Of a stretch of DNA of 64,000 bases, positions 1 to 64,000 are shown piece by piece. The notes below the pieces were generated by a model. The model had not been told where the DNA came from. It did not search any database and worked only from the letters and a program-made list of their open reading frames with translations. Within the stretch, counting starts at the first letter, position 1; every line of letters begins with the position of its first letter. The DNA comes from Micromonospora sp. HK10 (GTDB taxonomy: Bacteria > Actinomycetota > Actinomycetes > Mycobacteriales > Micromonosporaceae). Location of the stretch: positions 1-64,000 of the forward strand of contig NZ_KQ058828.1 of NCBI RefSeq assembly GCF_000982955.1. The letters run 5' to 3'. A program made the translations under genes and the position numbers.

Positions 1-37
1 CGGGCGCGCCGCCGCTGGGCGGGGGCCACCAGGGCGG

Positions 38-499
38 CTACCGGGGCTGACCGATCGGTTCCGGCCGGTCGGGCGGCTCGACGTCCCGGGGCGCCACGAA
101 CCCGAGCGCCCACCGCCCCACGCGGCGAAGCTCCGGTGTGGCGCCGGCGGCGAACTCCTGCGCGACGCGCCGGCTGGCCACCCGATCCGTGAGCATCAAC
201 TCGATGATCTCCGTCTGCAGGCCGTCCTGGTCATCGCCCAGGTCCCTCGCCGAGGCCCGGAGCAGCACCGGCAGCGCCGCCACTCCGTCGATGCCGGCCA
301 GCACGGTCGCCACCAGGTCGCGGCCGTAGAAGTTGCCCGCGTCGAGAAACCGGTCCAGCGCCTCCCGCACGTGCGGCACCAGACTGGTGTCCCCGGACGC
401 GGCCAGCGCCGTGACCACGGGTTCGACGTCGTCGTAGTCGTCCTCCAGATCCACGGCGTGCCGGACCACCGCCGTCAGCGCCGCCCTCGTGTCGGGCAT
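38..499 (-). CDS. HEAT-repeat-like hypothetical protein
   Basis: Small, acidic, alpha-helical protein of about 153 residues. Alternating helices around DTSLVPHVREALDRF and DGVAALPVLLRASARDL look like HEAT/armadillo repeats, which usually act as protein-protein scaffolds. No catalytic motif is visible. The ATG at 499 is chosen because it follows a GGTGGGCGG stretch; a GTG at 517 in the same frame would add six residues. It lies downstream of the histidine kinase on the same strand, about 60 bases away, but nothing ties its function to the kinase. The function is unknown. Confidence 0.6.
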   Translation of the reverse strand: MPDTRAALTAVVRHAVDLEDDYDDVEPVVTALAASGDTSLVPHVREALDRFLDAGNFYGRDLVATVLAGIDGVAALPVLLRASARDLGDDQDGLQTEIIELMLTDRVASRRVAQEFAAGATPELRRVGRWALGFVAPRDVEPPDRPEPIGQPR

Positions 500-528
500 C
501 CGCCCACCATGCCACACCGGAGGGACCC

Positions 529-546
529 GCGGCCGGCACCGGCCGC
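529..546. repeat. GC-rich inverted repeat after the kinase gene
   Basis: Perfect 8-base arms (GCGGCCGG and CCGGCCGC) separated by two bases, in the gap between the kinase stop and the HEAT-like gene. It could be a weak rho-independent-like terminator for the two-component operon. There is no T-tract, and such palindromes arise easily at this base composition. Confidence 0.3.
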
Positions 547-580
547 CGGTCCGGGCCTCTCCGGGGCTGCGGTCCGGCGC

Positions 581-1852
581 TCAGGTACCGGCGCCGAACT
601 GCCGCACTCGGAGGACCCGCGCGGCCCGGCCCGTGCTGATCGGTGATCGCGTCATGGGCAGGCGCACCGTGAAGCGGGCTCCCCGCCCCGGTTGCCCCTC
701 GGCCTCGATCGTGCCGTGGTGACTCGTGACCACCTCCTGGAGCAGGGCCAGCCCCAGGCCGAAGCGGCGGTCTCCGGAGCCCGGGCCGCGGTGGAACCGG
801 TCGAAGATCCGGCGGGCGTCCGCCTGGTCGAAACCGTTCCCGGTGTCGGCGATCACGAGCTCGGCGACGGCGTCGGCGGCCCGGAGCGTCACGTCGATTC
901 GGCCTCCTGCCGGGGTGTGGGCCAGCGCGTTCGCGAGCAGCTCGCCGACGACCCGGCGCAGGGCCGATTCGACGCCCGGCACGGGCAGGGGGTCGTCGGG
1001 AGCGTCCAGGGTGAGGGTGACCTGGCGTTCGGCGGCGCGTTCGGTCTCGGCGGCGACCGTCGTCCCGGTCAGCGAGGTGAGATCGACCGGCGGATCCGGC
1101 TTCCGGTCGGCGGGAGCGGCGGCGAGCCGGGCCGAGAGCAGCAGGTCGTCGACGATCTCGCCGAGGCGGCGGGTGGTACCGATCAGCCGTTCCAGGTCGT
1201 CCAGGTTCGTGGCGGTGCCGTTGCGCGCCCGCCGCGCGATCAGCTGGGCGCGGGTGTGCACCTGGGCGATCGGGGTTCGCAGTTCGTGGCTGGCGTCCGC
1301 GACGAAGCGGCGCTGCCGGGTCAGCGCCTCCGCGAGTGGTGCGACGGCCCGACGGCCGACGAGCAAACCGGTGAGCATGGCGGCGAGCAGTCCGACCGCG
1401 GCCGCGAGGCTGAACGCGAGCAGGAGGTGCCGGCGGTCGGAGAGCTGGAAGCGGGCGTCGAACACCGCCTGGACCACGTTGTCGCCGCGGGCCGCGGTGC
1501 GTACGTGGTAGGTCGTGCCGTTACGCGTGACGGTGGTGATCTCGGTGGTCCGGGTGGCCGCCACGGTGTCCAGCGCGTCGCTCAACGGGAAGCCCGGTGG
1601 CGGCGGGTTCAGGCCCGTGTACACGGTGGCGCCGTCGTACTGGAAGATCCAACTGCACGCGGGCGGACCGGCGATGGTCCCGTGTTCGGTGCCCCAGGTC
1701 AGCTCACGCTGGATCTGCGCCTCCTGGCTGTGGACCAGGACCGCGTACGAGATGCCGCCGGCCAACAGCAGCAGGCCGCCGATGGTCAGCCCGACGAGCA
1801 GGCCGATGCGTAGTCGGGCCCGCCGCACGATCGCCTGCTCGGCCGCCTCCAT
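581..1852 (-). CDS. Two-component sensor histidine kinase
   Basis: Membrane sensor kinase of 423 residues. There is a transmembrane helix at about 15-36, an extracytoplasmic sensor region at about 40-140 and a second helix at about 142-166. The HisKA dimerisation domain carries the phospho-accepting His189 in DASHELRTP. The HATPase domain has an N box ([10 protein letters not shown], Asn308), a G1 box (DTGNGFD) and a G2 box (FGLGLALLQ). All catalytic boxes look intact. The start codon overlaps the stop of the response-regulator gene as TGATG, so the two are translationally coupled. The signal sensed cannot be read from the sequence. Confidence 0.93.
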
Positions 1853-2523
1853 CAGAGCGTTCCGAGGCGGTAGCCGAGCCCGTGGACGGTGCGGACCACC
1901 GGGCGGCCGAGTTTGCGCCGCAGGTAGTAGACGTAGGTGTCCACGATCGACGCCCCGGCGGCTTCTTCGAAGACCTTACGGCGCAGCACGGCCCGTGGAT
2001 GTACGGCGTTCGGCCGGGCCGCCAGCACCCGCAGCAGCTCGAACTCGCGGGTGGACAGCGCCACCCGGGTGCCGTCGGCCAGGATCGCGTCGCGCGGTCC
2101 CAGGTCCAGTAGCCCGGCGCCGATCCGCAGCACGTCGGTCGACTCGGGTGTGCGCCGGCACAGCGCCCGGACCCGGGCGCTCAGTTCGTCCAGGTCGAAG
2201 GGTTTGACCAGGTAGTCGTCGGCGCCCGCGTCCAGGCCGGCGATCCGGTCGTCGACCGTGCCGAGCGCGGTGAGCATCAGCGTCCGGGCCGGCACCGCCC
2301 GGGCGCGTAGCCGGGTGACCAGGTCGAGGCCGTCGAGTGCGGGCAGCATACGATCGATGACCATCACCTCGTAGGATCGGGTCAGCCCGAGATGCAGTCC
2401 CCGCTGGCCGTCGAAGGCCCGGTCGACGAGATAGCCTTCCTGGCCCAGCGTCTCGGTGAGCAGCTCCGTCAGGTCCGCGTCGTCCTCGACCAGCAGCAGC
2501 CGGTTCGATGTTCCACCCCGCAT
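1852..2523 (-). CDS. OmpR-family response regulator
   Basis: Response regulator of 223 residues. The receiver domain has an acidic pocket (VEDD), the phospho-acceptor Asp57 in VIDRMLP and the conserved Lys in LVKPFD. The C-terminal winged helix (about 125-223) includes [11 protein letters not shown] and ends [11 protein letters not shown], typical of OmpR/PhoB proteins. It is the first gene of a two-gene operon with the kinase. The ATG at 2523 has no clear ribosome-binding site and lies only a few bases from a palindrome, so the transcript may be leaderless. Targets are unknown; the neighbouring tailoring operon and its antiporter are candidates by position only. Confidence 0.92.
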
Positions 2524-2530
2524 ATGTTAA

Positions 2531-2551
2531 CGATCTCATAGATAAAGATCG
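2531..2551. promoter_or_regulatory. Palindrome upstream of the response-regulator gene
   Basis: Inverted repeat CGATCT-n9-AGATCG in the 52-base gap between the antiporter stop and the response-regulator start. The gap is AT-rich compared with its surroundings, as expected for a promoter. Placement and symmetry suit binding of a dimeric regulator, possibly autoregulation. This is inferred from position alone. Confidence 0.35.
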
Positions 2552-2575
2552 ATGCAAGCCTCGGTAATTGTCTCT

Positions 2576-3844
2576 TCAACTATCTGAAACCGCCAGCGCC
2601 GGTACGGGTGCGGTATCGGGCCGGTGCGCCTCCCGGCGCTCGATCCAGCGCAGTGCCGGTGTCGTCATCAGCGTGGTGACCAGCGCGACCAGTACCAGCA
2701 CGGTGAACAGCGACGGGTTCACGATGCCCGCCTCCAACCCGACGTTCAGCGCGATGAGCTGCATCAGGCCGCGGGCGTTCATCAGCGCGCCGACCCGCAG
2801 CGCGACCCCCGACGGCTCCCCGCGCAGCCGGGCCGCCGCCCAGCAGGCACCGAACTTGCCGACGATCGCCGCGGTCACGCAGGCCAGCGCGAACAGCAGC
2901 ACCGGCAGGGAACTGAGCAGCCCGAACTCGGTACGCAGACCCGAGTACGTGAAGAACAACGGCAGGAAGAGCGTCGCGGCGACCGGGGTGAGCGTGTCCA
3001 CCACCTTGTCGGTGTTCTCGGTGCGGGGCATCACCACGCCGACCGCGAACGCGCCGAAGACCGCGTACAGGCCGATCTCGTCGGTGTACCAGGCGACCAG
3101 GAAGAGCAGGGCGACCGTGCCGAGCAGCCGGGCCCGGTCGGTGAGCCCGCGGTGGGTCATCAGCGCCGAGGTGACAGCCCGCCCGCCGAACCAGAGCAGC
3201 AACCCGAAGAGCACCGCTCCCCCGGCGGTGACGAGCGCGGGACCGGCCCGCCCGGAGGCGAAGGCCAGGACCGCGGCCAGCATGATCCAGGCGGCCATGT
3301 CGTCGATCGCGCCACTGGCCAGGGAAAGGGTGCCGTGCCGGGTGCCGGCGTGCCCGTGCTCGGTGATGATCCGGGCCAGCATCGGGAACGCGGTGATGGC
3401 CAGGGCGACGCCGACGAACGCGGCCGACACCCCGAGTGAGGTCCCGTCGGCCCGGATCGGTACGGCGTCCGCGGTCACCAGGACCAGCAGCACGCCCAGC
3501 ACGAGCGGCGCGGTGACCCCGGCCAGCGAGACCACTCCGGCGGTGCCGGCCAGCCCGGTGACCCGGTGGGCGCCGAACGCGTACCCGGCCTGGAACATGA
3601 ACAGCACCAGGCCGACCTGACCCACCACGTAGAGGACCGGCAGCAGGGGGGCCGGGAACAGGGCGTTCTGCACGTCCGGCAGCAGGAGCCCGAGCAGCGA
3701 CGGGCCGAGCAGCACGCCGGCGAGCATCTCGCTGACCACGGCGGGCTGGCCCGCCCTGCCGAGCAACCAGGCGACCCCTTTGCAAAAGAGCAGGATCACC
3801 GTGACCGCGATGAAGAACCGTGGTGCCAGCTCCGTAGGTGTCAT
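2576..3844 (-). CDS. Kef/NapA-type monovalent cation:proton antiporter (CPA2)
   Basis: Integral membrane protein of about 422 residues with about 12 hydrophobic segments from the N-terminus to about residue 400. It resembles CPA2 sodium or potassium/proton exchangers, with a conserved core around LASGAIDDMAAW that carries the paired Asp of the ion site. No C-terminal RCK/TrkA domain is present. The reading frame stays open far upstream, but that part lies inside the P450 gene. The ATG at 3844 overlaps the P450 stop as ATGA and is the sensible start. As last gene of the leftward operon it might give pH or ion homeostasis, or efflux linked to the pathway product; the substrate is not known. Confidence 0.88.
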   Translation of the reverse strand: MTPTELAPRFFIAVTVILLFCKGVAWLLGRAGQPAVVSEMLAGVLLGPSLLGLLLPDVQNALFPAPLLPVLYVVGQVGLVLFMFQAGYAFGAHRVTGLAGTAGVVSLAGVTAPLVLGVLLVLVTADAVPIRADGTSLGVSAAFVGVALAITAFPMLARIITEHGHAGTRHGTLSLASGAIDDMAAWIMLAAVLAFASGRAGPALVTAGGAVLFGLLLWFGGRAVTSALMTHRGLTDRARLLGTVALLFLVAWYTDEIGLYAVFGAFAVGVVMPRTENTDKVVDTLTPVAATLFLPLFFTYSGLRTEFGLLSSLPVLLFALACVTAAIVGKFGACWAAARLRGEPSGVALRVGALMNARGLMQLIALNVGLEAGIVNPSLFTVLVLVALVTTLMTTPALRWIERREAHRPDTAPVPALAVSDS

Positions 3845-5172
3845 CGGACCGCCTTCTCGAAGTAGTTGGTGCACAACCGCTGCCGGCGGGCGTCGACGAC
3901 CATCCAGGTGCCGAACACCAACTGCCGGAGACTGCGCCCCACGTCGGCCCACCGGTCCCGCGACCGCATCGCGGCCAGCCGTAGCCGGCCCGGACCGGCG
4001 CATCCGACCGGGGTGAGGTATGCCGGTCCCCGGCTGGGCAGCGACCGGGTATGGGAGGCCGAGGAGGCCAGGGCGTACCGGCGCAGCACCTCGCGGGTCG
4101 CGGCGCGCAGCATCACCGGCGCGACGCCCCGGGCCGGGCAGGCCCGGTTCGCGGTGATCCCGTACGGGATGAAGTGCACGTCGCCGCGCTTGAGCGTCAG
4201 CCACCGGTCCGGGTCGAACCGGTCGTCCCCGGCGGCCCCTCCGCGCTGGAACGCCAGGTAGTTGAAGAGCAGCACCGTGCCGGCGGGCAGGCACACCCCG
4301 TTGGGCAGGGTGATCGGCGCCGACGTGATCCGGTGCGCGACGCCGAAGAGCGGATGCACCCGCAGCGTCTCGTCGATCACCCGGTCCAGCGCGTCGTCAT
4401 CGTCGAGTCCGCGCTGCACCTCGGGGTGCGTGGCGAGGGCGAGCAGCACGTGCGCCATCGCCTCGGACATCTGCACGACGGCGGTGTTGAAGAAGGCGCC
4501 CTGCAGGTACCAGGCCGTCTCCTGGGCGGTGAACGGCGGCGGCAGCGTCACCGGGCAGGTCCCCGCCCGGATCCGGTCGTGCAGATACCGGGTGAGCCGG
4601 TCGCGCCGCCGCATGTGCCGCAGGCCGGTGCACTTCAGCCCGGTGACCACGTCGTCGGCGTTGGCGACGATCAACGCCCGGGCGTGCGGTGGGCACGCCT
4701 CGCCGAAGACGAGTTCGTAGTAGACCTCGGCCCAGACCGGCATCATCAGATCGCGCAGCCGCACGTGGCTGGTTCGGTCGGTCGGTAGCCGGTCGAGCAC
4801 CCGCCGGGTGGCGGCGGTCGCGAGGTCGTCGCAGCGGTCGCGGCGTACCGCGAGCACCCGCCGGGTCGTGGCGGCCACCGTCCGGTAGCGCTCCCCCGGC
4901 TCCAGGTGCTCCTGGTGCATGTGCGGTCCGGGCGCCAGCCAGTACCAGAACAGGTCCGACAGCCCGGCCCCCCGGCTGCGGCCGTCCGCGGCCGGATCGG
5001 CGTACACCCGCGCGAAGTGCTCCATCCCGACCGTGGGGCCCGGCACCGGAACGCCCTCGGCGCCGTTGACGGTGACGAACACCCACTCCCGCAGCCGGAC
5101 CACCGTCCGGGGCAGCCAGTGCGGGACGGTCCATGCCACGCCGATCCCGGCCAGGACGATCAGGACGCTCAT
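3841..5172 (-). CDS. Cytochrome P450, divergent
   Basis: Protein of about 443 residues with an N-terminal hydrophobic stretch (VLIVLAGIGVAW) that could anchor it in the membrane, which is unusual for a bacterial P450. The ExxR motif is in DETLRVHPLFG and the heme-thiolate loop in FIPYGITANRACPARG (Cys near 345). The I-helix region (QGAFFNTAVVQ) lacks the usual AGxxT oxygen-activation motif, so the chemistry may be atypical. The ATG at 5172 overlaps the upstream stop as ATGA; an ATG at 5178 would add two residues. It sits between the FMN oxidase and the antiporter in one operon. Substrate unknown, presumably an intermediate of the ammonia-lyase pathway. Confidence 0.85.
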   Translation of the reverse strand: MSVLIVLAGIGVAWTVPHWLPRTVVRLREWVFVTVNGAEGVPVPGPTVGMEHFARVYADPAADGRSRGAGLSDLFWYWLAPGPHMHQEHLEPGERYRTVAATTRRVLAVRRDRCDDLATAATRRVLDRLPTDRTSHVRLRDLMMPVWAEVYYELVFGEACPPHARALIVANADDVVTGLKCTGLRHMRRRDRLTRYLHDRIRAGTCPVTLPPPFTAQETAWYLQGAFFNTAVVQMSEAMAHVLLALATHPEVQRGLDDDDALDRVIDETLRVHPLFGVAHRITSAPITLPNGVCLPAGTVLLFNYLAFQRGGAAGDDRFDPDRWLTLKRGDVHFIPYGITANRACPARGVAPVMLRAATREVLRRYALASSASHTRSLPSRGPAYLTPVGCAGPGRLRLAAMRSRDRWADVGRSLRQLVFGTWMVVDARRQRLCTNYFEKAVR

Positions 5173-6380
5173 CCGCATGCCACCGTCGCGACGAGGTCAG
5201 GGTGCAGGTCGGCCGGCCCGGTGGCGCCGGCCAGCGCCAGCGCCCGGTCGAGATCGGCGCGCAGCAGGTCGAGCACGTGGCGTACCCCGGCGGCGCCGCC
5301 CACCGCGAGCCCCCAGAGCACCGGGCGGCCGACCAGCACCGCGCTCGCGCCGAGCGCCAGCGCCACCAGGACGTCGGTGCCCCGGCGGACGCCGCCGTCG
5401 AGCAGCACCGGCAGCCGGCCGCCGACGGCCGCGACGACCGCGGGCAACGCGTCCAGGGTGGCGATCGCCCCGTCGAGCTGCCGACCGCCGTGGTTGGAGA
5501 CCAGCAGACCGTCGACGCCGTACGAGACGGCCAGCGCCGCGTCGGCCGGATGGAGCACCCCCTTGAGCAGGATCGGCAGCGTGGTGACCTCGCGCAGCCA
5601 GGCGATCCGGGCCCAGTCGAGCCCGGCGTCCATCCCGATCTCGCGCACCCGGCCGCTCGCGTCGCGCATGTTCTCGCAGACCAGCCCGGGCGGCAGGTCG
5701 ACGAACCGGTGCCGCAGGTCGCGTTCGCGCCGGCCGAACACCGGCGAGTCGACGGTGACGACCAGGGCGGTGCAGCCGGCGGCCTCGACCCGGCGTACCA
5801 CCGAGGCGGTGAAGTCGAGGTCCGGTTGGAGGTAGAGCTGGAACCAGAGCGGGCCGCCGGCGGCGGCGATCTCCTCGACCGGCCGGGTGGCCGCCATGCT
5901 GACCACCATGATGGTGCCCGCCCCGGCGGCGGCGCGTGCGGTGGCCACCTCGCCCGCTGGGTGGGCCAGCCGGTGGAACGCGGTCGGCGCGATCAGCACC
6001 GGCATCGAGATCCGGCTGCCCAGCAGCGAGACCCGCAGGTCGCGCCGGCGCACGTCACGCAGCACGCGGGGCACCACGACGCGCCGGGTGAAGGCCGCCT
6101 CGTTGGCGCGGACCGTGCGTTCCTCGCCGGCCCCACCGGCGAAGAAGTCCCAGTGCGCCGGGTCCAGCCGGCGCCGCGCCCCGGCCGCCACCTCGGCCAG
6201 GTTCAACGCCGGGCGGTCCGGGCCGGTGTCGTCCAACGCCGGACCGTCCAACGCTGGACCGTCCAACGCTGGACCGTCCAACGCTGGACCGTCCAGCACT
6301 GGGCCGTCCAACGCTGGACCGTCCAGCACTGGGCCGTCCAACGCTGGGCCGTGCGGTGTTGCGCCGTTCGGTGGGCGCAT
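5169..6380 (-). CDS. FMN-dependent alpha-hydroxy-acid oxidase/dehydrogenase
   Basis: About 403 residues of the glycolate oxidase / lactate oxidase / mandelate dehydrogenase family, which oxidise 2-hydroxy acids to 2-oxo acids with FMN. Family landmarks are the catalytic pair in LLVSNHGGRQLDG, the FMN and barrel segments PVLLDGGVRRGTD and VLVGRPVLWG, and an N-terminal DFFAGGAGEERT segment. The first 50 or so residues are unusual: a run of GPALD/GPVLD pentapeptides encoded by a 15-base tandem repeat, absent from typical members. The ATG at 6380 lies one base beyond the stop of the upstream gene. A hydroxy-aryl acid would fit the ammonia-lyase context, but this is inference. Confidence 0.88.
   Translation of the reverse strand: MRPPNGATPHGPALDGPVLDGPALDGPVLDGPALDGPALDGPALDGPALDDTGPDRPALNLAEVAAGARRRLDPAHWDFFAGGAGEERTVRANEAAFTRRVVVPRVLRDVRRRDLRVSLLGSRISMPVLIAPTAFHRLAHPAGEVATARAAAGAGTIMVVSMAATRPVEEIAAAGGPLWFQLYLQPDLDFTASVVRRVEAAGCTALVVTVDSPVFGRRERDLRHRFVDLPPGLVCENMRDASGRVREIGMDAGLDWARIAWLREVTTLPILLKGVLHPADAALAVSYGVDGLLVSNHGGRQLDGAIATLDALPAVVAAVGGRLPVLLDGGVRRGTDVLVALALGASAVLVGRPVLWGLAVGGAAGVRHVLDLLRADLDRALALAGATGPADLHPDLVATVACG
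6231..6350. repeat. 15-base tandem repeat, 8 copies, coding
   Basis: Eight head-to-tail 15-base units starting GTCCA, consensus GTCCAACGCTGGACC, with a minor variant GTCCAGCACTGGGCC. The unit is a multiple of three, so copy-number change keeps the frame. On the minus strand it encodes repeated GPALD or GPVLD near the N-terminus of the FMN oxidase. The near-identity of the units suggests recent expansion. Confidence 0.95.
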
Positions 6381-6381
6381 C

Positions 6382-7947
6382 TCAGCCCTCGACACTGCGC
6401 AGGCAGCGGTCGAGGAACGCGACCAGCGGCGCGACATGGACCTCCGGACGGTCCCACCGGTTCTCCAGGTTCTCCGCCAGGTGGTGGGTGGCGAGGACCC
6501 GGCCGGCGGCGTAGTGGCGGACGACCGGGTGCAGGTAGGCGGCGTCGTGGGCCTGGCCCACCACGTCCTGGGCGACCCGGCTCACCGTGATGTCGAACGG
6601 ATCCACCTGGTCGTGCTCGGGGCCGTACTCGAGGGTGACGACGAAGGCGTGCCCGTAGTCGTGGTCGGCGCTCCGCAGGCCGGTGCGGGTGAAGTACTCG
6701 ACGGGCACCTCGTCGTGGTAGCGCGCGTCGGATCCGGCCACCGTGACCACGTCCCCGAGGAAGCCGAACTGCTGCCACAGCGCGGAGCTGCGGTTGACCC
6801 GCGCGATGATGGCGTCGGCGATCAGCTCCGGGGTGGCGTCCAGCTTCTCCGCCGGCCAGGGCGTGTCCCCGTACCGTCGCTCCAGGATCCGGTGCAGCGC
6901 CCGCACGGCGTACCGGAAACCGTGGATGAAGCCGCTGGTCGAGCGCTTGAAGTCCCGTTCCTGACTGAGCGTGCCCGCGAAGTGGAGCCCGGGCACGTTC
7001 ACCGACTCCCACTCCGGGGTCTGCGCCGGAAAGCGGTCCCTGATCGTCAGCGCCGGCCGGCAGGTGTCGTCGAAGATCGACGCGTCGAAGGCGAACCCGG
7101 TGCAGGCCAGCACCCGGTCGTACCACAGCTCCTTGACCACCTCGTTGGCCCGGGAGAACGCAAACGTCACCCGGAAGCCGGCGCCGTCGCGCTCGATGCG
7201 CTTGACCTCGCCGTCCAGGATCGCGTTGGCCGACTTGAGCTGGTAGGTGTCCAGGAAGTTGTTGTTCACCGCGCGCAGGTGCCCCACGTAGTGGGTGCGC
7301 CACGCCATCCGCACCGGACCCGGCCCGGCGATGTGGATCAGCGTGGTGGTCTCCATGAGGTTGTCGGCGGTCTCGAACGCGGAGTTGCCCTTGCCGATGA
7401 TCAGCACCTTCTGGTCGAGGTAGTCGCGCGGGTCGACGGACATCTCCGCGTACTGTTCGGCCAGTTCCAGCCCCGGGATCGGCGGCCGGTACGGCCTGGA
7501 GACCCCGGTGGCGACGATCAGCCGCCGCGCCCGGAACACCTCCTCCCCCGCGTGGACCTCGAACCGCCCGTCGGCCTTGCGCACCGAGGTGACCCGGGTG
7601 CCGTACCGGACCCGCGCCCCCGACTTCGCGGCGAAGTCCGCCAGGTAGCGGACCAGCACGTCGGCGTCGGGGAAATACCGCTCGGTGTAGCTGGTGAACC
7701 GCAGCGCCGGGTCGTCGCTGAGCAGCGAGTTCCAGTCCAGCCGCAGGTTCAGCTCCGGGTCGTCCGAGCCGGTGTGCGGCTTGTTGATGGAGATCAGCTG
7801 CCGGTGGCGGGGATGGGTGGCGAAGAACGCCCCCGGGATGTCCGCCTGTTCCAGGACCAGATAGTCGCGCGTGCCGTCGGCCTCCAGCAGGGCGGCCAGT
7901 TGCAGGCCGGCCGGCCCGGCCCCGACGATCAGGTAGTCAAGCGTCAT
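6382..7947 (-). CDS. FAD-dependent oxidoreductase (FOXRED2/FMO-like), copy 1
   Basis: Flavoprotein of about 521 residues. The N-terminal FAD-binding Rossmann motif is in DYLIVGAGPAGLQL and a second dinucleotide site near residue 170 is in VLIIGKGNSAFETADNL, as in flavin monooxygenase-like enzymes that use NAD(P)H. It is clearly paralogous to the protein at 9510-11054, sharing for example RHRQLISINK, VRYLAD and RAVNNNFLDTYQLKS. The ATG at 7947 is preferred over a GTG at 7956 because GAGGGTGG lies just upstream and the paralog starts with the same MTLDYLI. It begins 11 bases after the ammonia-lyase stop. It probably oxygenates or dehydrogenates an intermediate; the reaction is unknown. Confidence 0.88.
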   Translation of the reverse strand: MTLDYLIVGAGPAGLQLAALLEADGTRDYLVLEQADIPGAFFATHPRHRQLISINKPHTGSDDPELNLRLDWNSLLSDDPALRFTSYTERYFPDADVLVRYLADFAAKSGARVRYGTRVTSVRKADGRFEVHAGEEVFRARRLIVATGVSRPYRPPIPGLELAEQYAEMSVDPRDYLDQKVLIIGKGNSAFETADNLMETTTLIHIAGPGPVRMAWRTHYVGHLRAVNNNFLDTYQLKSANAILDGEVKRIERDGAGFRVTFAFSRANEVVKELWYDRVLACTGFAFDASIFDDTCRPALTIRDRFPAQTPEWESVNVPGLHFAGTLSQERDFKRSTSGFIHGFRYAVRALHRILERRYGDTPWPAEKLDATPELIADAIIARVNRSSALWQQFGFLGDVVTVAGSDARYHDEVPVEYFTRTGLRSADHDYGHAFVVTLEYGPEHDQVDPFDITVSRVAQDVVGQAHDAAYLHPVVRHYAAGRVLATHHLAENLENRWDRPEVHVAPLVAFLDRCLRSVEG

Positions 7948-7958
7948 GTGCGCCACCC

Positions 7959-9446
7959 TCAGGAAAGAGAAACGGAGAATTCCGCGATCACGTCGGCCGC
8001 GCGCCGCACGTCACCGTCCAGCGGCCGGTCCGGGTCGACCGGCGGTACGACCGCGGCCACCGCGGCCAGCGCCTCGGCGCAGCCGGCCGCGGTCGGCGTA
8101 CGGGCGCCCACGTGGGCGGCCTGGCGCAGCCCCAGCGCCAGCGACCCGACGATGAGGTGCAGCAGCCGGGCCTGGTCCAGTGCCCGCAGCGCGGCCTGGG
8201 TGCCGAGCGGGACGACGTCCTGGTTGTGCAGGTTGGTCGGCACGCTCTGCATGCTCGCCGGCATGGTGTCCCGGCGGATCTCGGTGACCAGCGCGGTCGA
8301 CGCCAGTTGCACCCCCTGCAACCCGTGCTGCTGTCCGGGGCCGGCGGCCAGCATCGGCGGCAGGCCGCCGTTGCGGTTCGGGTCCACGAGCAGATCCAGT
8401 TGCCGTTCGGCGAGGTTGCCGACCTGCGCCACGACCATCGACAGCACATCGGCGGCGAACGCGGCCGGCTGGCCGAAGAAGTTGCCGCCGTGCACCACGA
8501 GGTCGTCGTCGGGAAAGAACAGCGGGTTGTCGGTGACGCCGGCGAGGTCCGCCGCGATGACGGCGTCGACGTAGCGCAGCGCGTCCTCGGCGGCGCCGAG
8601 CAGTTGCGGCGCGCACCGCACGCTGTACGGCTCCTGCAACGGACGTTGCCCGGAGGCGACGAGCCCGGCGCTGACCCGGCGCATCCGTGCGCCGACGTCG
8701 ATCGCGCCCGGATGGCCGTACGCGCGCAGCAGCCGGACGTCGAGGAACTGCGGGTCGCTGCCGAGCAGATCGGCGAGCAGGCAGGTGAGCACCTGGACGG
8801 CCCGGTGCGCGGCGCGGACCGCGTCCAGCGCCAGTGCCGCCGCCGCGGTGGTCAGCGAGGTGCCGTTGACCAGTGCGAGGGCGTCCCGGCCGTCCAGCGG
8901 CAGCGGTTCCAGGCCGGCCCGCCGCAGCGCCTCGGCGGCGGGCAGCCGTACCCCGTCCAGGTAGGCGTGGCCCCGGCCCCGCAACGCCTGGGCGGCGGCG
9001 CCCAGCGGGATCAGGTCACCGCTGGCACCGACCGAGCCGAGCCGGGGCACCGCCGGGACGAAGGTGGTCGCGAGCATCGCCGCGAGCGCGTCGATGACGT
9101 GCGGGGAGACCCCCGACGCGCCACGGGCCAGCGAGGCGGCCCGCAGCAGCAGGGTCGCCCGGACCACCTCCGGGTCGAGGTCGGGGCCCTGGCCCGCGCC
9201 CAGGTGGGCGAGCGTGTTGTCGGCCTGGTCACGCAGGTCGGCGCGGCCCGCGTACCCCACCAGGGCGCCGAAGCCGGTGGTGGCGCCGTACACCGCGCGG
9301 TTGCCGTCGAGGACCTCGGACAGGAAGGTACGGGCGGCCGCGACCCGGTCCCGGACCTGCGGGCCGACCACGACCTTGATCGGGTCCCGGGCGGCGCGGA
9401 GGTCGGCGAGCCGCGGCGGGACATCGAGGTCCACCTCTGTCGTCAT
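7959..9446 (-). CDS. Aromatic amino acid ammonia-lyase (HAL/PAL/TAL family)
   Basis: MIO-dependent lyase of about 495 residues. The self-cyclising Ala-Ser-Gly lies at about 141-143 (GSVGASGDLIPL) and the catalytic Tyr loop near 53 (VYGATTGFG). The selectivity loop reads AHLGAGQG, with His81-Leu82 where bacterial tyrosine ammonia-lyases have His-Leu. This favours tyrosine to p-coumarate over histidine or phenylalanine, though an aminomutase cannot be excluded. The frame stays open far upstream, but only through an antisense reading of the rightward genes. The ATG at 9446, preceded by AGGGTG, is the start. It heads the leftward operon. Confidence 0.9.
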   Translation of the reverse strand: MTTEVDLDVPPRLADLRAARDPIKVVVGPQVRDRVAAARTFLSEVLDGNRAVYGATTGFGALVGYAGRADLRDQADNTLAHLGAGQGPDLDPEVVRATLLLRAASLARGASGVSPHVIDALAAMLATTFVPAVPRLGSVGASGDLIPLGAAAQALRGRGHAYLDGVRLPAAEALRRAGLEPLPLDGRDALALVNGTSLTTAAAALALDAVRAAHRAVQVLTCLLADLLGSDPQFLDVRLLRAYGHPGAIDVGARMRRVSAGLVASGQRPLQEPYSVRCAPQLLGAAEDALRYVDAVIAADLAGVTDNPLFFPDDDLVVHGGNFFGQPAAFAADVLSMVVAQVGNLAERQLDLLVDPNRNGGLPPMLAAGPGQQHGLQGVQLASTALVTEIRRDTMPASMQSVPTNLHNQDVVPLGTQAALRALDQARLLHLIVGSLALGLRQAAHVGARTPTAAGCAEALAAVAAVVPPVDPDRPLDGDVRRAADVIAEFSVSLS

Positions 9447-9469
9447 GCGATCGCACCCTAGAGACGAAT

Positions 9470-9487
9470 TCTCAGAACGCTCTGAGA
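9470..9487. promoter_or_regulatory. Operator-like perfect palindrome between divergent genes
   Basis: TCTCAGA-ACGC-TCTGAGA, a perfect 7-base inverted repeat with a 4-base spacer. It sits in the 63-base gap between the ammonia-lyase start (9446) and the copy 2 oxidoreductase start (9510), where both promoters must lie. It could be the binding site of one repressor controlling both arms; no dedicated regulator gene is adjacent. The two-component system at 581-2523 is the nearest candidate. Confidence 0.55.
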
Positions 9488-9509
9488 TCGGCTCGCTACG
9501 TTGCGCCGC

Positions 9510-11054
9510 ATGACGCTCGACTATCTGATCATCGGAGCCGGACCTGCCGGGCTGCAGCTCGCTCACCTGCTCGAGCGCGACGGCCGCGACTACCTGGTGC
9601 TGGAGGCCGGCGCCGCACCGGGCACCTTCTTCACCAGCTATCCCCGACACCGGCAGCTGATCTCGATCAACAAGGTCTGGACCGGCTCCGACGACCCCGA
9701 GTTCAACCTGCGCTCGGACTGGAACTCGCTGCTCACCGACGACCCGGCGCTGCTGTTCAAGAACTACAGCCGGCGCTACTTCCCGGACGCCGCGGACCTG
9801 GTGCGCTACCTCGCCGACGTCGCCCAGGGCCTGTGGATCAGGTACGACACGCGGGTCACCCGGATCGCCCGTGACGGGGAGCTGTTCGCCGTGCACGCCG
9901 GCGACGACACCATCACCGCCCGCCGCGTGGTCGTCGCCACGGGCGTGTCCCAGCTGTACGTGCCGCCGATCGAGGGCGCCGACCTCGCCGAACGGTACGA
10001 CACCGTCAGCGTCGACCCGGCGGACTTCACCAACCAGCGCGTCCTCATCATCGGCAAGGGCAACTCGGCCTTCGAGACGGCGGACGCGCTCGTCGAGACG
10101 GCCGCCGTCATCCACGTGGCCGGCCCGCACTCGATCAAGCTGGCGTGGCAGTCGCACTACGTCGGGCACCTGCGCGCGGTGAACAACAACTTCCTCGACA
10201 CGTACCAGCTCAAGTCGCAGAACGCGGTCCTCGACGGCACCGTCGAGCGGATCGTCCGGCGCGACGACGGCGGCTACCGGATCGACTTCCGGTACGCCCG
10301 GACCGTCGAGGCGATCCGGCGGATCGACTACGACCGGGTCATCCTCTGCACCGGGTTCCGGTTCGACGCGAGCATCTTCGACCCGTCCGCCCGGCCACGG
10401 CTGGTCATCGACGACCGCTTCCCGGAGCAGACCTCGGCGTACGAGTCGGTGAACGTGCCCGGCCTCTACTTCGCCGGCACCCTCACCCAGCAGCGCGACT
10501 TCAAGCGCTCGACGAACGGGTTCATCCACGGCTTCCGGTACGGCGTGCGGGCCCTGCACCGGATCCTCAACGCCCGCCACCACGACACGCCGTGGCCGGC
10601 CACGCCGCTGGAGGCCACCCCGGAGGCGATCGCCGACGCGGTCATCGCCCGGATCAACCGCACCTCGGCGCTGTGGCAGCAGTTCGCCGTCCTCGGCGAC
10701 GTGGTGGTCGTCTCCGGCGACACCGCCCGCTACCACGAGGAGGTGCCGGTGGCGTACCTGCACGACGGCGGCCTGGGCCCGGAGCCGTTCGCGTTCGTCA
10801 TCACCCTGGAGTACGGGCCGGACCACGACCAGGTCGACCCCTTCGACATCACGGTGCCCCGGATCGCCGAGAACGACGCCGCGCACGCCCACGACGCCAG
10901 CTACCTGCACCCGGTCGTCCGGGTCCACCGTGGTGGGAAGGTCGTCGCGGCGCACCACCTCGCGGAGAACCTGGAGAACCACTGGAACCTGCCGGACGTG
11001 CACCACCAGCCGCTCGTGCTCTTCGTCAAGGGCGTCCTCTCCGATGCCGGCTGA
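9510..11054 (+). CDS. FAD-dependent oxidoreductase (FOXRED2/FMO-like), copy 2
   Basis: Flavoprotein of about 514 residues, paralogous along its whole length to the protein at 6382-7947. The FAD motif is in DYLIIGAGPAGLQL at the N-terminus and the second Rossmann motif in VLIIGKGNSAFETAD. Both paralogs keep a C-terminal region ending HLAENLEN plus a short tail. The ATG at 9510 matches the start of the paralog; a TTG at 9501 is in frame but would add only three residues. It is first in a rightward pair and its last 11 bases overlap the ligase gene. Two copies on opposite arms suggest two successive oxidations, or a heteromer. Confidence 0.88.
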   Translation: MTLDYLIIGAGPAGLQLAHLLERDGRDYLVLEAGAAPGTFFTSYPRHRQLISINKVWTGSDDPEFNLRSDWNSLLTDDPALLFKNYSRRYFPDAADLVRYLADVAQGLWIRYDTRVTRIARDGELFAVHAGDDTITARRVVVATGVSQLYVPPIEGADLAERYDTVSVDPADFTNQRVLIIGKGNSAFETADALVETAAVIHVAGPHSIKLAWQSHYVGHLRAVNNNFLDTYQLKSQNAVLDGTVERIVRRDDGGYRIDFRYARTVEAIRRIDYDRVILCTGFRFDASIFDPSARPRLVIDDRFPEQTSAYESVNVPGLYFAGTLTQQRDFKRSTNGFIHGFRYGVRALHRILNARHHDTPWPATPLEATPEAIADAVIARINRTSALWQQFAVLGDVVVVSGDTARYHEEVPVAYLHDGGLGPEPFAFVITLEYGPDHDQVDPFDITVPRIAENDAAHAHDASYLHPVVRVHRGGKVVAAHHLAENLENHWNLPDVHHQPLVLFVKGVLSDAG

Positions 11055-12477
11055 GATCTGGCCGCAGCCCGTGCTGGACCTGCTCGCGACCGGTGACGAC
11101 CGGCCGGCCTTCGAGGACGGCGACCGGACCCTCAGCACCGCCGAGTTGTCCCGGCTGGTCCGCCGCATCGCCGCCGGGCTGCGGGCCGCCGGGGCCGGCC
11201 CCGGCGTCGGCGTGGCCCTGCGGCTCGGCGTCACCGCGGAGGCGTTCGCGGCGATCATCGCGGCGTTCGCGGTCGGCGCCCGGGTCTCCGGGATCCGCCC
11301 GGACCTGACGCCGGCCCACCGCACCTGGCAACTCGGCGGGAACACCCTGCTGGTCGACGACGCCCGGGCCGCCGAGCTGGCGCGCACCCCCGACGACGGG
11401 CGGGCGCTGATCGCCGCCGGGCACCCGGACGACGTCGCCCGGATCATCTGGACCAGCGGCAGCACCGGCACTCCGAAGGGCTGCGCGCAGACGTACGCGG
11501 CGATCAGCGCGGCCTGGGCGCCGTACCCGGATCGCTGGCCGCCGGCGATCGCCGACCTCGCCACCCGACTCCGGCGTTATCTCGTCTTCGGCTCGCTGAG
11601 CAGCCAGGTCATGCTGGAGTACGGCATCCTCACCCTGGCCGCCGGCGGCACCCTGGTGGCGGCCCGGCCGCCGGGCTTCCCCGGCATGATCGCCCGGCAC
11701 CGCGCGACCGCGAGTGTGATCACCGTGGGCAAGCTGTACCAGCTCGTGCGCGACCAGCGCACCGATCCGGTCGACCTGAGCAGCCTGCGCGCCCTGCTGG
11801 TCTCCGGTAGCCCGCTGCCACCGGGCCGGCTCGCCGAGGCGCTCGACGTGCTCGGTCCCGTCGTCTTCCACGGCTACGGCCAGACCGAGACCGGCATGAT
11901 CACCATGCTGACGCCGGCCGAGATGCTGGCGTCCCCGGCCACGCTCGCCTCGGTCGGTCGCCCGCCCCCGGTGACCGACCTGTGCATCCGGGACGCCGAC
12001 GGCCGCCCCGCCACCGAGGGCGAACTCTTCGTGCGGACACCGGCGCAGGCCGCCGCCTACTGGGGCGATCCGGTCGAGACCGCCGACGTCTTCGTGGACG
12101 GCTGGGTCCGCACCCGTGACCTGGCCCGGCGGGACAGCGACGGCTACCTGCACCTGCTCGGCCGGGTCCGGGACGTCATCATCGTGCACGCCAACCTGGT
12201 GTACGCCGGCCCGATCGAGCGGATTCTCGCCGCCGACCCCACGGTCGCCGAGGCCTACGTCGTCGGCCGGCCCGACGAGGTCACCGGGGAAGCGGTGCAC
12301 GCCTACGTGGTGCCGGCCGCCGGATGCGTGCCGGATGCGGGACGCCTGCGCGCCCTGGTGGCGGAGGCGCTGGGGGCACCGTCGGCGCCGCGGACGATCC
12401 AGTGGATCGACCGGGTGCCGGTGGGGCCGAGCGGTAAGCCGGACAAGCGTGCCCTGGCACGCATGGCGATCAGGTGA
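11044..12477 (+). CDS. AMP-dependent acyl/aryl acid ligase
   Basis: ANL-superfamily enzyme of about 477 residues that activates a carboxylate as acyl-AMP, usually then as the CoA thioester. The core motifs are in order: phosphate loop IIWTSGSTGTPKG, YGQTETG, GWVRTRDLARRD, hinge LGRVRDVIIV and the C-terminal catalytic Lys in PSGKPDKRAL. No carrier-protein domain is attached. The ATG at 11044 overlaps the upstream stop by 11 bases, so the pair is coupled. With a tyrosine-type ammonia-lyase nearby, p-coumarate or a derivative is a reasonable substrate; this is inference. Confidence 0.88.
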   Translation: MPAEIWPQPVLDLLATGDDRPAFEDGDRTLSTAELSRLVRRIAAGLRAAGAGPGVGVALRLGVTAEAFAAIIAAFAVGARVSGIRPDLTPAHRTWQLGGNTLLVDDARAAELARTPDDGRALIAAGHPDDVARIIWTSGSTGTPKGCAQTYAAISAAWAPYPDRWPPAIADLATRLRRYLVFGSLSSQVMLEYGILTLAAGGTLVAARPPGFPGMIARHRATASVITVGKLYQLVRDQRTDPVDLSSLRALLVSGSPLPPGRLAEALDVLGPVVFHGYGQTETGMITMLTPAEMLASPATLASVGRPPPVTDLCIRDADGRPATEGELFVRTPAQAAAYWGDPVETADVFVDGWVRTRDLARRDSDGYLHLLGRVRDVIIVHANLVYAGPIERILAADPTVAEAYVVGRPDEVTGEAVHAYVVPAAGCVPDAGRLRALVAEALGAPSAPRTIQWIDRVPVGPSGKPDKRALARMAIR

Positions 12478-12513
12478 TCGCGGCCAGGACGAGCTTCCAA
12501 CTCGCCCGTGGGG

Positions 12514-13820
12514 TCAGTGGCCGGCCCGCGGCGAGGTTTCCGGTTCCCGCAGCCGGCCGGCTGTCACCAGGTGGGCGTCGACTGACTTGGGCATCAACAA
12601 CCCGTTGGTGGACGCCTCGACGGCCGACAGCGGCGGCAGCTCCAGTCGGTAGTCACGAGCCAGCACCCGGGTGGCGATGGTCAGCTGGACTGTCGCCAGC
12701 AGGTAGCCCGGGCAGAACCGTGGGCCCGCTCCGAAAGGCAGGTAGGCATGACGCGCATGCGGTTGCTCGGCCCCCAACCAGCGGTCCGGGTCGAACCGCT
12801 CCGGCTCGGGCCAGAAGCGCGGGTCGCGGTGCAGAAGGTAGGGGCAGAGCAGAATTCGACTCCGCGACCGATGTCGTGACCGCCGATGACGACCGGCTCT
12901 GCCGTGGTTCGGGTGATGAGCCACTGCGGCGGGTGCAGGCGTAGCGTTTCCTTGATGACCGCGCCGAGGTACCGGTCCTCGGCATCGGTTTCGGCGGCGA
13001 TGGCCGCCGCGAGCTCGGGACGCTCGGCCAACCGGAGCGCAATCCAGGCCTGCGCCGCGCCGGGCACCCCGTGCGAGGCGAACATGACGCTCCGTAGGAC
13101 GGATACGGCGCGGCGCACGTCGGCCTCGGTCTTGATGCCGGCGGTCAGCCCGTCCACCAGGTCCCGAGGCTGCTCCGGTCGGGCCAGCGGCAGGCGGCGC
13201 CGGACGAGGTCCTCAAGGAGGTCGAGGAGCCGGTGGTTGGCCCGCACCGCTTCACGGGCGTGCGGGCGCGGCCACCAACCGACCCGGCCCTCATGGCTGA
13301 CGAGGGCATGCAGAGCCGCGCCGAAGAGACTGTCCGCGGCCCCAGCCAGTGTCTCGAGCCGACCTGGGTCCTCATCGGCTCCGGCACAGAAGTCGGTTAA
13401 CGCCCGGCCGAGCAGCCGACGACACGTTTCGGCCAGGTCAAAGCTTGAACCGGCCAACCCGGACAACTCATCGGCGATTCGCGCACTGAACCGCTCGGCA
13501 TGCAGGTGGGTGATCTGGTCGGCGACGTTGTGCCAGATGTCGCGGCGGACCGCCATCCACTCAGCCACCTGTGCCTCGTGGGCCAGCCGCTCACGTCGAC
13601 CTGCGCGCAGTCCACTGTCCACGGCGTAAGCGCCGTTGGTCTGGGCCAGTACCTGGTGCACGAGTTCTGGATCGTGCACCGCAACCGCAGTGGAGGACAG
13701 GCGAACGACGTCACCATACCGATCCCGATTTCGGGCCAACCAGCCGAGGCGGTCGTGCTGATAGGCCGTCACGTCGCCGATCAGCCATTGCCCAGGTGGA
13801 CCGGGAATTGTGCGCACCAA
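12514..13820 (-). pseudogene. Cytochrome P450 with one frameshift; probable peptide-modifying partner
   Basis: The N-terminal part (13820 to about 12855) carries the P450 start region (TIPGPPGQWLIGD) and the ExxR motif in KETLRLHPPQW. The C-terminal part is in another frame and carries FDPDRWLG and a canonical heme loop, YLPFGAGPRFCPG. Adding one base near GAATTC at 12852-12857 would join them into GVE(I)LLCPYLLHRDP, a normal P450 segment. So this is a recent one-base loss or a sequencing error. The TTG at 13820 is chosen because AGGAG lies seven bases upstream; a GTG at 13817 is also possible. The I-helix region (FASHGVPGAAQ) lacks AGxxT. It follows the 29-residue peptide gene at 13885-13974. 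Confidence 0.8.
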
Positions 13821-13836
13821 TTGTCGTCTCCTGCCT

Positions 13837-13871
13837 GTGAGCGGTGGCGGCGGTATGCCGCCACCGCTCAC
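13837..13871 (-). terminator. Long stem-loop between the peptide gene and P450
   Basis: Perfect 15-base inverted repeat (arms 13837-13851 and 13857-13871, core GCGGTGGCGGC and its complement) around a 5-base loop. It lies 13 bases past the peptide stop and 16 bases before the P450 start. No T-run follows. That suits an attenuator or mRNA-stabilising hairpin that lets a short precursor be made in excess over its downstream enzyme, rather than a full terminator. Confidence 0.7.
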
Positions 13872-13884
13872 CCGGGCATCGGGA

Positions 13885-13974
13885 TCAGCGGCAGATCCTC
13901 GGGATGTAGAGGTAGGCGCCGCTCACCCTCGCCTTACGTAGGCGACGTCCCACGGCCCGGATGTACGTAGCCAT
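13885..13974 (-). CDS. Putative P450-modified RiPP precursor, 29 residues
   Basis: A 29-codon gene opening MATYIRAVGRR and ending GAYLYIPRICR before TGA. GGAGG lies five bases upstream of the ATG, one of the best ribosome-binding sites in the window. The N-terminal two-thirds is basic (RRLRKAR), like a leader. The C-terminal 11 residues hold two Tyr, two Ile and one Cys, like a core suited to P450 aryl or Tyr cross-linking, as known for cittilin and biarylitide precursors, which are also tiny and followed by a P450. A stem-loop and a P450 gene follow on the same strand. There is no homology evidence; the assignment rests on context. Confidence 0.6.
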   Translation of the reverse strand: MATYIRAVGRRLRKARVSGAYLYIPRICR

Positions 13975-14015
13975 ACTGGCCTCCATTCCTGCTTTCCTTA
14001 TTAGTTGATCGAATC

Positions 14016-14402
14016 CTATCTATTGCTATGTCCCATGACAAGAGCCTGGGATGAGAATTGTGTCGAGGGTCCAGGTCGGCTCTCATGAAGACCGGGACCA
14101 CGGCCGTCGAGCCCGCCGACCACTGGTGGCGACAGCTCTCGAACGCTCAGGAATGCCAGTTTGACGCCGGCCTGAAAGCGCGTCTCGACCTCGAATAGTT
14201 CGAGCAGCTCGCTGACGCGCCGGCTGAACGTTCTCGGGGAACAGTTCAGGCGATGACTCGCGGTGACGTCGGTCGCTCCGCTCAGCAATGCGACGACGAC
14301 CGGCCGGAGATAGTCCGGTAGCATCGAAATATGTAGGTGCCGAGCATCCTCGTTCATAGCGAAAATCGAGTTCGTGACGTACGACGTGTTGCCCAGGAGC
14401 AT
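14016..14402 (-). CDS. LuxR-type HTH regulator fragment
   Basis: Protein of about 128 residues with a LuxR-like DNA-binding segment (residues about 30-85). LPDYLRPVVVALLSGATD is the first helix, HRLNCSPRTFSRRVSELLELF the HTH and ETRFQAGVKLAFL the last helix. The FQAG ending is typical of stand-alone actinobacterial LuxR regulators, which usually carry about 200 further N-terminal residues that are missing here. The C-terminal tail of about 40 residues is not family-like. A stop codon shortly upstream of the ATG (14402) and GGGGAGG before it support this start. It lies 41 bases upstream of the peptide gene on the same strand in AT-richer DNA. It is either a remnant or a minimal regulator. Confidence 0.5.
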   Translation of the reverse strand: MLLGNTSYVTNSIFAMNEDARHLHISMLPDYLRPVVVALLSGATDVTASHRLNCSPRTFSRRVSELLELFEVETRFQAGVKLAFLSVRELSPPVVGGLDGRGPGLHESRPGPSTQFSSQALVMGHSNR

Positions 14403-15323
14403 GGACGGCGGCCTCCCCGCGAATTAGCTCCGCTCTCATCAACTGCGAACTTGCATCCGACGCCGAAAGGCGGTGTCATGCAGACGGTGAACCCGCTGAG
14501 GTGCGCCTGAGGGGCAACACCTTGAACGCGGGTGCCGCCAGCGCCGGTCCGCCGGGACGACGAATCCGCCGAGTGCGGCGGGGAGCATTTACCGCAGACC
14601 GGCGCAGGAACATGCCCTCATGCAACTCCCCCCGAAATGTCAAGCGGCTCGAATGCGACTCCGAAACTATCAGCAGGGGAGTTATGAGTGTCAACGCGAA
14701 TGCGGAAGATGGGCGCTGAATGTACTCACAATGTGCGGAGACGTCCGCGGGTTCGGATTCGATGACGACCGCATAACTGTGCAGGCCGGGGCGGATTTTC
14801 CGCCGCGTTTCACACGCCCGCAGCGCTGCCGGCGCAGGTGCGCCGCAGCCGCATCACCCTTCGCGGTTTTCTCGTCACCACTCGTGAGCCCTCGTGCGCC
14901 TAAAGCGCAGTTCCGGACCGCCGTCAAAAGGAGCGAACGGGATTCTGAATATCAACCGACGCTCGCCGGCCAGGGCTCGCACTCGCCTCGGCCGGCCACT
15001 GCGGCCGTACCTGGTAAAGCGGACGGGCCGCCGGTCCAAACCCATGCCGATCATCCCGGCTGGTCGAGGCGGCGTCCGCGGGCAGTCCAGCGGCGGTTTC
15101 CGGCCCGGTCGCAGCTTCGAGGGCGCCGGACGAACACCCCCTGCCCTCCGCCCACCGGCCATCACCTTCCACCCTGATCGATGAGAGCGGCCTGACCGAG
15201 AGTCCTAAAGAATCGACGGCTTTCACGATCAACGCTCCGGGACCGGGCACTAGCCTCGATGATCGCCACTTCCGTACTGGTGAGGGCTTCGAATCTGCGA
15301 GGGTGACGGGAGGTTCGCGGACC
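14403..15323. other. Intergenic region without a convincing gene
   Basis: About 920 bases between the LuxR fragment and the SARP gene. The left half is AT-richer than the rest of the window. The open frames here are short, rich in Arg and Pro, and show no recognisable domains. A strong GGGGAG precedes an ATG at 14684, but that frame ends after 11 codons. The right end (about 15180-15323) should hold the SARP promoter. I could not define -35 and -10 boxes with confidence. Confidence 0.6.
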
Positions 15324-18119
15324 GTGGGACTCGCGGTCAGCCTGCTGGGGCCGGTGACCCTGCACGTCGACGGCGTCCGCGCCGCCCTCCCGGCCGGACG
15401 GCCCCTACTTCTCCTCGCCGCGTTGCTCATGGGACGCGGGAGAAGGGTCTCCACCGATCGTCTGCTGACCGCCCTGTGGGAGAGTCCACCCCCGTCGGCG
15501 CAGGTCAACCTGCGGACCTACGCGACCCGCCTGCGGGCCGCCCTGGGGCCGTACCGAAACCGGCTGACCTGGGTGAACAACGGTTACGCGCTGTCCCTCC
15601 AGCCTGGCGAGTTGGATCTCGACCAGTTCGACGACGACGTCCGGCAGGCCCTCGAGGCGTGGCGTGCGGGACATCCCGATCAGGCGGCCGACCTGCTCGG
15701 CGCCGGGTTGGGCCGGTGGCACGGTGAAGCCGCCGAAGGGCTCCCCCGGTACGGCCTGCTCGGCAGCAGCCTCGACGCGCTCGACGAGAGCCGGTGGGCG
15801 GCGGTCGAGCGATACGCCGCCGCGTGTGTCGAGGGGCACCGGCACGCCGAGGCGGTTGGTGCCCTACGCGCCCTGGTGAGCGACCAGCCGGCCCGTGAGT
15901 CGGCCTGGGAGGCGCTGGTCAACGCGCTCGTCGAGTCGGGCGACCGGGCCGCCGCCTTGGCGGCGCTGTCCGCGGCCGACACCGCGCTGCGGACGAAGGA
16001 CAACCGAGGGCTGGGACGGGTTCTCCGGTCCTTCCAACGGGAACTGCTCGAAGGACCCCGGGGCGCTGAGCGTCGCAGGACTTCCGGCCAACATCTCGGC
16101 TCCGCCGAGGAGACCCCCTCGACACTCCCACCGCCCGTTGCGCTGGTCGGTCGCGAAGCCCTGCTGGCCCGGGCCGGGGCCATCCTCACGTCAACCGGCG
16201 CGATCGTGCTGCACGGACCCGCCGGGGTGGGCAAGTCGGCGCTCGCCCGCGCGATCGCCAGCCAGCTCGCTGCGGCGTCTCCCGGCGGTCAGCTCTACCT
16301 CGACTTCTACGGCAGTAGTCCCGGCCTCACCCCGATGACGGTCGAGGAGGCGATCTCCGGTCTGCTCCGGATGCTCGGCGGTGCCGCCTCCGGCTCCACT
16401 CTGGGCGCGGAGGCCACCGAACTCCGGGCGCGGCTCAGCACCCGCCGGGTGCTGGTGGTGCTGGACAACGTGATCGAGGCCGCGCAGGTCCGGCGGCTGC
16501 TGTCCGTCCTCGGCAACGCCACCGTGGTCGTGACGAGCCGGGCGGCACTGCCGACGTTGGACATCGCGCACCTGGCCGTCGGGGAGCTGGACCCGGCTGA
16601 TTCGGTCCGGCTGCTCGCCCGGCACGTCGGCAGTGACCGCCTCGACCGGTCGCCCGGAGACGCCGAGACCCTGGCGGCGATGTGTGGTCACCTCCCGCTG
16701 GCACTGCGGATCGTCGGCGCCCGCCTCTCCGGCCGTCCGGAGTGGACGCTCGCCGACATGGTCAGCCGACTCACCGACGAGCAGCACCGCCTCGACGAGC
16801 TGAGCTGTGACGACCTGGCCGTGCGGGCGAGTCTCGCGGTGACCTGCGACATCCTCGCCGAACGAACCGGTGGGCACGAGGCCCTGGAACTGTTCAGCCG
16901 CTGGGGCAGGGTGCGACTTCCCACGCTCGGCGTCGAACTGGCCAGCGTACTGACGGGTGCGTCCGCGCGTCAGGCCCGGACGCTGCTGGACCGGCTCGCG
17001 GACGCCGGACTCATCGAGGCGTACGGCACGGACCGGTACGGGCTACACGATCTCGTGCGGATCTACGCCATGGAGCGCGGCCGTCGCGACCCTGAGGGCG
17101 AGCAGGCCGCCACCCACGCGAGCCGCTGCTATTTCCTGGCCACCGCACGACGCGCCAGGGACCAGATCCGGCCCGTCACCAACCGGCCGCCCGACAGGTT
17201 CGTCGAGGCACGTCCCACGGTGACCTTCGCGGCTCAGGGCGAGGCCCTGCGGTGGTTGGAGACCGAGCGCGAGAACCTGGTCGCCGCGGCGCGGCGCGCG
17301 GCGCGCGACGAAACACCGGAGGGAGACGAGTTCGCGGTACGCCTGTGCATGGAGCTCTACCCGTTCCTTCCCATGCGGGGGTACTACCACGACATGCGGG
17401 AGGTGACGGAGTGCGCGCTCCGGTGCGCCCGGCGACTGGGCAGCCGGCCGGACGAGTCGCTGTCGCTGACCTATCTCGCCATGGCCCAGTCCCGGCTCGG
17501 TGACACCGAACAGGCGGCCGACAACCTCCGCCTCGCGCTCGCCCTGAATGAGGCCGACGGGGACACCCAGGCGGTGGCGGTGACCCTGGACCACCTCGGG
17601 CTCATGCTGGGCGCCGCCAACCGGTACGAGGAAGCCCAGGCGGCGTTCAGGCGAGCGCTGCAGATGCACCGTCAGCGCGACGATCGCCAGCGGATGGGCA
17701 TCACGTTGAACAATCTGGCCGACGTCCTGCTGCATCTCGGTCAGCCCGAACCCGCGCTCGTGCACCTGCGGGAGAGCCTGCGGCTGCGCGAAGAGTCCGG
17801 TGACGATTTCGGCCTCGCGGTCACCATGCTGACCATGGGTCAGGCCTACGCCCATGACGGTCGGTACCAGCAGGCGTACCCCTGGCTCGAGAGGGCGCTG
17901 GCCGCTCTACGGGCCACCGGTAACCGCGAGGCGGAGCGGCGGGTACTCATCGTGCGGGCGGAGGTCCAGCACACCACGGGTCGACTGGATGCCGCGCGCG
18001 ACAGCCTTCACCTCGCGCTCGCCATCTCGCAACAGTTCGGTGATGTCGCCGGCGCCGGAGAGGTTCGCCGCAGGCTGGCCGAACTTGACGACGTACGGCA
18101 GACCGCTGGTTCCCGCTGA
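15324..18119 (+). CDS. SARP-family regulator with NB-ARC and TPR domains (AfsR-like)
   Basis: Large cluster-type activator of about 931 residues. An OmpR-like winged helix at the N-terminus (VSLLGPVTLHVDG; TDRLLTALWE) is followed by a bacterial transcriptional activation domain. Next comes an NB-ARC ATPase with a P-loop near residue 296 (LHGPAGVGKSALA) and RRVLVVLDNV as Walker B. C-terminal tetratricopeptide repeats run from about 690 to the end (for example ALNNLADVLLHLGQPEPAL). The GTG at 15324 is preferred because GGGAGG lies ten bases upstream; a GTG at 15303 is in frame but has no proper spacing. It is probably the pathway activator of the NRPS-PKS cluster to its right. Confidence 0.9.
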   Translation: MGLAVSLLGPVTLHVDGVRAALPAGRPLLLLAALLMGRGRRVSTDRLLTALWESPPPSAQVNLRTYATRLRAALGPYRNRLTWVNNGYALSLQPGELDLDQFDDDVRQALEAWRAGHPDQAADLLGAGLGRWHGEAAEGLPRYGLLGSSLDALDESRWAAVERYAAACVEGHRHAEAVGALRALVSDQPARESAWEALVNALVESGDRAAALAALSAADTALRTKDNRGLGRVLRSFQRELLEGPRGAERRRTSGQHLGSAEETPSTLPPPVALVGREALLARAGAILTSTGAIVLHGPAGVGKSALARAIASQLAAASPGGQLYLDFYGSSPGLTPMTVEEAISGLLRMLGGAASGSTLGAEATELRARLSTRRVLVVLDNVIEAAQVRRLLSVLGNATVVVTSRAALPTLDIAHLAVGELDPADSVRLLARHVGSDRLDRSPGDAETLAAMCGHLPLALRIVGARLSGRPEWTLADMVSRLTDEQHRLDELSCDDLAVRASLAVTCDILAERTGGHEALELFSRWGRVRLPTLGVELASVLTGASARQARTLLDRLADAGLIEAYGTDRYGLHDLVRIYAMERGRRDPEGEQAATHASRCYFLATARRARDQIRPVTNRPPDRFVEARPTVTFAAQGEALRWLETERENLVAAARRAARDETPEGDEFAVRLCMELYPFLPMRGYYHDMREVTECALRCARRLGSRPDESLSLTYLAMAQSRLGDTEQAADNLRLALALNEADGDTQAVAVTLDHLGLMLGAANRYEEAQAAFRRALQMHRQRDDRQRMGITLNNLADVLLHLGQPEPALVHLRESLRLREESGDDFGLAVTMLTMGQAYAHDGRYQQAYPWLERALAALRATGNREAERRVLIVRAEVQHTTGRLDAARDSLHLALAISQQFGDVAGAGEVRRRLAELDDVRQTAGSR

Positions 18120-18126
18120 CGGGAAC
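18109..18126. terminator. Stem-loop at the SARP stop codon
   Basis: GTTCCCG-CTGA-CGGGAAC, a perfect 7-base hairpin whose loop contains the SARP stop codon. It lies in the short convergent gap with the ABC permease gene and could slow read-through from either side. There is no T-tract. Confidence 0.45.
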
Positions 18127-18168
18127 GAGCCGGCGCCTGCGTGGGCTCCACGAACCCGGGCTGGACGG

Positions 18169-18945
18169 TCACCCGGTCTGCCGGAAGTGTGCCAGGGCTG
18201 CTCGGGCCAGGAGGACGGTGCCGAAGGCCAAGCCGAACAACAGGCCCAGGTACATCAGGACCGGTCTGGCCGAGAGCGTGCCGTTGAAGGCGGCTCGGCT
18301 CAGTTCGACCGCCCAGTTGACCGGATTGGCGGCAACCGCCGTCGCCACCCAGCCCGGCACGAGTCCTCGTGGCATGAACGCGGTGGAGAGAAAGGTCATC
18401 GGCATGATGACGAAGTTCACCACCGCGATCAGCGACTCCTCGCGCCGGACGAGCAGGGCCACCGCGTTGGACAGTGCGGCGATCGCCGCGGCGATCGCCG
18501 CCAGGGCGAGCACCACGACGAGCACCCCGACAAGCCCGCCGCGGAATGTGACCCCGAGTCCGTAACCGATGGCGACCAGGATCGCCGTCGGCACCACGCC
18601 GCTGACGATCTGCTGCAGGAGCGGCCCGATGATCAGCGATGCGGGCCTGGCGGGCGAGGCCAGCATGCGGTCGAGGGTGCCGCGCTCCATGTCGGCCAGC
18701 AGTGACATGCCGCTCCACCCGGCGGTCAGGAGGACCGTCATGACGATCAGCCCGGGCAGGAAGAACTGCGCGTAGTTGCTCTCGCCGAAGCCGGGGATCG
18801 TGGCGATCCGGTTGAACGTGGCGCTGAACAGCAGCAGCCAGAGGAACGGCTGGACCAGGTTGATGGCGATCAGCCACGGCTGTCGAAAGGAGTGCAGGAT
18901 GTGGCGCCTCGCCACGTACGCAGACTGGCCGATCAGTTCGCTCAT
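18169..18945 (-). CDS. ABC-2 type exporter permease (DrrB-like)
   Basis: Membrane protein of 258 residues with six hydrophobic segments of the ABC-2 transporter family. The family segment FFLPGLIVMTVLLTAGWSG is present, and the C-terminal part includes ANPVNWAVELSR. These permeases pair with one ATPase for antibiotic efflux. The start overlaps the stop of the ATPase gene as ATGA. With the ATPase it most likely exports the cluster's product and may confer self-resistance. Confidence 0.9.
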   Translation of the reverse strand: MSELIGQSAYVARRHILHSFRQPWLIAINLVQPFLWLLLFSATFNRIATIPGFGESNYAQFFLPGLIVMTVLLTAGWSGMSLLADMERGTLDRMLASPARPASLIIGPLLQQIVSGVVPTAILVAIGYGLGVTFRGGLVGVLVVVLALAAIAAAIAALSNAVALLVRREESLIAVVNFVIMPMTFLSTAFMPRGLVPGWVATAVAANPVNWAVELSRAAFNGTLSARPVLMYLGLLFGLAFGTVLLARAALAHFRQTG

Positions 18946-19934
18946 GGCTGGCTCCGTTCCGGTACGAGTGCCTCGCGCTGCTGTGCCGCCGCCAGCCGGC
19001 GTCCGGTGTGTTTGAGATAGACATCGTCGAGCGTCGGCTGCGAGACCGTCACCGAGGTCACGTGCAGCCCTGCCTGGCTGAGCCGGTCCAGTACCGCCGG
19101 CACGGCGGCGCCGCCGGCCTCGGCACGGGCATGAAGCAGGCGCCCGTCCACCTTCACGTCCGTGACCTCGCCGACACCGGAGAGCAGGCCGCTCGCCCGC
19201 ATGGCGACGTCGTCGGTGGCCAGCTCGACGACCAGCGTGTCGCCACGAAGCTGCTGTTTCAGCGACGACGGGCTGCCGCAGGTGACGATGCGCCCCTTGT
19301 CGACGATGGCCACTTCGCTGGCGAGCGTGTCGGCTTCCTCAAGGTAATGAGTGGTCAGCAGGATCGTCAGACCCTCAGCGTTGACCAGCTTGGCCAGATC
19401 GTCCCAGAGCTGCAACCGGATCTCCGGATCGAGCCCGGTGGTCGGCTCGTCGAGGAAGAGGACCTTGGGGCGGTGCACGATGCTCATCGCGATATCCACC
19501 CGCCGCTTCATGCCGCCCGAACACAGTCCCACCGGCCGTCCCGCCGCGTCCGACAGCCCGACCCGGGCAATCGCCTCGTCGGCGCGGGCGGCCAACTCAC
19601 GGCCCTTGATGCCGTACATCCGGCCCTGGAGCAGCACGTTTTCGCGGACCGTCGCGGTCGGCGCGGCGCTGATCTTCTGGCCGACCAGACCGATCAGCCC
19701 GCGCACCTTGCCCGGCTGCCGGCCGACGTCATACCCGGCCACGACCGCGGATCCGGAGTCCTGGCGCGAAAGGGTGCTGAGGATCCGCACCGCCGTGGAC
19801 TTGCCCGCGCCGTTCGGTCCGAGCAGCCCGAACACCGTCCCCTCCCGTACCGAGAAGGTGAGCCCGTCCAGTGCCCGGACGTTTCTCGGGTAGGTCTTCA
19901 CCAGGTCGTTTACCTGAATCGAGTCGCCGGACAT
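18942..19934 (-). CDS. ABC exporter ATPase (DrrA-like)
   Basis: ATP-binding subunit of about 330 residues. Walker A is in GLLGPNGAGKST, the Q loop follows in LIGLVGQ, the signature in LCSGGMKRRVDIA, Walker B in VLFLDEPTTGLDP and the H loop in LLTTHYLEEAD. The C-terminal 90 or so residues match the DrrA-type extension (TLDDVYLKHTG). The ATG at 19934 is used because GAGACGAGG precedes it; the longer frame upstream has no such site. A gap of 144 bases separates it from the MbtH-like gene, so it may have its own promoter. Confidence 0.92.
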   Translation of the reverse strand: MSGDSIQVNDLVKTYPRNVRALDGLTFSVREGTVFGLLGPNGAGKSTAVRILSTLSRQDSGSAVVAGYDVGRQPGKVRGLIGLVGQKISAAPTATVRENVLLQGRMYGIKGRELAARADEAIARVGLSDAAGRPVGLCSGGMKRRVDIAMSIVHRPKVLFLDEPTTGLDPEIRLQLWDDLAKLVNAEGLTILLTTHYLEEADTLASEVAIVDKGRIVTCGSPSSLKQQLRGDTLVVELATDDVAMRASGLLSGVGEVTDVKVDGRLLHARAEAGGAAVPAVLDRLSQAGLHVTSVTVSQPTLDDVYLKHTGRRLAAAQQREALVPERSQP

Positions 19935-20078
19935 TCGGCCTCGTCTCCCAATCGATCGCGCCACAGAACCGGGTCTAGGGTCTGCCGTTCGCCGCAAGGG
20001 CCTCGGCGAGGGACGGCACCGGGGTCGCTCGCCGTCCTGCGGCTCTCGGCTGCCCGCCCACTGCCGCCTGCCGGACGC

Positions 20079-20288
20079 TCATCCGGGTTCGCCGTCCATC
20101 TGCAGCCGGAGGCTGCGCGGACGCATGTCGGTCCACACCTCGGTGATGTACTCGAGACACTCCTGCTTGCGACCGGTTTTGCCGACCGCCGACCAGCCCG
20201 TCGGCGCCGGACGATCGGCTGGCCAGATCGAGTACTGGTCCTCGTCGTTGACGACGACGTGGAGCAGGTGGTCTTCGTCATCGAACAT
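20079..20288 (-). CDS. MbtH-like protein
   Basis: Full-length 69-residue MbtH-family protein. The family segments are recognisable: NDEDQYSIWP, then GWSAVG, then EYITEVWTDMRP, with the conserved tryptophans. MbtH-like proteins bind NRPS adenylation domains and are often needed for their solubility and activity. The start overlaps the end of the upstream LanB-like gene by 11 bases. It presumably serves one or more of the adenylation domains in the three NRPS proteins of this cluster. Confidence 0.95.
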   Translation of the reverse strand: MFDDEDHLLHVVVNDEDQYSIWPADRPAPTGWSAVGKTGRKQECLEYITEVWTDMRPRSLRLQMDGEPG

Positions 20289-22458
20289 TCTCGGCTCCTT
20301 TTCGATAGCGCTGGCTGTCGACGCAGGTCACCCGGAACTCGGCGGTGTAGCGGCGGCCATCGGCGTCCCGAAGCCACAGCTGCTCTGGCCCGGGCAGCAT
20401 CTCCGAAACCGTCACCCAGCCGGCGGGATTCGTTTCCCTGCCGCGGCGTAGCTTTGCCCAGAGCGCATCCACCAGCGTCACGTCGGAGAGGTCGACGTAG
20501 ATCGGCTTCGCCTCACCGGCGATCACCCAGAACGCCACATCCGGCAGGCCGTGGCTCGACGCGAGCCGGCGCACGTGCGCCACCGTCCGGTCCAGCTTGG
20601 CCCCGTGGAGATCGGGAAACCCGGCCAGCGGCACCTGCCAGCGTTCGCGCGACACCACGAGGCGGTCGATCTGCACGCGCGGGTGATGTGCCGCCGCTTC
20701 GAGGAAACCGAACCTGCTGTACGCGGACAGCGCCAGGTAATCGTCGAGGACCTCGGCGAGGTCCGCCCGGAAATCGTCCACCATGGACCGGACCACCAGC
20801 CGGCCGTTCTCGTCGTGTACCCGTAACCCGCCCACCGCGACGACCTTCGCCCGACGCGGCGCGTAGGAGGGCTCGGTCGCGACGCCCAGGTAGGTGTAGT
20901 GCGGTGCGTGATAGGCCTCGGGGGGAGCAGTCCGGGAATTGACCATCCCGTCGGTGGTCGGGTACAGCGGCACGATCCGCTCCGGCATGTCGGAGTCGAT
21001 CCACCGCCGCAGCGCGGGCTGGTCGGGGTGGGCGGAGAAGAAGCAGAGCTGGTCGACGCAGTTGATCGTGGGATGCAACTCGCCCAGGACGGCCAGGAAG
21101 CGACCTTCCTGCAGGTCCTCGACGCTGGCGGCGGCGTACATCAGGTCCGGGCCGTGCCATCGCGCGGAGGGCCAGCCCGGCGCGGCGGCCGGAAACGCCG
21201 CCACCACCTTGTCGCGCAGGTCCGCTGAGCGATGCACGACGACGTCGGATCCCGTCCCCGGCGACAGCAGTTCGGTCCACTTCCGGCGCAGCTCGGCGGT
21301 GGCCGCGCCGACCAGCCCGGCGGCGCCGTCGCGGATGCTGGACGCCAGTCCGGTCAGCAGCTTCGCCAACGGATAACCGTCCGGGTGGGGCTCGCGCGCG
21401 AGCGTCTCGCGGCATGCGGCATGGTAGCGACGCGCGATCTCGACCGAGTACCACCTGGCGCTGAGCAGGATCAGCTCCAACGCCGGCCCCACCTCTGCCA
21501 GCAGGTCGGTGCCGAGCGCGGGCGCGAAGTCCGACGGGCAGTCCTCGTACGCGACGGACCGGCCCGCGTAGAACTCACCATCGCGTCGGCGCCATGACGC
21601 CGCCGCGACCTCGGTGAACCGGTGGTGAAGCACGTCGAGTCGCGCCGCCACCGCCGCCGGGTCGCCCAGCGCGCCACGTACGTCGTCCAACGCGGAGACC
21701 AGGCTTGCCAGGTCGCGCTCGGCCCTCTCCCGCCTGATCGGGTCGGCGACCCGGGCGAGCTGGCTGGCGAGGTGTCGCTCCGGATGCCGTGCCTGCGGGA
21801 TGAAGAACCCTTGGGTGAGGACGCCCATCGCGCGCAGCACCTTGACCTCGCGGGCGATCGTGTCCGCGCCGCCGAACTCGGCACACGCCGCCGCGACGTC
21901 CGTCACGGTCTGGAACCCGTCGACGTTCTCCAGGATCCGCCGCTGCAACGGGGACAGCCGCAGGAAGGAGCCGTTGGCCAGGTGGACCCCTTCTGGCGCG
22001 ACGGCGACGGCGGCGCACCGGTGCGGCACGGTCCATTCGTCGAGCGCGTACCGCTCCGCGAGCGCCTCACCGAGCGCCTGGATCGCCCACATCTCGAAGA
22101 ACAGCTGGCCCCGCTGCGGCGAGGTCAGGTCACCAATCTTGGTTTCTCCGTCGTGCCAGTTTCCCCAGGCGACCGGGCCGAAGAAGCCGATCGAGTCGTT
22201 CTTCGCGCAGTACCGGGCGCGGTAGCTGGCGAGCGTCCGGCCCAGGTCGCGCGCTGTCTTCCCGCCGGCCTCGCCGGCCCGCCGGGCTCGTTTGCCGACC
22301 AGCGGGTGCTGCCAGGCCAGCGCTTCGAGGAACGGCCCCCGCCGGATGGTCTCCGGATCACTGACCCAGTCGAACGGCAGTCCGGCGGAGCGGACGCAGA
22401 CCGACCTCCAGAGGGAGAACTCCCCGCCGCCGATGGGGACCAGGTGATCTGGGGTCAT
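20278..22458 (-). CDS. LanB-like lantibiotic dehydratase N-domain protein, copy 1
   Basis: Protein of 726 residues related to the tRNA-dependent glutamylation part of class I lantibiotic dehydratases. Marks are ARYCAKNDSIGFFGPVAWG near residue 90 and the C-terminal block KPIYVDLSDVTLV then SEMLPGPEQLWLRDADGR. LanB enzymes usually have about 1000 residues with a SpaB_C elimination domain at the end; here the protein stops at or near the end of the first part. Split LanBs and peptide aminoacyl-tRNA ligases share this region. The ATG at 22458 overlaps the oxidoreductase stop as ATGA. No LanA, LanC or other lanthipeptide gene is seen, so its role within an NRPS-PKS is open. Confidence 0.82.
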   Translation of the reverse strand: MTPDHLVPIGGGEFSLWRSVCVRSAGLPFDWVSDPETIRRGPFLEALAWQHPLVGKRARRAGEAGGKTARDLGRTLASYRARYCAKNDSIGFFGPVAWGNWHDGETKIGDLTSPQRGQLFFEMWAIQALGEALAERYALDEWTVPHRCAAVAVAPEGVHLANGSFLRLSPLQRRILENVDGFQTVTDVAAACAEFGGADTIAREVKVLRAMGVLTQGFFIPQARHPERHLASQLARVADPIRRERAERDLASLVSALDDVRGALGDPAAVAARLDVLHHRFTEVAAASWRRRDGEFYAGRSVAYEDCPSDFAPALGTDLLAEVGPALELILLSARWYSVEIARRYHAACRETLAREPHPDGYPLAKLLTGLASSIRDGAAGLVGAATAELRRKWTELLSPGTGSDVVVHRSADLRDKVVAAFPAAAPGWPSARWHGPDLMYAAASVEDLQEGRFLAVLGELHPTINCVDQLCFFSAHPDQPALRRWIDSDMPERIVPLYPTTDGMVNSRTAPPEAYHAPHYTYLGVATEPSYAPRRAKVVAVGGLRVHDENGRLVVRSMVDDFRADLAEVLDDYLALSAYSRFGFLEAAAHHPRVQIDRLVVSRERWQVPLAGFPDLHGAKLDRTVAHVRRLASSHGLPDVAFWVIAGEAKPIYVDLSDVTLVDALWAKLRRGRETNPAGWVTVSEMLPGPEQLWLRDADGRRYTAEFRVTCVDSQRYRKGAENVR

Positions 22459-23429
22459 ACCTCGTCGGCAATCTCGTACACCCTGGTCAGCGTCTTCAGG
22501 CAGAGGTCGTACGACCGCTTGGCGGACCCGGCGGGGGCGACACCGATCTCGTCCACGCCGCACCGGCGGTACCCGCTGATCCGCTGTGCCACCTCATCCT
22601 CGGTGAACGCGCCAAGTGCCCGGATCATCCCGTCGTCCGCCATGTTCGCGCCGATCGAGGCCGCAAACCCGCTCCGTTCGAAGAGCGACCGATAGGTCGC
22701 CACGCGCAGGTACGCGGCCAGCGTGCGGGCGAAGAGGTCCCGGTCGGCCTCGGGTGCTCCGGTCACGCCGGCGTGCATCATCGCGACGATCTTGAAGCCG
22801 TCCGGGCGCCCTCCCCGCCTGGCCCATCCACGTCTCAAGGCGGGCATCGCGTGCTGGGTCAGGTAGTCCGTCGTACACATCCAGAGGATCACGCCGTCGG
22901 CGAGCTCACCGGCGAGCTCCAGCATCTTCGGCCCGAATGTCCCCAGGTAGACCGGGAGGTCCTCGCGGCGCTCGCCGATGTAGGCGGCATGACCGCTGTA
23001 CCACGTGCCGTCGAAGTTCACATCGCCGTCGTGGATCATCGAGGTCACCACGGTGAGGTACTCCCGGGTCGCCGCCAGGGCCGGAGCCGGCTGTCCGCCG
23101 ACCATCCAGTCCCCCACACCGCGGTGCCCGAGCCCGAGCCCGAGCCCGACCCGCCCGCCGGAGATGGCGTCGGCGGTCAATGCCGACTGTGCCATCACGA
23201 CCGGCGGCCGGGAGTACATCGGCAGCACCGCGGACGCGAGCGTCACCCGCTTGGTGTGCACCGACAACGCCGCGAGAACTGTCGCGACATCGAGCTGGTT
23301 CGGCAGCTGCGGAAGCCAGATGGAGTCCATGCCGATGTCCTCGGCGTGACCGACGATCCCGAGCAGTGCCGACGGCGGAATTCCGCCGCTGTCGACGACG
23401 GCGCCGACGCGAATCCGATCAGCCGGCAT
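22455..23429 (-). CDS. Luciferase-like (LLM) F420/FMN-dependent oxidoreductase
   Basis: About 324 residues of the bacterial luciferase-like TIM-barrel family. Typical segments are the N-terminal AEDIGMDSIWLPQLP, the SGGRVGLGLGLGHR loop and PVYLGTFGPKMLELAGELADGV. These enzymes use F420 or FMN to reduce or oxygenate substrates, and several act on carrier-bound intermediates in NRPS-PKS pathways. The ATG at 23429 overlaps the end of the PKS gene by 11 bases; a start ten codons further upstream lies wholly inside the PKS. It sits between a PKS module and a LanB-like gene in one operon, so it probably works on the same intermediate. Cofactor and substrate are not determinable. Confidence 0.87.
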   Translation of the reverse strand: MPADRIRVGAVVDSGGIPPSALLGIVGHAEDIGMDSIWLPQLPNQLDVATVLAALSVHTKRVTLASAVLPMYSRPPVVMAQSALTADAISGGRVGLGLGLGHRGVGDWMVGGQPAPALAATREYLTVVTSMIHDGDVNFDGTWYSGHAAYIGERREDLPVYLGTFGPKMLELAGELADGVILWMCTTDYLTQHAMPALRRGWARRGGRPDGFKIVAMMHAGVTGAPEADRDLFARTLAAYLRVATYRSLFERSGFAASIGANMADDGMIRALGAFTEDEVAQRISGYRRCGVDEIGVAPAGSAKRSYDLCLKTLTRVYEIADEV

Positions 23430-26400
23430 TCGTGGCCGCCCCCATCGCCTCGAGGGCACGCCGCGCCTCGTCCTCGGAGAGCGTCGACACCTTCTCGATC
23501 AGCGCCGCCTCGATCGCGGAGGCGAGCATACGCACGTTGCGGGAATCGAACAGCAGCGCCGCCGAGACGTCGACCGAGAACCGGTGGCTGATCCGAGCCA
23601 CCAGCTGGACCGCGAACAGCGAGTTGCCGCCCAGGTCGAAGAAGTCGTCATCGACACCGATCCGCTCCACGCCCACGGTCTCGGACCAGAGCTCGGCGAG
23701 AATCCGCTCGATGTCGCTGTCCGGCGCGACGTACGGGGTGGTCAGAGTTCGCGGGGCACCGACTGTCCCCGACTGTGCGGTCAACTGCTCGGTGACCGCC
23801 TCGCGGTTGACCTTCGACGTACGACGCAACCGGACGTCCAGGCCTTCCGGGCACCAGATGACCTGTGGTCCCGCGCCCGAGCCGAGGATGACGCGCAACG
23901 CCTCCTCGCCCTGCTGCGGAAGGACCTCGTCGAGCGCGTCGTCGATGTTCGATTCGGCTCTCACGCTCCCCGGCAGGTGCTCCGGCATGCGGAAGAGCAT
24001 GAAGCGGTCCACCGCCACGAGTTCGTTCCCGTCGGCGTCGACAACGGAGACGTCCGTGCTGCTCACCTCGCCCCGGGTGTCATCCAGATGCCGGATGACG
24101 CTGTGTACGCGCCCGACCAGTGGCCCTCGGATCGACACGCGACCGTAGCTGAACGGCAGGTACTGGCCGGTGCCGTGGATGATCTGACCGAGGCCGATGG
24201 CGCAGTCGAGTACCGCCGGGTGGAGGTAGTAGGAATCCTCGTCGGCGCGGAAGCGATCGCCGAGTTCCACCGTGACGAGTTCCGTCGCGTCTGCGGAGCG
24301 GACGCTCCGGATTCCGCCCCATCGTGGGCCGAACGTCAGCGGGCCGTCCCAGTCCGCCGCATCGAGGACGTCAACCTCTTGCGATGTCCCGCGCAGCTGC
24401 GACAGGTCCCGCTTGACGGGCTCGCTGGCAGCCGGGAGGCCGACCCGCCCCTTTGCGTACTCGTTGCCGTCCTGCGCCCGGATCACCGCGTCGAAGCTGC
24501 CGTCGTCGTTGCGGCGCATGGCCAGGTGGCAGCGCAGGCCGGGGTGAGCCACCAGGGGCTGCACCAGCGTCAGGCCGGTGATCTCCGCGTTCTCACTACC
24601 GGTCAGCTCGGCGAACGCGGCGCGGATCAGCTCGATGATGCCGGTTCCCGGCATGGTCGGAACGCCGTTCAACCTGTGCTCGGCGAGCACCCAGAGGGAA
24701 TGCGACAGGTTGATGCCGAACTCCGTGGTGACGGCGTCGATCTCGGACTTGCCCTGCAGCATCGGATGCCGGACCGCGGTGCGCGGCGCGTCCTCCAGCT
24801 GGCCACCGCCGGCGATGTGGTCGAACACCGCCGGCGCCAGGATCTCGCTGGCCATGCCGACCTCGGCGAAGGGCGGCCAGTTGATCGAGACGGTGTGCTG
24901 CCCACGCGCCCAGCGGGACTGGGCGAAGGCGTCCAGGACGCAGTTCGCCCCGACGTAGTCGCCGAGCCCGAAGTCGGCGGAGAGAACCGCGATCGACGAG
25001 TACAGCACCATCAGGGGCGGGTGGAAGATCTCCTCGAGCAGGTAGGTGCCCTGCACCTTCGGCGCGAGCACCGCGGCCGCGTCCTGGTGGGATCGGGTCT
25101 CCAGCATTCCTCCGCCCGCGACCGCGGCGAGATGGAAGACGCCGTCGACCGCACCGAACTCGGCCTGAACCCGCTCGTTCACCGCGCGCATCACGTCGGC
25201 ATCGGTGACGTCGGCGGCCAGCACCAGCACCTGGCCGCCAGCGGCCTCGATCTCGCGGATCGACCGGATGCGGCGGGCCTGCGGGCTGTCGGGTGTGGTG
25301 GACAGGATCTCCGCCCACTGCTCTCGATCCGGCAACCCGCTGCGACCGAGCAGCACCAGCTTCGCCTGGACCTGCGCGGCGAGCTGGCGCGCCAGCACCA
25401 GGCCGAGGCCGCCGAGGCCGCCGGTCAGGAGGTAGACACCGCCTGGCCGGAGCAGGACCGGCACTCCGTCCGGCGCCTTCAGCGGGGTCGACGCGTACGA
25501 CCAGGTCCAGCGCTTGCGTCCGCGATAGGCGACCTGCTGGTCGGTGACCCCGGCGGTGATCTCGGCGAACAGTTGACCCGCGACCCGCTCCACGGCGAGG
25601 TCCGCGCCGAAGTCGATGCTGCGGCAGCCGATCGACTCGAGTTCCTTCGGCGCCAGCTTCACCAGGCCGAGCAGGGCGGACTTAGCCGGCTCGATCAGGC
25701 CGTCGCCGATGACGTCCTGCATCTGGCTGGACACGAAGACGATCTCGACCGGCGTTCCAGGGAGCTGCCGCGCGGTCTCCTGGAGCATGGTCAGGCCGCT
25801 GTGGTAGCCGTCTCGGAGCCACCCGCTCGCGTAATCCGCCTCGGTCACCCCGGCGGGCCGCTCGCCGAGGCAGAGCCCGTGCACCAGAGTCACCGTTCCG
25901 TGCTCCCGCAGATCACGAGCGGAGATGGCGGTGATCAGCTCGTCCTCGGTGGCGGCGACGATCACTCTGGCGCCGTCCGCCGCGGCGAGTTCGGCGAGCC
26001 TGGACAGCACCGCGTCGCCGGGGCGGGCGAGCACGATCCAGACTCCGGACGCCGAGCCGGCGGCCGGCGGGACGCTCTCCAGCCACACCGGTGCGGTGTA
26101 GGCGCCGACCTGCACCGGCGTTCCCGCTGTCCCGCCTTCCGCCGCGGCCTCTTCGGGAGCGTCGGGTTCGATCCAGTGGCGGCGGCGCTGGTACGGGTAT
26201 TCCGGCAGCGGGACAAGGCTGCGTTGCTCGTCGCCCCAGAACTGCGACCAGTCGACCTCGACGCCCTCCGCCCAGGCCCGGCCCACCGCGTTCAGCAGGA
26301 CCTCCGCATCGGACTGCCGCTGCTTCGCGTGCCGCATCGTCGGCACGGCAACGGCCGCGCGGTCATGTGCGGCGACGTAACCCGTCAGGGTGCGGCCAGG

Positions 26401-28806
26401 GCCGACCTCGATGAAGGCGCGGTCGCCGTCGGAGGTCAGCAGCCGCAACGACTCGGAGAAACGCACGCGGCCGCGCAGGTGCCGCACCCAGTACATCGGG
26501 TCGGTCGCCTCGTCGTCGGCGATCCAGGTGCCGGTCGAGTTGGCCACAAACGGGATCCTGGGCGGGTTCAACGGGGTCCGGCGTACCGCCTCCGCGAACC
26601 GGTCGAGGATGTCGTCCATCATCCGGGAGTGGAACGCGTGGGACGTGTGCAGGGGGCGGCTGCTCACGCCCTGCAGCATCAACTCCTCCTCGAACCGGGC
26701 GATGTCGTCGTGGGTCCCCGCGACGACACAGACCCCGGGAGAGTTGAGCGCCGCGATGTCCAGCGACGCGTCGAGCATCGGCGTCAGCAGCTCTTCCGAG
26801 AGAGTGACCGCCAGCATGGCGCCGCTCTCGACCGTCTGCATGAGGGCGCCGCGCTCGGCTACCAGCCGCAGCGCGTCATCGCGGCTGAACACGCCGGCCA
26901 GGGCCGCCGCGACGTATTCACCGACGCTGTGTCCGGCCATCGCGGTTGGCGTGATGCCCATGCCCTGCAGGGTCTTGGCCAGCGCGTACTCGACGGCGAA
27001 CAGGATCGGCTGGGTGTGGCAGGTCAGGTTCTGCTCTTCCGCGTCCGCGTGGAAGATCAGATGCAGCAGATCCAGGCCGTGCGAGTCGCGCAGCACGGCG
27101 GCGCAGGCGTTGATCTCGGACCGGAACAGCGGCTCCGTGTGATAGAGCTCCGCCGCCATCGCCGGATACTGCGCACCCTGCCCGGGGAACAGGAAGGTCG
27201 CGGTACGCCCGGGCTTCGGGTGGAAGGTGGGCAGGTCAACGGTGAGCCGCTCGGTTGCCTGGGCGCCATCGGTGACGACCGCGTACCGGCGCAGCGCCAG
27301 CGGCCCGCGGCCGACGTTCAGCGTGTAGCAGGCGTCGGCGAGCTCGTCGCCGGCGGCGCCGAGGTGCTTAGCCAGCGACAGGGTCAGCGCATCGAGCGCT
27401 TCCTCGACGTGCGCGGTGAGTGCGACCAGTTGCACGGGTCGACGGGCCGGCCGGGCCGCGGGGCGCTGCGGAGCCTGCTCGATGATCACATTGGCGTTCG
27501 TGCCGCCGATACCGAAGGAACTGATCGCCGCCCGGCGCGGCGTTCCATTGCTCTGCCAACTGGCGCGCTTGCGGTTGACGTAGAACGGGCTGTGCTCGAA
27601 GTCGATCCGCGGATTCGGCTCATCGAAGTTGATCACGGGCGCCAGCTGTCCGTCCTGGACGCTGCACACTGCGTTGATCATCCCAGCCACGCCGGCCGCC
27701 GCGCCGAGGTGGCCGACGTTCGCCTTGACCGAGGCGATCGCGCAGTAGCCGGTGCGGTCGGTCCGCTCCCCGTAGGCGGTGCTCAGCGCGCCGACCTCGA
27801 TCGGATCGCCGACCAGCGTGCCGGTGCCGTGCGCCTCGACGTAGCCGATCGTCTCCGGGTCCACGTCCGCGTCGCTCAGCGCCGCTCGGACCACCGCCAC
27901 CTGGCCGTGCTTGCTCGGCGCGAAGAAGCCGCTCTTGTTGTTGCCGTCGTTGTTGATCGCCGAACCCCGGATGATCGCGTGAATCGGGTTGCGATCGGCG
28001 ACCGCGGCGGCCAGGGGCTTGAGCAGGACGACGCCGACGCCGTTGCCGAACACCGTGCCCCGGGCCTTGGCGTCGAAGGGGCGGATCCGGCCGTCGGGCG
28101 AGTAGATTCCGCCCTCGCTGTAGCGGTAGCCGGCTACCTCCGGAAGGCCGATCTCGACGCCGCCGGCGAGCGCGACCTCGCACTCTCCGGCGCGCAGCGC
28201 CCGCACCGCGGTGTGGATCGCGACCAGGGACGTCGAGCAGGCCGTCACCATGCTTATCGCCGGGCCGGTCAGGCCCAATCGGAAGGCGACGCTGGTGGCG
28301 AGGTAGTCGGTGTGATTGTTGATCATCGCCATGAGCGATCCGGTGCCGCGCATGACGGCGCCGTTCTGGAAGACATTTTCCTCGAGGTAGGCGTTGTCCT
28401 TGGAGCCGGCGTAGACGCCGACGCGGTCCTCGGTCTGCCCCGGGACGACGCCGCCGTTTTCCAGCGCCACGTGGCAGGCCTCCAGGAACACGCGGAACTG
28501 CGGGTCGAGCAGCTGCGCCTCACGCGCGCTCAAGCCGAACAGCTCGGCGTCGAACTTGTCCACGTCGCCGAGGATCGGCGCCGCGCGGACGTAGGCGGGA
28601 TCCGCCAGATCCGCCTCCGTCGCACCGTTGGCCAGCAGTTGGTCGTCATCGAAAAAGGAGATGGACTCCACCCCGGCCAGCAGGTTCTCGCGGAACTCCG
28701 CAATAGAGTCGGCGCCGGGGAAGCGTGCCGCCATACCGATGATCGCAACGGGCTGTCCCGGCTGCCGGCTGATCTGTGCCTGCGCAGCACCTGGTTGAAG
28801 AGCCAT
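23419..28806 (-). CDS. Type I PKS module, KS-AT-KR-DH-ACP (module A)
   Basis: Single-module PKS of about 1795 residues. The ketosynthase has Cys190 (TACSTS) and His in EAHGTGT and NVGHLG. The acyltransferase has GHSVGE at about 625-630 and the malonyl-type HAFH at about 723-726. The ketoreductase has TGGLGGLG near 1130 with catalytic Ser near 1270 and Tyr1284 (DYVGAN). The dehydratase follows, with His1377 (HRLNGVPTMPGTG) and Asp near 1534 (HPAVLD). The carrier Ser is near 1729 (LGGNSL). The KR precedes the DH, the reverse of the usual order. The start at 28806 is one of two nearby ATGs (the other is 28815), neither with a good ribosome-binding site. Confidence 0.93.
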   Translation of the reverse strand: MALQPGAAQAQISRQPGQPVAIIGMAARFPGADSIAEFRENLLAGVESISFFDDDQLLANGATEADLADPAYVRAAPILGDVDKFDAELFGLSAREAQLLDPQFRVFLEACHVALENGGVVPGQTEDRVGVYAGSKDNAYLEENVFQNGAVMRGTGSLMAMINNHTDYLATSVAFRLGLTGPAISMVTACSTSLVAIHTAVRALRAGECEVALAGGVEIGLPEVAGYRYSEGGIYSPDGRIRPFDAKARGTVFGNGVGVVLLKPLAAAVADRNPIHAIIRGSAINNDGNNKSGFFAPSKHGQVAVVRAALSDADVDPETIGYVEAHGTGTLVGDPIEVGALSTAYGERTDRTGYCAIASVKANVGHLGAAAGVAGMINAVCSVQDGQLAPVINFDEPNPRIDFEHSPFYVNRKRASWQSNGTPRRAAISSFGIGGTNANVIIEQAPQRPAARPARRPVQLVALTAHVEEALDALTLSLAKHLGAAGDELADACYTLNVGRGPLALRRYAVVTDGAQATERLTVDLPTFHPKPGRTATFLFPGQGAQYPAMAAELYHTEPLFRSEINACAAVLRDSHGLDLLHLIFHADAEEQNLTCHTQPILFAVEYALAKTLQGMGITPTAMAGHSVGEYVAAALAGVFSRDDALRLVAERGALMQTVESGAMLAVTLSEELLTPMLDASLDIAALNSPGVCVVAGTHDDIARFEEELMLQGVSSRPLHTSHAFHSRMMDDILDRFAEAVRRTPLNPPRIPFVANSTGTWIADDEATDPMYWVRHLRGRVRFSESLRLLTSDGDRAFIEVGPGRTLTGYVAAHDRAAVAVPTMRHAKQRQSDAEVLLNAVGRAWAEGVEVDWSQFWGDEQRSLVPLPEYPYQRRRHWIEPDAPEEAAAEGGTAGTPVQVGAYTAPVWLESVPPAAGSASGVWIVLARPGDAVLSRLAELAAADGARVIVAATEDELITAISARDLREHGTVTLVHGLCLGERPAGVTEADYASGWLRDGYHSGLTMLQETARQLPGTPVEIVFVSSQMQDVIGDGLIEPAKSALLGLVKLAPKELESIGCRSIDFGADLAVERVAGQLFAEITAGVTDQQVAYRGRKRWTWSYASTPLKAPDGVPVLLRPGGVYLLTGGLGGLGLVLARQLAAQVQAKLVLLGRSGLPDREQWAEILSTTPDSPQARRIRSIREIEAAGGQVLVLAADVTDADVMRAVNERVQAEFGAVDGVFHLAAVAGGGMLETRSHQDAAAVLAPKVQGTYLLEEIFHPPLMVLYSSIAVLSADFGLGDYVGANCVLDAFAQSRWARGQHTVSINWPPFAEVGMASEILAPAVFDHIAGGGQLEDAPRTAVRHPMLQGKSEIDAVTTEFGINLSHSLWVLAEHRLNGVPTMPGTGIIELIRAAFAELTGSENAEITGLTLVQPLVAHPGLRCHLAMRRNDDGSFDAVIRAQDGNEYAKGRVGLPAASEPVKRDLSQLRGTSQEVDVLDAADWDGPLTFGPRWGGIRSVRSADATELVTVELGDRFRADEDSYYLHPAVLDCAIGLGQIIHGTGQYLPFSYGRVSIRGPLVGRVHSVIRHLDDTRGEVSSTDVSVVDADGNELVAVDRFMLFRMPEHLPGSVRAESNIDDALDEVLPQQGEEALRVILGSGAGPQVIWCPEGLDVRLRRTSKVNREAVTEQLTAQSGTVGAPRTLTTPYVAPDSDIERILAELWSETVGVERIGVDDDFFDLGGNSLFAVQLVARISHRFSVDVSAALLFDSRNVRMLASAIEAALIEKVSTLSEDEARRALEAMGAATNAG

Positions 28807-28846
28807 GCGAGTCATGCTGGGTCGAGGCGGGCCGGCTGCCAAGACT

Positions 28847-28883
28847 GGAAGCCGCTCCTGGCGACAACTCGCCAGCGGCTTCC
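28847..28883. promoter_or_regulatory. Large palindrome in the divergent PKS/SbnA promoter region
   Basis: Inverted repeat GGAAGCCGCT-(CCT)-GGCGA, loop CAAC, TCGCC-AGCGGCTTCC: fifteen paired bases with a three-base bulge. It occupies the middle of the roughly 110-base gap between the divergently read PKS module A gene and the SbnA-like gene, 33 bases from the latter's ATG. It could be a cluster-regulator operator serving both promoters, or an RNA hairpin in a leader. Confidence 0.6.
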
Positions 28884-28915
28884 TAGTGCATTGGACGCGC
28901 GTGCATTCTTTGCCG

Positions 28916-29944
28916 ATGTGGCTTGACCCGCCGACGCCGACTCCGGTATCAGAAATTCTGGTGACATGTGCAGGGGCGCATCATCGGATCCTGGTCAAGC
29001 ACGAGAGCTATCTTCCGTCGGGATCAGTGAAGGAACGTACGGCTGTCGGGCTGCTGCGGGCGCTCGACCGGCAGCGGCCGTTGACACCCGGTACGGTCCT
29101 CGTCGAATCCACGTCGGGAAACCTGGGCATCGCGCTGGCCCGTCAGCTCGCCCGCCTCGGCGGCAGGCTGATCGCCGTCATCGACCCGAAGACTCCCGCC
29201 GCCACCCGGGAACTGCTGACCGCCGCCGGTGCCACGCTGCACATGGTCGACGAGCACGACGGGCAGGGAGGCTACCTGCTGACCCGCCTCGCCACCGTGC
29301 GCGAGCTGCTCGCGGCCAACCCGGACTATCGCTGGACCAACCAGTACGACAGCGACGCCAATCCCGAGATCCACGAACAGACCACCGGGCCGGAAATCCT
29401 CCGCCAGGGCGGCGCGGCGCTGGATGCGATCTATGTCGCCGTGTCGACGGGCGGCACGCTGGAGGGGATCTCCAGACACGTCCGGGATACCGGTCGCGCG
29501 GTGCGACTCGTGGCGGTCGACGCGTTCGCCTCCATTGCCAGCGGTCCGGCCGCGGGCGCGGCGACCGGGGCCGGCGCCCGGCTGTTGCCGGGAATCGGCG
29601 CCAGCCGGCGCTCGTCCTTTCTGACCCCGGGCAGCTTCGACGTGCGGCGCACGGTACGGGACAGCGATGCGATCGCGATGTGCCGGATGTTGCGCCAGGA
29701 CACCGACATCGGAGTCGGCGGATCCGCCGGGTGCGTCCTGAGCGCCTGCGTCACCGATCTGATGTCCCCTGAGCCGCCGGCGCGCGCGCTCTGTCTGGCC
29801 GCGGACGACGCGACCAAGTACCACGACTCGATCTACAGCGACGCATGGCTGGAACGGTCAACGCTGCTCGACGCCGTCGACGCCACCATGCGGCGGTGGC
29901 GGGCCGAGGGCCTGGCGTTCAAATCGACGGAGCCGCAGCTGTAG
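28916..29944 (+). CDS. SbnA-like PLP enzyme for 2,3-diaminopropionate synthesis
   Basis: About 342 residues of the cysteine synthase/OAS sulfhydrylase fold. The PLP Lys is in LPSGSVKERTA, the substrate loop in ESTSGNLGIAL and the PLP phosphate loop in VSTGGTLEGI. With a SbnB-like partner at 43602-44612, the best match is N-(2-amino-2-carboxyethyl)-L-glutamate synthase, which joins O-phosphoserine and glutamate (SbnA in staphyloferrin B). The start is the ATG at 28916; the open frame begins 37 codons earlier but overlaps the opposite gene. It is read rightward, opposite to most of the cluster. Confidence 0.85.
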   Translation: MWLDPPTPTPVSEILVTCAGAHHRILVKHESYLPSGSVKERTAVGLLRALDRQRPLTPGTVLVESTSGNLGIALARQLARLGGRLIAVIDPKTPAATRELLTAAGATLHMVDEHDGQGGYLLTRLATVRELLAANPDYRWTNQYDSDANPEIHEQTTGPEILRQGGAALDAIYVAVSTGGTLEGISRHVRDTGRAVRLVAVDAFASIASGPAAGAATGAGARLLPGIGASRRSSFLTPGSFDVRRTVRDSDAIAMCRMLRQDTDIGVGGSAGCVLSACVTDLMSPEPPARALCLAADDATKYHDSIYSDAWLERSTLLDAVDATMRRWRAEGLAFKSTEPQL

Positions 29945-29988
29945 CGGATCGCCGCACGGTAAGGCCCGGCCGCACCGGCGTCGCGTCG

Positions 29989-32900
29989 TCACTCCGGAAC
30001 CGCCGGACGCAGCACCTCGGCGACGACCGAGCCGAGCCCGGCCACGTGCGGCGGCAACATCGAGGTGACGTTTCCACCGCCGATCCGGTGCACCGTCACC
30101 CCTTGAGCGAGTTTCTCCCAGTGCCTCAGGTACTCACCGAAGCTCAGCCCCGCGAGGCTGTCGTGGGTGCCGCCGGCCAGTTCGTCGCAGGCGAGCAGGT
30201 GAAGAGCACCGGAGAAGCCACTGAACCGGTACGGCAGCCGGGCTTCGACCTGCCGCCGCCAGCTCCGCACCGCGATCGGCCAGATCTCCCCCATGTCGGG
30301 GTCGTCCAGCGCATCGTGGAAGGCCTCCACCACGATCGAGGGCAACAGTTCGGCGGTCCTCGCGCGCAGCCGCGCGATCTGCCCCGGGTCGGTTTCCACC
30401 TCGAGCTGCGCGTACGCGTCGTCGCACTCGACCAGTTGCCGCAGGTTCTCGCCCCCGCCCACGTGGGCCTCGGCGACCTGCAGCACCGGGTCGTGCAAGA
30501 GCAAGGTCACGTCTGCCCCGGAATCGGCCAGGCTGCGTGCCATCTCCCAGCCGATCGGCGCGCCACCGCACCAGGCGAACAGATGGTAGGGACCGGTGGG
30601 CCGAGACGTCCGCAGCTCGGCCAGGTAGCTCGCCGCGAGTTCTTCCATGGACGCCGCGGCCCTGGCCGGATCCCGCAGCCCCGGGTGCTGGAACGCGCCG
30701 ACGTCGAGCCAGTCCGGGAGGTGCTGGGTGAGCCGCTGATACCAGTGCGCGCTTCCTCCGCCGGGATGCACGCAGTACAGCACGGGTGCGTCGCCGCCTC
30801 GGCGCCGGAACCACACCAGGTCCGCGCCGGGGTCGTTGTCGAGCACGGAGAGAACGTTCGGCGGTTGCGTGGCCGGCGGAGCATCCAGGACCTTGTCCGG
30901 CGCGGTGTTGGTCAGGAGCGGGGCGAGCCAGGCTGCCATCCCGGCGACCGTCCGGCGCAGCAGCACCTCTGTCGGCGAGATCGGGATCTCCAGCTGGCGG
31001 CTGAGCCGAATCGCGATCCGCATCGCGCCCAGCGAGTTCCCGCCCGCATCCGCGAAGTCCAGCTCGACATCGACCGGGCCACCGTCGAGCTCGCGCTGCC
31101 ACACCCGCGCGACGGTCTCCTCCAGCGCGGTTCGGGGCGACGTCCGGACCTTGCCGGTCGACGGCTGACCGGGCTGCGGAAGCCCTCGCCGGTCCAGCTT
31201 CCCGCTGCTCGTCAGGGGAAGCGCGTCCAGCACGATGAAGTGGGAGGGTACGAGCAGCGCGGGTAGCCGGGTTCGCGCCAGCCGCCTCACCTCGTCGACG
31301 TCGACCGTGGTGATACCGGGCGCCCGGACGAGGTATGCCACCAACGAGGGTCGCTTGCTCTCCACGACCAGGGTCACCACCGCGCTGCGTACCGACGGGT
31401 GGTCGGCCAGCACCTCTTCGATCTCACCGGGGTCGAGCCGCACCCCGGCGAACTTCACCTGATCGTCGATCCGGCCGAGGAACTCCAGCACGTCCCCGTC
31501 GAGCCAGCACACGAGATCGCCGGTGCGGTAGAGCCGCTCTCCGGGCGGGCCGAACGGGTCGGGCACGAAGGCCGCCGCCGTGGCGTCGGCTCGCCCGGCA
31601 TAGCCGTACGCGAGGCCGATCCCGCCGAGGTAGAGCTCCCCGGGCACGCCGGTGGGTACCGGATTGAGCTGCGGGTCGAGCACATGGACGCGCATGTTTC
31701 CGACCGGCTGTCCGATGGGCACGGCGCCGGCATGGGGATGCCGCTCACGCCGCACCTCGTGTCCGACGCAGACGATCGACGCCTCGGTCGGGCCGTAGTG
31801 GTTGTGCATGCGGGCCGTCGAGCGGGTGCGGAACCGCTGGCTGGTCGACCGGTGCAGCTGCTCGCCGAGACACACCACGTCGCGCAGGCAGTCCGGAACC
31901 GTCTCGACCGCGTCCAGGAAGACGTCCAGCATGGATGGCACGAACGAGGCGTGCGTGACCCGATGTCTGGTGATGAACGCGGCCAGGCCGTCCGGATCCA
32001 GATGAAGATCCGGCGGCGGCACCACGACAGTGGCGCCGTACATCAGGGGCCAGAAGAACTCCGGTACCGACACGTCGAACGTGTAGGGGGTCTTCTGGAT
32101 CACTCGATCGCCGGCCCGCACGGGCAGCTGCGACTGGAGCCAGTGCGCGTAGTTCGCCGCCCCGACGTGGGGAACCAGGACGCCCTTGGGGCCGCCGGTC
32201 GAGCCGGAGGTGAACATCACGTAGGCGACATCCGCAGGGGTCGCCTCGGCCGCCGGCTGTTCGGGCCCGACGACATCGGGCGTCACGAGGATCGGGTCGA
32301 GACCGACGAACCGATCGTGCAGGTCGTCGTCGGCGATCACCATGATCGCCCCGGCGGTCTCGATCCGTTCGCGCAACCGGGCGGGTGGATCGTTCGGGTC
32401 CAGGGGCAGGTATGCCGCGCCCGCCTCGAGAATGCCGAGCAGTACCGGGACGAGCGCCAGGCTGCGGCGCATGCAGACGGCGACCGTCTGGCTCCTGCCC
32501 ACCCCCGCTGCGGCCAGGCGACGGGACAGCACCCGAGCGCGGGCGGCGACGGACGCATAGGTCAGCTCACCGGTGTCGTCCCGCACGGCAACCGCGTCCG
32601 GGGTGCGCCGCGCCTGTGCGAAGAACGGTCCGTGGAGAGTGGTCTGCGGCAGCCCGGCCGGCACCGCGGCGGGCGCAGCCCGATGGTTCGACTCCGCCGC
32701 GGAGAGGACCGGCCCGCTCGCGGGACCATCGACATCGGCGAGCATCTGCCCCAGCACCCGGTGGTACGCCTCGGCCAGCCAAGCGAGCCGCTCGGGCCGG
32801 ATCCGGTCCCCCGACGCGGTGAACGCCACCGCGCCGGGCAGCACGGTGACGGACAGCGGAAACTCGTTCGGGCTGTTGTCGTCGGTCCTGGTGACCTCGA

Positions 32901-35900
32901 CCCCGCTGCCGTCCAGCAGGTAGAAGTCGAGGAAGTTGAAGACCGCCTCGAACAGTGGCTCGGTGGTGCCGGCGAGGCTCCGCATCGCCGGCAGTGCGAA
33001 GCGTCGGTGTGGCAGGAGCGCGGTCTCCGCCGCCGTGGCGGCGTGGATGAGCTTCCGCCAGGTGCCCCGCGGCCGGTCCCCGGGCACCGGCACCGTGTTG
33101 AGATACATGCCGAGCACCTTGTCGCCGCCACTGACCTCAGGGCGGCCGTTGCACACCAGCCCGCAGAGGAATCGGTCCAGCGGCGTGATCGCGCTCATCA
33201 CCTTGAGGAACGCGGCGAAGAAGATGCTCTTGACCGGCACCCCGGTCGCCAGGGCCAGGGCACGTACCCCGGTCGCGTCGGCTTCGATGGGCCGCAGCAC
33301 GGTGTGTGCCGGGCCGCTCCCCCCACCCCACTCCTGCGGCAGGCGCAGGGTCTGCGCGCCGGCCAGGACGCCGGCCCAGTAGTCCCGGCTGGTCTGGTTG
33401 GCGATCGCGTCGCGTTCGGCGGCGACGAAGTCGGCCCAGCGCCGGGTCGGCGCGGTCAGCGCCGGGGACGGCTTGCCGGTACGGATGGCGGTGTAGCGGT
33501 CCATCAGCTCGCGGAGCAGCGAATTGTGGCTCCAGCCGTCGAGAATGACGTGGCACTCCACCCAGGCCAGAGTCCATCGAGCGGGCGCGGTCCGGTAGGC
33601 GTACAGCCACCACAGCGGCGCCTTGCCGATGTCCATCGGCCGCAACCGCTGTTCCCGCGCGGCCTCCCGGATCAGGTCGGTCTGTTCCGCGTCGGAGAGC
33701 CCGTCCAGGTCCTGGACCACCACCTCGACCCTGGCGTCGGCGTGCACGAGCTGCAGCGGCTCCCCGTAGCTCGTCAGGTCGAAGGAGGTACGCAGTACCT
33801 CGTGCCGGGCGACGACCTCCCGGACCGCACCGCGCAACGCGGCCGCGGAGAGGTCCGCGCCGTCGTCGATGAAGTACAGCGTCACGTTCTGATACGGCAG
33901 CCGGCGCGCGTCGGACATCATCTCGTAGAGCATGCCGGCCTGCACCTGCGACACGGGATAGGCATCGACGACGTCCCCGGGCAGGCTGGCACGGTCCGCC
34001 GCGGAGAGCTGGCTGAACGGCGCTGCGGCCGAATCATCGGCCGGTGGGCCGGCGGCGGCGGCCACGGCGGTGAGCGCCGCGACCGTGCGGTGCTGGAAGA
34101 GGTCCTGCACGGTGATCCCGACGCCGCGGTCCCGCAGTGCGCCGACCAGGCGGATCGCGCGCATGGAGTCGCCACCGAGGCCGAAGAAGTCGTCGGTGGC
34201 CCCCACCCGGTCCACCCCGAGAATTTCGGCCCAGACCGACGCCATGAGCTCCTGGTCGGCGGTCTCCGGCGCGACGTAGTCGGCGTCGACCTCGCGGGTG
34301 GAGGTGGGCGCCGGAAGCGCCCGCTGGTTGACCTTGCCGCTGCTCGTCAGGGGAAGCTCGGCGAGAAACACGTAGCGCGCCGGCACCAGCGCGGCCGGCA
34401 ACAGCCCGGCCAGATACGACCGCAGCTCGCCCGCGGTGACCTCGGCGTCCCGCCTACCCACCACGTAGCCGACCAGCTGCGGCGGGTCGACCGCGGAGCG
34501 GTGTACGGCCACCGCGGCCGCCGCGACCCGCGGGTGCCCGGCCAGCCGTGCCTCGATCTCGCCGAGTTCGATTCGAATCCCGTGCAGCTTGACCTGGTTG
34601 TCGATGCGGCCGAGGAACTCGATCGTCCCGTCCCGCCGCCAGCGGACGAGATCACCGGTGCGGTACATGCGCCGGCCCGGATCGGCCGCGAACGGGTCCG
34701 GTACGAAGCGCTCCGCGCTGATGCCCGGGCGGCGCAGGTAGCCCCGGGCCAGGCCCACCCCGGCCAGGTAGAGCTCTCCGGGACAGCCCGCCGGCACCGG
34801 CGCGAGATGCTGGTCCAGGACGTAGGCCGACATGTTGCTGATGGGCGTGCCGATCGGGACTCCGGGCGTCACCATGCCGGCCAGCTCGGCCGGACGCACC
34901 GCACATGCGGTGACGTCCACGGACGCCTCGGTCGGCCCGTAGAGGTTGTGCAGGGACGCGCCCGACCAGGCGACAAAACGCCGGGCGGTGACCGTGCGCA
35001 GCGCCTCGCCGCTGCAGAACACGTGCCGGAGGCTCGGCGGACCCTCGGGGACGGAGTCCAGGTACACGTCCAGGACGGACGGCACGAAGTGGACATGGGT
35101 CACCGCCTCGGCGCGGATCGTCGCGTCGAGCCGCGCCACGTCGCGGTGCTCGCCGGGGGGCGCCATCACGAGCGTCGCACCGTACATCAGCGGCCAGAAG
35201 AACTCCCACACCGAGACGTCAAAGGTGTACGGCGTCTTCTGGAGCACCCGATCGCCGGGCCCGATGCGGTACGCCGCCTGCATCCACTCCAGCCGGTTGA
35301 CGATGCCCGCGTGATCGATCATGACGCCCTTGGGCGTACCGGTCGAACCGGAGGTGAACATCGCGTAGGCCAGGTCGAGTGGGCCGACCGCCGGCAGCTC
35401 GACCTCCTCGGGCCCGACTCCGTCCGGCGCGACGACCCGCGCCGCACCCGCGAACGGTCCGGCCTCGTCGGGCCAGGCCACCACGATCGACGCGCCCGCA
35501 TCGGCGATGAGGGACCGCAGCCTGCCCGGCGGGTCCTCCGGATCGAGCGGAAGGTAGCCGGCGCCGGCCTTGAGGATGGCGAGCAGGGTGCAGACCAGTT
35601 CCAGGCTCCGCGGCTGGCACACACCGACCACGTCACCACGGCGCACGCCCAGGCTGCGAAGCAGCTTCGCCAGCGCGTCGGAGCGCTCGTCCAGGTCGCG
35701 GTAGGACAGTTGTCGGCCGCCGGCGCGAACGGCGACCGCGTCGCTGGACGCCCGTACCCGGATCAGCTCGTGCAGCGCGGCGTTGCTCACCGGCCGGGCC
35801 TCGCCCGTCGAGTGCCGGCGCAGCCAGGCCCGTTCGTCGTCGCTCAGCCACGGCAGACGGGTGATGGGCGCCTCGGGTCGAGCCACGGCGTGCCGCAGCA

Positions 35901-37269
35901 ACCGCACGAATCGGGCGGCGAGGGCGTCCACGCTCTCCCGATCGAACAGCGCGGTGGCGTAGTCCAGCGCACCGTACAGATCGCCGTCGGGGCCGCGGCG
36001 CAGACCCAGGCTGAGGTCGAGCTTGACCGAAGTCGGTGCCACGGCCTCCTCGATCAGCTCCACGTCACCGAAGTCCGGCCTCGTACCGATGCTCTCCTCC
36101 TCGACCAGCAGGAGCGCGGACACCAGTGGGTTGCGGGAAAGGTCGCGATCCGGCTGGACCGCGTCCACCACGCGGTCGAAGGGCAGCTCCTGATGGATCA
36201 GACCGGCACGGACCACCTGCCGCGTCCGGCCGACCAGCTCGGCGAAGGACGGGTCGCCGGCGCAGTCGATCCGCAGGACCAGGGTGTTGATGAACGGCCC
36301 GACGACGTCGGCGCTGCCCGGCCTGGTGCGGCCACTGACCGGGGAGCCGACCGCGATGTCGGTCTGCCGGGTCACCCGAGAGAGCAGGCTGGCGAATCCG
36401 GCGAGCAGCACGACGAACTCGGTGGTCCGGTGTTGCCGCGCGAAGCTGGCCACGCCCTGCCCCACGTCGGCTGGGACGCGGAACAGAGCCCGGGCTCCGG
36501 CAGGGTCGCGCGGGACGCGGCGCGGCCGGTCAGTCGGCAGCTCGAGTTCATCCAGCCCGGCGAGGGTGGCCCGCCACCACTCGACCTCCGCCTTGGCCTG
36601 GTCGCCGTCGAGAAACTGCCGCTCCCGGCGGGCATGGTCACCGTACTGCGCCCCCGGTGGCGGTGGTGCCGGCGTCCCGGCCCGGGCCGCGCGGTAGAGG
36701 CCGGCCAGATCGGCGCAGAGCAGTTCGGTCGACCAGCCGTCACAGGCGATATGGTGCACGTGCATGACGAGGACGTGCTCGTCGTCGCTCAGCTTGGCCA
36801 GTTTGACCCGCCAGACCGGCCCCTCGGCGAGGTCGAACCCGCGACGGGACTCGGCATCGAGCAGCGTGGGCAGGCCGATGTCGTCGGTCACGAGCACCGG
36901 GAGCTCCACCGCGGCGGGCGGGTCGACGACCTGGACCGGCTCGCCGTCGCGGACCTCATACCTGGTACGGAGGATGTGGTGCCGGGCGGCCAGGTCGGTG
37001 AGCGCCCGGCCCAGAGCGGGGACGTCGAGGTGCCCGCGAAGCCGAAGCACCAGCGGTACCAGATACTCGGTGCCGCCCGGGTTGAGTTGCTCCAGAAACC
37101 ACATCCGCCGCTGCGTCGACGACAGGGGGGCGGGCCCGTCGGGCGCGGTCCCGGCCGCGGTGGGCCGCTCACCCCGGACGCCCATGCCGGCCAGGCGCTG
37201 CCGGACGAGACGACGTCGTAGCTCGGCGGCTCGGTCGGCGGCCGTGGCAGGCTGGCTAAGCTCGTTCAT
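29989..37269 (-). CDS. NRPS, C-A-PCP-C-A-PCP-TE (terminal)
   Basis: About 2426 residues in two modules plus thioesterase. C1 has HHIACDG at 172-178. The A1 specificity residues, read by aligning to GrsA, are DVWHFSLVDK, the classical serine code. PCP1 has LGGDSM. C2 has CHVILDG, with the first His replaced by Cys. The A2 residues read D,V,P,S,V,L,H,I,V,K, which I cannot assign. PCP2 has AGGNSL. The TE has AWCGG near residue 2234, so the nucleophile is Cys rather than Ser, and GGN near 2400 where GDH carries the catalytic His. The start overlaps the upstream NRPS by 14 bases. It is the likely last station of the assembly line. Confidence 0.92.
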   Translation of the reverse strand: MNELSQPATAADRAAELRRRLVRQRLAGMGVRGERPTAAGTAPDGPAPLSSTQRRMWFLEQLNPGGTEYLVPLVLRLRGHLDVPALGRALTDLAARHHILRTRYEVRDGEPVQVVDPPAAVELPVLVTDDIGLPTLLDAESRRGFDLAEGPVWRVKLAKLSDDEHVLVMHVHHIACDGWSTELLCADLAGLYRAARAGTPAPPPPGAQYGDHARRERQFLDGDQAKAEVEWWRATLAGLDELELPTDRPRRVPRDPAGARALFRVPADVGQGVASFARQHRTTEFVVLLAGFASLLSRVTRQTDIAVGSPVSGRTRPGSADVVGPFINTLVLRIDCAGDPSFAELVGRTRQVVRAGLIHQELPFDRVVDAVQPDRDLSRNPLVSALLLVEEESIGTRPDFGDVELIEEAVAPTSVKLDLSLGLRRGPDGDLYGALDYATALFDRESVDALAARFVRLLRHAVARPEAPITRLPWLSDDERAWLRRHSTGEARPVSNAALHELIRVRASSDAVAVRAGGRQLSYRDLDERSDALAKLLRSLGVRRGDVVGVCQPRSLELVCTLLAILKAGAGYLPLDPEDPPGRLRSLIADAGASIVVAWPDEAGPFAGAARVVAPDGVGPEEVELPAVGPLDLAYAMFTSGSTGTPKGVMIDHAGIVNRLEWMQAAYRIGPGDRVLQKTPYTFDVSVWEFFWPLMYGATLVMAPPGEHRDVARLDATIRAEAVTHVHFVPSVLDVYLDSVPEGPPSLRHVFCSGEALRTVTARRFVAWSGASLHNLYGPTEASVDVTACAVRPAELAGMVTPGVPIGTPISNMSAYVLDQHLAPVPAGCPGELYLAGVGLARGYLRRPGISAERFVPDPFAADPGRRMYRTGDLVRWRRDGTIEFLGRIDNQVKLHGIRIELGEIEARLAGHPRVAAAAVAVHRSAVDPPQLVGYVVGRRDAEVTAGELRSYLAGLLPAALVPARYVFLAELPLTSSGKVNQRALPAPTSTREVDADYVAPETADQELMASVWAEILGVDRVGATDDFFGLGGDSMRAIRLVGALRDRGVGITVQDLFQHRTVAALTAVAAAAGPPADDSAAAPFSQLSAADRASLPGDVVDAYPVSQVQAGMLYEMMSDARRLPYQNVTLYFIDDGADLSAAALRGAVREVVARHEVLRTSFDLTSYGEPLQLVHADARVEVVVQDLDGLSDAEQTDLIREAAREQRLRPMDIGKAPLWWLYAYRTAPARWTLAWVECHVILDGWSHNSLLRELMDRYTAIRTGKPSPALTAPTRRWADFVAAERDAIANQTSRDYWAGVLAGAQTLRLPQEWGGGSGPAHTVLRPIEADATGVRALALATGVPVKSIFFAAFLKVMSAITPLDRFLCGLVCNGRPEVSGGDKVLGMYLNTVPVPGDRPRGTWRKLIHAATAAETALLPHRRFALPAMRSLAGTTEPLFEAVFNFLDFYLLDGSGVEVTRTDDNSPNEFPLSVTVLPGAVAFTASGDRIRPERLAWLAEAYHRVLGQMLADVDGPASGPVLSAAESNHRAAPAAVPAGLPQTTLHGPFFAQARRTPDAVAVRDDTGELTYASVAARARVLSRRLAAAGVGRSQTVAVCMRRSLALVPVLLGILEAGAAYLPLDPNDPPARLRERIETAGAIMVIADDDLHDRFVGLDPILVTPDVVGPEQPAAEATPADVAYVMFTSGSTGGPKGVLVPHVGAANYAHWLQSQLPVRAGDRVIQKTPYTFDVSVPEFFWPLMYGATVVVPPPDLHLDPDGLAAFITRHRVTHASFVPSMLDVFLDAVETVPDCLRDVVCLGEQLHRSTSQRFRTRSTARMHNHYGPTEASIVCVGHEVRRERHPHAGAVPIGQPVGNMRVHVLDPQLNPVPTGVPGELYLGGIGLAYGYAGRADATAAAFVPDPFGPPGERLYRTGDLVCWLDGDVLEFLGRIDDQVKFAGVRLDPGEIEEVLADHPSVRSAVVTLVVESKRPSLVAYLVRAPGITTVDVDEVRRLARTRLPALLVPSHFIVLDALPLTSSGKLDRRGLPQPGQPSTGKVRTSPRTALEETVARVWQRELDGGPVDVELDFADAGGNSLGAMRIAIRLSRQLEIPISPTEVLLRRTVAGMAAWLAPLLTNTAPDKVLDAPPATQPPNVLSVLDNDPGADLVWFRRRGGDAPVLYCVHPGGGSAHWYQRLTQHLPDWLDVGAFQHPGLRDPARAAASMEELAASYLAELRTSRPTGPYHLFAWCGGAPIGWEMARSLADSGADVTLLLHDPVLQVAEAHVGGGENLRQLVECDDAYAQLEVETDPGQIARLRARTAELLPSIVVEAFHDALDDPDMGEIWPIAVRSWRRQVEARLPYRFSGFSGALHLLACDELAGGTHDSLAGLSFGEYLRHWEKLAQGVTVHRIGGGNVTSMLPPHVAGLGSVVAEVLRPAVPE

Positions 37270-40200
37270 CGTCTTCCCCGAAATCGTCGTGGCCGTCCCG
37301 CAGGAGTGCCGCGACATCGTCATCGGACAATTGGCCGACCTCGGCGATCACCGCATTCGTGATCATCTCGGTTTGCAGGTCGACGGTGGCGGCGTCGAAG
37401 ATCTCGCCGAGCGGCACCGTGACGCCGAACAGGTCCTGCAACCGGGTGTGGACCCGGGTGGCCATCAGCGAGTTGCCACCCAGCTCGAAGAAATCGGCAT
37501 CGTCGTGGATCTCGGTGAGGTCGAGAACCTCGCGCCAGATCCCCCGGATCAGCTCCTCGGTGGTGCGCTCCGCGCCGGAGTCCGGGGCCCGCGCACCCTC
37601 GTCGCCCCCGGTCCCGGCGGTGGTGACGGCCGGCAGCCGGCGCCAGTCGGGCTTTCCGCTCGCGGTCAGCGGGATCTCGGTGAGCGCCGCGACGTGCCGC
37701 GGCACCATGTGGGCGGGGAGCCGTTCGCGCAGGTGGGCGCGCACCTCGTTGCTGGTCGGAGCGGTTGACCCGGCGGGCACGACGTACGCGGCGAGCTCGG
37801 GTGTTCCGTGCGGCTCGACCGCCACCACCACTGCGGCGCGTATCCCGGCATGGGTCAACAGCGCCGCTTCGACCTCGGCGAGTTCGATCCGGAACCCGCT
37901 CACCTTGACCTGGCGGTCGGCCCGGCCGTGGAAGTCCAGCACCCCGTGGTCGGCTCTGCTGACGAGGTCACCGGTGCGGTACATCCGGGACCCGGGAGTC
38001 TCCGCGAACGGGTCGGGCAGAAACCGCTCGGCGGTCAGCGCCGGCTGGCCCAGGTAACCGCGGGCGAGGTTCGGCCCGCCGAGGTAGAGCTCTCCCCGAG
38101 TTCCGGCCGGAACTTCCCGGAGGTTCTCGTCGAGGACATGGCCGACCCGCCCACCGACCTCGGTGCCGATCGGCACGACCGACTCCGGTGCGAGCTGCTC
38201 CGCCGTGCCGGCCGGGACGTCGAACAGCGTCGCCGTGACCACGGCCTCGGTCGGGCCGTAGCAGGCGATGAAGTCACCCGCCAACCCGAGCGCGTACCAG
38301 CGGTGGATGTCCCCGGCGCGCACGACGTCGGTGCCGATGTTGACCACGCGCAGGGTGCGCAGGCGGTGGTCGCCGGGCGCCACCTGGTCGAGGAAGTCCC
38401 GCCACGCGATCGGCGGCAGATCGAGGAAGGTGACCCGGTGGGTCTGGACGTAGTCGGGAAGATCGGCCGGGCTCCACGGTTGCGCCGGCCCGAGGACCAG
38501 GGTCGCCCCCGCGACGATCGAGGCGCCGATGTGTTCGCACACGACGTCGACGAACGGCGGGCTGGTGAGCAGGAGGCGGTCGGCGGCGGTCAGCCCGTAC
38601 CTGGCGGCGGCCCGTTCGCAGTGGCTGAGGTAGGCACGGTGCGAGACCATCACCCCCTTGGGTTCACCCGTCGAACCCGAGGTGTGCACGACGTACGCGA
38701 GCTGGTCGGGTGCGGTCGGCGACGGCTCACCGTCCTGTGCCGAACCGTCCCGCCGCGACCGGCCCGGTATGTCGCGACGGGCGATGTCCTCGCCGGGCAC
38801 CAGGAGGGCCGGCCCGTCCGCCGGTAGGTGGTCGGCGAACCCGGCCGGCGCCACGACGACCGCCGGCCCGATCGCGGCGAGCATGGTGGCGAGCCGCGAC
38901 CGCGGCGAGGAAGGATCCAGCGGAACGAACGCTCCACCTGCCCGCATGACGGCCAGCGCTGCGACGACCAGGTCGGGCGAGCGCGGCAGGCAGACCGCGA
39001 CCGGCGTCTCGGGGCCGACGCCCTCGGCCAGGAGCACGGCGGCCATGGTGTCGACCCGGTCGGTCAGCTCAGCATAGGTCAGCCGCTGCTCGCCCTGTTC
39101 GATCGCGGTCGCGTCGGGTGCGGTCGCCGCGCGTCGCAGGAGCACCTCCGGCAGGGTGGCCGCGGTGAGCGCTCGGACGGTGGTGTGCTGGTCGGCCACG
39201 GCGGCCCGCAGGATGTCCTGGTACTCGCCTATCAGCCGGTTGATCGTCGCCGGGCGGTAGATGTCGGTCGCGAACTCGGCGATGCCGAGGTAGCTTCCGT
39301 CCGGCTCTTCGGTGAGCGTGACCGTCAGGTCGTACATCGCGGTCGGCCAGGGAATGCGGACGGTCGCGAGTTCGTCGTCGTCGGGCAGGTCGGGCAGGTA
39401 GGACGGCCGTTCCGCACCCACCTCGAACATGATCTGGAACAGCGGGTTGCGGGACCGGTCGCGTTTCGCCCGCCGCTCGCTCACCAGCCGGTCGTACGGC
39501 AGATCCTGATGGGCGTATGCCGTGCGCGCGGTGTCCCGGGTGCGCGCCAGCACATCCAGGAAGGTGTCGCCCGCCTCGACCGCCGTCCGCAGCACCAGGA
39601 TGTTCGCGAAGTAGCCGATCACGTTCTCCACGTCGGGCGTCGAGCGCCCGGCCGACGGAGTGCCGATCACCACGTCGTCGGTGCCGGCCGCGCCGGCGAG
39701 CAGGCAGTTGAACGCGGCGAGGAAGGTCATGAACGGCGTCGCCCCCTGCGACCGTCCCATCCGGACCACCGCAGCGGAGACCGTCCGCGGGATCCGGAAC
39801 GCGACCAGCTTCCCTCGCCCCTGCCAGACCTTCGGTCGCGGGTGGTCGCCGGGGAGCTCGGTGGCGGTCGCGCCGTTCAGCCGCTCCCGCCAGTGGGCCA
39901 GTTCCCGCTCGCCGTGCCGGTCCAGCCAGGTCGCCTGCCAGGCGGCGTAGTCGGCGTACTGCACCTTGTGCGTCTCGGCGGCGCCCTGCAGCTCCTGCGC
40001 GAAGATCCGGACGGACGCGCCGTCCCAGGCGATGTGGTGCAGCATGAGGACCAGGAACCGGCGCCCGGCCGCCGTACTGACCAGCCGACCGCGCAGCACG
40101 GGGCCGGCGGCCAGATCGAAGGGACGGCCGGCGAGTTCGAGGATGTCGTCCCCGAGGCCGGCGACGTCCCGCTCGACCTCGGTGATCTCCGGGTCGGCGT

Positions 40201-43200
40201 GCGGATCGACGACCTGCATCGGCTGCCCGTCGACGACCACGTAGCGGGTACGCAGGATCTCGTGTCGGTCGATCACCGTCCGCACGGCAGAGATCACCGA
40301 GGCCAGCGTGGCGTCGCCGGCGACCGGGAACACCGCCGGAACCATCTGCTCCGGGCTGCCCGGACGCAACTGCTCGGCGATCCACATGCGCTGTTGTCCG
40401 GCGGAGAGCGGCAGCGGCCGCCCCCGCGGCACCGGGACCACCTCATGGTCGGCGGTCAGCTGCGCCTGCCCCGGTACCCGCAGCAACGCGGCCTGCGCCT
40501 CCACCGTGGTGGCCACGTAGAGCCGGGACAGCGGGACGGCCGTCCCGAACCGTTTCTGAAGCCGGTTTCCGAGCAGGCCGATCTGCAAGGACTGTCCACC
40601 CAGCGCGAAGAAGTCGTCGTGCACCCCGACCGTCTCGCACGCCAGCAGCGCCGTCCACTCGGCCGCTACCCCCAGCTCGAAGACGTCTCTCGGCGCGACC
40701 CTCTCCTCGGGTGCGGCGGTGGGCAGGTCCCGGTCGAGGAGCGCGCTGCGATCGATCTTGCCGCTGGTGGTCTGTGGCAGCTCGTCGAGCCGGACGAACA
40801 CCGACGGGATCATGGGATCGGGCAGGGTCTGCCGTAGCCGGGCTCGCAGCTCGCCGACCTCCGGTTCACCGTCCGCCACGAAATAGGCCACCAACTGCCG
40901 CCCGCCGTCGGGAAGGGGACGCACGACCACCGCGGCGGCCTCGACCGGCGCGGCGACCAGCGCCCGCTCTATCTCGGCCGGCTCGATCCTCACCCCGTTG
41001 ACCTTCACCTGGTCATCGCGGCGACCGAGGAACTCGAGCACGCCGTCGGGACGACGGCGGACGAGGTCGCCCGTGCGATACATCCGGGCGCCCGGCGGAC
41101 CGAACGGATCGGGCACGAAACGCTCGGCGGTGTGCCCGGGCCGGCCGTGGTAGCCCCGGGCGACCCCGACCCCGCTGGCGAAGAGTTCACCGATCGCACC
41201 GGGTGGCACGGGGTTGCCGTCGCGGTCGAGGACCAGCGTCCGCAGGCCGTCCAGCGGCCCACCGATGGGTACCGGCCCGGCTGTCTGGTCCGGCTGCCAT
41301 TCGTACGCGGTGACGTCGATCGAGCACTCGGTCGGCCCATAGGTGTTGTGGATGGCGACCTCCACCAGCTCGCGCACGCGCGAGCAGAGTTCCCCGGTCA
41401 ACGGCTCGCCGGCGCTGAACAGCAGCCGCAGCGCGCGGCACTCCTGCCAGCCGGGCGCGAGGAGCAGTTGTCGCAGCACCGACGGAACCACCTGTAGGAC
41501 CGTCACCGCCTCACTGGCCACCGCACGGACCATCGCCTCCGGATCGCGCTCCACGCCGGGTGGCGCGATGACCACCGTCCCGCCGCTCACCAGCGGGGAG
41601 AAGATCTCCCACCCGGCCGCGTCGAAGGTCAGTGCGGTCTTCTGCAGCACCCGGTCGGCCGGTCCGAGGCCGAGCCGCCGGACCGGCCACAGCACGCGGT
41701 TGGCGATCCCGCCGTACGTGATCACCACGCCCTTCGGGCGGCCGGTGGATCCGGAGGTGTACATCACGTACGCGGCCAGGTCCGCATGCAGCTCGGGGAG
41801 CGCGGCCCGCGTGCCGTCGTCCGAGACGGTGTCGACACAGAGCGGGGTGATCCCGAGCGCCGCGACCCGCGACGCGTGCTCGGTGGCCGTCACGACCGTC
41901 CGGATGCCGGCCTCGTCAATGATCAGCCGGGTCCGCGCGGCGGGATGGTCCGGGTCGAGCGTGACGTAGCAGGCGCCCAGCCGGCCCACGGCGAGGAGGG
42001 CGCACACCGCGGCCGCGCCGCGAGGCAGGTAGACGCCCACCCGCGACTCCGGGCCGACGCCTTCGCCGCTGAGCCGGGCGGCGAGCGCCTCGACGGCGCG
42101 CTCCAGCTCCGCGTACGTCAGCGATTCGCCCTTGTCGACGAGGGCGGTCGCGTCCGGGGTACGGGCCGCCTGAGCGCGGAAGAGCGTGGGCAGCAGCGGT
42201 ACCTCGTCGGGCGCCGCGGCTGGGGCGACAGCTTCGCCCATCGGGGCCCGCTTGACGTCGAGGGCCGGATCTGCGGCAAGCGTGTCGACGAGGGCGGTGA
42301 ACTGATCCAGCAGTGCGTACGCCGTCTCCTCGCGGAACAGCGCCGTCGAGTACTCCAGTTCGATGCGCAGCCCGCCGCCGACCACCGGGACCACGTGCAG
42401 AGTCACGTCGAGCTGTGACCCCCGCGGAGTGATCGGCAGCGGGGTCGACGTCAGGAGCTGTCGGTTCTCGCCCATCGGCATGTTGAAGCCGACCTGGGCC
42501 AGCGGCGCACGGTTGCGCGGATAACCGGGTCGGACCTCGCGGATCAGCAGGTCGTACGGGACGTTCTGGTGCTTGAGCGCCTCCGACACGCGGTCGCGTA
42601 CCTGCCTGAGCAGGTCCCGGAAGCTGAGCCGGCCGGCCGTGTCGATGCGAATCGCCACCATGTTCACCAACATGCCGACCATGCGCTGCAACTCCGGCCG
42701 GTTGCGCCCGGAGACGGTCGAGCCGATCACCAGGTCGTCCGCACCGGTGTACCGGCGCAGCAGGACCGCGTACGCCGCCAGCATCACCATGTAGGTGGTG
42801 GCACCCTCGGCGCGGGTCAGTGCGCGTACCCGCTCGATCACCGTCGCGCCGAGATCGCGCTGGACGGTGACGCCCGCCAGGCTCCGCTCGGCGGGTCTGA
42901 CGTGGTCGGTCGGCAGGTCGAGGGGGCCGGGTAGATCAGCCAACCGGTTGCGCCAGTAGTCCAGATCGCCGGCGAACGCACCGCTGGTCACCTGAGCGCG
43001 CTGCCAGGCGGCGAAGTCGACGAACCGTACCGGCATGGAGATCCTCGGCAGCGCCCTCGCGAGCTCACTCGCGACCAGGACCAGCGAGGAGGCGTCCATG
43101 ACGATGTGGTGTGCGCCGAGCACGAACATCCGCCGACCGGACGGGGTGGCGAGGACGGCGGCCCGCCACAGCGGTGCGTGGTCGAGCTGGTACGGCTCGA

Positions 43201-43609
43201 GGGCGAAGCGCAGGGCCACGGCGTGCGCCACGGCCGGATCGTCGCTGTCCAGGGCGATCTCTTCGAGCCTGGCGGGCACCGACGGCAGCACCGTCATCCG
43301 GGGTCCGTCGCCGAGGCTGAGCACGGACATCCTCATCGTGTCGTGCCGCGCGACGATCTGGGTCAGCTCGTCCTGGAGCTCGGCGACGGACACCTCATCG
43401 GGGATCCAGTCGGCGGCGATCAGATTGAAGAGCGGGACGTCACCGGCGAGCTCGCCGATCAGCCACACCGCCTCCTGCGCATAGGACAACCGGGCCGGAA
43501 ACTCGCCGTTCCATCGCGGAATGACGTCGACCTTCGCGGGCGCCGCGTCGCCGCCTCTCTTGAGAAGTTGCGCCAGCAGTTGCTGCTTGAGTGGCGACAG
43601 CTCAGCCAT
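37256..43609 (-). CDS. NRPS, C-A-PCP-C-A-PCP
   Basis: 2117 residues in two modules. C1 has HHIVMDA at 167-173, a DA ending often seen when the upstream donor is a ketide or acyl unit. The A1 residues read DAWQFATIDK, close to glutamine codes; ureidoalanine, a glutamine isostere, would fit the local pathway. PCP1 Ser is near 1007 (LGGQSL). C2 has HHIAWDG near 1191. In A2 the segment FVDVVCE puts Val at 235 and Asp at 236, so the Asp that binds the alpha-amino group is displaced, as in beta-amino-acid A domains; the residues read V,D,C,D,V,I,C,V,T,K. PCP2 Ser is near 2047. It overlaps both neighbours by 8 and 14 bases. Confidence 0.92.
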   Translation of the reverse strand: MAELSPLKQQLLAQLLKRGGDAAPAKVDVIPRWNGEFPARLSYAQEAVWLIGELAGDVPLFNLIAADWIPDEVSVAELQDELTQIVARHDTMRMSVLSLGDGPRMTVLPSVPARLEEIALDSDDPAVAHAVALRFALEPYQLDHAPLWRAAVLATPSGRRMFVLGAHHIVMDASSLVLVASELARALPRISMPVRFVDFAAWQRAQVTSGAFAGDLDYWRNRLADLPGPLDLPTDHVRPAERSLAGVTVQRDLGATVIERVRALTRAEGATTYMVMLAAYAVLLRRYTGADDLVIGSTVSGRNRPELQRMVGMLVNMVAIRIDTAGRLSFRDLLRQVRDRVSEALKHQNVPYDLLIREVRPGYPRNRAPLAQVGFNMPMGENRQLLTSTPLPITPRGSQLDVTLHVVPVVGGGLRIELEYSTALFREETAYALLDQFTALVDTLAADPALDVKRAPMGEAVAPAAAPDEVPLLPTLFRAQAARTPDATALVDKGESLTYAELERAVEALAARLSGEGVGPESRVGVYLPRGAAAVCALLAVGRLGACYVTLDPDHPAARTRLIIDEAGIRTVVTATEHASRVAALGITPLCVDTVSDDGTRAALPELHADLAAYVMYTSGSTGRPKGVVITYGGIANRVLWPVRRLGLGPADRVLQKTALTFDAAGWEIFSPLVSGGTVVIAPPGVERDPEAMVRAVASEAVTVLQVVPSVLRQLLLAPGWQECRALRLLFSAGEPLTGELCSRVRELVEVAIHNTYGPTECSIDVTAYEWQPDQTAGPVPIGGPLDGLRTLVLDRDGNPVPPGAIGELFASGVGVARGYHGRPGHTAERFVPDPFGPPGARMYRTGDLVRRRPDGVLEFLGRRDDQVKVNGVRIEPAEIERALVAAPVEAAAVVVRPLPDGGRQLVAYFVADGEPEVGELRARLRQTLPDPMIPSVFVRLDELPQTTSGKIDRSALLDRDLPTAAPEERVAPRDVFELGVAAEWTALLACETVGVHDDFFALGGQSLQIGLLGNRLQKRFGTAVPLSRLYVATTVEAQAALLRVPGQAQLTADHEVVPVPRGRPLPLSAGQQRMWIAEQLRPGSPEQMVPAVFPVAGDATLASVISAVRTVIDRHEILRTRYVVVDGQPMQVVDPHADPEITEVERDVAGLGDDILELAGRPFDLAAGPVLRGRLVSTAAGRRFLVLMLHHIAWDGASVRIFAQELQGAAETHKVQYADYAAWQATWLDRHGERELAHWRERLNGATATELPGDHPRPKVWQGRGKLVAFRIPRTVSAAVVRMGRSQGATPFMTFLAAFNCLLAGAAGTDDVVIGTPSAGRSTPDVENVIGYFANILVLRTAVEAGDTFLDVLARTRDTARTAYAHQDLPYDRLVSERRAKRDRSRNPLFQIMFEVGAERPSYLPDLPDDDELATVRIPWPTAMYDLTVTLTEEPDGSYLGIAEFATDIYRPATINRLIGEYQDILRAAVADQHTTVRALTAATLPEVLLRRAATAPDATAIEQGEQRLTYAELTDRVDTMAAVLLAEGVGPETPVAVCLPRSPDLVVAALAVMRAGGAFVPLDPSSPRSRLATMLAAIGPAVVVAPAGFADHLPADGPALLVPGEDIARRDIPGRSRRDGSAQDGEPSPTAPDQLAYVVHTSGSTGEPKGVMVSHRAYLSHCERAAARYGLTAADRLLLTSPPFVDVVCEHIGASIVAGATLVLGPAQPWSPADLPDYVQTHRVTFLDLPPIAWRDFLDQVAPGDHRLRTLRVVNIGTDVVRAGDIHRWYALGLAGDFIACYGPTEAVVTATLFDVPAGTAEQLAPESVVPIGTEVGGRVGHVLDENLREVPAGTRGELYLGGPNLARGYLGQPALTAERFLPDPFAETPGSRMYRTGDLVSRADHGVLDFHGRADRQVKVSGFRIELAEVEAALLTHAGIRAAVVVAVEPHGTPELAAYVVPAGSTAPTSNEVRAHLRERLPAHMVPRHVAALTEIPLTASGKPDWRRLPAVTTAGTGGDEGARAPDSGAERTTEELIRGIWREVLDLTEIHDDADFFELGGNSLMATRVHTRLQDLFGVTVPLGEIFDAATVDLQTEMITNAVIAEVGQLSDDDVAALLRDGHDDFGEDDERA

Positions 43610-44612
43610 GGCTCTTCTCCCGGGTTGGCAGGAAGTTGTCGACGGTCAGGCCCAGCCCGTGTGCCCCGGCGGCGGCGACGACCAGTCGGGCGACGGCCAG
43701 GTCGAGGATGCCCAGCCCGAACGGTGACACGACGGTGACCCGGGAGAGGTCGCGATCCGTGACGTCCGGCCGCGTCGCCAGCTCACCGATCGTCGCGGAC
43801 ACGAATTCGCGATGCCCCACTCGCTGTTCGGCGAGGTGCACGGAGGTCGCGGCACGGAATACGTGGTCGATGTCGTCGACGACGTTGTCCGCGGCCACGA
43901 CGGCTTCCGGAAGCACGTCACGCAACGAGATGTGCAGCACCAGCGTCCCCGGTCGGAGTCCGCGCGTGTCGAGGTGCGGGTGTTGGGCGTTCGTGGCGAT
44001 GCTGGTCAGGGTGTTTTTCGCCAGCGCGGTCGGCAGATCTCGTGCCACGCGCACGTCGAGCTCGGGCAACTGCGCAGCGCACCGCTCGCGCAGCAGTTCG
44101 GCCCGCTCCGCCCGGGTGTCGTAGGCCGTGACCTGGGTCAGGCCGGGGAGGACGTGCGGCAGGAAGCGCAGGACCGCGAAGTTGATCACTCCGCAGCCGA
44201 TCACCGTCACCCCGTTGCTGTCCGTGGCCGCGGGAAGCAGCCTGGCCGCCAGGGCGGCGCTGGCCGCGGTCCGCCACGCCGAGATCGTGGAGGCTTCGAG
44301 GAACGCCAGCGGATGCCCGGTGTCGAGGCTGTTGAGGATCATGGCGGCGGAGGCCCGCTGGAGGCCGTGCTCGATGTTCGCGGGGAATGACGAGATCCAC
44401 TTGATTCCGGCCGTCGGCCGGGCGCCCCCGAGGTACGCGGGCAGCGCGATGATGCGGTTGCGCTGGTCGTCCGGGAACCTGAGGAAGACGGAGTGCGGCA
44501 GCGACGATTCGGCGTTCGCATGCGCGACGTAGGCGTCCTGGACCGCCTGCAGGACGTCGCGTTCCTGCCCGCGCAGGACGGCTTCCACATCACCGTGGGT
44601 GAGAATCAACAT
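43602..44612 (-). CDS. SbnB-like ornithine cyclodeaminase-family dehydrogenase
   Basis: 336 residues, the usual SbnB length, with a Rossmann motif (VTVIGCGVINFAVLRF) near 130 and a substrate region GIKWISSFPANIEHGLQRA of the ornithine cyclodeaminase/mu-crystallin family. SbnB oxidises N-(2-amino-2-carboxyethyl)-L-glutamate with NAD to release L-2,3-diaminopropionate and 2-oxoglutarate. The presence of an SbnA-like gene in the same cluster favours this over proline-forming cyclodeaminase. The ATG at 44612 overlaps the LanB-like gene by 7 bases, and its stop overlaps the next NRPS by 8. Confidence 0.87.
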   Translation of the reverse strand: MLILTHGDVEAVLRGQERDVLQAVQDAYVAHANAESSLPHSVFLRFPDDQRNRIIALPAYLGGARPTAGIKWISSFPANIEHGLQRASAAMILNSLDTGHPLAFLEASTISAWRTAASAALAARLLPAATDSNGVTVIGCGVINFAVLRFLPHVLPGLTQVTAYDTRAERAELLRERCAAQLPELDVRVARDLPTALAKNTLTSIATNAQHPHLDTRGLRPGTLVLHISLRDVLPEAVVAADNVVDDIDHVFRAATSVHLAEQRVGHREFVSATIGELATRPDVTDRDLSRVTVVSPFGLGILDLAVARLVVAAAGAHGLGLTVDNFLPTREKSHG

Positions 44613-46768
44613 GTCGGTGGCCCTACTGTGCTGGCGAGGACCGGCAGGATGCGCGCGGCGCTGTCCACCGCGACCATCCGGAACTCGGTGGTGTACGGGT
44701 TTCCGTCGCCGTCGCGGAGCCAGAGTTGATCCGGATCCGGCAGCATCTCCTGCAGCCGCACCGGGCCCGCGGTCTCCCGGCGCCAGGATCTGGCCAGGTT
44801 GCTGACGAGAACCGCCGAGTCCAGATCCACGTAGAACGGTTTGGGCTCCGACGGCAGTTGCGCGAACAGGTGCCGGGGCAGGCCGCGCTCCGCGAGCCAC
44901 CCGCCGAGCACCTCGGGTCGATAGCCGGTCCTGGTGAGTACCCCGGCGGGCAGCTCGTCCAGCTCGAACGTCCAGGTCGCTCGCCGGATCACCAGGTTGT
45001 CCAGGATCAGGCGCGGCCCCGGGGCCGGCAGCCGGAACAGATTCACCGCCAGCGCCGACAGGAACTCGCCGAAGAACTCGCGCACGGGAAGTGACCAGCT
45101 CGCCCGAGCCGGGCCGGCGACCAACGCGCCCTGCTCGAGCCGCACCAGCAGGGTGGCGGCAGGCCATGCCGGTGCGCCGTCGGGAGTGCCCAGGTCAGCG
45201 CTGTGCGACCAGTAGAGGTAGCGGCCGGGCACATGCATGGCGAGCGGGGGGTACCGGCGCGAATCGATCTGTGGGCCGTACGGGTAGCACGGGACGATCC
45301 GCCCGCCCGCCATGTCTCCCGCGATCAACTCGTCCAGCCGGCTCGGCTCATCGGCGAGCGTGTGGAAGAACCGCGACTCCAGGGTGTTCATCCCGACGTG
45401 CAGCTCGCCGAGAACCCAGAACGACTCGGGCCCGTCGTGCGCGAGCAGCAGGTCGGGGCTGTGATGCCGGGCAGCCGCCCAGCCCGGTTCGCGGGCCGGG
45501 AACATGGCGGAGACCAGGGGGCCCAGGTCGGCGCTCGCCAGTTGGACCGGACCGGCGCTGCCGCCGGTCGAGTCGGCGAGGACCTCCGCCCACCGGAGCG
45601 TGAAGTCCTGCGCGACGTCGTGCACGGGCGTGCCCCGTGCGCCGGAGAGAACGTCGGCGGCAGCAAGGAACAGGTCCGTGAGCAGCACTGCGTCGCGTCG
45701 CTGGCGCAGGTCCGCGTACACCTGCTGGAGCCGTTCCTCGACGGCTTCGCCGATCTCGGCGGTCAGCCAGCGGGCCGATTGCAGCAGCAACGCCAGTGGC
45801 TGGGCCAGCCGCTCGGTCATCCCCGCCGGAATCCGGACGTCCAGGTCGCGGCGGCAGTCCAGGTAGGCGAGCGTTCGCCCGGCGCCGACCTCGGCCTTGG
45901 TGCGGGTCACCGCCTCCCCGGTCAGCGCCGCGAACCGGCGATCGAGCTCGGCCAGCGCGCCGGCCAGCTCGGCCGGCCGCGTCGCCATCTTCTCCGCCTC
46001 GGCAAGGGCGGTGAGCAGCTTGTCGACGTCGGAGAGCCACTCGTCGCGGCCTGCCGTGTCGGGAAGCATCGCGATCTGCGCCCGCAGGGATTCCTCGGGG
46101 TGGGCGTCCGGCCGCACGGTGAACTCGGAGGTGATCACGCCCGCGTCGAGGAGTGCGGTGAGCTGGGCCTGGTCGGCCGGTGCGAGGTGGGCGGCCGTCG
46201 TGGTGCCGTCGATCCGTCGGAGCACGGCGAGCTGCGCCGAACTCAGCGGCATCGGGGGGCGGTAGGGGCGCCGGACCTCGTCCTCGACGACCCGGACGGC
46301 GGGGTTCAGGCGCAGCGGCAGGTGTGGTCCTACCCGCGGGTCGGCGGCGATGGCCGCGGCCAGCGCCCGCACCGCCCACAGCTCGATGGACGCCTCCGAC
46401 CGACGGATCGCTCCGGAGCCCGCGACGCGCAGGTGATGACCCGGCTCGGTGGTGAGGTCCGCCCAGCCGACCGGGCCGAAGAAGCCGATGCTGTCGTTCT
46501 TCGCGCAGTACCGTTGCGCGTACTTCGCGAGCACGCCGATCCGGTACGACGTGAGTGCCGGCTCCGGCCGTCCGGCCCAACTCGCCACCACCGCGGGGTT
46601 CTGCCACGTGAGTGCGGCCAGGAAGGCCGGCTCGGTGAGCAGGTCACGCAGTGCCGGTCCGGCGTCGCCGGCCAGACCGGCGAGCCAGGAGAACGGCATG
46701 CCGGCGCCCCGCACGGGCGCGATCGGCCACAGCCCCCAGTCGTCGTTCAGTCGAACGAGATCATTCAT
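44606..46768 (-). CDS. LanB-like lantibiotic dehydratase N-domain protein, copy 2
   Basis: Protein of 720 residues, homologous end to end to the one at 20278-22458. Shared marks are QRYCAKNDSIGFFGPVGWA near residue 95 and, at the C-terminus, KPFYVDLDSAVLV then EMLPDPDQLWLRDGDG. Like copy 1 it appears to lack the C-terminal elimination domain of full-length LanB. The ATG at 46768 overlaps the PKS module B stop as ATGA. Each LanB-like gene therefore follows a KS-AT-KR-DH-ACP gene, directly here and one gene later in copy 1. It may act on the intermediate made by the preceding module; the reaction is unknown. Confidence 0.82.
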   Translation of the reverse strand: MNDLVRLNDDWGLWPIAPVRGAGMPFSWLAGLAGDAGPALRDLLTEPAFLAALTWQNPAVVASWAGRPEPALTSYRIGVLAKYAQRYCAKNDSIGFFGPVGWADLTTEPGHHLRVAGSGAIRRSEASIELWAVRALAAAIAADPRVGPHLPLRLNPAVRVVEDEVRRPYRPPMPLSSAQLAVLRRIDGTTTAAHLAPADQAQLTALLDAGVITSEFTVRPDAHPEESLRAQIAMLPDTAGRDEWLSDVDKLLTALAEAEKMATRPAELAGALAELDRRFAALTGEAVTRTKAEVGAGRTLAYLDCRRDLDVRIPAGMTERLAQPLALLLQSARWLTAEIGEAVEERLQQVYADLRQRRDAVLLTDLFLAAADVLSGARGTPVHDVAQDFTLRWAEVLADSTGGSAGPVQLASADLGPLVSAMFPAREPGWAAARHHSPDLLLAHDGPESFWVLGELHVGMNTLESRFFHTLADEPSRLDELIAGDMAGGRIVPCYPYGPQIDSRRYPPLAMHVPGRYLYWSHSADLGTPDGAPAWPAATLLVRLEQGALVAGPARASWSLPVREFFGEFLSALAVNLFRLPAPGPRLILDNLVIRRATWTFELDELPAGVLTRTGYRPEVLGGWLAERGLPRHLFAQLPSEPKPFYVDLDSAVLVSNLARSWRRETAGPVRLQEMLPDPDQLWLRDGDGNPYTTEFRMVAVDSAARILPVLASTVGPPTC

Positions 46769-49700
46769 CGCACACCCTGCTCCCACAGCAGGTCGGTGAT
46801 CGCCGCGACGGTGGGGTAGTCGAAGATCGCGCCGATGGAGAGCTCGACCTGGAACGTCTCCCGGATGGCCCCGATCAAGGTGATCGCGGTCAGCGAGTTT
46901 CCGCCGACCTCGAAGAAGTGGACGTCCACGGAGAGACCCGGATCCCCGATCGCGTCCACCCAGAGGGCCTTGACCCTGGCCTGGATCCGGTCGCGCTCCC
47001 CCGCGGAACCGGATGCCTCGGCGTCCACCACCGGCTCGATCGTCGGTGCAACGGCGGCGGTGACCGGCTGGTCGGCGACGACCGCCGGTGGCCGGGGCGC
47101 CACCGGAGGCCTCGCGGCCCGTTGCACCGGCACCGCCTGGACCGGCCGCGCCCCCGGCTCGACCAGCACCTGACCGGGATGCTCCGCGCCGAGGATGCTC
47201 AGGGTGAGCGCGACTCCGGCGCGCGGGTCGATCCCGTCCCCGGCGGGTGTCCCGCTGCTGCCGGCGCCGGTCGCTGCCGCGTCGCCGCCCACCTGCCAGC
47301 CGTCGGTCACCTTGCGCAGGGTGTAGCCGGTGGCACGGCAGAGAAGGTTGCCGTCCGGGTCGATGAGGTCCAGGTTCGCCCTGATCACGCCGGCCCCGTC
47401 CGGAAGCCGGCGGACGTGGGCGAACAGCCGAGCCGGAAGGCGCCGCACGAAGGCCGCGGACTCGACGCAGAAGGGTACGTGGTAGCCGTCCTCCGGGCGC
47501 CGGAACGCCGTCGAGGCCGTGTCCATCAGGGAAGGGTGGATCAGATACCGGTTCACGTCGCCGGCGAACTCCTGCGGCAGCTCGAGGGAGAGCAGCAGTT
47601 CGTCGACTTCCCGCGCGGATCGTGACCGGACGCCGGCCACGTTGTCCCAGCGGCGGCCGAGCTGGAACAGCCGCGGTCCGTCCTCGTCGGACTCGGCGAT
47701 GAGGTGCTGGTGGGTCTTCCGCAACGCGGGCAGGTCCGGTGCCTCGCCCAGTTCGCCCACCAGCGCGACCCTGGCGCTGGCGTGCCTGACCGCGACGGCG
47801 TCGGGTTCGTCCCGCGGCCGCGACAACGCTTCGATGACGCCGTCCGGATGGAGCCGGATCTCCACGCGGCGCACCGTTTCGGTCGCCAACACCTGGTGGT
47901 AGACGACGTCGCTGAGGCGGACCGGCAGGTCGCGCCCGGTGATCGCGCAGTAGCCGCGGAGCAGCAGTTCGAGCTGACCGGTGCCGGGCAGGATCGCCTT
48001 CCCGGCGAGCCGGTGTTCGTCCATGATCGGATCGGTGCCGGGTCCGACGTCGATCGACCAGGTCTGTACGCCGTACTCGGCGGCCATCCCGACCTCGGCC
48101 CAGGACGGCCAGTTGATGGAGACCGCGGGAACACCGTCGTGTCGCAGCCGCATCGTGAACGCATCCTGGAAAGCGTTCGCCGCCGCGTAATCGGCGCTGC
48201 CGATCAGCCCGTCGGTGGCCGCTCGGCTGGAGAAACAGGCGAAGAAGTCGAGTTGCGGGCCGGTGCGCAGGGCCTCCGCCAGCAGCACGGTGCCCCGCAC
48301 CTTCGGCTCCAGGACCTTCCTGGCGTCGGCCGGATCACGGAACCGCACCAGTCCGTCGCCGGGCAGCCCGGCCAGATGGAACACGCCGTTGACCGGGCCG
48401 AAACGGGCGGTGGCGGCGTCCAGGGCGCGCCGGAGCGCCCGCCGGTCGGCCACGTCGCCGGTGAGCACCCGCACCTGTGCCCCGAGCCTGGTCAGCTCCG
48501 CGATCCGGCCCCGCAGCCGCAGCGAGCGCTCGTCGGTCGCGTCGTCGGCCAGGCCGGTGCGGCTGAGCAGCAGCAGGCGCGGGCGTAGGCCGGTGCCGGC
48601 CAGCCCGCGCGCCAGTGCCATGCCCAGCCCGCCGGTGCCCCCGGTGACCAGATAGGTGCCCTGTCGGCGCAACACGGACGCGGCCGCGGCGGTACCGGCC
48701 GGTTCCAGGTGGTACGGCCGGGCGGCGGCGGTCCATCGGCGTGCGCCACGTAGCGCAACGACGTCGTGCTCGGCCCAACAGGTCAGCTCGCGAGCGAGCT
48801 GTCGCTCGTGGGCGGCGGACACGTCGATCACCCGGCAGCCGAGCTGTGGTGATTCCTTCGCGAGCGATCGGGCGAAGCCGACGAGCATCGCGGCCACCGG
48901 ATCGACCGCCTCGCTTCCGGTGACGTCGACCGCGCCGTGCGTGACGATGAGGAGTCCCGGCGCGGCGTCGGAGGCGGCCTCACCGATCGCCTGGGTGACC
49001 GCGAGCAGGCTGCCGAAGGCGTGCTCGACCGCGCGGTCGATGGTGCCGCCGGAGATCTCGGCCGTCGTCGTCATGGCGTGGATGACCAGTCGCGCCGGCG
49101 TGCCCCGGCGGTGCAGTTCGCTCAGCACGCGGGCGTGGTCGGCTCGTTCGCCCGGACGCACCCGGAACTCGCCGGTCGTCTCCGCGTAGTTGTCCGCCGG
49201 CCTGGCGATCGAGAGGGTGGCTCCGGCCTGCTGCAGGGCGAGCACCAGGGGGAGGCTCTCCGCTTCCTCGGCGGGTGCCAGCAGCAGGCAGTGTCCGTCC
49301 AGGGTTCCCTCGACCGCGGGTTCTGCCTGGGCCCACTCGATGGTCGACAGTGGGGTTTGCGCGGCGGGCTCGGCCGCGGCGGGCGGGTGGGCGGGAGCTG
49401 CTTCGCCGGCCGTCGGGACGCGCTGGGCGATCGGATCCACCCAGTGCCGCCGGCGCTGGTACGGGTAGCCCGGCAGGGGCACCCGGCGCACCTCACCGAG
49501 ATCCTCGTCGGCGCAGGCCCAGTCGAGGTCGTGCCCCTCGGCCCAGACCCGGGCCGTCGCGTCCAGCAGCCCGTGCTGCTGCTCCAGCACCGGAACGAAC
49601 GTGGAGCCGTTCCCGCCGGCCAGCTTGCCGAGGTTGCTGAGGACCTGGTCGGGGCCGGTCTCCAGGACCAGTCGGGGTCCGCCCTCGAGCAGTGCGGCAA

Positions 49701-52023
49701 GCGCCCGGTCGAACCGCACCGGCCCGGTGACCTGGTCGGCCCAGAAGATCGGGTGGGTCGCCTGGCTGTCGTCGAGGAGCCCGCCGGCGGCCGCCGAGTA
49801 GAACGGGATCGCCGGTGGGTGGAGGTGCACGCCCTGGAAGGCCAGCGCGAACTCCTGGGCCGCGGACGTCATGAGCGGACTGTGGAAAGCGCCCGCCGTG
49901 TTCAGCGGTGTGGCGGCGACCTTGCGACTGGCCAACACGGCCTGCATCGCCTCGATGTCGTCCCTGGTGCCGCTGAGCACGCACTGTTGCGGGCCGTTGA
50001 CCACGGCCAGGGTGACTCCGGTGGGAAGCATCGCCGCGAGGTCGTCCGCCGGCATGCCCACCGCGAGCATGGCGCCGGGCGGGGCGGTCTCCATCGCCCG
50101 GCCGCGGGCCGCCACCAGCTTCGCAGCGTCGGACACCGAAATGACTCCGGCCACCACGGCGGCGGCGATCTCGCCGACGCTGTGACCGATGACCGCCCCG
50201 GGGCGTACGCCGCGCGCTCGCAGTGCCGCCGCCGTGGCGTACTCGACCGCGAACAACATCGCCTGGGCCGCCGCGGTTCCCGTCAGCCGTCCCGGATCGC
50301 CGGCGAGCCAGTCACCGCGTACGTCGACCTCGTGCTGCGCCAGCAGGTCGAGGGCCTCGTCGGCGGCGGCGGCGAAGGAGGCGTCCGTGTGGTACGCCTC
50401 AACGCCCATGCCGGGGCGTTGCGAGCCCTGCCCCGGGAACGCGAACACGACGTCGCGCCGTCCACCGCTGGGTGTGGTGATCACATTCTTGCCGGCGCGA
50501 AGCACGGTCGCGGCTTCGGCGGCGTCAGCGGCGATCGCGGCGAACCGCTGCGGGTACGCCCGGCGTCCGTGTTGCAGGGTGTGGACGGCGGCGGCGAAGG
50601 CCTGCTCGTTCTCCCCGTCGGCGAAGTATCCGGCCAGGTTCTCCTGGTACTGACGGCCCGCCTCGTCGCTCCGCGCCGACCAGACGACGATCCTCGGCCG
50701 GCGGGGTGCCGCTGTCACGGTGCGGGGCGGGGCCTCCTGGACGACGACGTGCGCGTTGGTGCCGCCTACGCCGAACGAACTGACTCCGCCGACGCGCGGC
50801 GCGCCGGAGGGCATGGTCGTCAGTCGGTCGGCGATGACGAACGGCGTGCTGTCGAGGTCGAGCTTGGGGTTCGGTTCGGTGAAGTTGACGGTGGCCGGGA
50901 TGCGGCCGTGCCGCAGCGCCAGGATCGCTTTGATCAACGAGGCGATACCGGAGGCGTGTCCGAGGTGGCCGACACTCGCCTTGACCGAGCCGAGGGTCAC
51001 CCGGGCGTTGCCGACGTCACCGACCGCGCGCAGCGCCCGGTGCAGTGCCGCGACCTCGATCGGGTCTCCGAGCTGGGTACCGGTGGCGTGGCACTCCACG
51101 AAGGACAGGTCGGTGGCGGTGACGTCGGCCATGGCGAACGCCTCGGCCAGCATGGCCGTCTGCCCCTGGATGGACGGGGCGGTGAATCCCGCCTTGGCCG
51201 AGCCGTCGTTGTTCAGTGCGCTGCCGCGGAGCACCGCGTGGATGGTGTCGCCGTCGGCGAGGGCGTCTTCGAGCCGCTTGAGCACGACGGCACCGGCGCC
51301 GCTGGAGAACAGGGTGCCGTCTGCCTTAACGTCGAAGGGCCGGACGTGGCCGTCCCGGGAGAACGGGCTGCCGTCGGCCCACAGATACCCGTGCCCGAAG
51401 GGCATCTCCACCTCGGCGCCACCGGCGATGGCGACATCGCATTCGCCGTTGCGCAGTGCCTGTCCGGCCAGGTGCACCGCGACCAGAGAGCTGGAACAGG
51501 CGGTCGAGACCGATATCGCCGCGCCCCGAAGGTTCAGCTTGTACGCGGCCGTGATCGCCACGTAGTCCGTGTTGTTGAGCGCGGTGACCGCGAAACTTGT
51601 CGTGGCCGCCTCATTGCCGGTGTGGCCGAGGTGCAGGTCCAGGTATCTGTTGGCGCCGGCGGCGCCGTACACCGCGATCGTGGCGTCGGTGGCATGGGGG
51701 TTGCAGCCGGCGTGCTCGAGGGCGGCGTGGGCACTCTCCAGGAACATGCGGATCTGCGGGTCCGTGTGGTCGGCCTCGCGCGGCGTGTAGCCGAACAGCG
51801 CGGAGTCGAAGTCCGGTATGCCGGGCGCGTTCGCGAACGCCTTGACGTAGTCGGGGTTGCTCAGCATGGCCTCGGGGACGCCGTACTGCCGTAGCTCCTC
51901 GTCCGACGGGAAGCTGATGCTCTCCACGGCGTCGCGTAGGTTGGCCCAGTACTGGGCGACGTCGGGCGCTCCGGGGAACCGCCCGGCCAGACCCACAACC
52001 GCGATGTGATGACGGTCGCTCAC
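46765..52023 (-). CDS. Type I PKS module, KS-AT-KR-DH-ACP (module B)
   Basis: 1752 residues. KS Cys176 (TACSSS) with CHATGT and SVGHLG. AT GHSVGE at 613-618 and GAFH at 711-714, the motif seen in FabD-type malonyl transferases, so malonyl is likely. KR TGGTGGLG near 1130, Ser near 1266, Tyr1279 (DYAAAN). DH His1337 (DEHRLAGKAILPGTG) and Asp1501 (HPSLMD). ACP Ser near 1710 (VGGNSL) after a long Ala/Pro-rich linker at about 1580-1670. All three catalytic sets look intact. The start is a GTG at 52023 overlapping the upstream NRPS stop as GTGA. As in modules A and C, the KR precedes the DH. Confidence 0.93.
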   Translation of the reverse strand: MSDRHHIAVVGLAGRFPGAPDVAQYWANLRDAVESISFPSDEELRQYGVPEAMLSNPDYVKAFANAPGIPDFDSALFGYTPREADHTDPQIRMFLESAHAALEHAGCNPHATDATIAVYGAAGANRYLDLHLGHTGNEAATTSFAVTALNNTDYVAITAAYKLNLRGAAISVSTACSSSLVAVHLAGQALRNGECDVAIAGGAEVEMPFGHGYLWADGSPFSRDGHVRPFDVKADGTLFSSGAGAVVLKRLEDALADGDTIHAVLRGSALNNDGSAKAGFTAPSIQGQTAMLAEAFAMADVTATDLSFVECHATGTQLGDPIEVAALHRALRAVGDVGNARVTLGSVKASVGHLGHASGIASLIKAILALRHGRIPATVNFTEPNPKLDLDSTPFVIADRLTTMPSGAPRVGGVSSFGVGGTNAHVVVQEAPPRTVTAAPRRPRIVVWSARSDEAGRQYQENLAGYFADGENEQAFAAAVHTLQHGRRAYPQRFAAIAADAAEAATVLRAGKNVITTPSGGRRDVVFAFPGQGSQRPGMGVEAYHTDASFAAAADEALDLLAQHEVDVRGDWLAGDPGRLTGTAAAQAMLFAVEYATAAALRARGVRPGAVIGHSVGEIAAAVVAGVISVSDAAKLVAARGRAMETAPPGAMLAVGMPADDLAAMLPTGVTLAVVNGPQQCVLSGTRDDIEAMQAVLASRKVAATPLNTAGAFHSPLMTSAAQEFALAFQGVHLHPPAIPFYSAAAGGLLDDSQATHPIFWADQVTGPVRFDRALAALLEGGPRLVLETGPDQVLSNLGKLAGGNGSTFVPVLEQQHGLLDATARVWAEGHDLDWACADEDLGEVRRVPLPGYPYQRRRHWVDPIAQRVPTAGEAAPAHPPAAAEPAAQTPLSTIEWAQAEPAVEGTLDGHCLLLAPAEEAESLPLVLALQQAGATLSIARPADNYAETTGEFRVRPGERADHARVLSELHRRGTPARLVIHAMTTTAEISGGTIDRAVEHAFGSLLAVTQAIGEAASDAAPGLLIVTHGAVDVTGSEAVDPVAAMLVGFARSLAKESPQLGCRVIDVSAAHERQLARELTCWAEHDVVALRGARRWTAAARPYHLEPAGTAAAASVLRRQGTYLVTGGTGGLGMALARGLAGTGLRPRLLLLSRTGLADDATDERSLRLRGRIAELTRLGAQVRVLTGDVADRRALRRALDAATARFGPVNGVFHLAGLPGDGLVRFRDPADARKVLEPKVRGTVLLAEALRTGPQLDFFACFSSRAATDGLIGSADYAAANAFQDAFTMRLRHDGVPAVSINWPSWAEVGMAAEYGVQTWSIDVGPGTDPIMDEHRLAGKAILPGTGQLELLLRGYCAITGRDLPVRLSDVVYHQVLATETVRRVEIRLHPDGVIEALSRPRDEPDAVAVRHASARVALVGELGEAPDLPALRKTHQHLIAESDEDGPRLFQLGRRWDNVAGVRSRSAREVDELLLSLELPQEFAGDVNRYLIHPSLMDTASTAFRRPEDGYHVPFCVESAAFVRRLPARLFAHVRRLPDGAGVIRANLDLIDPDGNLLCRATGYTLRKVTDGWQVGGDAAATGAGSSGTPAGDGIDPRAGVALTLSILGAEHPGQVLVEPGARPVQAVPVQRAARPPVAPRPPAVVADQPVTAAVAPTIEPVVDAEASGSAGERDRIQARVKALWVDAIGDPGLSVDVHFFEVGGNSLTAITLIGAIRETFQVELSIGAIFDYPTVAAITDLLWEQGVR

Positions 52024-55000
52024 GACAGTTCCCTTCGTATCCTTGCCCGAGCCGATTGGCGGCGCGACGCGTCCACGGCGACAGGTGTGCGGGTGGTGCG
52101 GGATGCGGGCACGACCGCGGCTGCGCCGCTCAGGCGGGCGGCCAGCGCCCGCACGGTGGGCAGTTCGAATAGCGTCAGCATCGGCACCTCGCGTCCCAGC
52201 CGCTCCTCGAGTGCCACCTGGGTTTTGATCATCAGCAGGGAACTCCCGCCGAGGTCGAAGAAGTTGCTGTTGAGATCGTCGGGCGGGTAGCCGAGGACCT
52301 CGCGCCAGACGTCGGCGATCTCGCGCTCGAGCTGCGAGAACTCAGCCACGCGGTCGCCGGTCCCGGGGTCCGGCCGCCAGGGCGGAAGCGCGTCCCGGTC
52401 GAGCTTTCCGTTGCGCGACAGGGGGATCTCTGCGACCTGGACCACTCCGGCGGGGACCAGGTGGGACGGCAGGACGGCCCGCAGGTCGGCGCGCAGTCCG
52501 GCCACGCTCACCGCCGCGCCGGCAGCGGGTGTGACATAGGCGATGAGCCGGTCCGCTGCCAGCACCGTACGACAGTCGACGATGTAATCGAGGCCGCGAA
52601 CGGCGGCGTCGACCTCCTGCGGTTCGACCCGGAAGCCGGCGATCTTGATCTGCTCGTCGGCTCGGCCGAGAAACTCGATGATCCCGCCGGGCAGGTACCG
52701 GCCGAGGTCGCCGGTGACGTACCGGCGGCCGTACCCGTCGGCGAGATAAGGGCTCCGCACGACGATCCTGCCGATCTCTCCGACCGCGGCCGGCTGTCCG
52801 TCAGCGCCGGCCACCAGCACGTCCGTCCCGCTGATTCCGGTGCCGATCGGTATCCGGCGGTCGTCGCCGCCCAGCTCGTCGCCGGGCGCGACGCTGTACC
52901 AGGCGGCGACCTGCGGGGTCTCCGTCGTTCCGTACGCGTTGACCAGGGTCGCCGCGGGCGCGGTGGCCCGGATCGCGGCGGCGTCCGCGGCGAAGAGTTG
53001 GTCGCCGCCGCAGAGCACCAGACGCAGCCGCGGCAGCGGTCGCCGCGTCGCTGTGATCAACCGCAGCAGTTGGGGGGTCAGGTGCACCACGGTGATCTGC
53101 TCGCGGTCGAGCCAGGCATGCAGGTCCCGCGGCGAACGGATGATCTCGTCAGGCGGGATGTGGAGCGTGGCTCCCACGGCCAACGGGGCGAAGACGTCCC
53201 GCAGCAGCGGATCGTGGGCCAGCCCGGACAGCATGGTGAACCGGTCGGAACTCGTCAGCCGGAACGTGACGGCGTACTCGGCCAGGAAGTGCGCCAGCGG
53301 AACGCCGCTCGCCCGGACCGGCTTGGGTGCCCCGGTGGTGCCGGAGGTGAACCCGACATGCCCGGCCGGGGTGAACGGTGGAGCGAGCTTCGCGCCGGGC
53401 CGCACCGGATCGATCGGAATCAGCGGTGCGCCCGCCTGCAGAGCCGCGGGGGACGCGCCGCTGAACAGGATCGCCTTTGCCCCGCCCACGGCCTCGAGCT
53501 GGGCCCGCAGCCTGCCTTCCGGGTATGCCGGGTCGAGGATCGTGATGTCGGCACCGACGGACCAGGCGGCGAGCAGGCCGGCGACCAGGGACCCGCCCCG
53601 GGATGCGTGGACGGCGACCAGATCGCCCGGGCCTACGTGCGCCGCGAGATCCGCGCGGACGGCCGACGCCCAGCCGGCGAGCTGTGCGTAGCCGATCTCC
53701 CCGACCGGGTCGACGACGGCGACCGCCGTGCCGGCCCGCCGCACGTTCGCGGCGAACGTGTCCAGCACCGTTGGGTGCTGCTGGTCCGGCTCCGCCAGTT
53801 CGGGCGCCCGCGCCGCAGTGAGTGGGCGGGTGGCGACCGCGAGGTCCGGTCGATCCGCGACCGCCGACAGCATGACCGCGAACTGGTCGGCGAGCTCGGC
53901 TGCGATCTGGGCGTCCACCTTGGCGTGGTCGTAGACGATGGTCAGGTCGAGCTGACCACCGAGGTCAGCGACGTAGACGTTGACATCGAAGACCGCGCCG
54001 ACCGGCGGCTCGTCGACGACCCAGGTCTTCACCTCCGGCAGCTCCGGCGCCGGGTCCGGTTCGCCGAGAAAGTTGAACCAGGTGTTGAACGAGACGTCGG
54101 TACCGGCGCGGCGCAGGTGGTGATGCACGACGTCGAAGGGAACCTCCTGGTTCGCGACGGCATGCGTGATCGCGGCGCGGGTCGCTCGGACCAGGTCGGT
54201 GAACGTGGCCTGCGCCGACGCGGTGATCCGGATGGCGGCGGTGTTCACGAGGAAGCCGACCAGATGCTCCGTCCCGGGTACGGTGCGGGTGCCCAACGGC
54301 ACCCCGATCACCTGGTCGTCCTCCCCTGCCCAGCGCCGTAACACGCCGGCCAGGCCGGAGAGCAGGACAACGAACAGGGTCGTCCGGTGCTCCCGCGCCA
54401 GCGCGCGAAGCTCGGCGGTGAGGTCCTGGTCGAGCGTCCGCCGACATATTCCCGGCCCGGGCCCGGCGGTCGCGCGGACCGGCAACGGGTACCGATACGG
54501 TGGGGGGCACCCGTCGAGCCGTCGCATCCAGCTCTGCAGTTGCCCGTCGTACGCCCCGGCGCGGAGCCGGTCGGCGTGCCAGACGCTGTAGTCGAGATAC
54601 GACAACGCCGGTTCCGGCGACGCCGGGTCGTCGCCGAGGTGCAGGGCACGGTAGGCCGCACCGAACTCGGCCAGCAGGACGCGTACCGTCTGGCCGTCCG
54701 AGATCAGGTGGTGCAGGGTCAGCACCAACCGGTGTTCCCCGTGCGCCAGGCTGATCAATGCCGCTCTCATGAGCGGTGGCCGCCCGAGGTCGAACGGGCG
54801 CCGGACCTCGGCCGAGATCCATTGGTCGGCCGCTGCCGCGTCCGGAAGGCTCACCGTGACGAGGGAGAACTCGGCCGGTACGTCGCGGAGCCGCTGCTCG
54901 GGCCCGTCCGCGCCGGGCACGATGGCGGTGCGCAGCGCCGAATGCCGCGCGACGAGGTGCCGGAGCGCACCGTCGACGGCCGCCGGGACGACGTCGCCGG

Positions 55001-56870
55001 CGAGTCCCAGCACGACCGGGATGTTGTACGCCGTCAGGCGGCCTTCGAGCTGGCTGAGCAACCAGAGCCGTTGCTGACCCGGCGCGAGGGGTCCACTGCT
55101 CCGGCTCGGATCGGCGACGATCGCCGATGCCGCGGTGGCCCGGCCGACCGCGGCGGTCACCTCGCCGAGGGTCGGCCATTCGAGCAGCGCCCCGGCCGGA
55201 AGCTCGACACCGAGCTCGGTCCGGATCGCCGCGACCAACGCGGCGGCCCGCAAGGAGTCGCCACCGTGTTCGAAGAAGTCGTCGTCGGGTGCGGGCTCGG
55301 CGGCGCCGAGCACCCCGGCCCAGATCCGACTCATCGCGGCCTCGGCGCCCCCGTCGGCCACAGGACCCGCCGCGACGCCGTTCGACCTGCCGTGCCGGCG
55401 CCGCAGCGCCGTCATGTCGACCTTTCCGTTGGCCGTGACCGGGAAGGTCGGCACCACGTTGATGACGGCCGGCACCATCGCCCGGGGCAGCCGGCCCGCC
55501 ACGAATCGGCGTACCTGTGCCGGCTCGAGGTCCGGTGCCCCGCTGAGGTAGGCGGCGAGTTCCGGTCGGCCGTCGACGTCCTCCACCGCGACCGCCGCGG
55601 CGGTGATCCCCGGGCAGGCGGCCAGGACGACCTGGACCTCGGTCAGGCTCAGTCGCACCCCGTGGATCTTCACCACGTCGTCGGCCCGGCCGAGGTGGAC
55701 CAGGTCTCCGTGCGGGTCGTAACGCACGAGATCACCTGTCCGGTACCGGCGTGTCCCGTCGGGACCCGGCACGAACCGGGCCGCGGTGGCGGCCGGGTCG
55801 CCGAGGTAGCCCCGGGCCAACTGCACGCCACCCAGATAGAGCTCGCCCTCGCCGCTCGCCCGCAGCTCGCCGTCGAGGACCGCCAGCTCGGTGGAATCGA
55901 AGCTGGTGCCGATGGGCACGCTGCCCTCGGAGTACGAGGCGAGCGGGTCGGTCCGGAAGTAGGTGTTGTCGATGGTGGCCTCGGTCAGCCCGTACGTGTT
56001 GAAGAGGTGCACGTCGGGCCCGAACGCCGCACGCGCCGCCTGATACTCGGCGACGGACCACAGCTCACCGCCCACGATGACGAAGCGGAGGGACTCGACC
56101 CGTGCACCGGTCGCCGCGAGGTGACTCACCAGCGGGCGCAGCAGCGAGGGGGTCAGCTCCAGGTACTCCGTCGCCGAGTCGCGGATCAGTCTCACCAGGT
56201 CGGGTGGGCTGGTCAGCGTCTGTTCCGGGCACATCACGAGGCATCCGCCGGTGAGCAGCGTGCGGGCCAGGTCGCCGGTCGCCACGTCGAATCCGAAGCC
56301 CGCGAGTTGCAGCACCGTCCGCACCTCGTCGCCCATGCCGTAGAGACGCCGGTACGACCCGACGAGGGCCAGCAGGGCGCCGTGGCTGATCGCCACGGCC
56401 TTCGGCGTGCCGGTCGAGCCTGAGGTGTGGATGACGTAGGCGAGATTGCCGGCGCGGGTCGGGTTCGGGGTGCGCCGACCGCCGGCGAGCGGCCGGTCCA
56501 CCAGGCCGATCGGTGCGTCGAGGCCGGCCATCCGCCGTCGGAGGCCGGCCTGGGTCAACGCCGCGGCCGGGCGTACCTGCGCCAGGATCGACTGCCAGCG
56601 TTCACGCGGTGCCTGGGGATCCAGCGCGAGGTAGGCGGCGCCGGCCTTCCACACGCCGAGGACAGCCGCGGCGAGGTCGACGGTGCGGTCGACGGCGATC
56701 GCGACGATGTCCTCGACCCCGACTCCTCGCGCGCACAGCCAGCCGGCGATCTCGTCGGACCGTCGATCAAGCTCGGCATAGGTGGTGATGACGCCGCGGT
56801 CGAGCACGGCAGCCGCATCCGGCGCCGCTGCGACGATGTCCGCGAAGCCGTCGTGGCAGGAGTCGGTCAC
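52020..56870 (-). CDS. NRPS, A-PCP-C-A-PCP (possible loading protein)
   Basis: About 1616 residues. It begins directly with an A domain and no C domain, so it can start a chain. The A1 residues read DVGEIGTIDK, one change from an ornithine code, so a basic diamino acid such as ornithine or 2,3-diaminopropionate is plausible. PCP1 has HGGDSL near 536. The C domain has HHLISDG at 720-726. The A2 residues read D,P,R,H,L,G,A,Q,V,K, with a normal phosphate loop (FTSGTTGAPKP) near 1175; I cannot assign it. PCP2 Ser is near 1544. The GTG at 56870 overlaps the carbamoyltransferase stop as GTGA and is preferred to a start 8 codons further out. Confidence 0.9.
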   Translation of the reverse strand: MTDSCHDGFADIVAAAPDAAAVLDRGVITTYAELDRRSDEIAGWLCARGVGVEDIVAIAVDRTVDLAAAVLGVWKAGAAYLALDPQAPRERWQSILAQVRPAAALTQAGLRRRMAGLDAPIGLVDRPLAGGRRTPNPTRAGNLAYVIHTSGSTGTPKAVAISHGALLALVGSYRRLYGMGDEVRTVLQLAGFGFDVATGDLARTLLTGGCLVMCPEQTLTSPPDLVRLIRDSATEYLELTPSLLRPLVSHLAATGARVESLRFVIVGGELWSVAEYQAARAAFGPDVHLFNTYGLTEATIDNTYFRTDPLASYSEGSVPIGTSFDSTELAVLDGELRASGEGELYLGGVQLARGYLGDPAATAARFVPGPDGTRRYRTGDLVRYDPHGDLVHLGRADDVVKIHGVRLSLTEVQVVLAACPGITAAAVAVEDVDGRPELAAYLSGAPDLEPAQVRRFVAGRLPRAMVPAVINVVPTFPVTANGKVDMTALRRRHGRSNGVAAGPVADGGAEAAMSRIWAGVLGAAEPAPDDDFFEHGGDSLRAAALVAAIRTELGVELPAGALLEWPTLGEVTAAVGRATAASAIVADPSRSSGPLAPGQQRLWLLSQLEGRLTAYNIPVVLGLAGDVVPAAVDGALRHLVARHSALRTAIVPGADGPEQRLRDVPAEFSLVTVSLPDAAAADQWISAEVRRPFDLGRPPLMRAALISLAHGEHRLVLTLHHLISDGQTVRVLLAEFGAAYRALHLGDDPASPEPALSYLDYSVWHADRLRAGAYDGQLQSWMRRLDGCPPPYRYPLPVRATAGPGPGICRRTLDQDLTAELRALAREHRTTLFVVLLSGLAGVLRRWAGEDDQVIGVPLGTRTVPGTEHLVGFLVNTAAIRITASAQATFTDLVRATRAAITHAVANQEVPFDVVHHHLRRAGTDVSFNTWFNFLGEPDPAPELPEVKTWVVDEPPVGAVFDVNVYVADLGGQLDLTIVYDHAKVDAQIAAELADQFAVMLSAVADRPDLAVATRPLTAARAPELAEPDQQHPTVLDTFAANVRRAGTAVAVVDPVGEIGYAQLAGWASAVRADLAAHVGPGDLVAVHASRGGSLVAGLLAAWSVGADITILDPAYPEGRLRAQLEAVGGAKAILFSGASPAALQAGAPLIPIDPVRPGAKLAPPFTPAGHVGFTSGTTGAPKPVRASGVPLAHFLAEYAVTFRLTSSDRFTMLSGLAHDPLLRDVFAPLAVGATLHIPPDEIIRSPRDLHAWLDREQITVVHLTPQLLRLITATRRPLPRLRLVLCGGDQLFAADAAAIRATAPAATLVNAYGTTETPQVAAWYSVAPGDELGGDDRRIPIGTGISGTDVLVAGADGQPAAVGEIGRIVVRSPYLADGYGRRYVTGDLGRYLPGGIIEFLGRADEQIKIAGFRVEPQEVDAAVRGLDYIVDCRTVLAADRLIAYVTPAAGAAVSVAGLRADLRAVLPSHLVPAGVVQVAEIPLSRNGKLDRDALPPWRPDPGTGDRVAEFSQLEREIADVWREVLGYPPDDLNSNFFDLGGSSLLMIKTQVALEERLGREVPMLTLFELPTVRALAARLSGAAAVVPASRTTRTPVAVDASRRQSARARIRRELS

Positions 56871-57826
56871 GCGGGCCGTCCGCGCACGCACCACTCCAGC
56901 ACGGCCTTGGCGCTGTGCATTTTCTGCTCCGCCTGGCGGAAGGCGATGCTGGACACCCCGTCGAGGATCTCCGGGGTCACCTCCTCGCCGCGATGTGCCG
57001 GCAGGTCATGCATGAAGACCGCTCTCGGGTTCCGGTGCATCAACGCGTCGTTCACCTGGAACGGGAGGAAGCTCGTGCGCCAGTCGGGGTCCGCCTTGGA
57101 GGTGCCGGTCGTCTGCCATCGGGTGGTGTAGACGACGTCGGCGTCTTCCATCGCCTCGGTGACGTCGTGGACCTCGTCGACCTGCGCGCCGCGCTGCGCC
57201 GCCTGCGTCCGCGCGCGCTCCAGGAATGAACTGTCCAGCCCGTATCCGGGCGGTGTCGCGAGGCAGAACTCGACATTCGCATAGCGGGAAAGGGCCAGCG
57301 CAAGAGCCGAGGCGGTGTTGTTTCCCTCGCCGATGTAGAGAACCCGGAGTCCGGCGATCTTGCCGAAGTGAAGCTCGATCGTCGACAGGTCCGCGATCGC
57401 CTGCGTGGGATGCTCGTCGGCGGTCATCGCATTGATGACCGCCATTCTGTTCTGCGCGAGCAGGGCCCGCAGTTCGGCCGGGTCGGCAGCGGTACGCACG
57501 ACCAGAGCGTCGAGCATCGAGCCGAGCACGCGCGCGGTGTCCTCCATCGACTCCCCGGTGTTGAGCTGGAGGTCGTGGGGGCCGTAGGCCACGTGCCCCG
57601 CGCCGAGGCGCAGCGCGGCGGTGGCGAAGGCGCTCCGCGTACGGGTCGACGTGGTCCTGAAGAAGCTGCCCACCACGCAGCCTTCCAGCGGGCGCACTCC
57701 GGCCGCTCCTGGGCCCGCATACCAGGCGGACCGTTGCACCAGGTGGTGCAACTCGGCATCACTCAGGCCGTCGACCGAGGTTAGGTGTCGCACGGATCCG
57801 AGACTTCCGTGCTCACCACCAGCCAT
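56867..57826 (-). CDS. Ornithine-transcarbamoylase-like carbamoyltransferase
   Basis: About 319 residues, normal OTC length. The carbamoyl-phosphate site is in STRTR (60-64) and HPTQ (139-142). The ornithine-side motifs differ from true OTC: HCLP is replaced by HDLP (273-276) and the SMG loop by a TTG-type sequence (RWQTTGTS). This argues for another amine acceptor. Viomycin and capreomycin clusters use such an enzyme to carbamoylate 2,3-diaminopropionate to ureidoalanine, and diaminopropionate genes are present here. The start is the ATG at 57826; a TTG sits one codon upstream. It is directly coupled to the next NRPS gene. Confidence 0.88.
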   Translation of the reverse strand: MAGGEHGSLGSVRHLTSVDGLSDAELHHLVQRSAWYAGPGAAGVRPLEGCVVGSFFRTTSTRTRSAFATAALRLGAGHVAYGPHDLQLNTGESMEDTARVLGSMLDALVVRTAADPAELRALLAQNRMAVINAMTADEHPTQAIADLSTIELHFGKIAGLRVLYIGEGNNTASALALALSRYANVEFCLATPPGYGLDSSFLERARTQAAQRGAQVDEVHDVTEAMEDADVVYTTRWQTTGTSKADPDWRTSFLPFQVNDALMHRNPRAVFMHDLPAHRGEEVTPEILDGVSSIAFRQAEQKMHSAKAVLEWCVRGRPA

Positions 57827-57876
57827 CAATGCCCGTCGGGAACGTTGGCGAGAAGTCGTCAGTCCCTTGACCAGTG

Positions 57877-58908
57877 ATGGGTGCTTTCCACGAGGCTATC
57901 GTGGCTTGCCACAGGATCGGCGCCCTGCCGGGCGGCTCGGTGGATTTCTCCGTTGTCAGCTCGCCCATCATCCACGCCGGTCTCGTCGAGATCCTCAGGA
58001 GTGCGGGGCTCACGGTCGTCTCCGTGCGGGCGACACCGGACGAGGATCCTGCCCCGCTCGCCGAGGTCACCGTCGTCGACGTCGACGCGTTGACCCCGTC
58101 CCGGGAGCTGGACCAGGTCGCTGTCGCTGCCGCGAGCGCGGCGGTCCTCGTGCTGGACAGCAGGGCCGACGCCGTGGCGGGCTTCCTGCGGGCGGGAGCA
58201 GCCGGTGTGGTCAGCAAGCGCACCTCCGCCGAAGGACTGGTCACGGCGATCCGCGCCGCCGCCTCCGGGCCGCCCGCCGGTCGTGCCCGAGCCAGCACGC
58301 CGAGCCGCACCAATCGCTCGGAGCGCTCGGCCCGACGGTTGTCCGGGCGGGAAGAGCAGGTGCTGCGTCACGTCTCATCCGGGTTGACCCACGGTCAGAT
58401 CGCCACCCGGCTCGGCATCAGTCGGCACACCGTCGACACGTACGTGACGCGGATCCGGGTGAAGCTCCGCGCCGGCAACAAGGCCGAACTCACGCGGGCC
58501 GCCCTGCTCGGCGGGATGGTCGACAGTCGCGTCGGCGAAGCGGCTGAGAACAGGCTTGTCCTGCCGATCCCGCGGCCCGGACCGTTGACGTCGGCCCGGG
58601 GTGGCAGCGGCACCGGGCGGTCCGACCGCAGGCCACGGACGGAGTCGGTGCATCGAGGCTCACCGTGCCCCCTGTTCGCGGAGGGCGCTGGCGAGCGCCG
58701 CCAGATTGGGATAGTCGAACAGCGATCCGATGCTCATGTTCACGCCGAACGCGTCCCGGATTCGTCCCGTCAGCGCCACCCCCATCAGCGAGTCGCCGCC
58801 GAGCTCGAAGAAGTCGTCCTCCGGCTCGATCCGGTCGCGGCCGAGCACCAGGCGCCAGATGTCGGCAAGCCGGTCCTGCACGGATCCCGCCGCCGTCGCC
58901 GCCGGTGA
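57877..58908 (+). CDS. LuxR/NarL-type regulator
   Basis: About 343 residues read opposite to the biosynthetic genes. The N-terminal half resembles a degenerate receiver domain (VSSPIIHAGLVEILRSAGL, then AAGVVSKRTSAEGLVTAI) without a clear phospho-Asp pocket. A GerE-type HTH at about 150-210 (LSGREEQVLRHVSSGLT, then QIATRLGISRHTVDTYV) binds DNA. Everything after about residue 225 is low-complexity, and the last 250 bases run antisense into the 3' end of PKS module C. The real protein may end earlier if there is an undetected frameshift. It shares a 50-base divergent promoter region with the carbamoyltransferase gene and is a probable cluster regulator. Confidence 0.75.
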   Translation: MGAFHEAIVACHRIGALPGGSVDFSVVSSPIIHAGLVEILRSAGLTVVSVRATPDEDPAPLAEVTVVDVDALTPSRELDQVAVAAASAAVLVLDSRADAVAGFLRAGAAGVVSKRTSAEGLVTAIRAAASGPPAGRARASTPSRTNRSERSARRLSGREEQVLRHVSSGLTHGQIATRLGISRHTVDTYVTRIRVKLRAGNKAELTRAALLGGMVDSRVGEAAENRLVLPIPRPGPLTSARGGSGTGRSDRRPRTESVHRGSPCPLFAEGAGERRQIGIVEQRSDAHVHAERVPDSSRQRHPHQRVAAELEEVVLRLDPVAAEHQAPDVGKPVLHGSRRRRRR

Positions 58909-61900
58909 CGACGCCGGCCGCGCGGGCATGATCCGAGCCGGCGCCGGCGCCTCCGGCGAGGGCTGGCCGCCGGGTTCCCGCACGCTCACCTGTGCCGGGG
59001 TACGGGAATTCAGCAGCCGCAGCAGCAGTCCCACCCCTTCCTGGGGCGAGAGCCCGTCCGCCTCCGGGTCGTCCGCGGTGGACTCGGTCCGGCCGCTGAA
59101 GTCGGCGACCCGGGCCGGGCGCATGCGCAGCCCGTCGATCGTCAGGACGACCGTTCCCTCGTCGGTGATGAATTCCACGTCCGCCGACGGGTCGTCGCCG
59201 GCGAGAGATCGCAACCGGCTGAACATCCGCCCCGGCAACGGCGCGTACCAGGTCATGCGGCTGTAGGTGAAGGGCACCAGCAACTCACCGCGGCGATGGC
59301 GGCGCACGAGCCCGGAGCCGGTGTCCATCAGGGCCGGATGAGCGGCCCGATCGGCCGCCTCGGCGGCGAGTCCGGCGGGCAACTCGAGTCTCACGACGGT
59401 GGTGTCGCCGGATTCCCAGATCTGCTCGAGGCACTGCCAGCGCGGGCCGAACGCGAAGGCGTCGGTGGCGGACGGCGGCGAGGAAGCTGCCGGAGCCAGA
59501 CCACGCGTCAGTTCGGCAACCGGCACCGTCCGCGGCGCCGGCCCTCCGGGCGCCAGGACGGCCTCGGCGTGCACCTGCCAAGCCTGATCCGGGGTGGCGT
59601 CGGGGCGGGTCTGCAGGCGCACCCGCCACGCGTCGCCGTCGCGCTCGAAGACCACCCTGGCGCGCAGCGCCGCCTCGCCCGCCAGGGGCCGCAGGAACAC
59701 CACGTCCCGCAGGGTCACCGGGGCTGCCGCGTCCGGGACGGTCTCCAGGTACGCGCGGAGGATCAGGTCGATCATGCCGGTCCCGGGCAGGACGGCGATG
59801 CCGCCGATCCGGTGTTCGTCGAGCTCCCAGTGGGTCGCCGCGGACAGCACCGTTTCGTAGTGCGGCCCCGCGGTCCGGGCCTCGCGCACCGCGGCCGACA
59901 GCTTCGCCAGGACGCCGCCGCGGGCCATACCGACGGTCGACCAGCCCGGCCAGTTGATGCTCAGCCAGCCCGGCCGGGCAGCCGCGTACGCGTCCATGAA
60001 CGCGTTGGCTGCCGAATAGTCGGCGCCACCGATCATGCCGGTCAGTGCCGCCTGGCTGGAGAAGCAGATCACGAAGTCGACCGGTGGCCGCTTGGCCAGC
60101 GCGGCGTCCAGCGCGATCGTCCCGGCCACCTTGGGTCGCAGTACCCGCTCGGCATCTTCCCGCCTGCGCAGCTGCAGCATGCCGTCGCCGGGCAGGCCCG
60201 CCAGGTGGAAGACCCCGTTGATCACACCCAGCTGATCGAGTACACCCTCCAGCTGTGCCGGATCGGCCACGTCGCAGGCGAACACCCGGACCGTGGCACC
60301 CATCGACTCGATCTCGGCCAGGTCAACGTCCCGGACGGTCCGTCCCAGCAGGGCCAGGTTCGGGCGGCGCCCGGTCGCGGCGAGTCCCTTCGCCACGGCG
60401 AGGCCCAGCCCGCCGAGCCCGCCGGTGAGCACGTAGACCCCGTTGCGGCGGATCCCTGGTCCGGTGCTCTCCGCGGGAGGCTGCCACGGCAGGTCGTGTG
60501 CCACCCACCGGCGAGTGCCGCGCAGTGCCACCACGGGCTCACCGGCGGCCGCGGACAGCTCCGCGACGAGCTGGTCCTCGGCGGTCACCGCACCCACGTC
60601 GATGACCCGGCACTCCGCGTCCGGCGACTCCTGGCGGAAGGCGCGAACCGCGGCGATCAGCGCCGCGCGCGCCGGTTCGACAGCCTCGCCGCCCGAGACG
60701 TCCACGGCTCCGCTGGTGAGGACGAGCAGCGACGGCATCCCGCCGCCGGCCCGCTGCACCAGATGCAGCAGCGCGTAGAAGGTGCGGTCGAACTCTTCGG
60801 CGGTGTCCGCCGCGGCACCGGTCGCCCAGGCGTGCACCAGCAGCGACGGTCTCGCCGATCCGCGCAGGACCGAGTCCAGATCCTCAGCCAGGTGCCCGGG
60901 CCGCACGGTGTACTCACCCGCCCGCTCGCCGAACGCGGTGCCCGGGCGCAGCCGGATCACCTCGTGCCCCGCCTGCTGCAGCGCGTTGACGATCGTCACG
61001 TCGCCGGCCGGTACGAGCGCGAGCGCGACCCCGGGGGCGGACAGACCCGTGGCCGACCGTGCCGCCTCGGTCCAACCGGGTGTCGTGAACGGTCCGGGGT
61101 CCGGCGCACCCTCCGGCGCGAGCGCCGGGCCGGGCGGCGGTGCGTCCGTCTCCGGCGTTGCCGGACCGGGCACCGGATCCACCCAGTGCCGGGCACGCTG
61201 GAATCGATAGCCGGGCAGCGACACGCGCTGGGGGCGCTCGTCCGGGTCGAGGCCGGACCAGTTCACCGGGCAGCCGGCGAGCCACAGTTCGGCCAGCGTG
61301 GCAAGCACCGCCCGTCCCTCGTCGCCGTGCGACCGCGGCAGCGACGGCAGAGCCCGCCACCGCTCCCCCGCGACCATGGGATGCCGGCGCGCCAGTTTGG
61401 TCAGAGCCGTCCCGGGACCCACTTCGAGCAGGATGCCGGTCCCGGCCGCGAACGCCGAGTCCACGGCGTTCGCGAAGAGGACCGGGTCGGCCAGCTGCCG
61501 GGCCCAGAACCCCGGATCCGTCGCCTCGTCGGCGGTCAACAGCCTGCCCGTCGCGGCCGAGTACATCGGAATGTGTGGCGCGGAGAGCGTGACGCCGTCG
61601 AATCCCGCCTGGAACTCCGCGACCGCCGGACGCATCGCCGGGCTGTGGAAGCCATGTGAGGTGTTGAGGGTGCGGACGGCGACTCCGGCCGCGGCGAGCG
61701 CCTCGGCCACGGTGGCGAGTGATCCGGCCGGCCCGGCGAGGACGGTCTGGTCGGCGGCGTTCGCCGCCGCGATCGCGCAATCCGCCGGCAGGGTGGGCAC
61801 CTGATCCGGGCCGGTCGCGGCGACGAGCATCGCCCCACGCGGCTGGCGCTGCATGGTCTGCCCCCGCAAGGCCACCAGCCGCAGCGCGTCGTCCAGCTCG

Positions 61901-63804
61901 ACGACGCCGGCGACCGTGGCCGCGACCAACTCACCGACGCTGTGCCCCAGCACCGCCGTCGGTGTGATTCCCCATTCCATCCACTGCCGCGCCAACGCGT
62001 ACTCGACGGCGAACAACAGCGGCTGTGCGGCGGCGGTTTCGTTCAGCGCGTCGCCGGGGGTCTCGGCGAGCCACACCGGGTACAGGTCGGTGCCGTGCTT
62101 GGCGACGCCGTCCAGGCACAGGTCAACGGTCTCGGTAAAGGTCCGCTGGGTTCCGTAGAGGTCGGCCGCCATTCGCGGGTACTGCGCGCCCTGGCCGGGA
62201 AACGCGAACAGGACCGCCGGCGCCGCGTCGCCCACCGGACTGCCGGTGAGCAGGGAACCATGCCCGGCGAGGGCCCGCGCCGCCTCCGCGGCGCTGGTGA
62301 CCACCGTGGCCGCGCGTACCGGGTGCTCGGTGCGCCCCCGCTGCAAGGTGCTGGTCGCGCCGGCGAATTCCGCCTCGTCGGCACCGGCGAAGTACTCGGC
62401 CAGAGCGGCCTGGTTGGCAGTCGCGGCCGCCGCGTCGCGCCCGGACCACACCACGATCCGGGGACGTTCGGATCCCGGCGTCCGCACGCCTACCGGGGCT
62501 TCCTCCACGACCAGGTGGACGTTGGTTCCGCCGATGCCCAGGGAACTCAGCGCGCCTCGGCGGGTGACCCGCTCCCCCCTCGGCCAGGGGCGCAACCCGC
62601 TGTTGACGAAGAACGGCGTGTTCTCCAACTCCAGCTTCGGGTTGGTGGTCGTGACGTTGATGGTCGGCGGAATCTGCTCGTGCTCGAGCGAGAGCACCAT
62701 TTTGAGCAGGCCCGCGATCCCGGCCACCGGGTTGGTGTGGCCGATGTTTCCCTTCACCGACCCCACCGGGATCCGCCCGGCCGGCAGGGGTCCGCCGGCG
62801 AGGCGCCGGTACGCCTCGGCCAGTGCGCTCATCTCGATCGGGTCACCCAGGGGTGTTCCGGTGGCATGCATCTCCACGCAGCCGATGTCCAGCGGGTCGA
62901 ACCCGGCCATCGCCATCGCGTCCACGATCGCCGTTGACTGGCCGGTGACGCTCGGCGCGCTGAAGCTGACCTTGTCCGAGCCGTCGTTGTTGATCCCGAT
63001 GCCGTGGATGACTCCCCAGATGTGGTCGCCGTCAGCGATCGCGTCGGCCGCCCTTTTCAGCAGCACGGCGCCGGCGCCGCTGGTGAAGATCGTGCCGGTG
63101 CCGGAGGCGTCGAAGGGCCGGCACCGTCCGTCGGCGGAGCGCACGCCTCCGGGCACCCACCGGTATCCGGTGCGGTAGGGGATCTCGACGTTCGCCGCCG
63201 CGGCGATCGCGGCGTCGCAGTCGCCGAGTTGAAGGGCCTGGCAGGCCAGGTGAACCGCGGTGAGCGAACTGGAGCACGCGGTCAGCACCGACATGCTCGG
63301 GCCGCGGAAGTTGAGCTTGTACGACGCCAGCGTGGCCAGGTAGTCGACGCTGGTCAGCACCATGATGTCCAGGTCCGACGAGCCGCTGTACTTCGGGTTC
63401 TGCATGACGTGCAGATCGCCGTACCGGTTCGGCCCGCAGGCGCCGTAGACGGCGACGTCGCGGCTGATCCGCGTCGGGTCGTACCCGGCGTCTTCGACCG
63501 CCTCGTGCGCGACCTCCAGGAACAGCCGCAGCTGCGGGTCGCAGATCTCGGCCTCCCGCGAGGTCATCCGGAAGAACCCGGCATCGAAGCCGTCCACGTG
63601 CGGAGCCAGCCCGGCCATCTTCACGTACGCCGGATCGTCGATGGCGGCGCGCGGCACCCCGGCGGCGAGGAGTTCGTCGTCGCTCAACGCGGTGATGGAC
63701 TCCCGCCCGGCGGCGAGATTTCGCCAGTACTCGCCGGTGTCGCGGGCGCCGGGCAGCCGCGCGGCAATCCCGACGATCGCGATCGGGTCGAAAAACTCGC
63801 TCAT
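58660..63804 (-). CDS. Type I PKS module, KS-AT-KR-DH-ACP (module C)
   Basis: 1714 residues. KS Cys177 (TACSSS) with MHATGT and NIGHTN. AT GHSVGE at 620-625 and HGFH at 717-720, a variant of the malonyl-type HAFH. KR TGGLGGLG near 1130, Ser1250, Tyr1263 (DYSAAN). DH His1331 (DEHRIGGIAVLPGTG) and Asp1494 (HPALMD). ACP Ser near 1672 (LGGDSL). The KR-before-DH order repeats that of modules A and B. The ATG at 63804 overlaps the stop of the preceding gene as ATGA, so it continues an operon that begins outside the window. Confidence 0.93.
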   Translation of the reverse strand: MSEFFDPIAIVGIAARLPGARDTGEYWRNLAAGRESITALSDDELLAAGVPRAAIDDPAYVKMAGLAPHVDGFDAGFFRMTSREAEICDPQLRLFLEVAHEAVEDAGYDPTRISRDVAVYGACGPNRYGDLHVMQNPKYSGSSDLDIMVLTSVDYLATLASYKLNFRGPSMSVLTACSSSLTAVHLACQALQLGDCDAAIAAAANVEIPYRTGYRWVPGGVRSADGRCRPFDASGTGTIFTSGAGAVLLKRAADAIADGDHIWGVIHGIGINNDGSDKVSFSAPSVTGQSTAIVDAMAMAGFDPLDIGCVEMHATGTPLGDPIEMSALAEAYRRLAGGPLPAGRIPVGSVKGNIGHTNPVAGIAGLLKMVLSLEHEQIPPTINVTTTNPKLELENTPFFVNSGLRPWPRGERVTRRGALSSLGIGGTNVHLVVEEAPVGVRTPGSERPRIVVWSGRDAAAATANQAALAEYFAGADEAEFAGATSTLQRGRTEHPVRAATVVTSAAEAARALAGHGSLLTGSPVGDAAPAVLFAFPGQGAQYPRMAADLYGTQRTFTETVDLCLDGVAKHGTDLYPVWLAETPGDALNETAAAQPLLFAVEYALARQWMEWGITPTAVLGHSVGELVAATVAGVVELDDALRLVALRGQTMQRQPRGAMLVAATGPDQVPTLPADCAIAAANAADQTVLAGPAGSLATVAEALAAAGVAVRTLNTSHGFHSPAMRPAVAEFQAGFDGVTLSAPHIPMYSAATGRLLTADEATDPGFWARQLADPVLFANAVDSAFAAGTGILLEVGPGTALTKLARRHPMVAGERWRALPSLPRSHGDEGRAVLATLAELWLAGCPVNWSGLDPDERPQRVSLPGYRFQRARHWVDPVPGPATPETDAPPPGPALAPEGAPDPGPFTTPGWTEAARSATGLSAPGVALALVPAGDVTIVNALQQAGHEVIRLRPGTAFGERAGEYTVRPGHLAEDLDSVLRGSARPSLLVHAWATGAAADTAEEFDRTFYALLHLVQRAGGGMPSLLVLTSGAVDVSGGEAVEPARAALIAAVRAFRQESPDAECRVIDVGAVTAEDQLVAELSAAAGEPVVALRGTRRWVAHDLPWQPPAESTGPGIRRNGVYVLTGGLGGLGLAVAKGLAATGRRPNLALLGRTVRDVDLAEIESMGATVRVFACDVADPAQLEGVLDQLGVINGVFHLAGLPGDGMLQLRRREDAERVLRPKVAGTIALDAALAKRPPVDFVICFSSQAALTGMIGGADYSAANAFMDAYAAARPGWLSINWPGWSTVGMARGGVLAKLSAAVREARTAGPHYETVLSAATHWELDEHRIGGIAVLPGTGMIDLILRAYLETVPDAAAPVTLRDVVFLRPLAGEAALRARVVFERDGDAWRVRLQTRPDATPDQAWQVHAEAVLAPGGPAPRTVPVAELTRGLAPAASSPPSATDAFAFGPRWQCLEQIWESGDTTVVRLELPAGLAAEAADRAAHPALMDTGSGLVRRHRRGELLVPFTYSRMTWYAPLPGRMFSRLRSLAGDDPSADVEFITDEGTVVLTIDGLRMRPARVADFSGRTESTADDPEADGLSPQEGVGLLLRLLNSRTPAQVSVREPGGQPSPEAPAPARIMPARPASSPAATAAGSVQDRLADIWRLVLGRDRIEPEDDFFELGGDSLMGVALTGRIRDAFGVNMSIGSLFDYPNLAALASALREQGAR

Positions 63805-64000
63805 TGGGGCTCGCTCTCGGATCGGATTCGCCTGCGCAGATCGCGCCGCGCGCTGCCGAGGCGGCGCAGGTCACCCGCGTCGGCGGCACGGCTGCCCGGT
63901 GCGATCACGGGCGCGTGCCCACCGGTCAGGTAGCGGCGCAGCGCACGCAGATTCGGGTGGGCGAACAGCACGGTGACGGGCAGGTCGGTGGACAACTCGC
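63801..64000 (-). CDS. Partial megasynthase, C-terminal end of a carrier-protein domain
   Basis: The last 66 or so codons of a gene that enters from beyond the right edge. The segment LPVTVLFAHPNLRALRRYL matches the end of a PCP/ACP domain, where the final helices follow the phosphopantetheine Ser. A basic tail of about 45 residues follows. The stop overlaps the start of PKS module C. It is most likely another NRPS or PKS protein, showing that the cluster continues past this window. Confidence 0.75.
   Translation of the reverse strand, partial: ELSTDLPVTVLFAHPNLRALRRYLTGGHAPVIAPGSRAADAGDLRRLGSARRDLRRRIRSESEPQ

Follow-up and report, generated by a model that had tools for sequence, protein, structure and literature searches.

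We analysed positions 1–64,000 (hereafter the window) of the 172,759-base contig NZ_KQ058828.1 from Micromonospora sp. HK10, which has a genome of 6.9 Mb. An NRPS-PKS cluster on the minus strand spans ~18.2 kb to ~70.8 kb of this contig, and its upstream end lies beyond the window. In the direction of transcription the cluster starts with an ABC transporter, an ABC-2 permease, a thioesterase, NRPS_0, a second thioesterase and PKS1. These are followed by a plus-strand LuxR-type gene, a carbamoyltransferase, NRPS_A, PKS2, LanB1, SbnB, NRPS_B and NRPS_C, and the cluster ends with SbnA (plus strand), PKS3, a luciferase-like oxidoreductase, LanB2, MbtH, an ABC transporter and a permease. The initial annotation of this DNA did not include the extension of the cluster past the window, the SbnA/SbnB pair or MbtH. 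The features are as follows:

Outside the window, at the upstream end: NRPS_0, C-A-T, with pocket code DILQLGVIW
58660..63804, minus strand: PKS1, KS-AT-KR-DH-ACP (Pfam)
57874..58908, plus strand: open reading frame of a LuxR-type regulator (PF00196, 51.2 bits); its end overlaps PKS1 and the true end is uncertain
56867..57829, minus strand: carbamoyltransferase of the ornithine carbamoyltransferase family (Pfam; TIGR00658 at 253 bits, under the equivalog cut-off of 281)
52020..56894, minus strand: NRPS_A, A-T-C-A-T (Pfam), with pocket codes DVGEIGTID and DPRHLGAQV
46765..52023, minus strand: PKS2, KS-AT-KR-DH-ACP (Pfam), overlapping the start of LanB1
44606..46768, minus strand: LanB1, PEARL-like, 720 aa from ATG (PF04738, 63.8 bits)
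43602..44612, minus strand: SbnB family protein of 2,3-diaminopropionate biosynthesis (TIGR03944, 390.8 bits, cut-off 326.9)
37256..43609, minus strand: NRPS_B, C-A-T-C-A-T (Pfam), with pocket codes DAWQFATID and DVEDNGCVT
29989..37323, minus strand: NRPS_C, C-A-T-C-A-T-TE (Pfam), with pocket codes DVWHFSLVD and DVPSVLHIV
28805..29944, plus strand: SbnA-like PLP enzyme (PF00291; TIGR03945 at 265.8 bits, under the cut-off of 350)
23419..28842, minus strand: PKS3, KS-AT-KR-DH-ACP (Pfam)
22455..23459, minus strand: luciferase-like (F420-type) oxidoreductase between PKS3 and LanB2 (PF00296; TIGR03564 at 173 bits, under the cut-off)
20278..22458, minus strand: LanB2, PEARL-like paralogue, 726 aa from ATG (PF04738, 62.1 bits); the longest open reading frame begins further upstream
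20079..20288, minus strand: MbtH-like protein of 69 aa (PF03621, 78.9 bits), overlapping the end of LanB2
18942..19997, minus strand: ABC transporter ATP-binding protein, DrrA type (Pfam)
18169..18945, minus strand: ABC-2 permease (Pfam)

All three PKS genes of the cluster share the Pfam domain order KS-AT-KR-DH-ACP, and judging from this order such modules would yield vinylogous residues. The HxxxGxxxxP motif is present in the DH domains of all three. Of the second DH motif we saw by eye only the Asp (HPxxxD); the Q or H expected four residues further on is missing, and the DH domains beside LanB1 and LanB2 may be weakened. Among the A domains, that with the pocket code DVWHFSLVD is one that we take to be of Ser type. 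The C domain of NRPS_A carries the motif LHHLISDG and not EHHxxHDG.

LanB1 and LanB2 are labeled lantibiotic dehydratases in the databases. PF04738 (Lant_dehydr_N) is the sole Pfam family found for either protein, well represented at 63.8 and 62.1 bits against a cut-off of 28, and no NCBIfam family was found for either. A genome-wide profile search detected the elimination domain PF14028 neither in the two proteins nor on the contig of the cluster; in the HK10 genome it occurs only elsewhere, beside a split LanB (C124) and beside a class I LanB (C224). The initial annotation had described two homologous proteins of 726 and 720 residues that match the glutamylation part of lantibiotic dehydratases, seem to lack the elimination domain and are each grouped with a KS-AT-KR-DH-ACP gene. 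All of this was borne out: the lengths counted from ATG agree and the proteins are 32% identical, PF04738 stands without PF14028, PKS2 overlaps LanB1, and PKS3 together with the oxidoreductase precedes LanB2. In a quick tree of 84 proteins, LanB1 and LanB2 fall into different clades. The LanB1 clade holds 15 relatives from five named families with a support of 87, or 99 when L116 is left out, and the LanB2 clade holds one protein from Hamadaea and one from Dactylosporangium roseum with a support of 100. LanB1 and LanB2 are old paralogues and not the result of a recent duplication.

The fold of both proteins was predicted with AlphaFold2 (pLDDT 84.2 for LanB1 and 89.9 for LanB2). The LanB1 model aligns to TbtB (6ec7) with a Z of 20.1 over 608 residues (rmsd 4.3 Å) and the LanB2 model with a Z of 19.7 over 603 residues (rmsd 4.1 Å); NisB, MibB, MadB and GodF are the next matches for both, at Z 15 to 19. 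Foldseek agrees for the LanB1 model, with a match to a glutamylation domain at E 3e-19. The comparison with NisB and TbtB that the initial annotation had proposed as a check places both models on glutamylation domains over most of their length. Residues ~141–219 match RRE-like winged-helix domains at a Z of ~7 for LanB1 and 8 to 9 for LanB2, which is at or slightly above the level that the tool regards as uninformative. A sequence search of the PDB with LanB1 alone gave no match. A profile of 22 sequences gave two weak ones, of which PqqD (E 0.12) fits the RRE-like segment; the other, a designed-type helical chain, was dismissed as meaningless here. The kinship to TbtB is visible through structure only and not by sequence search.

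Residues of the ATP and tRNA sites have been named for the PEARLs TglB and BhaB7 in the published descriptions of these enzymes (PMC12945691; PMC11117183; PMC11962472). Using motif, spacing and the published positions, we assigned R20, D439, E455, H457, R596, F635, K643, E695 and R697 as their counterparts in LanB1. D439, E455, H457, R596, F635, E695 and R697 are invariant or kept, R596 being the invariant Arg of the LanB1 alignment, and D439, E461, H463, E708 and R710 of LanB2 are invariant in its own alignment (A2). All 81 aligned rows have the Asp, Glu, His and Phe, the Lys site is K in 69 and R in 12, and Glu-x-Arg is found in 80, the remaining row being cut short at that point. The N-terminal Arg (R10 in TglB, R34 in BhaB7) is present in both LanB1 and LanB2; in the 81 rows it is R in 53, K in 7, a gap in 16 and another residue in 5.

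The Glu-x-Arg site reads E-F-R in both LanB1 and LanB2. Split LanBs do not have this Arg: TbtB reads E-F-L, the split LanB of HK10 (C124) reads E-L-T, and E-x-R is missing at this point from three GodF-like proteins. On these alignments, the Arg of Glu-x-Arg is the residue that discriminates a PEARL from a split LanB. The Asp is not discriminating, as the HK10 split LanB also aligns a D there. In LanB1, R86 is also invariant and is preceded, three positions earlier, by a nearly invariant Tyr; this pair, matched by spacing only, fits Tyr205/Arg208 of BhaB, which have been proposed to hold the tRNA (PMC11962472). The conserved catalytic and tRNA-site residues, on whose presence the initial annotation had made its reading depend, are found in both proteins.

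To place the two proteins among their relatives, 84,980 species genomes were scanned. At least 450 relatives turned up, of which the best 79 loci were kept with flanks of at most ~10 kb per side, so that close relatives are over-represented. In 77 of these best 79 loci the flanks contain A, C or KS domains. KS was present in 41 of the best 79 and a KS-KR-DH module in 28, and in 14 the module ends at most 1.5 kb upstream of the LanB-like gene. The recurrence of such modules answers the call of the initial annotation to look for the pairing in other genomes, and, with the site residues present as well, neither outcome that it had named as refuting was observed. In the LanB1 clade, 13 of the 15 loci have KR and DH matches, and in 10 of the 15 the module ends within the same 1.5 kb. 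LanB1 has a match at 1e-10 in 47 of 298 genomes of the order, HK10 included, and no PF14028 was seen within 34 kb of the best LanB1 match (<1e-60) in the 39 other genomes inspected. Close relatives of LanB2 are few: one of 393 other genomes sampled from the class has one (E 5e-91, 37%). In the Hamadaea MAG Bin2.24 the genes from NRPS_A through the permease are arranged as in HK10, with identities of 72–83%; they were recovered as two loci of one contig with ~1.3 kb between them uncovered, and the MbtH copy is 83% identical. As 77 of the best 79 related loci share the arrangement and Hamadaea keeps the gene order, the position of a LanB beside NRPS and PKS genes is more than chance. A tblastn search of a plasmid collection returned 16 records, none with an annotation more specific than lantibiotic dehydratase, and 8.6 kb of the cluster used as a DNA query had no match there.

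A different arrangement is found in D. roseum, where a LanB1-type cluster continues, within the same operon, with a GodF-like protein, a PF14028 protein and the LanB2 orthologue. The GodF-like protein matches GodF in the PDB (E 5e-8) and has no Pfam match; the PF14028 protein (124.8 bits) adjoins the LanB2 orthologue, which keeps Glu-x-Arg. The genes downstream encode an FAD enzyme, a TetR regulator and CRISPR proteins, so on this flank the locus does not merely border on a thiopeptide cluster. Two stretches of the region were passed through a coarse filter for short open reading frames rich in Ser, Thr and Cys; it returned several frames, many of them translations of CRISPR repeats, and we judged none to be precursor-like. 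Only one of the best 79 loci (L074) has an elimination-domain match at E 1e-3, and six other GodF-like loci (L170–L175, from 18 matches) gave no NRPS or PKS match. PEARLs are stated not to co-occur with PF14028 in the published account of such clusters (PMC11212132), and D. roseum is a single case that departs from this statement. It suggests that a RiPP dehydratase may also act on this kind of chain.

An enzyme of this kind has been described. SnaE, encoded in the threopeptin (sna) cluster of Stackebrandtia nassauensis, was reported by Yu and van der Donk (2024), who put the number of such clusters at around two thousand; in their account, products bearing Thr are not made from the sna cluster without SnaE, and NRPS clusters of this kind have no identifiable carrier peptide (PMC11212132). 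The view of the initial annotation that a meeting of ribosomal-peptide and NRPS-PKS enzymology would be unusual has thus been overtaken, going by that report (PMC11212132). Searches of an open-licence library gave us no other characterized NRPS-associated PEARL. SnaE is reported to act on a free carboxylate left by a ureido-forming C domain with the signature EHHxxHDG, which reverses the chain (PMC11212132). This signature is present in none of the six C domains of the HK10 cluster, and threopeptin-type chain reversal by such a domain was rejected here. In the related loci, 62 C motifs were found in 41 of the best 79, and three of them read EHHxxHDG (L104, L106 and L137), all of them in a clade that includes neither LanB1 nor LanB2. 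With none of six C domains in the cluster and only three of 62 related motifs carrying the signature, chain reversal alone is unlikely to account for this family. It is probably not the explanation for most relatives, although the flanks are short and some ureido-forming domains may lie outside them.

Taken together, we conclude that LanB1 and LanB2 are probably PEARL-type ligases of an NRPS-PKS pathway that depend on ATP and aminoacyl-tRNA and add an amino acid, and not dehydratases. Gene content, predicted fold and the conservation of the ATP- and tRNA-site residues all point to this; from them we infer the reaction, and the choice of carboxylate is a guess. PEARLs are described as activating a carboxylate with ATP, forming an amide with aminoacyl-tRNA and releasing the tRNA (PMC12945691), and the same course has been argued for SnaE (PMC11212132). 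In HK10, a free carboxylate on a product or intermediate of the assembly line would be phosphorylated at the expense of ATP, the acyl phosphate would be attacked by the amino group of aminoacyl-tRNA, and the tRNA would be released by hydrolysis; one ribosome-type amino acid would thereby be added beyond those loaded by the NRPS modules. Of the two options in the initial annotation, this is the one in which aminoacyl-tRNA donates an amino acid to an intermediate of the assembly line, and it gains support from the fold and the PEARL residues. As LanB1 and LanB2 fall into distinct clades, the likeliest situation is that each has its own point of action or its own aminoacyl-tRNA.

The substrate is where this reading meets an objection: as none of the six C domains has EHHxxHDG, a free carboxylate of the SnaE type would be unexplained here. 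One candidate would be the acid freed by the thioesterase of NRPS_C. Another would be the side chain of an acidic residue that the DPRHLGAQV A domain, just upstream of PKS2 and LanB1, would load; codes of this type would read an acid, and the variants DPRHVGAQV, DPRHCAGQL and DPRQVAGQL recur in related loci. Upstream of the LanB gene in four other loci of the LanB1 clade (L074, L078, L079 and L082) the code is of Gly type (DILQLGxIW), and this argues against a side-chain carboxylate as the general rule. We also put forward, as a rather unlikely elaboration, that LanB1 and its KS-AT-KR-DH module form a second, tRNA-fed, amide-making arm of the assembly line that works without chain reversal. 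Its substrate would be a released chain or one still bound to its carrier, with the RRE-like segment perhaps serving for docking; LanB2 would serve a second site, and in D. roseum a goadsporin-type split dehydratase would have been recruited to dehydrate a nonribosomal chain.

We regard it as improbable that the two ligases act before the assembly line, joining free diaminopropionate or its carbamoyl derivative with aminoacyl-tRNA to a dipeptide building block. The SbnA, SbnB and carbamoyltransferase genes of the cluster fit such a supply, and at least one of the three is found in 17 of the best 79 loci from at least 450 relatives, mostly in other clades. Also in favour is one Micromonospora locus in which three LanB-like genes are accompanied by a lone A domain and a carbamoyltransferase, with no C or KS match in 58 kb. 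However, the flanks of the other LanB1-clade loci contain SbnA or SbnB in only 3 of 15 and a carbamoyltransferase in none of 15, and none of the A domains points directly to a dipeptide substrate.

The second option of the initial annotation, activation of Ser or a hydroxyacyl group for dehydration, is disfavoured, and we consider it very improbable. Here a hydroxyl of Ser, Thr or a beta-hydroxyacyl group on the assembly line would be esterified in a Glu-tRNA-dependent manner, which would aid dehydration. This would suit the glutamylation-domain fold, the A domain with the Ser-type code and the possibly weakened DH domains nearby, whose second motif has the Asp only, as well as the operon of D. 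roseum that unites a LanB2 orthologue with GodF-like and PF14028 proteins. Yet the E-x-R found in both HK10 proteins is absent from TbtB, the HK10 split LanB and three GodF-like proteins, the contig of the cluster has no PF14028, and in D. roseum the role of the dehydratase is filled by the separate GodF-like protein. The least probable alternative in our judgement is that LanB1 and LanB2 build on a scaffold peptide an unusual amino acid, to be cleaved from it afterwards and loaded by an NRPS module, as the PEARL residues and the kept RRE-like segment (~141–219) might allow, but six-frame inspection of the gaps 19990–20290 and 57800–58700 gave no candidate scaffold-peptide gene (their occupants are MbtH and the LuxR-type gene), no protease was found among the cluster proteins scanned with Pfam, and NRPS clusters of this sort are reported to be without an identifiable carrier peptide (PMC11212132).

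If LanB1 and LanB2 are PEARL-type ligases, the kind of enzyme is already known from SnaE, and the HK10 setting is not explained by the SnaE example as published. New here are two PEARL-like paralogues from separate clades in one cluster that has no ureido-forming C domain, together with KS-AT-KR-DH modules and genes for the supply of diaminopropionate and carbamoyl groups. Prediction of NRPS-PKS products relies on the modules, and if the reading is true, residues added from tRNA would be missed in the approximately two thousand clusters reported (PMC11212132). The HK10 cluster has no ureido-forming C domain and most of its relatives have none in their flanks, which offers a test of other routes by which a free carboxylate could reach such ligases.

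The sna cluster is among the nearest known systems. In both clusters a protein annotated as a lantibiotic dehydratase is encoded among NRPS and PKS genes with no RiPP precursor, and both have an MbtH partner and an A-T-C-A-T NRPS followed by a PKS. The sna cluster encodes a single protein of this kind along with a ureido-forming C domain, whereas HK10 has two such proteins and the ureido signature in none of its six C domains (SnaE was compared by its description), and HK10 adds three KS-AT-KR-DH modules and the diaminopropionate and carbamoyl genes. With the scaffold-peptide PEARLs TglB, BhaB and AmmB, the HK10 proteins share the ATP- and tRNA-site residues, as judged from published positions; they differ in their NRPS-PKS context and in that no scaffold peptide was seen in the two gaps scanned. 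TbtB, GodF, NisB and MibB share the fold, including the RRE-like segment, but TbtB and the GodF-like proteins are without the Arg of Glu-x-Arg that LanB1 and LanB2 have, and split LanBs have a PF14028 partner that the HK10 cluster does not. A common origin with ATP-grasp ligases has been proposed (PMC11117183). The fold similarity of the HK10 proteins to such ligases, for example glutathione synthetase, is weak (Z ~6, at which a match may reflect a mere common arrangement), and LanB1 and LanB2 would be set apart from them by the tRNA dependence that we infer.

Both LanB1 and LanB2 retain a winged-helix RRE-like segment at about residues 141-219, for which no leader peptide was found as a partner.

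LanB-like genes occur in multiples in some other genomes. In one clade a pair recurs at 10 of 12 loci (L110, L112, L114, L119, L124, L127, L130, L135, L142 and L143), often flanking a lone adenylation domain and often accompanied by a carbamoyltransferase or SbnB; no ketosynthase matches were found at the loci of this clade. Three LanB-like genes are seen at a Micromonospora locus (G185:C2:4104001-4162000; L151, L048 and L152), where an adenylation domain stands alone and a carbamoyltransferase and an MFS transporter are also encoded; neither condensation nor ketosynthase domains were matched across these 58 kb. Possibly, PEARL-like enzymes alone make peptides at this locus. A plasmid of Kitasatospora sp. 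NBC_00039 (NZ_CP108290.1) has seven matching places; on it (L149) a row of large hypothetical proteins includes three annotated lantibiotic dehydratases, and the stretch seen carries no NRPS annotation.

Several related LanB-like matches each contain one in-frame stop codon (e.g., G185:C2:4872337 and matches in genomes G076, G168, G150, G083, G090 and G065). These stops may reflect decayed genes, frameshifts or alignment run-on.

The window also encodes:
3841-13871, minus strand, two P450s, an FMN-dependent dehydrogenase, a FAD enzyme and an aromatic amino acid lyase
15303-18119, plus strand, a large BTAD/NB-ARC/TPR regulator adjoining the cluster

The former genes possibly represent a neighbouring pathway or precursor supply. 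A regulator similar to the latter is found in the Dactylosporangium roseum cluster (L158:14236-17331).

In the D. roseum L074 region, two stretches were scanned crudely for small ORFs, and no RiPP precursor was recognised. There (NZ_CP073721.1; L074:16187-22009), a GodF-like (goadsporin-type) split LanB, a stand-alone PF14028 (elimination domain) protein and a LanB2 orthologue all lie within an NRPS-PKS operon.
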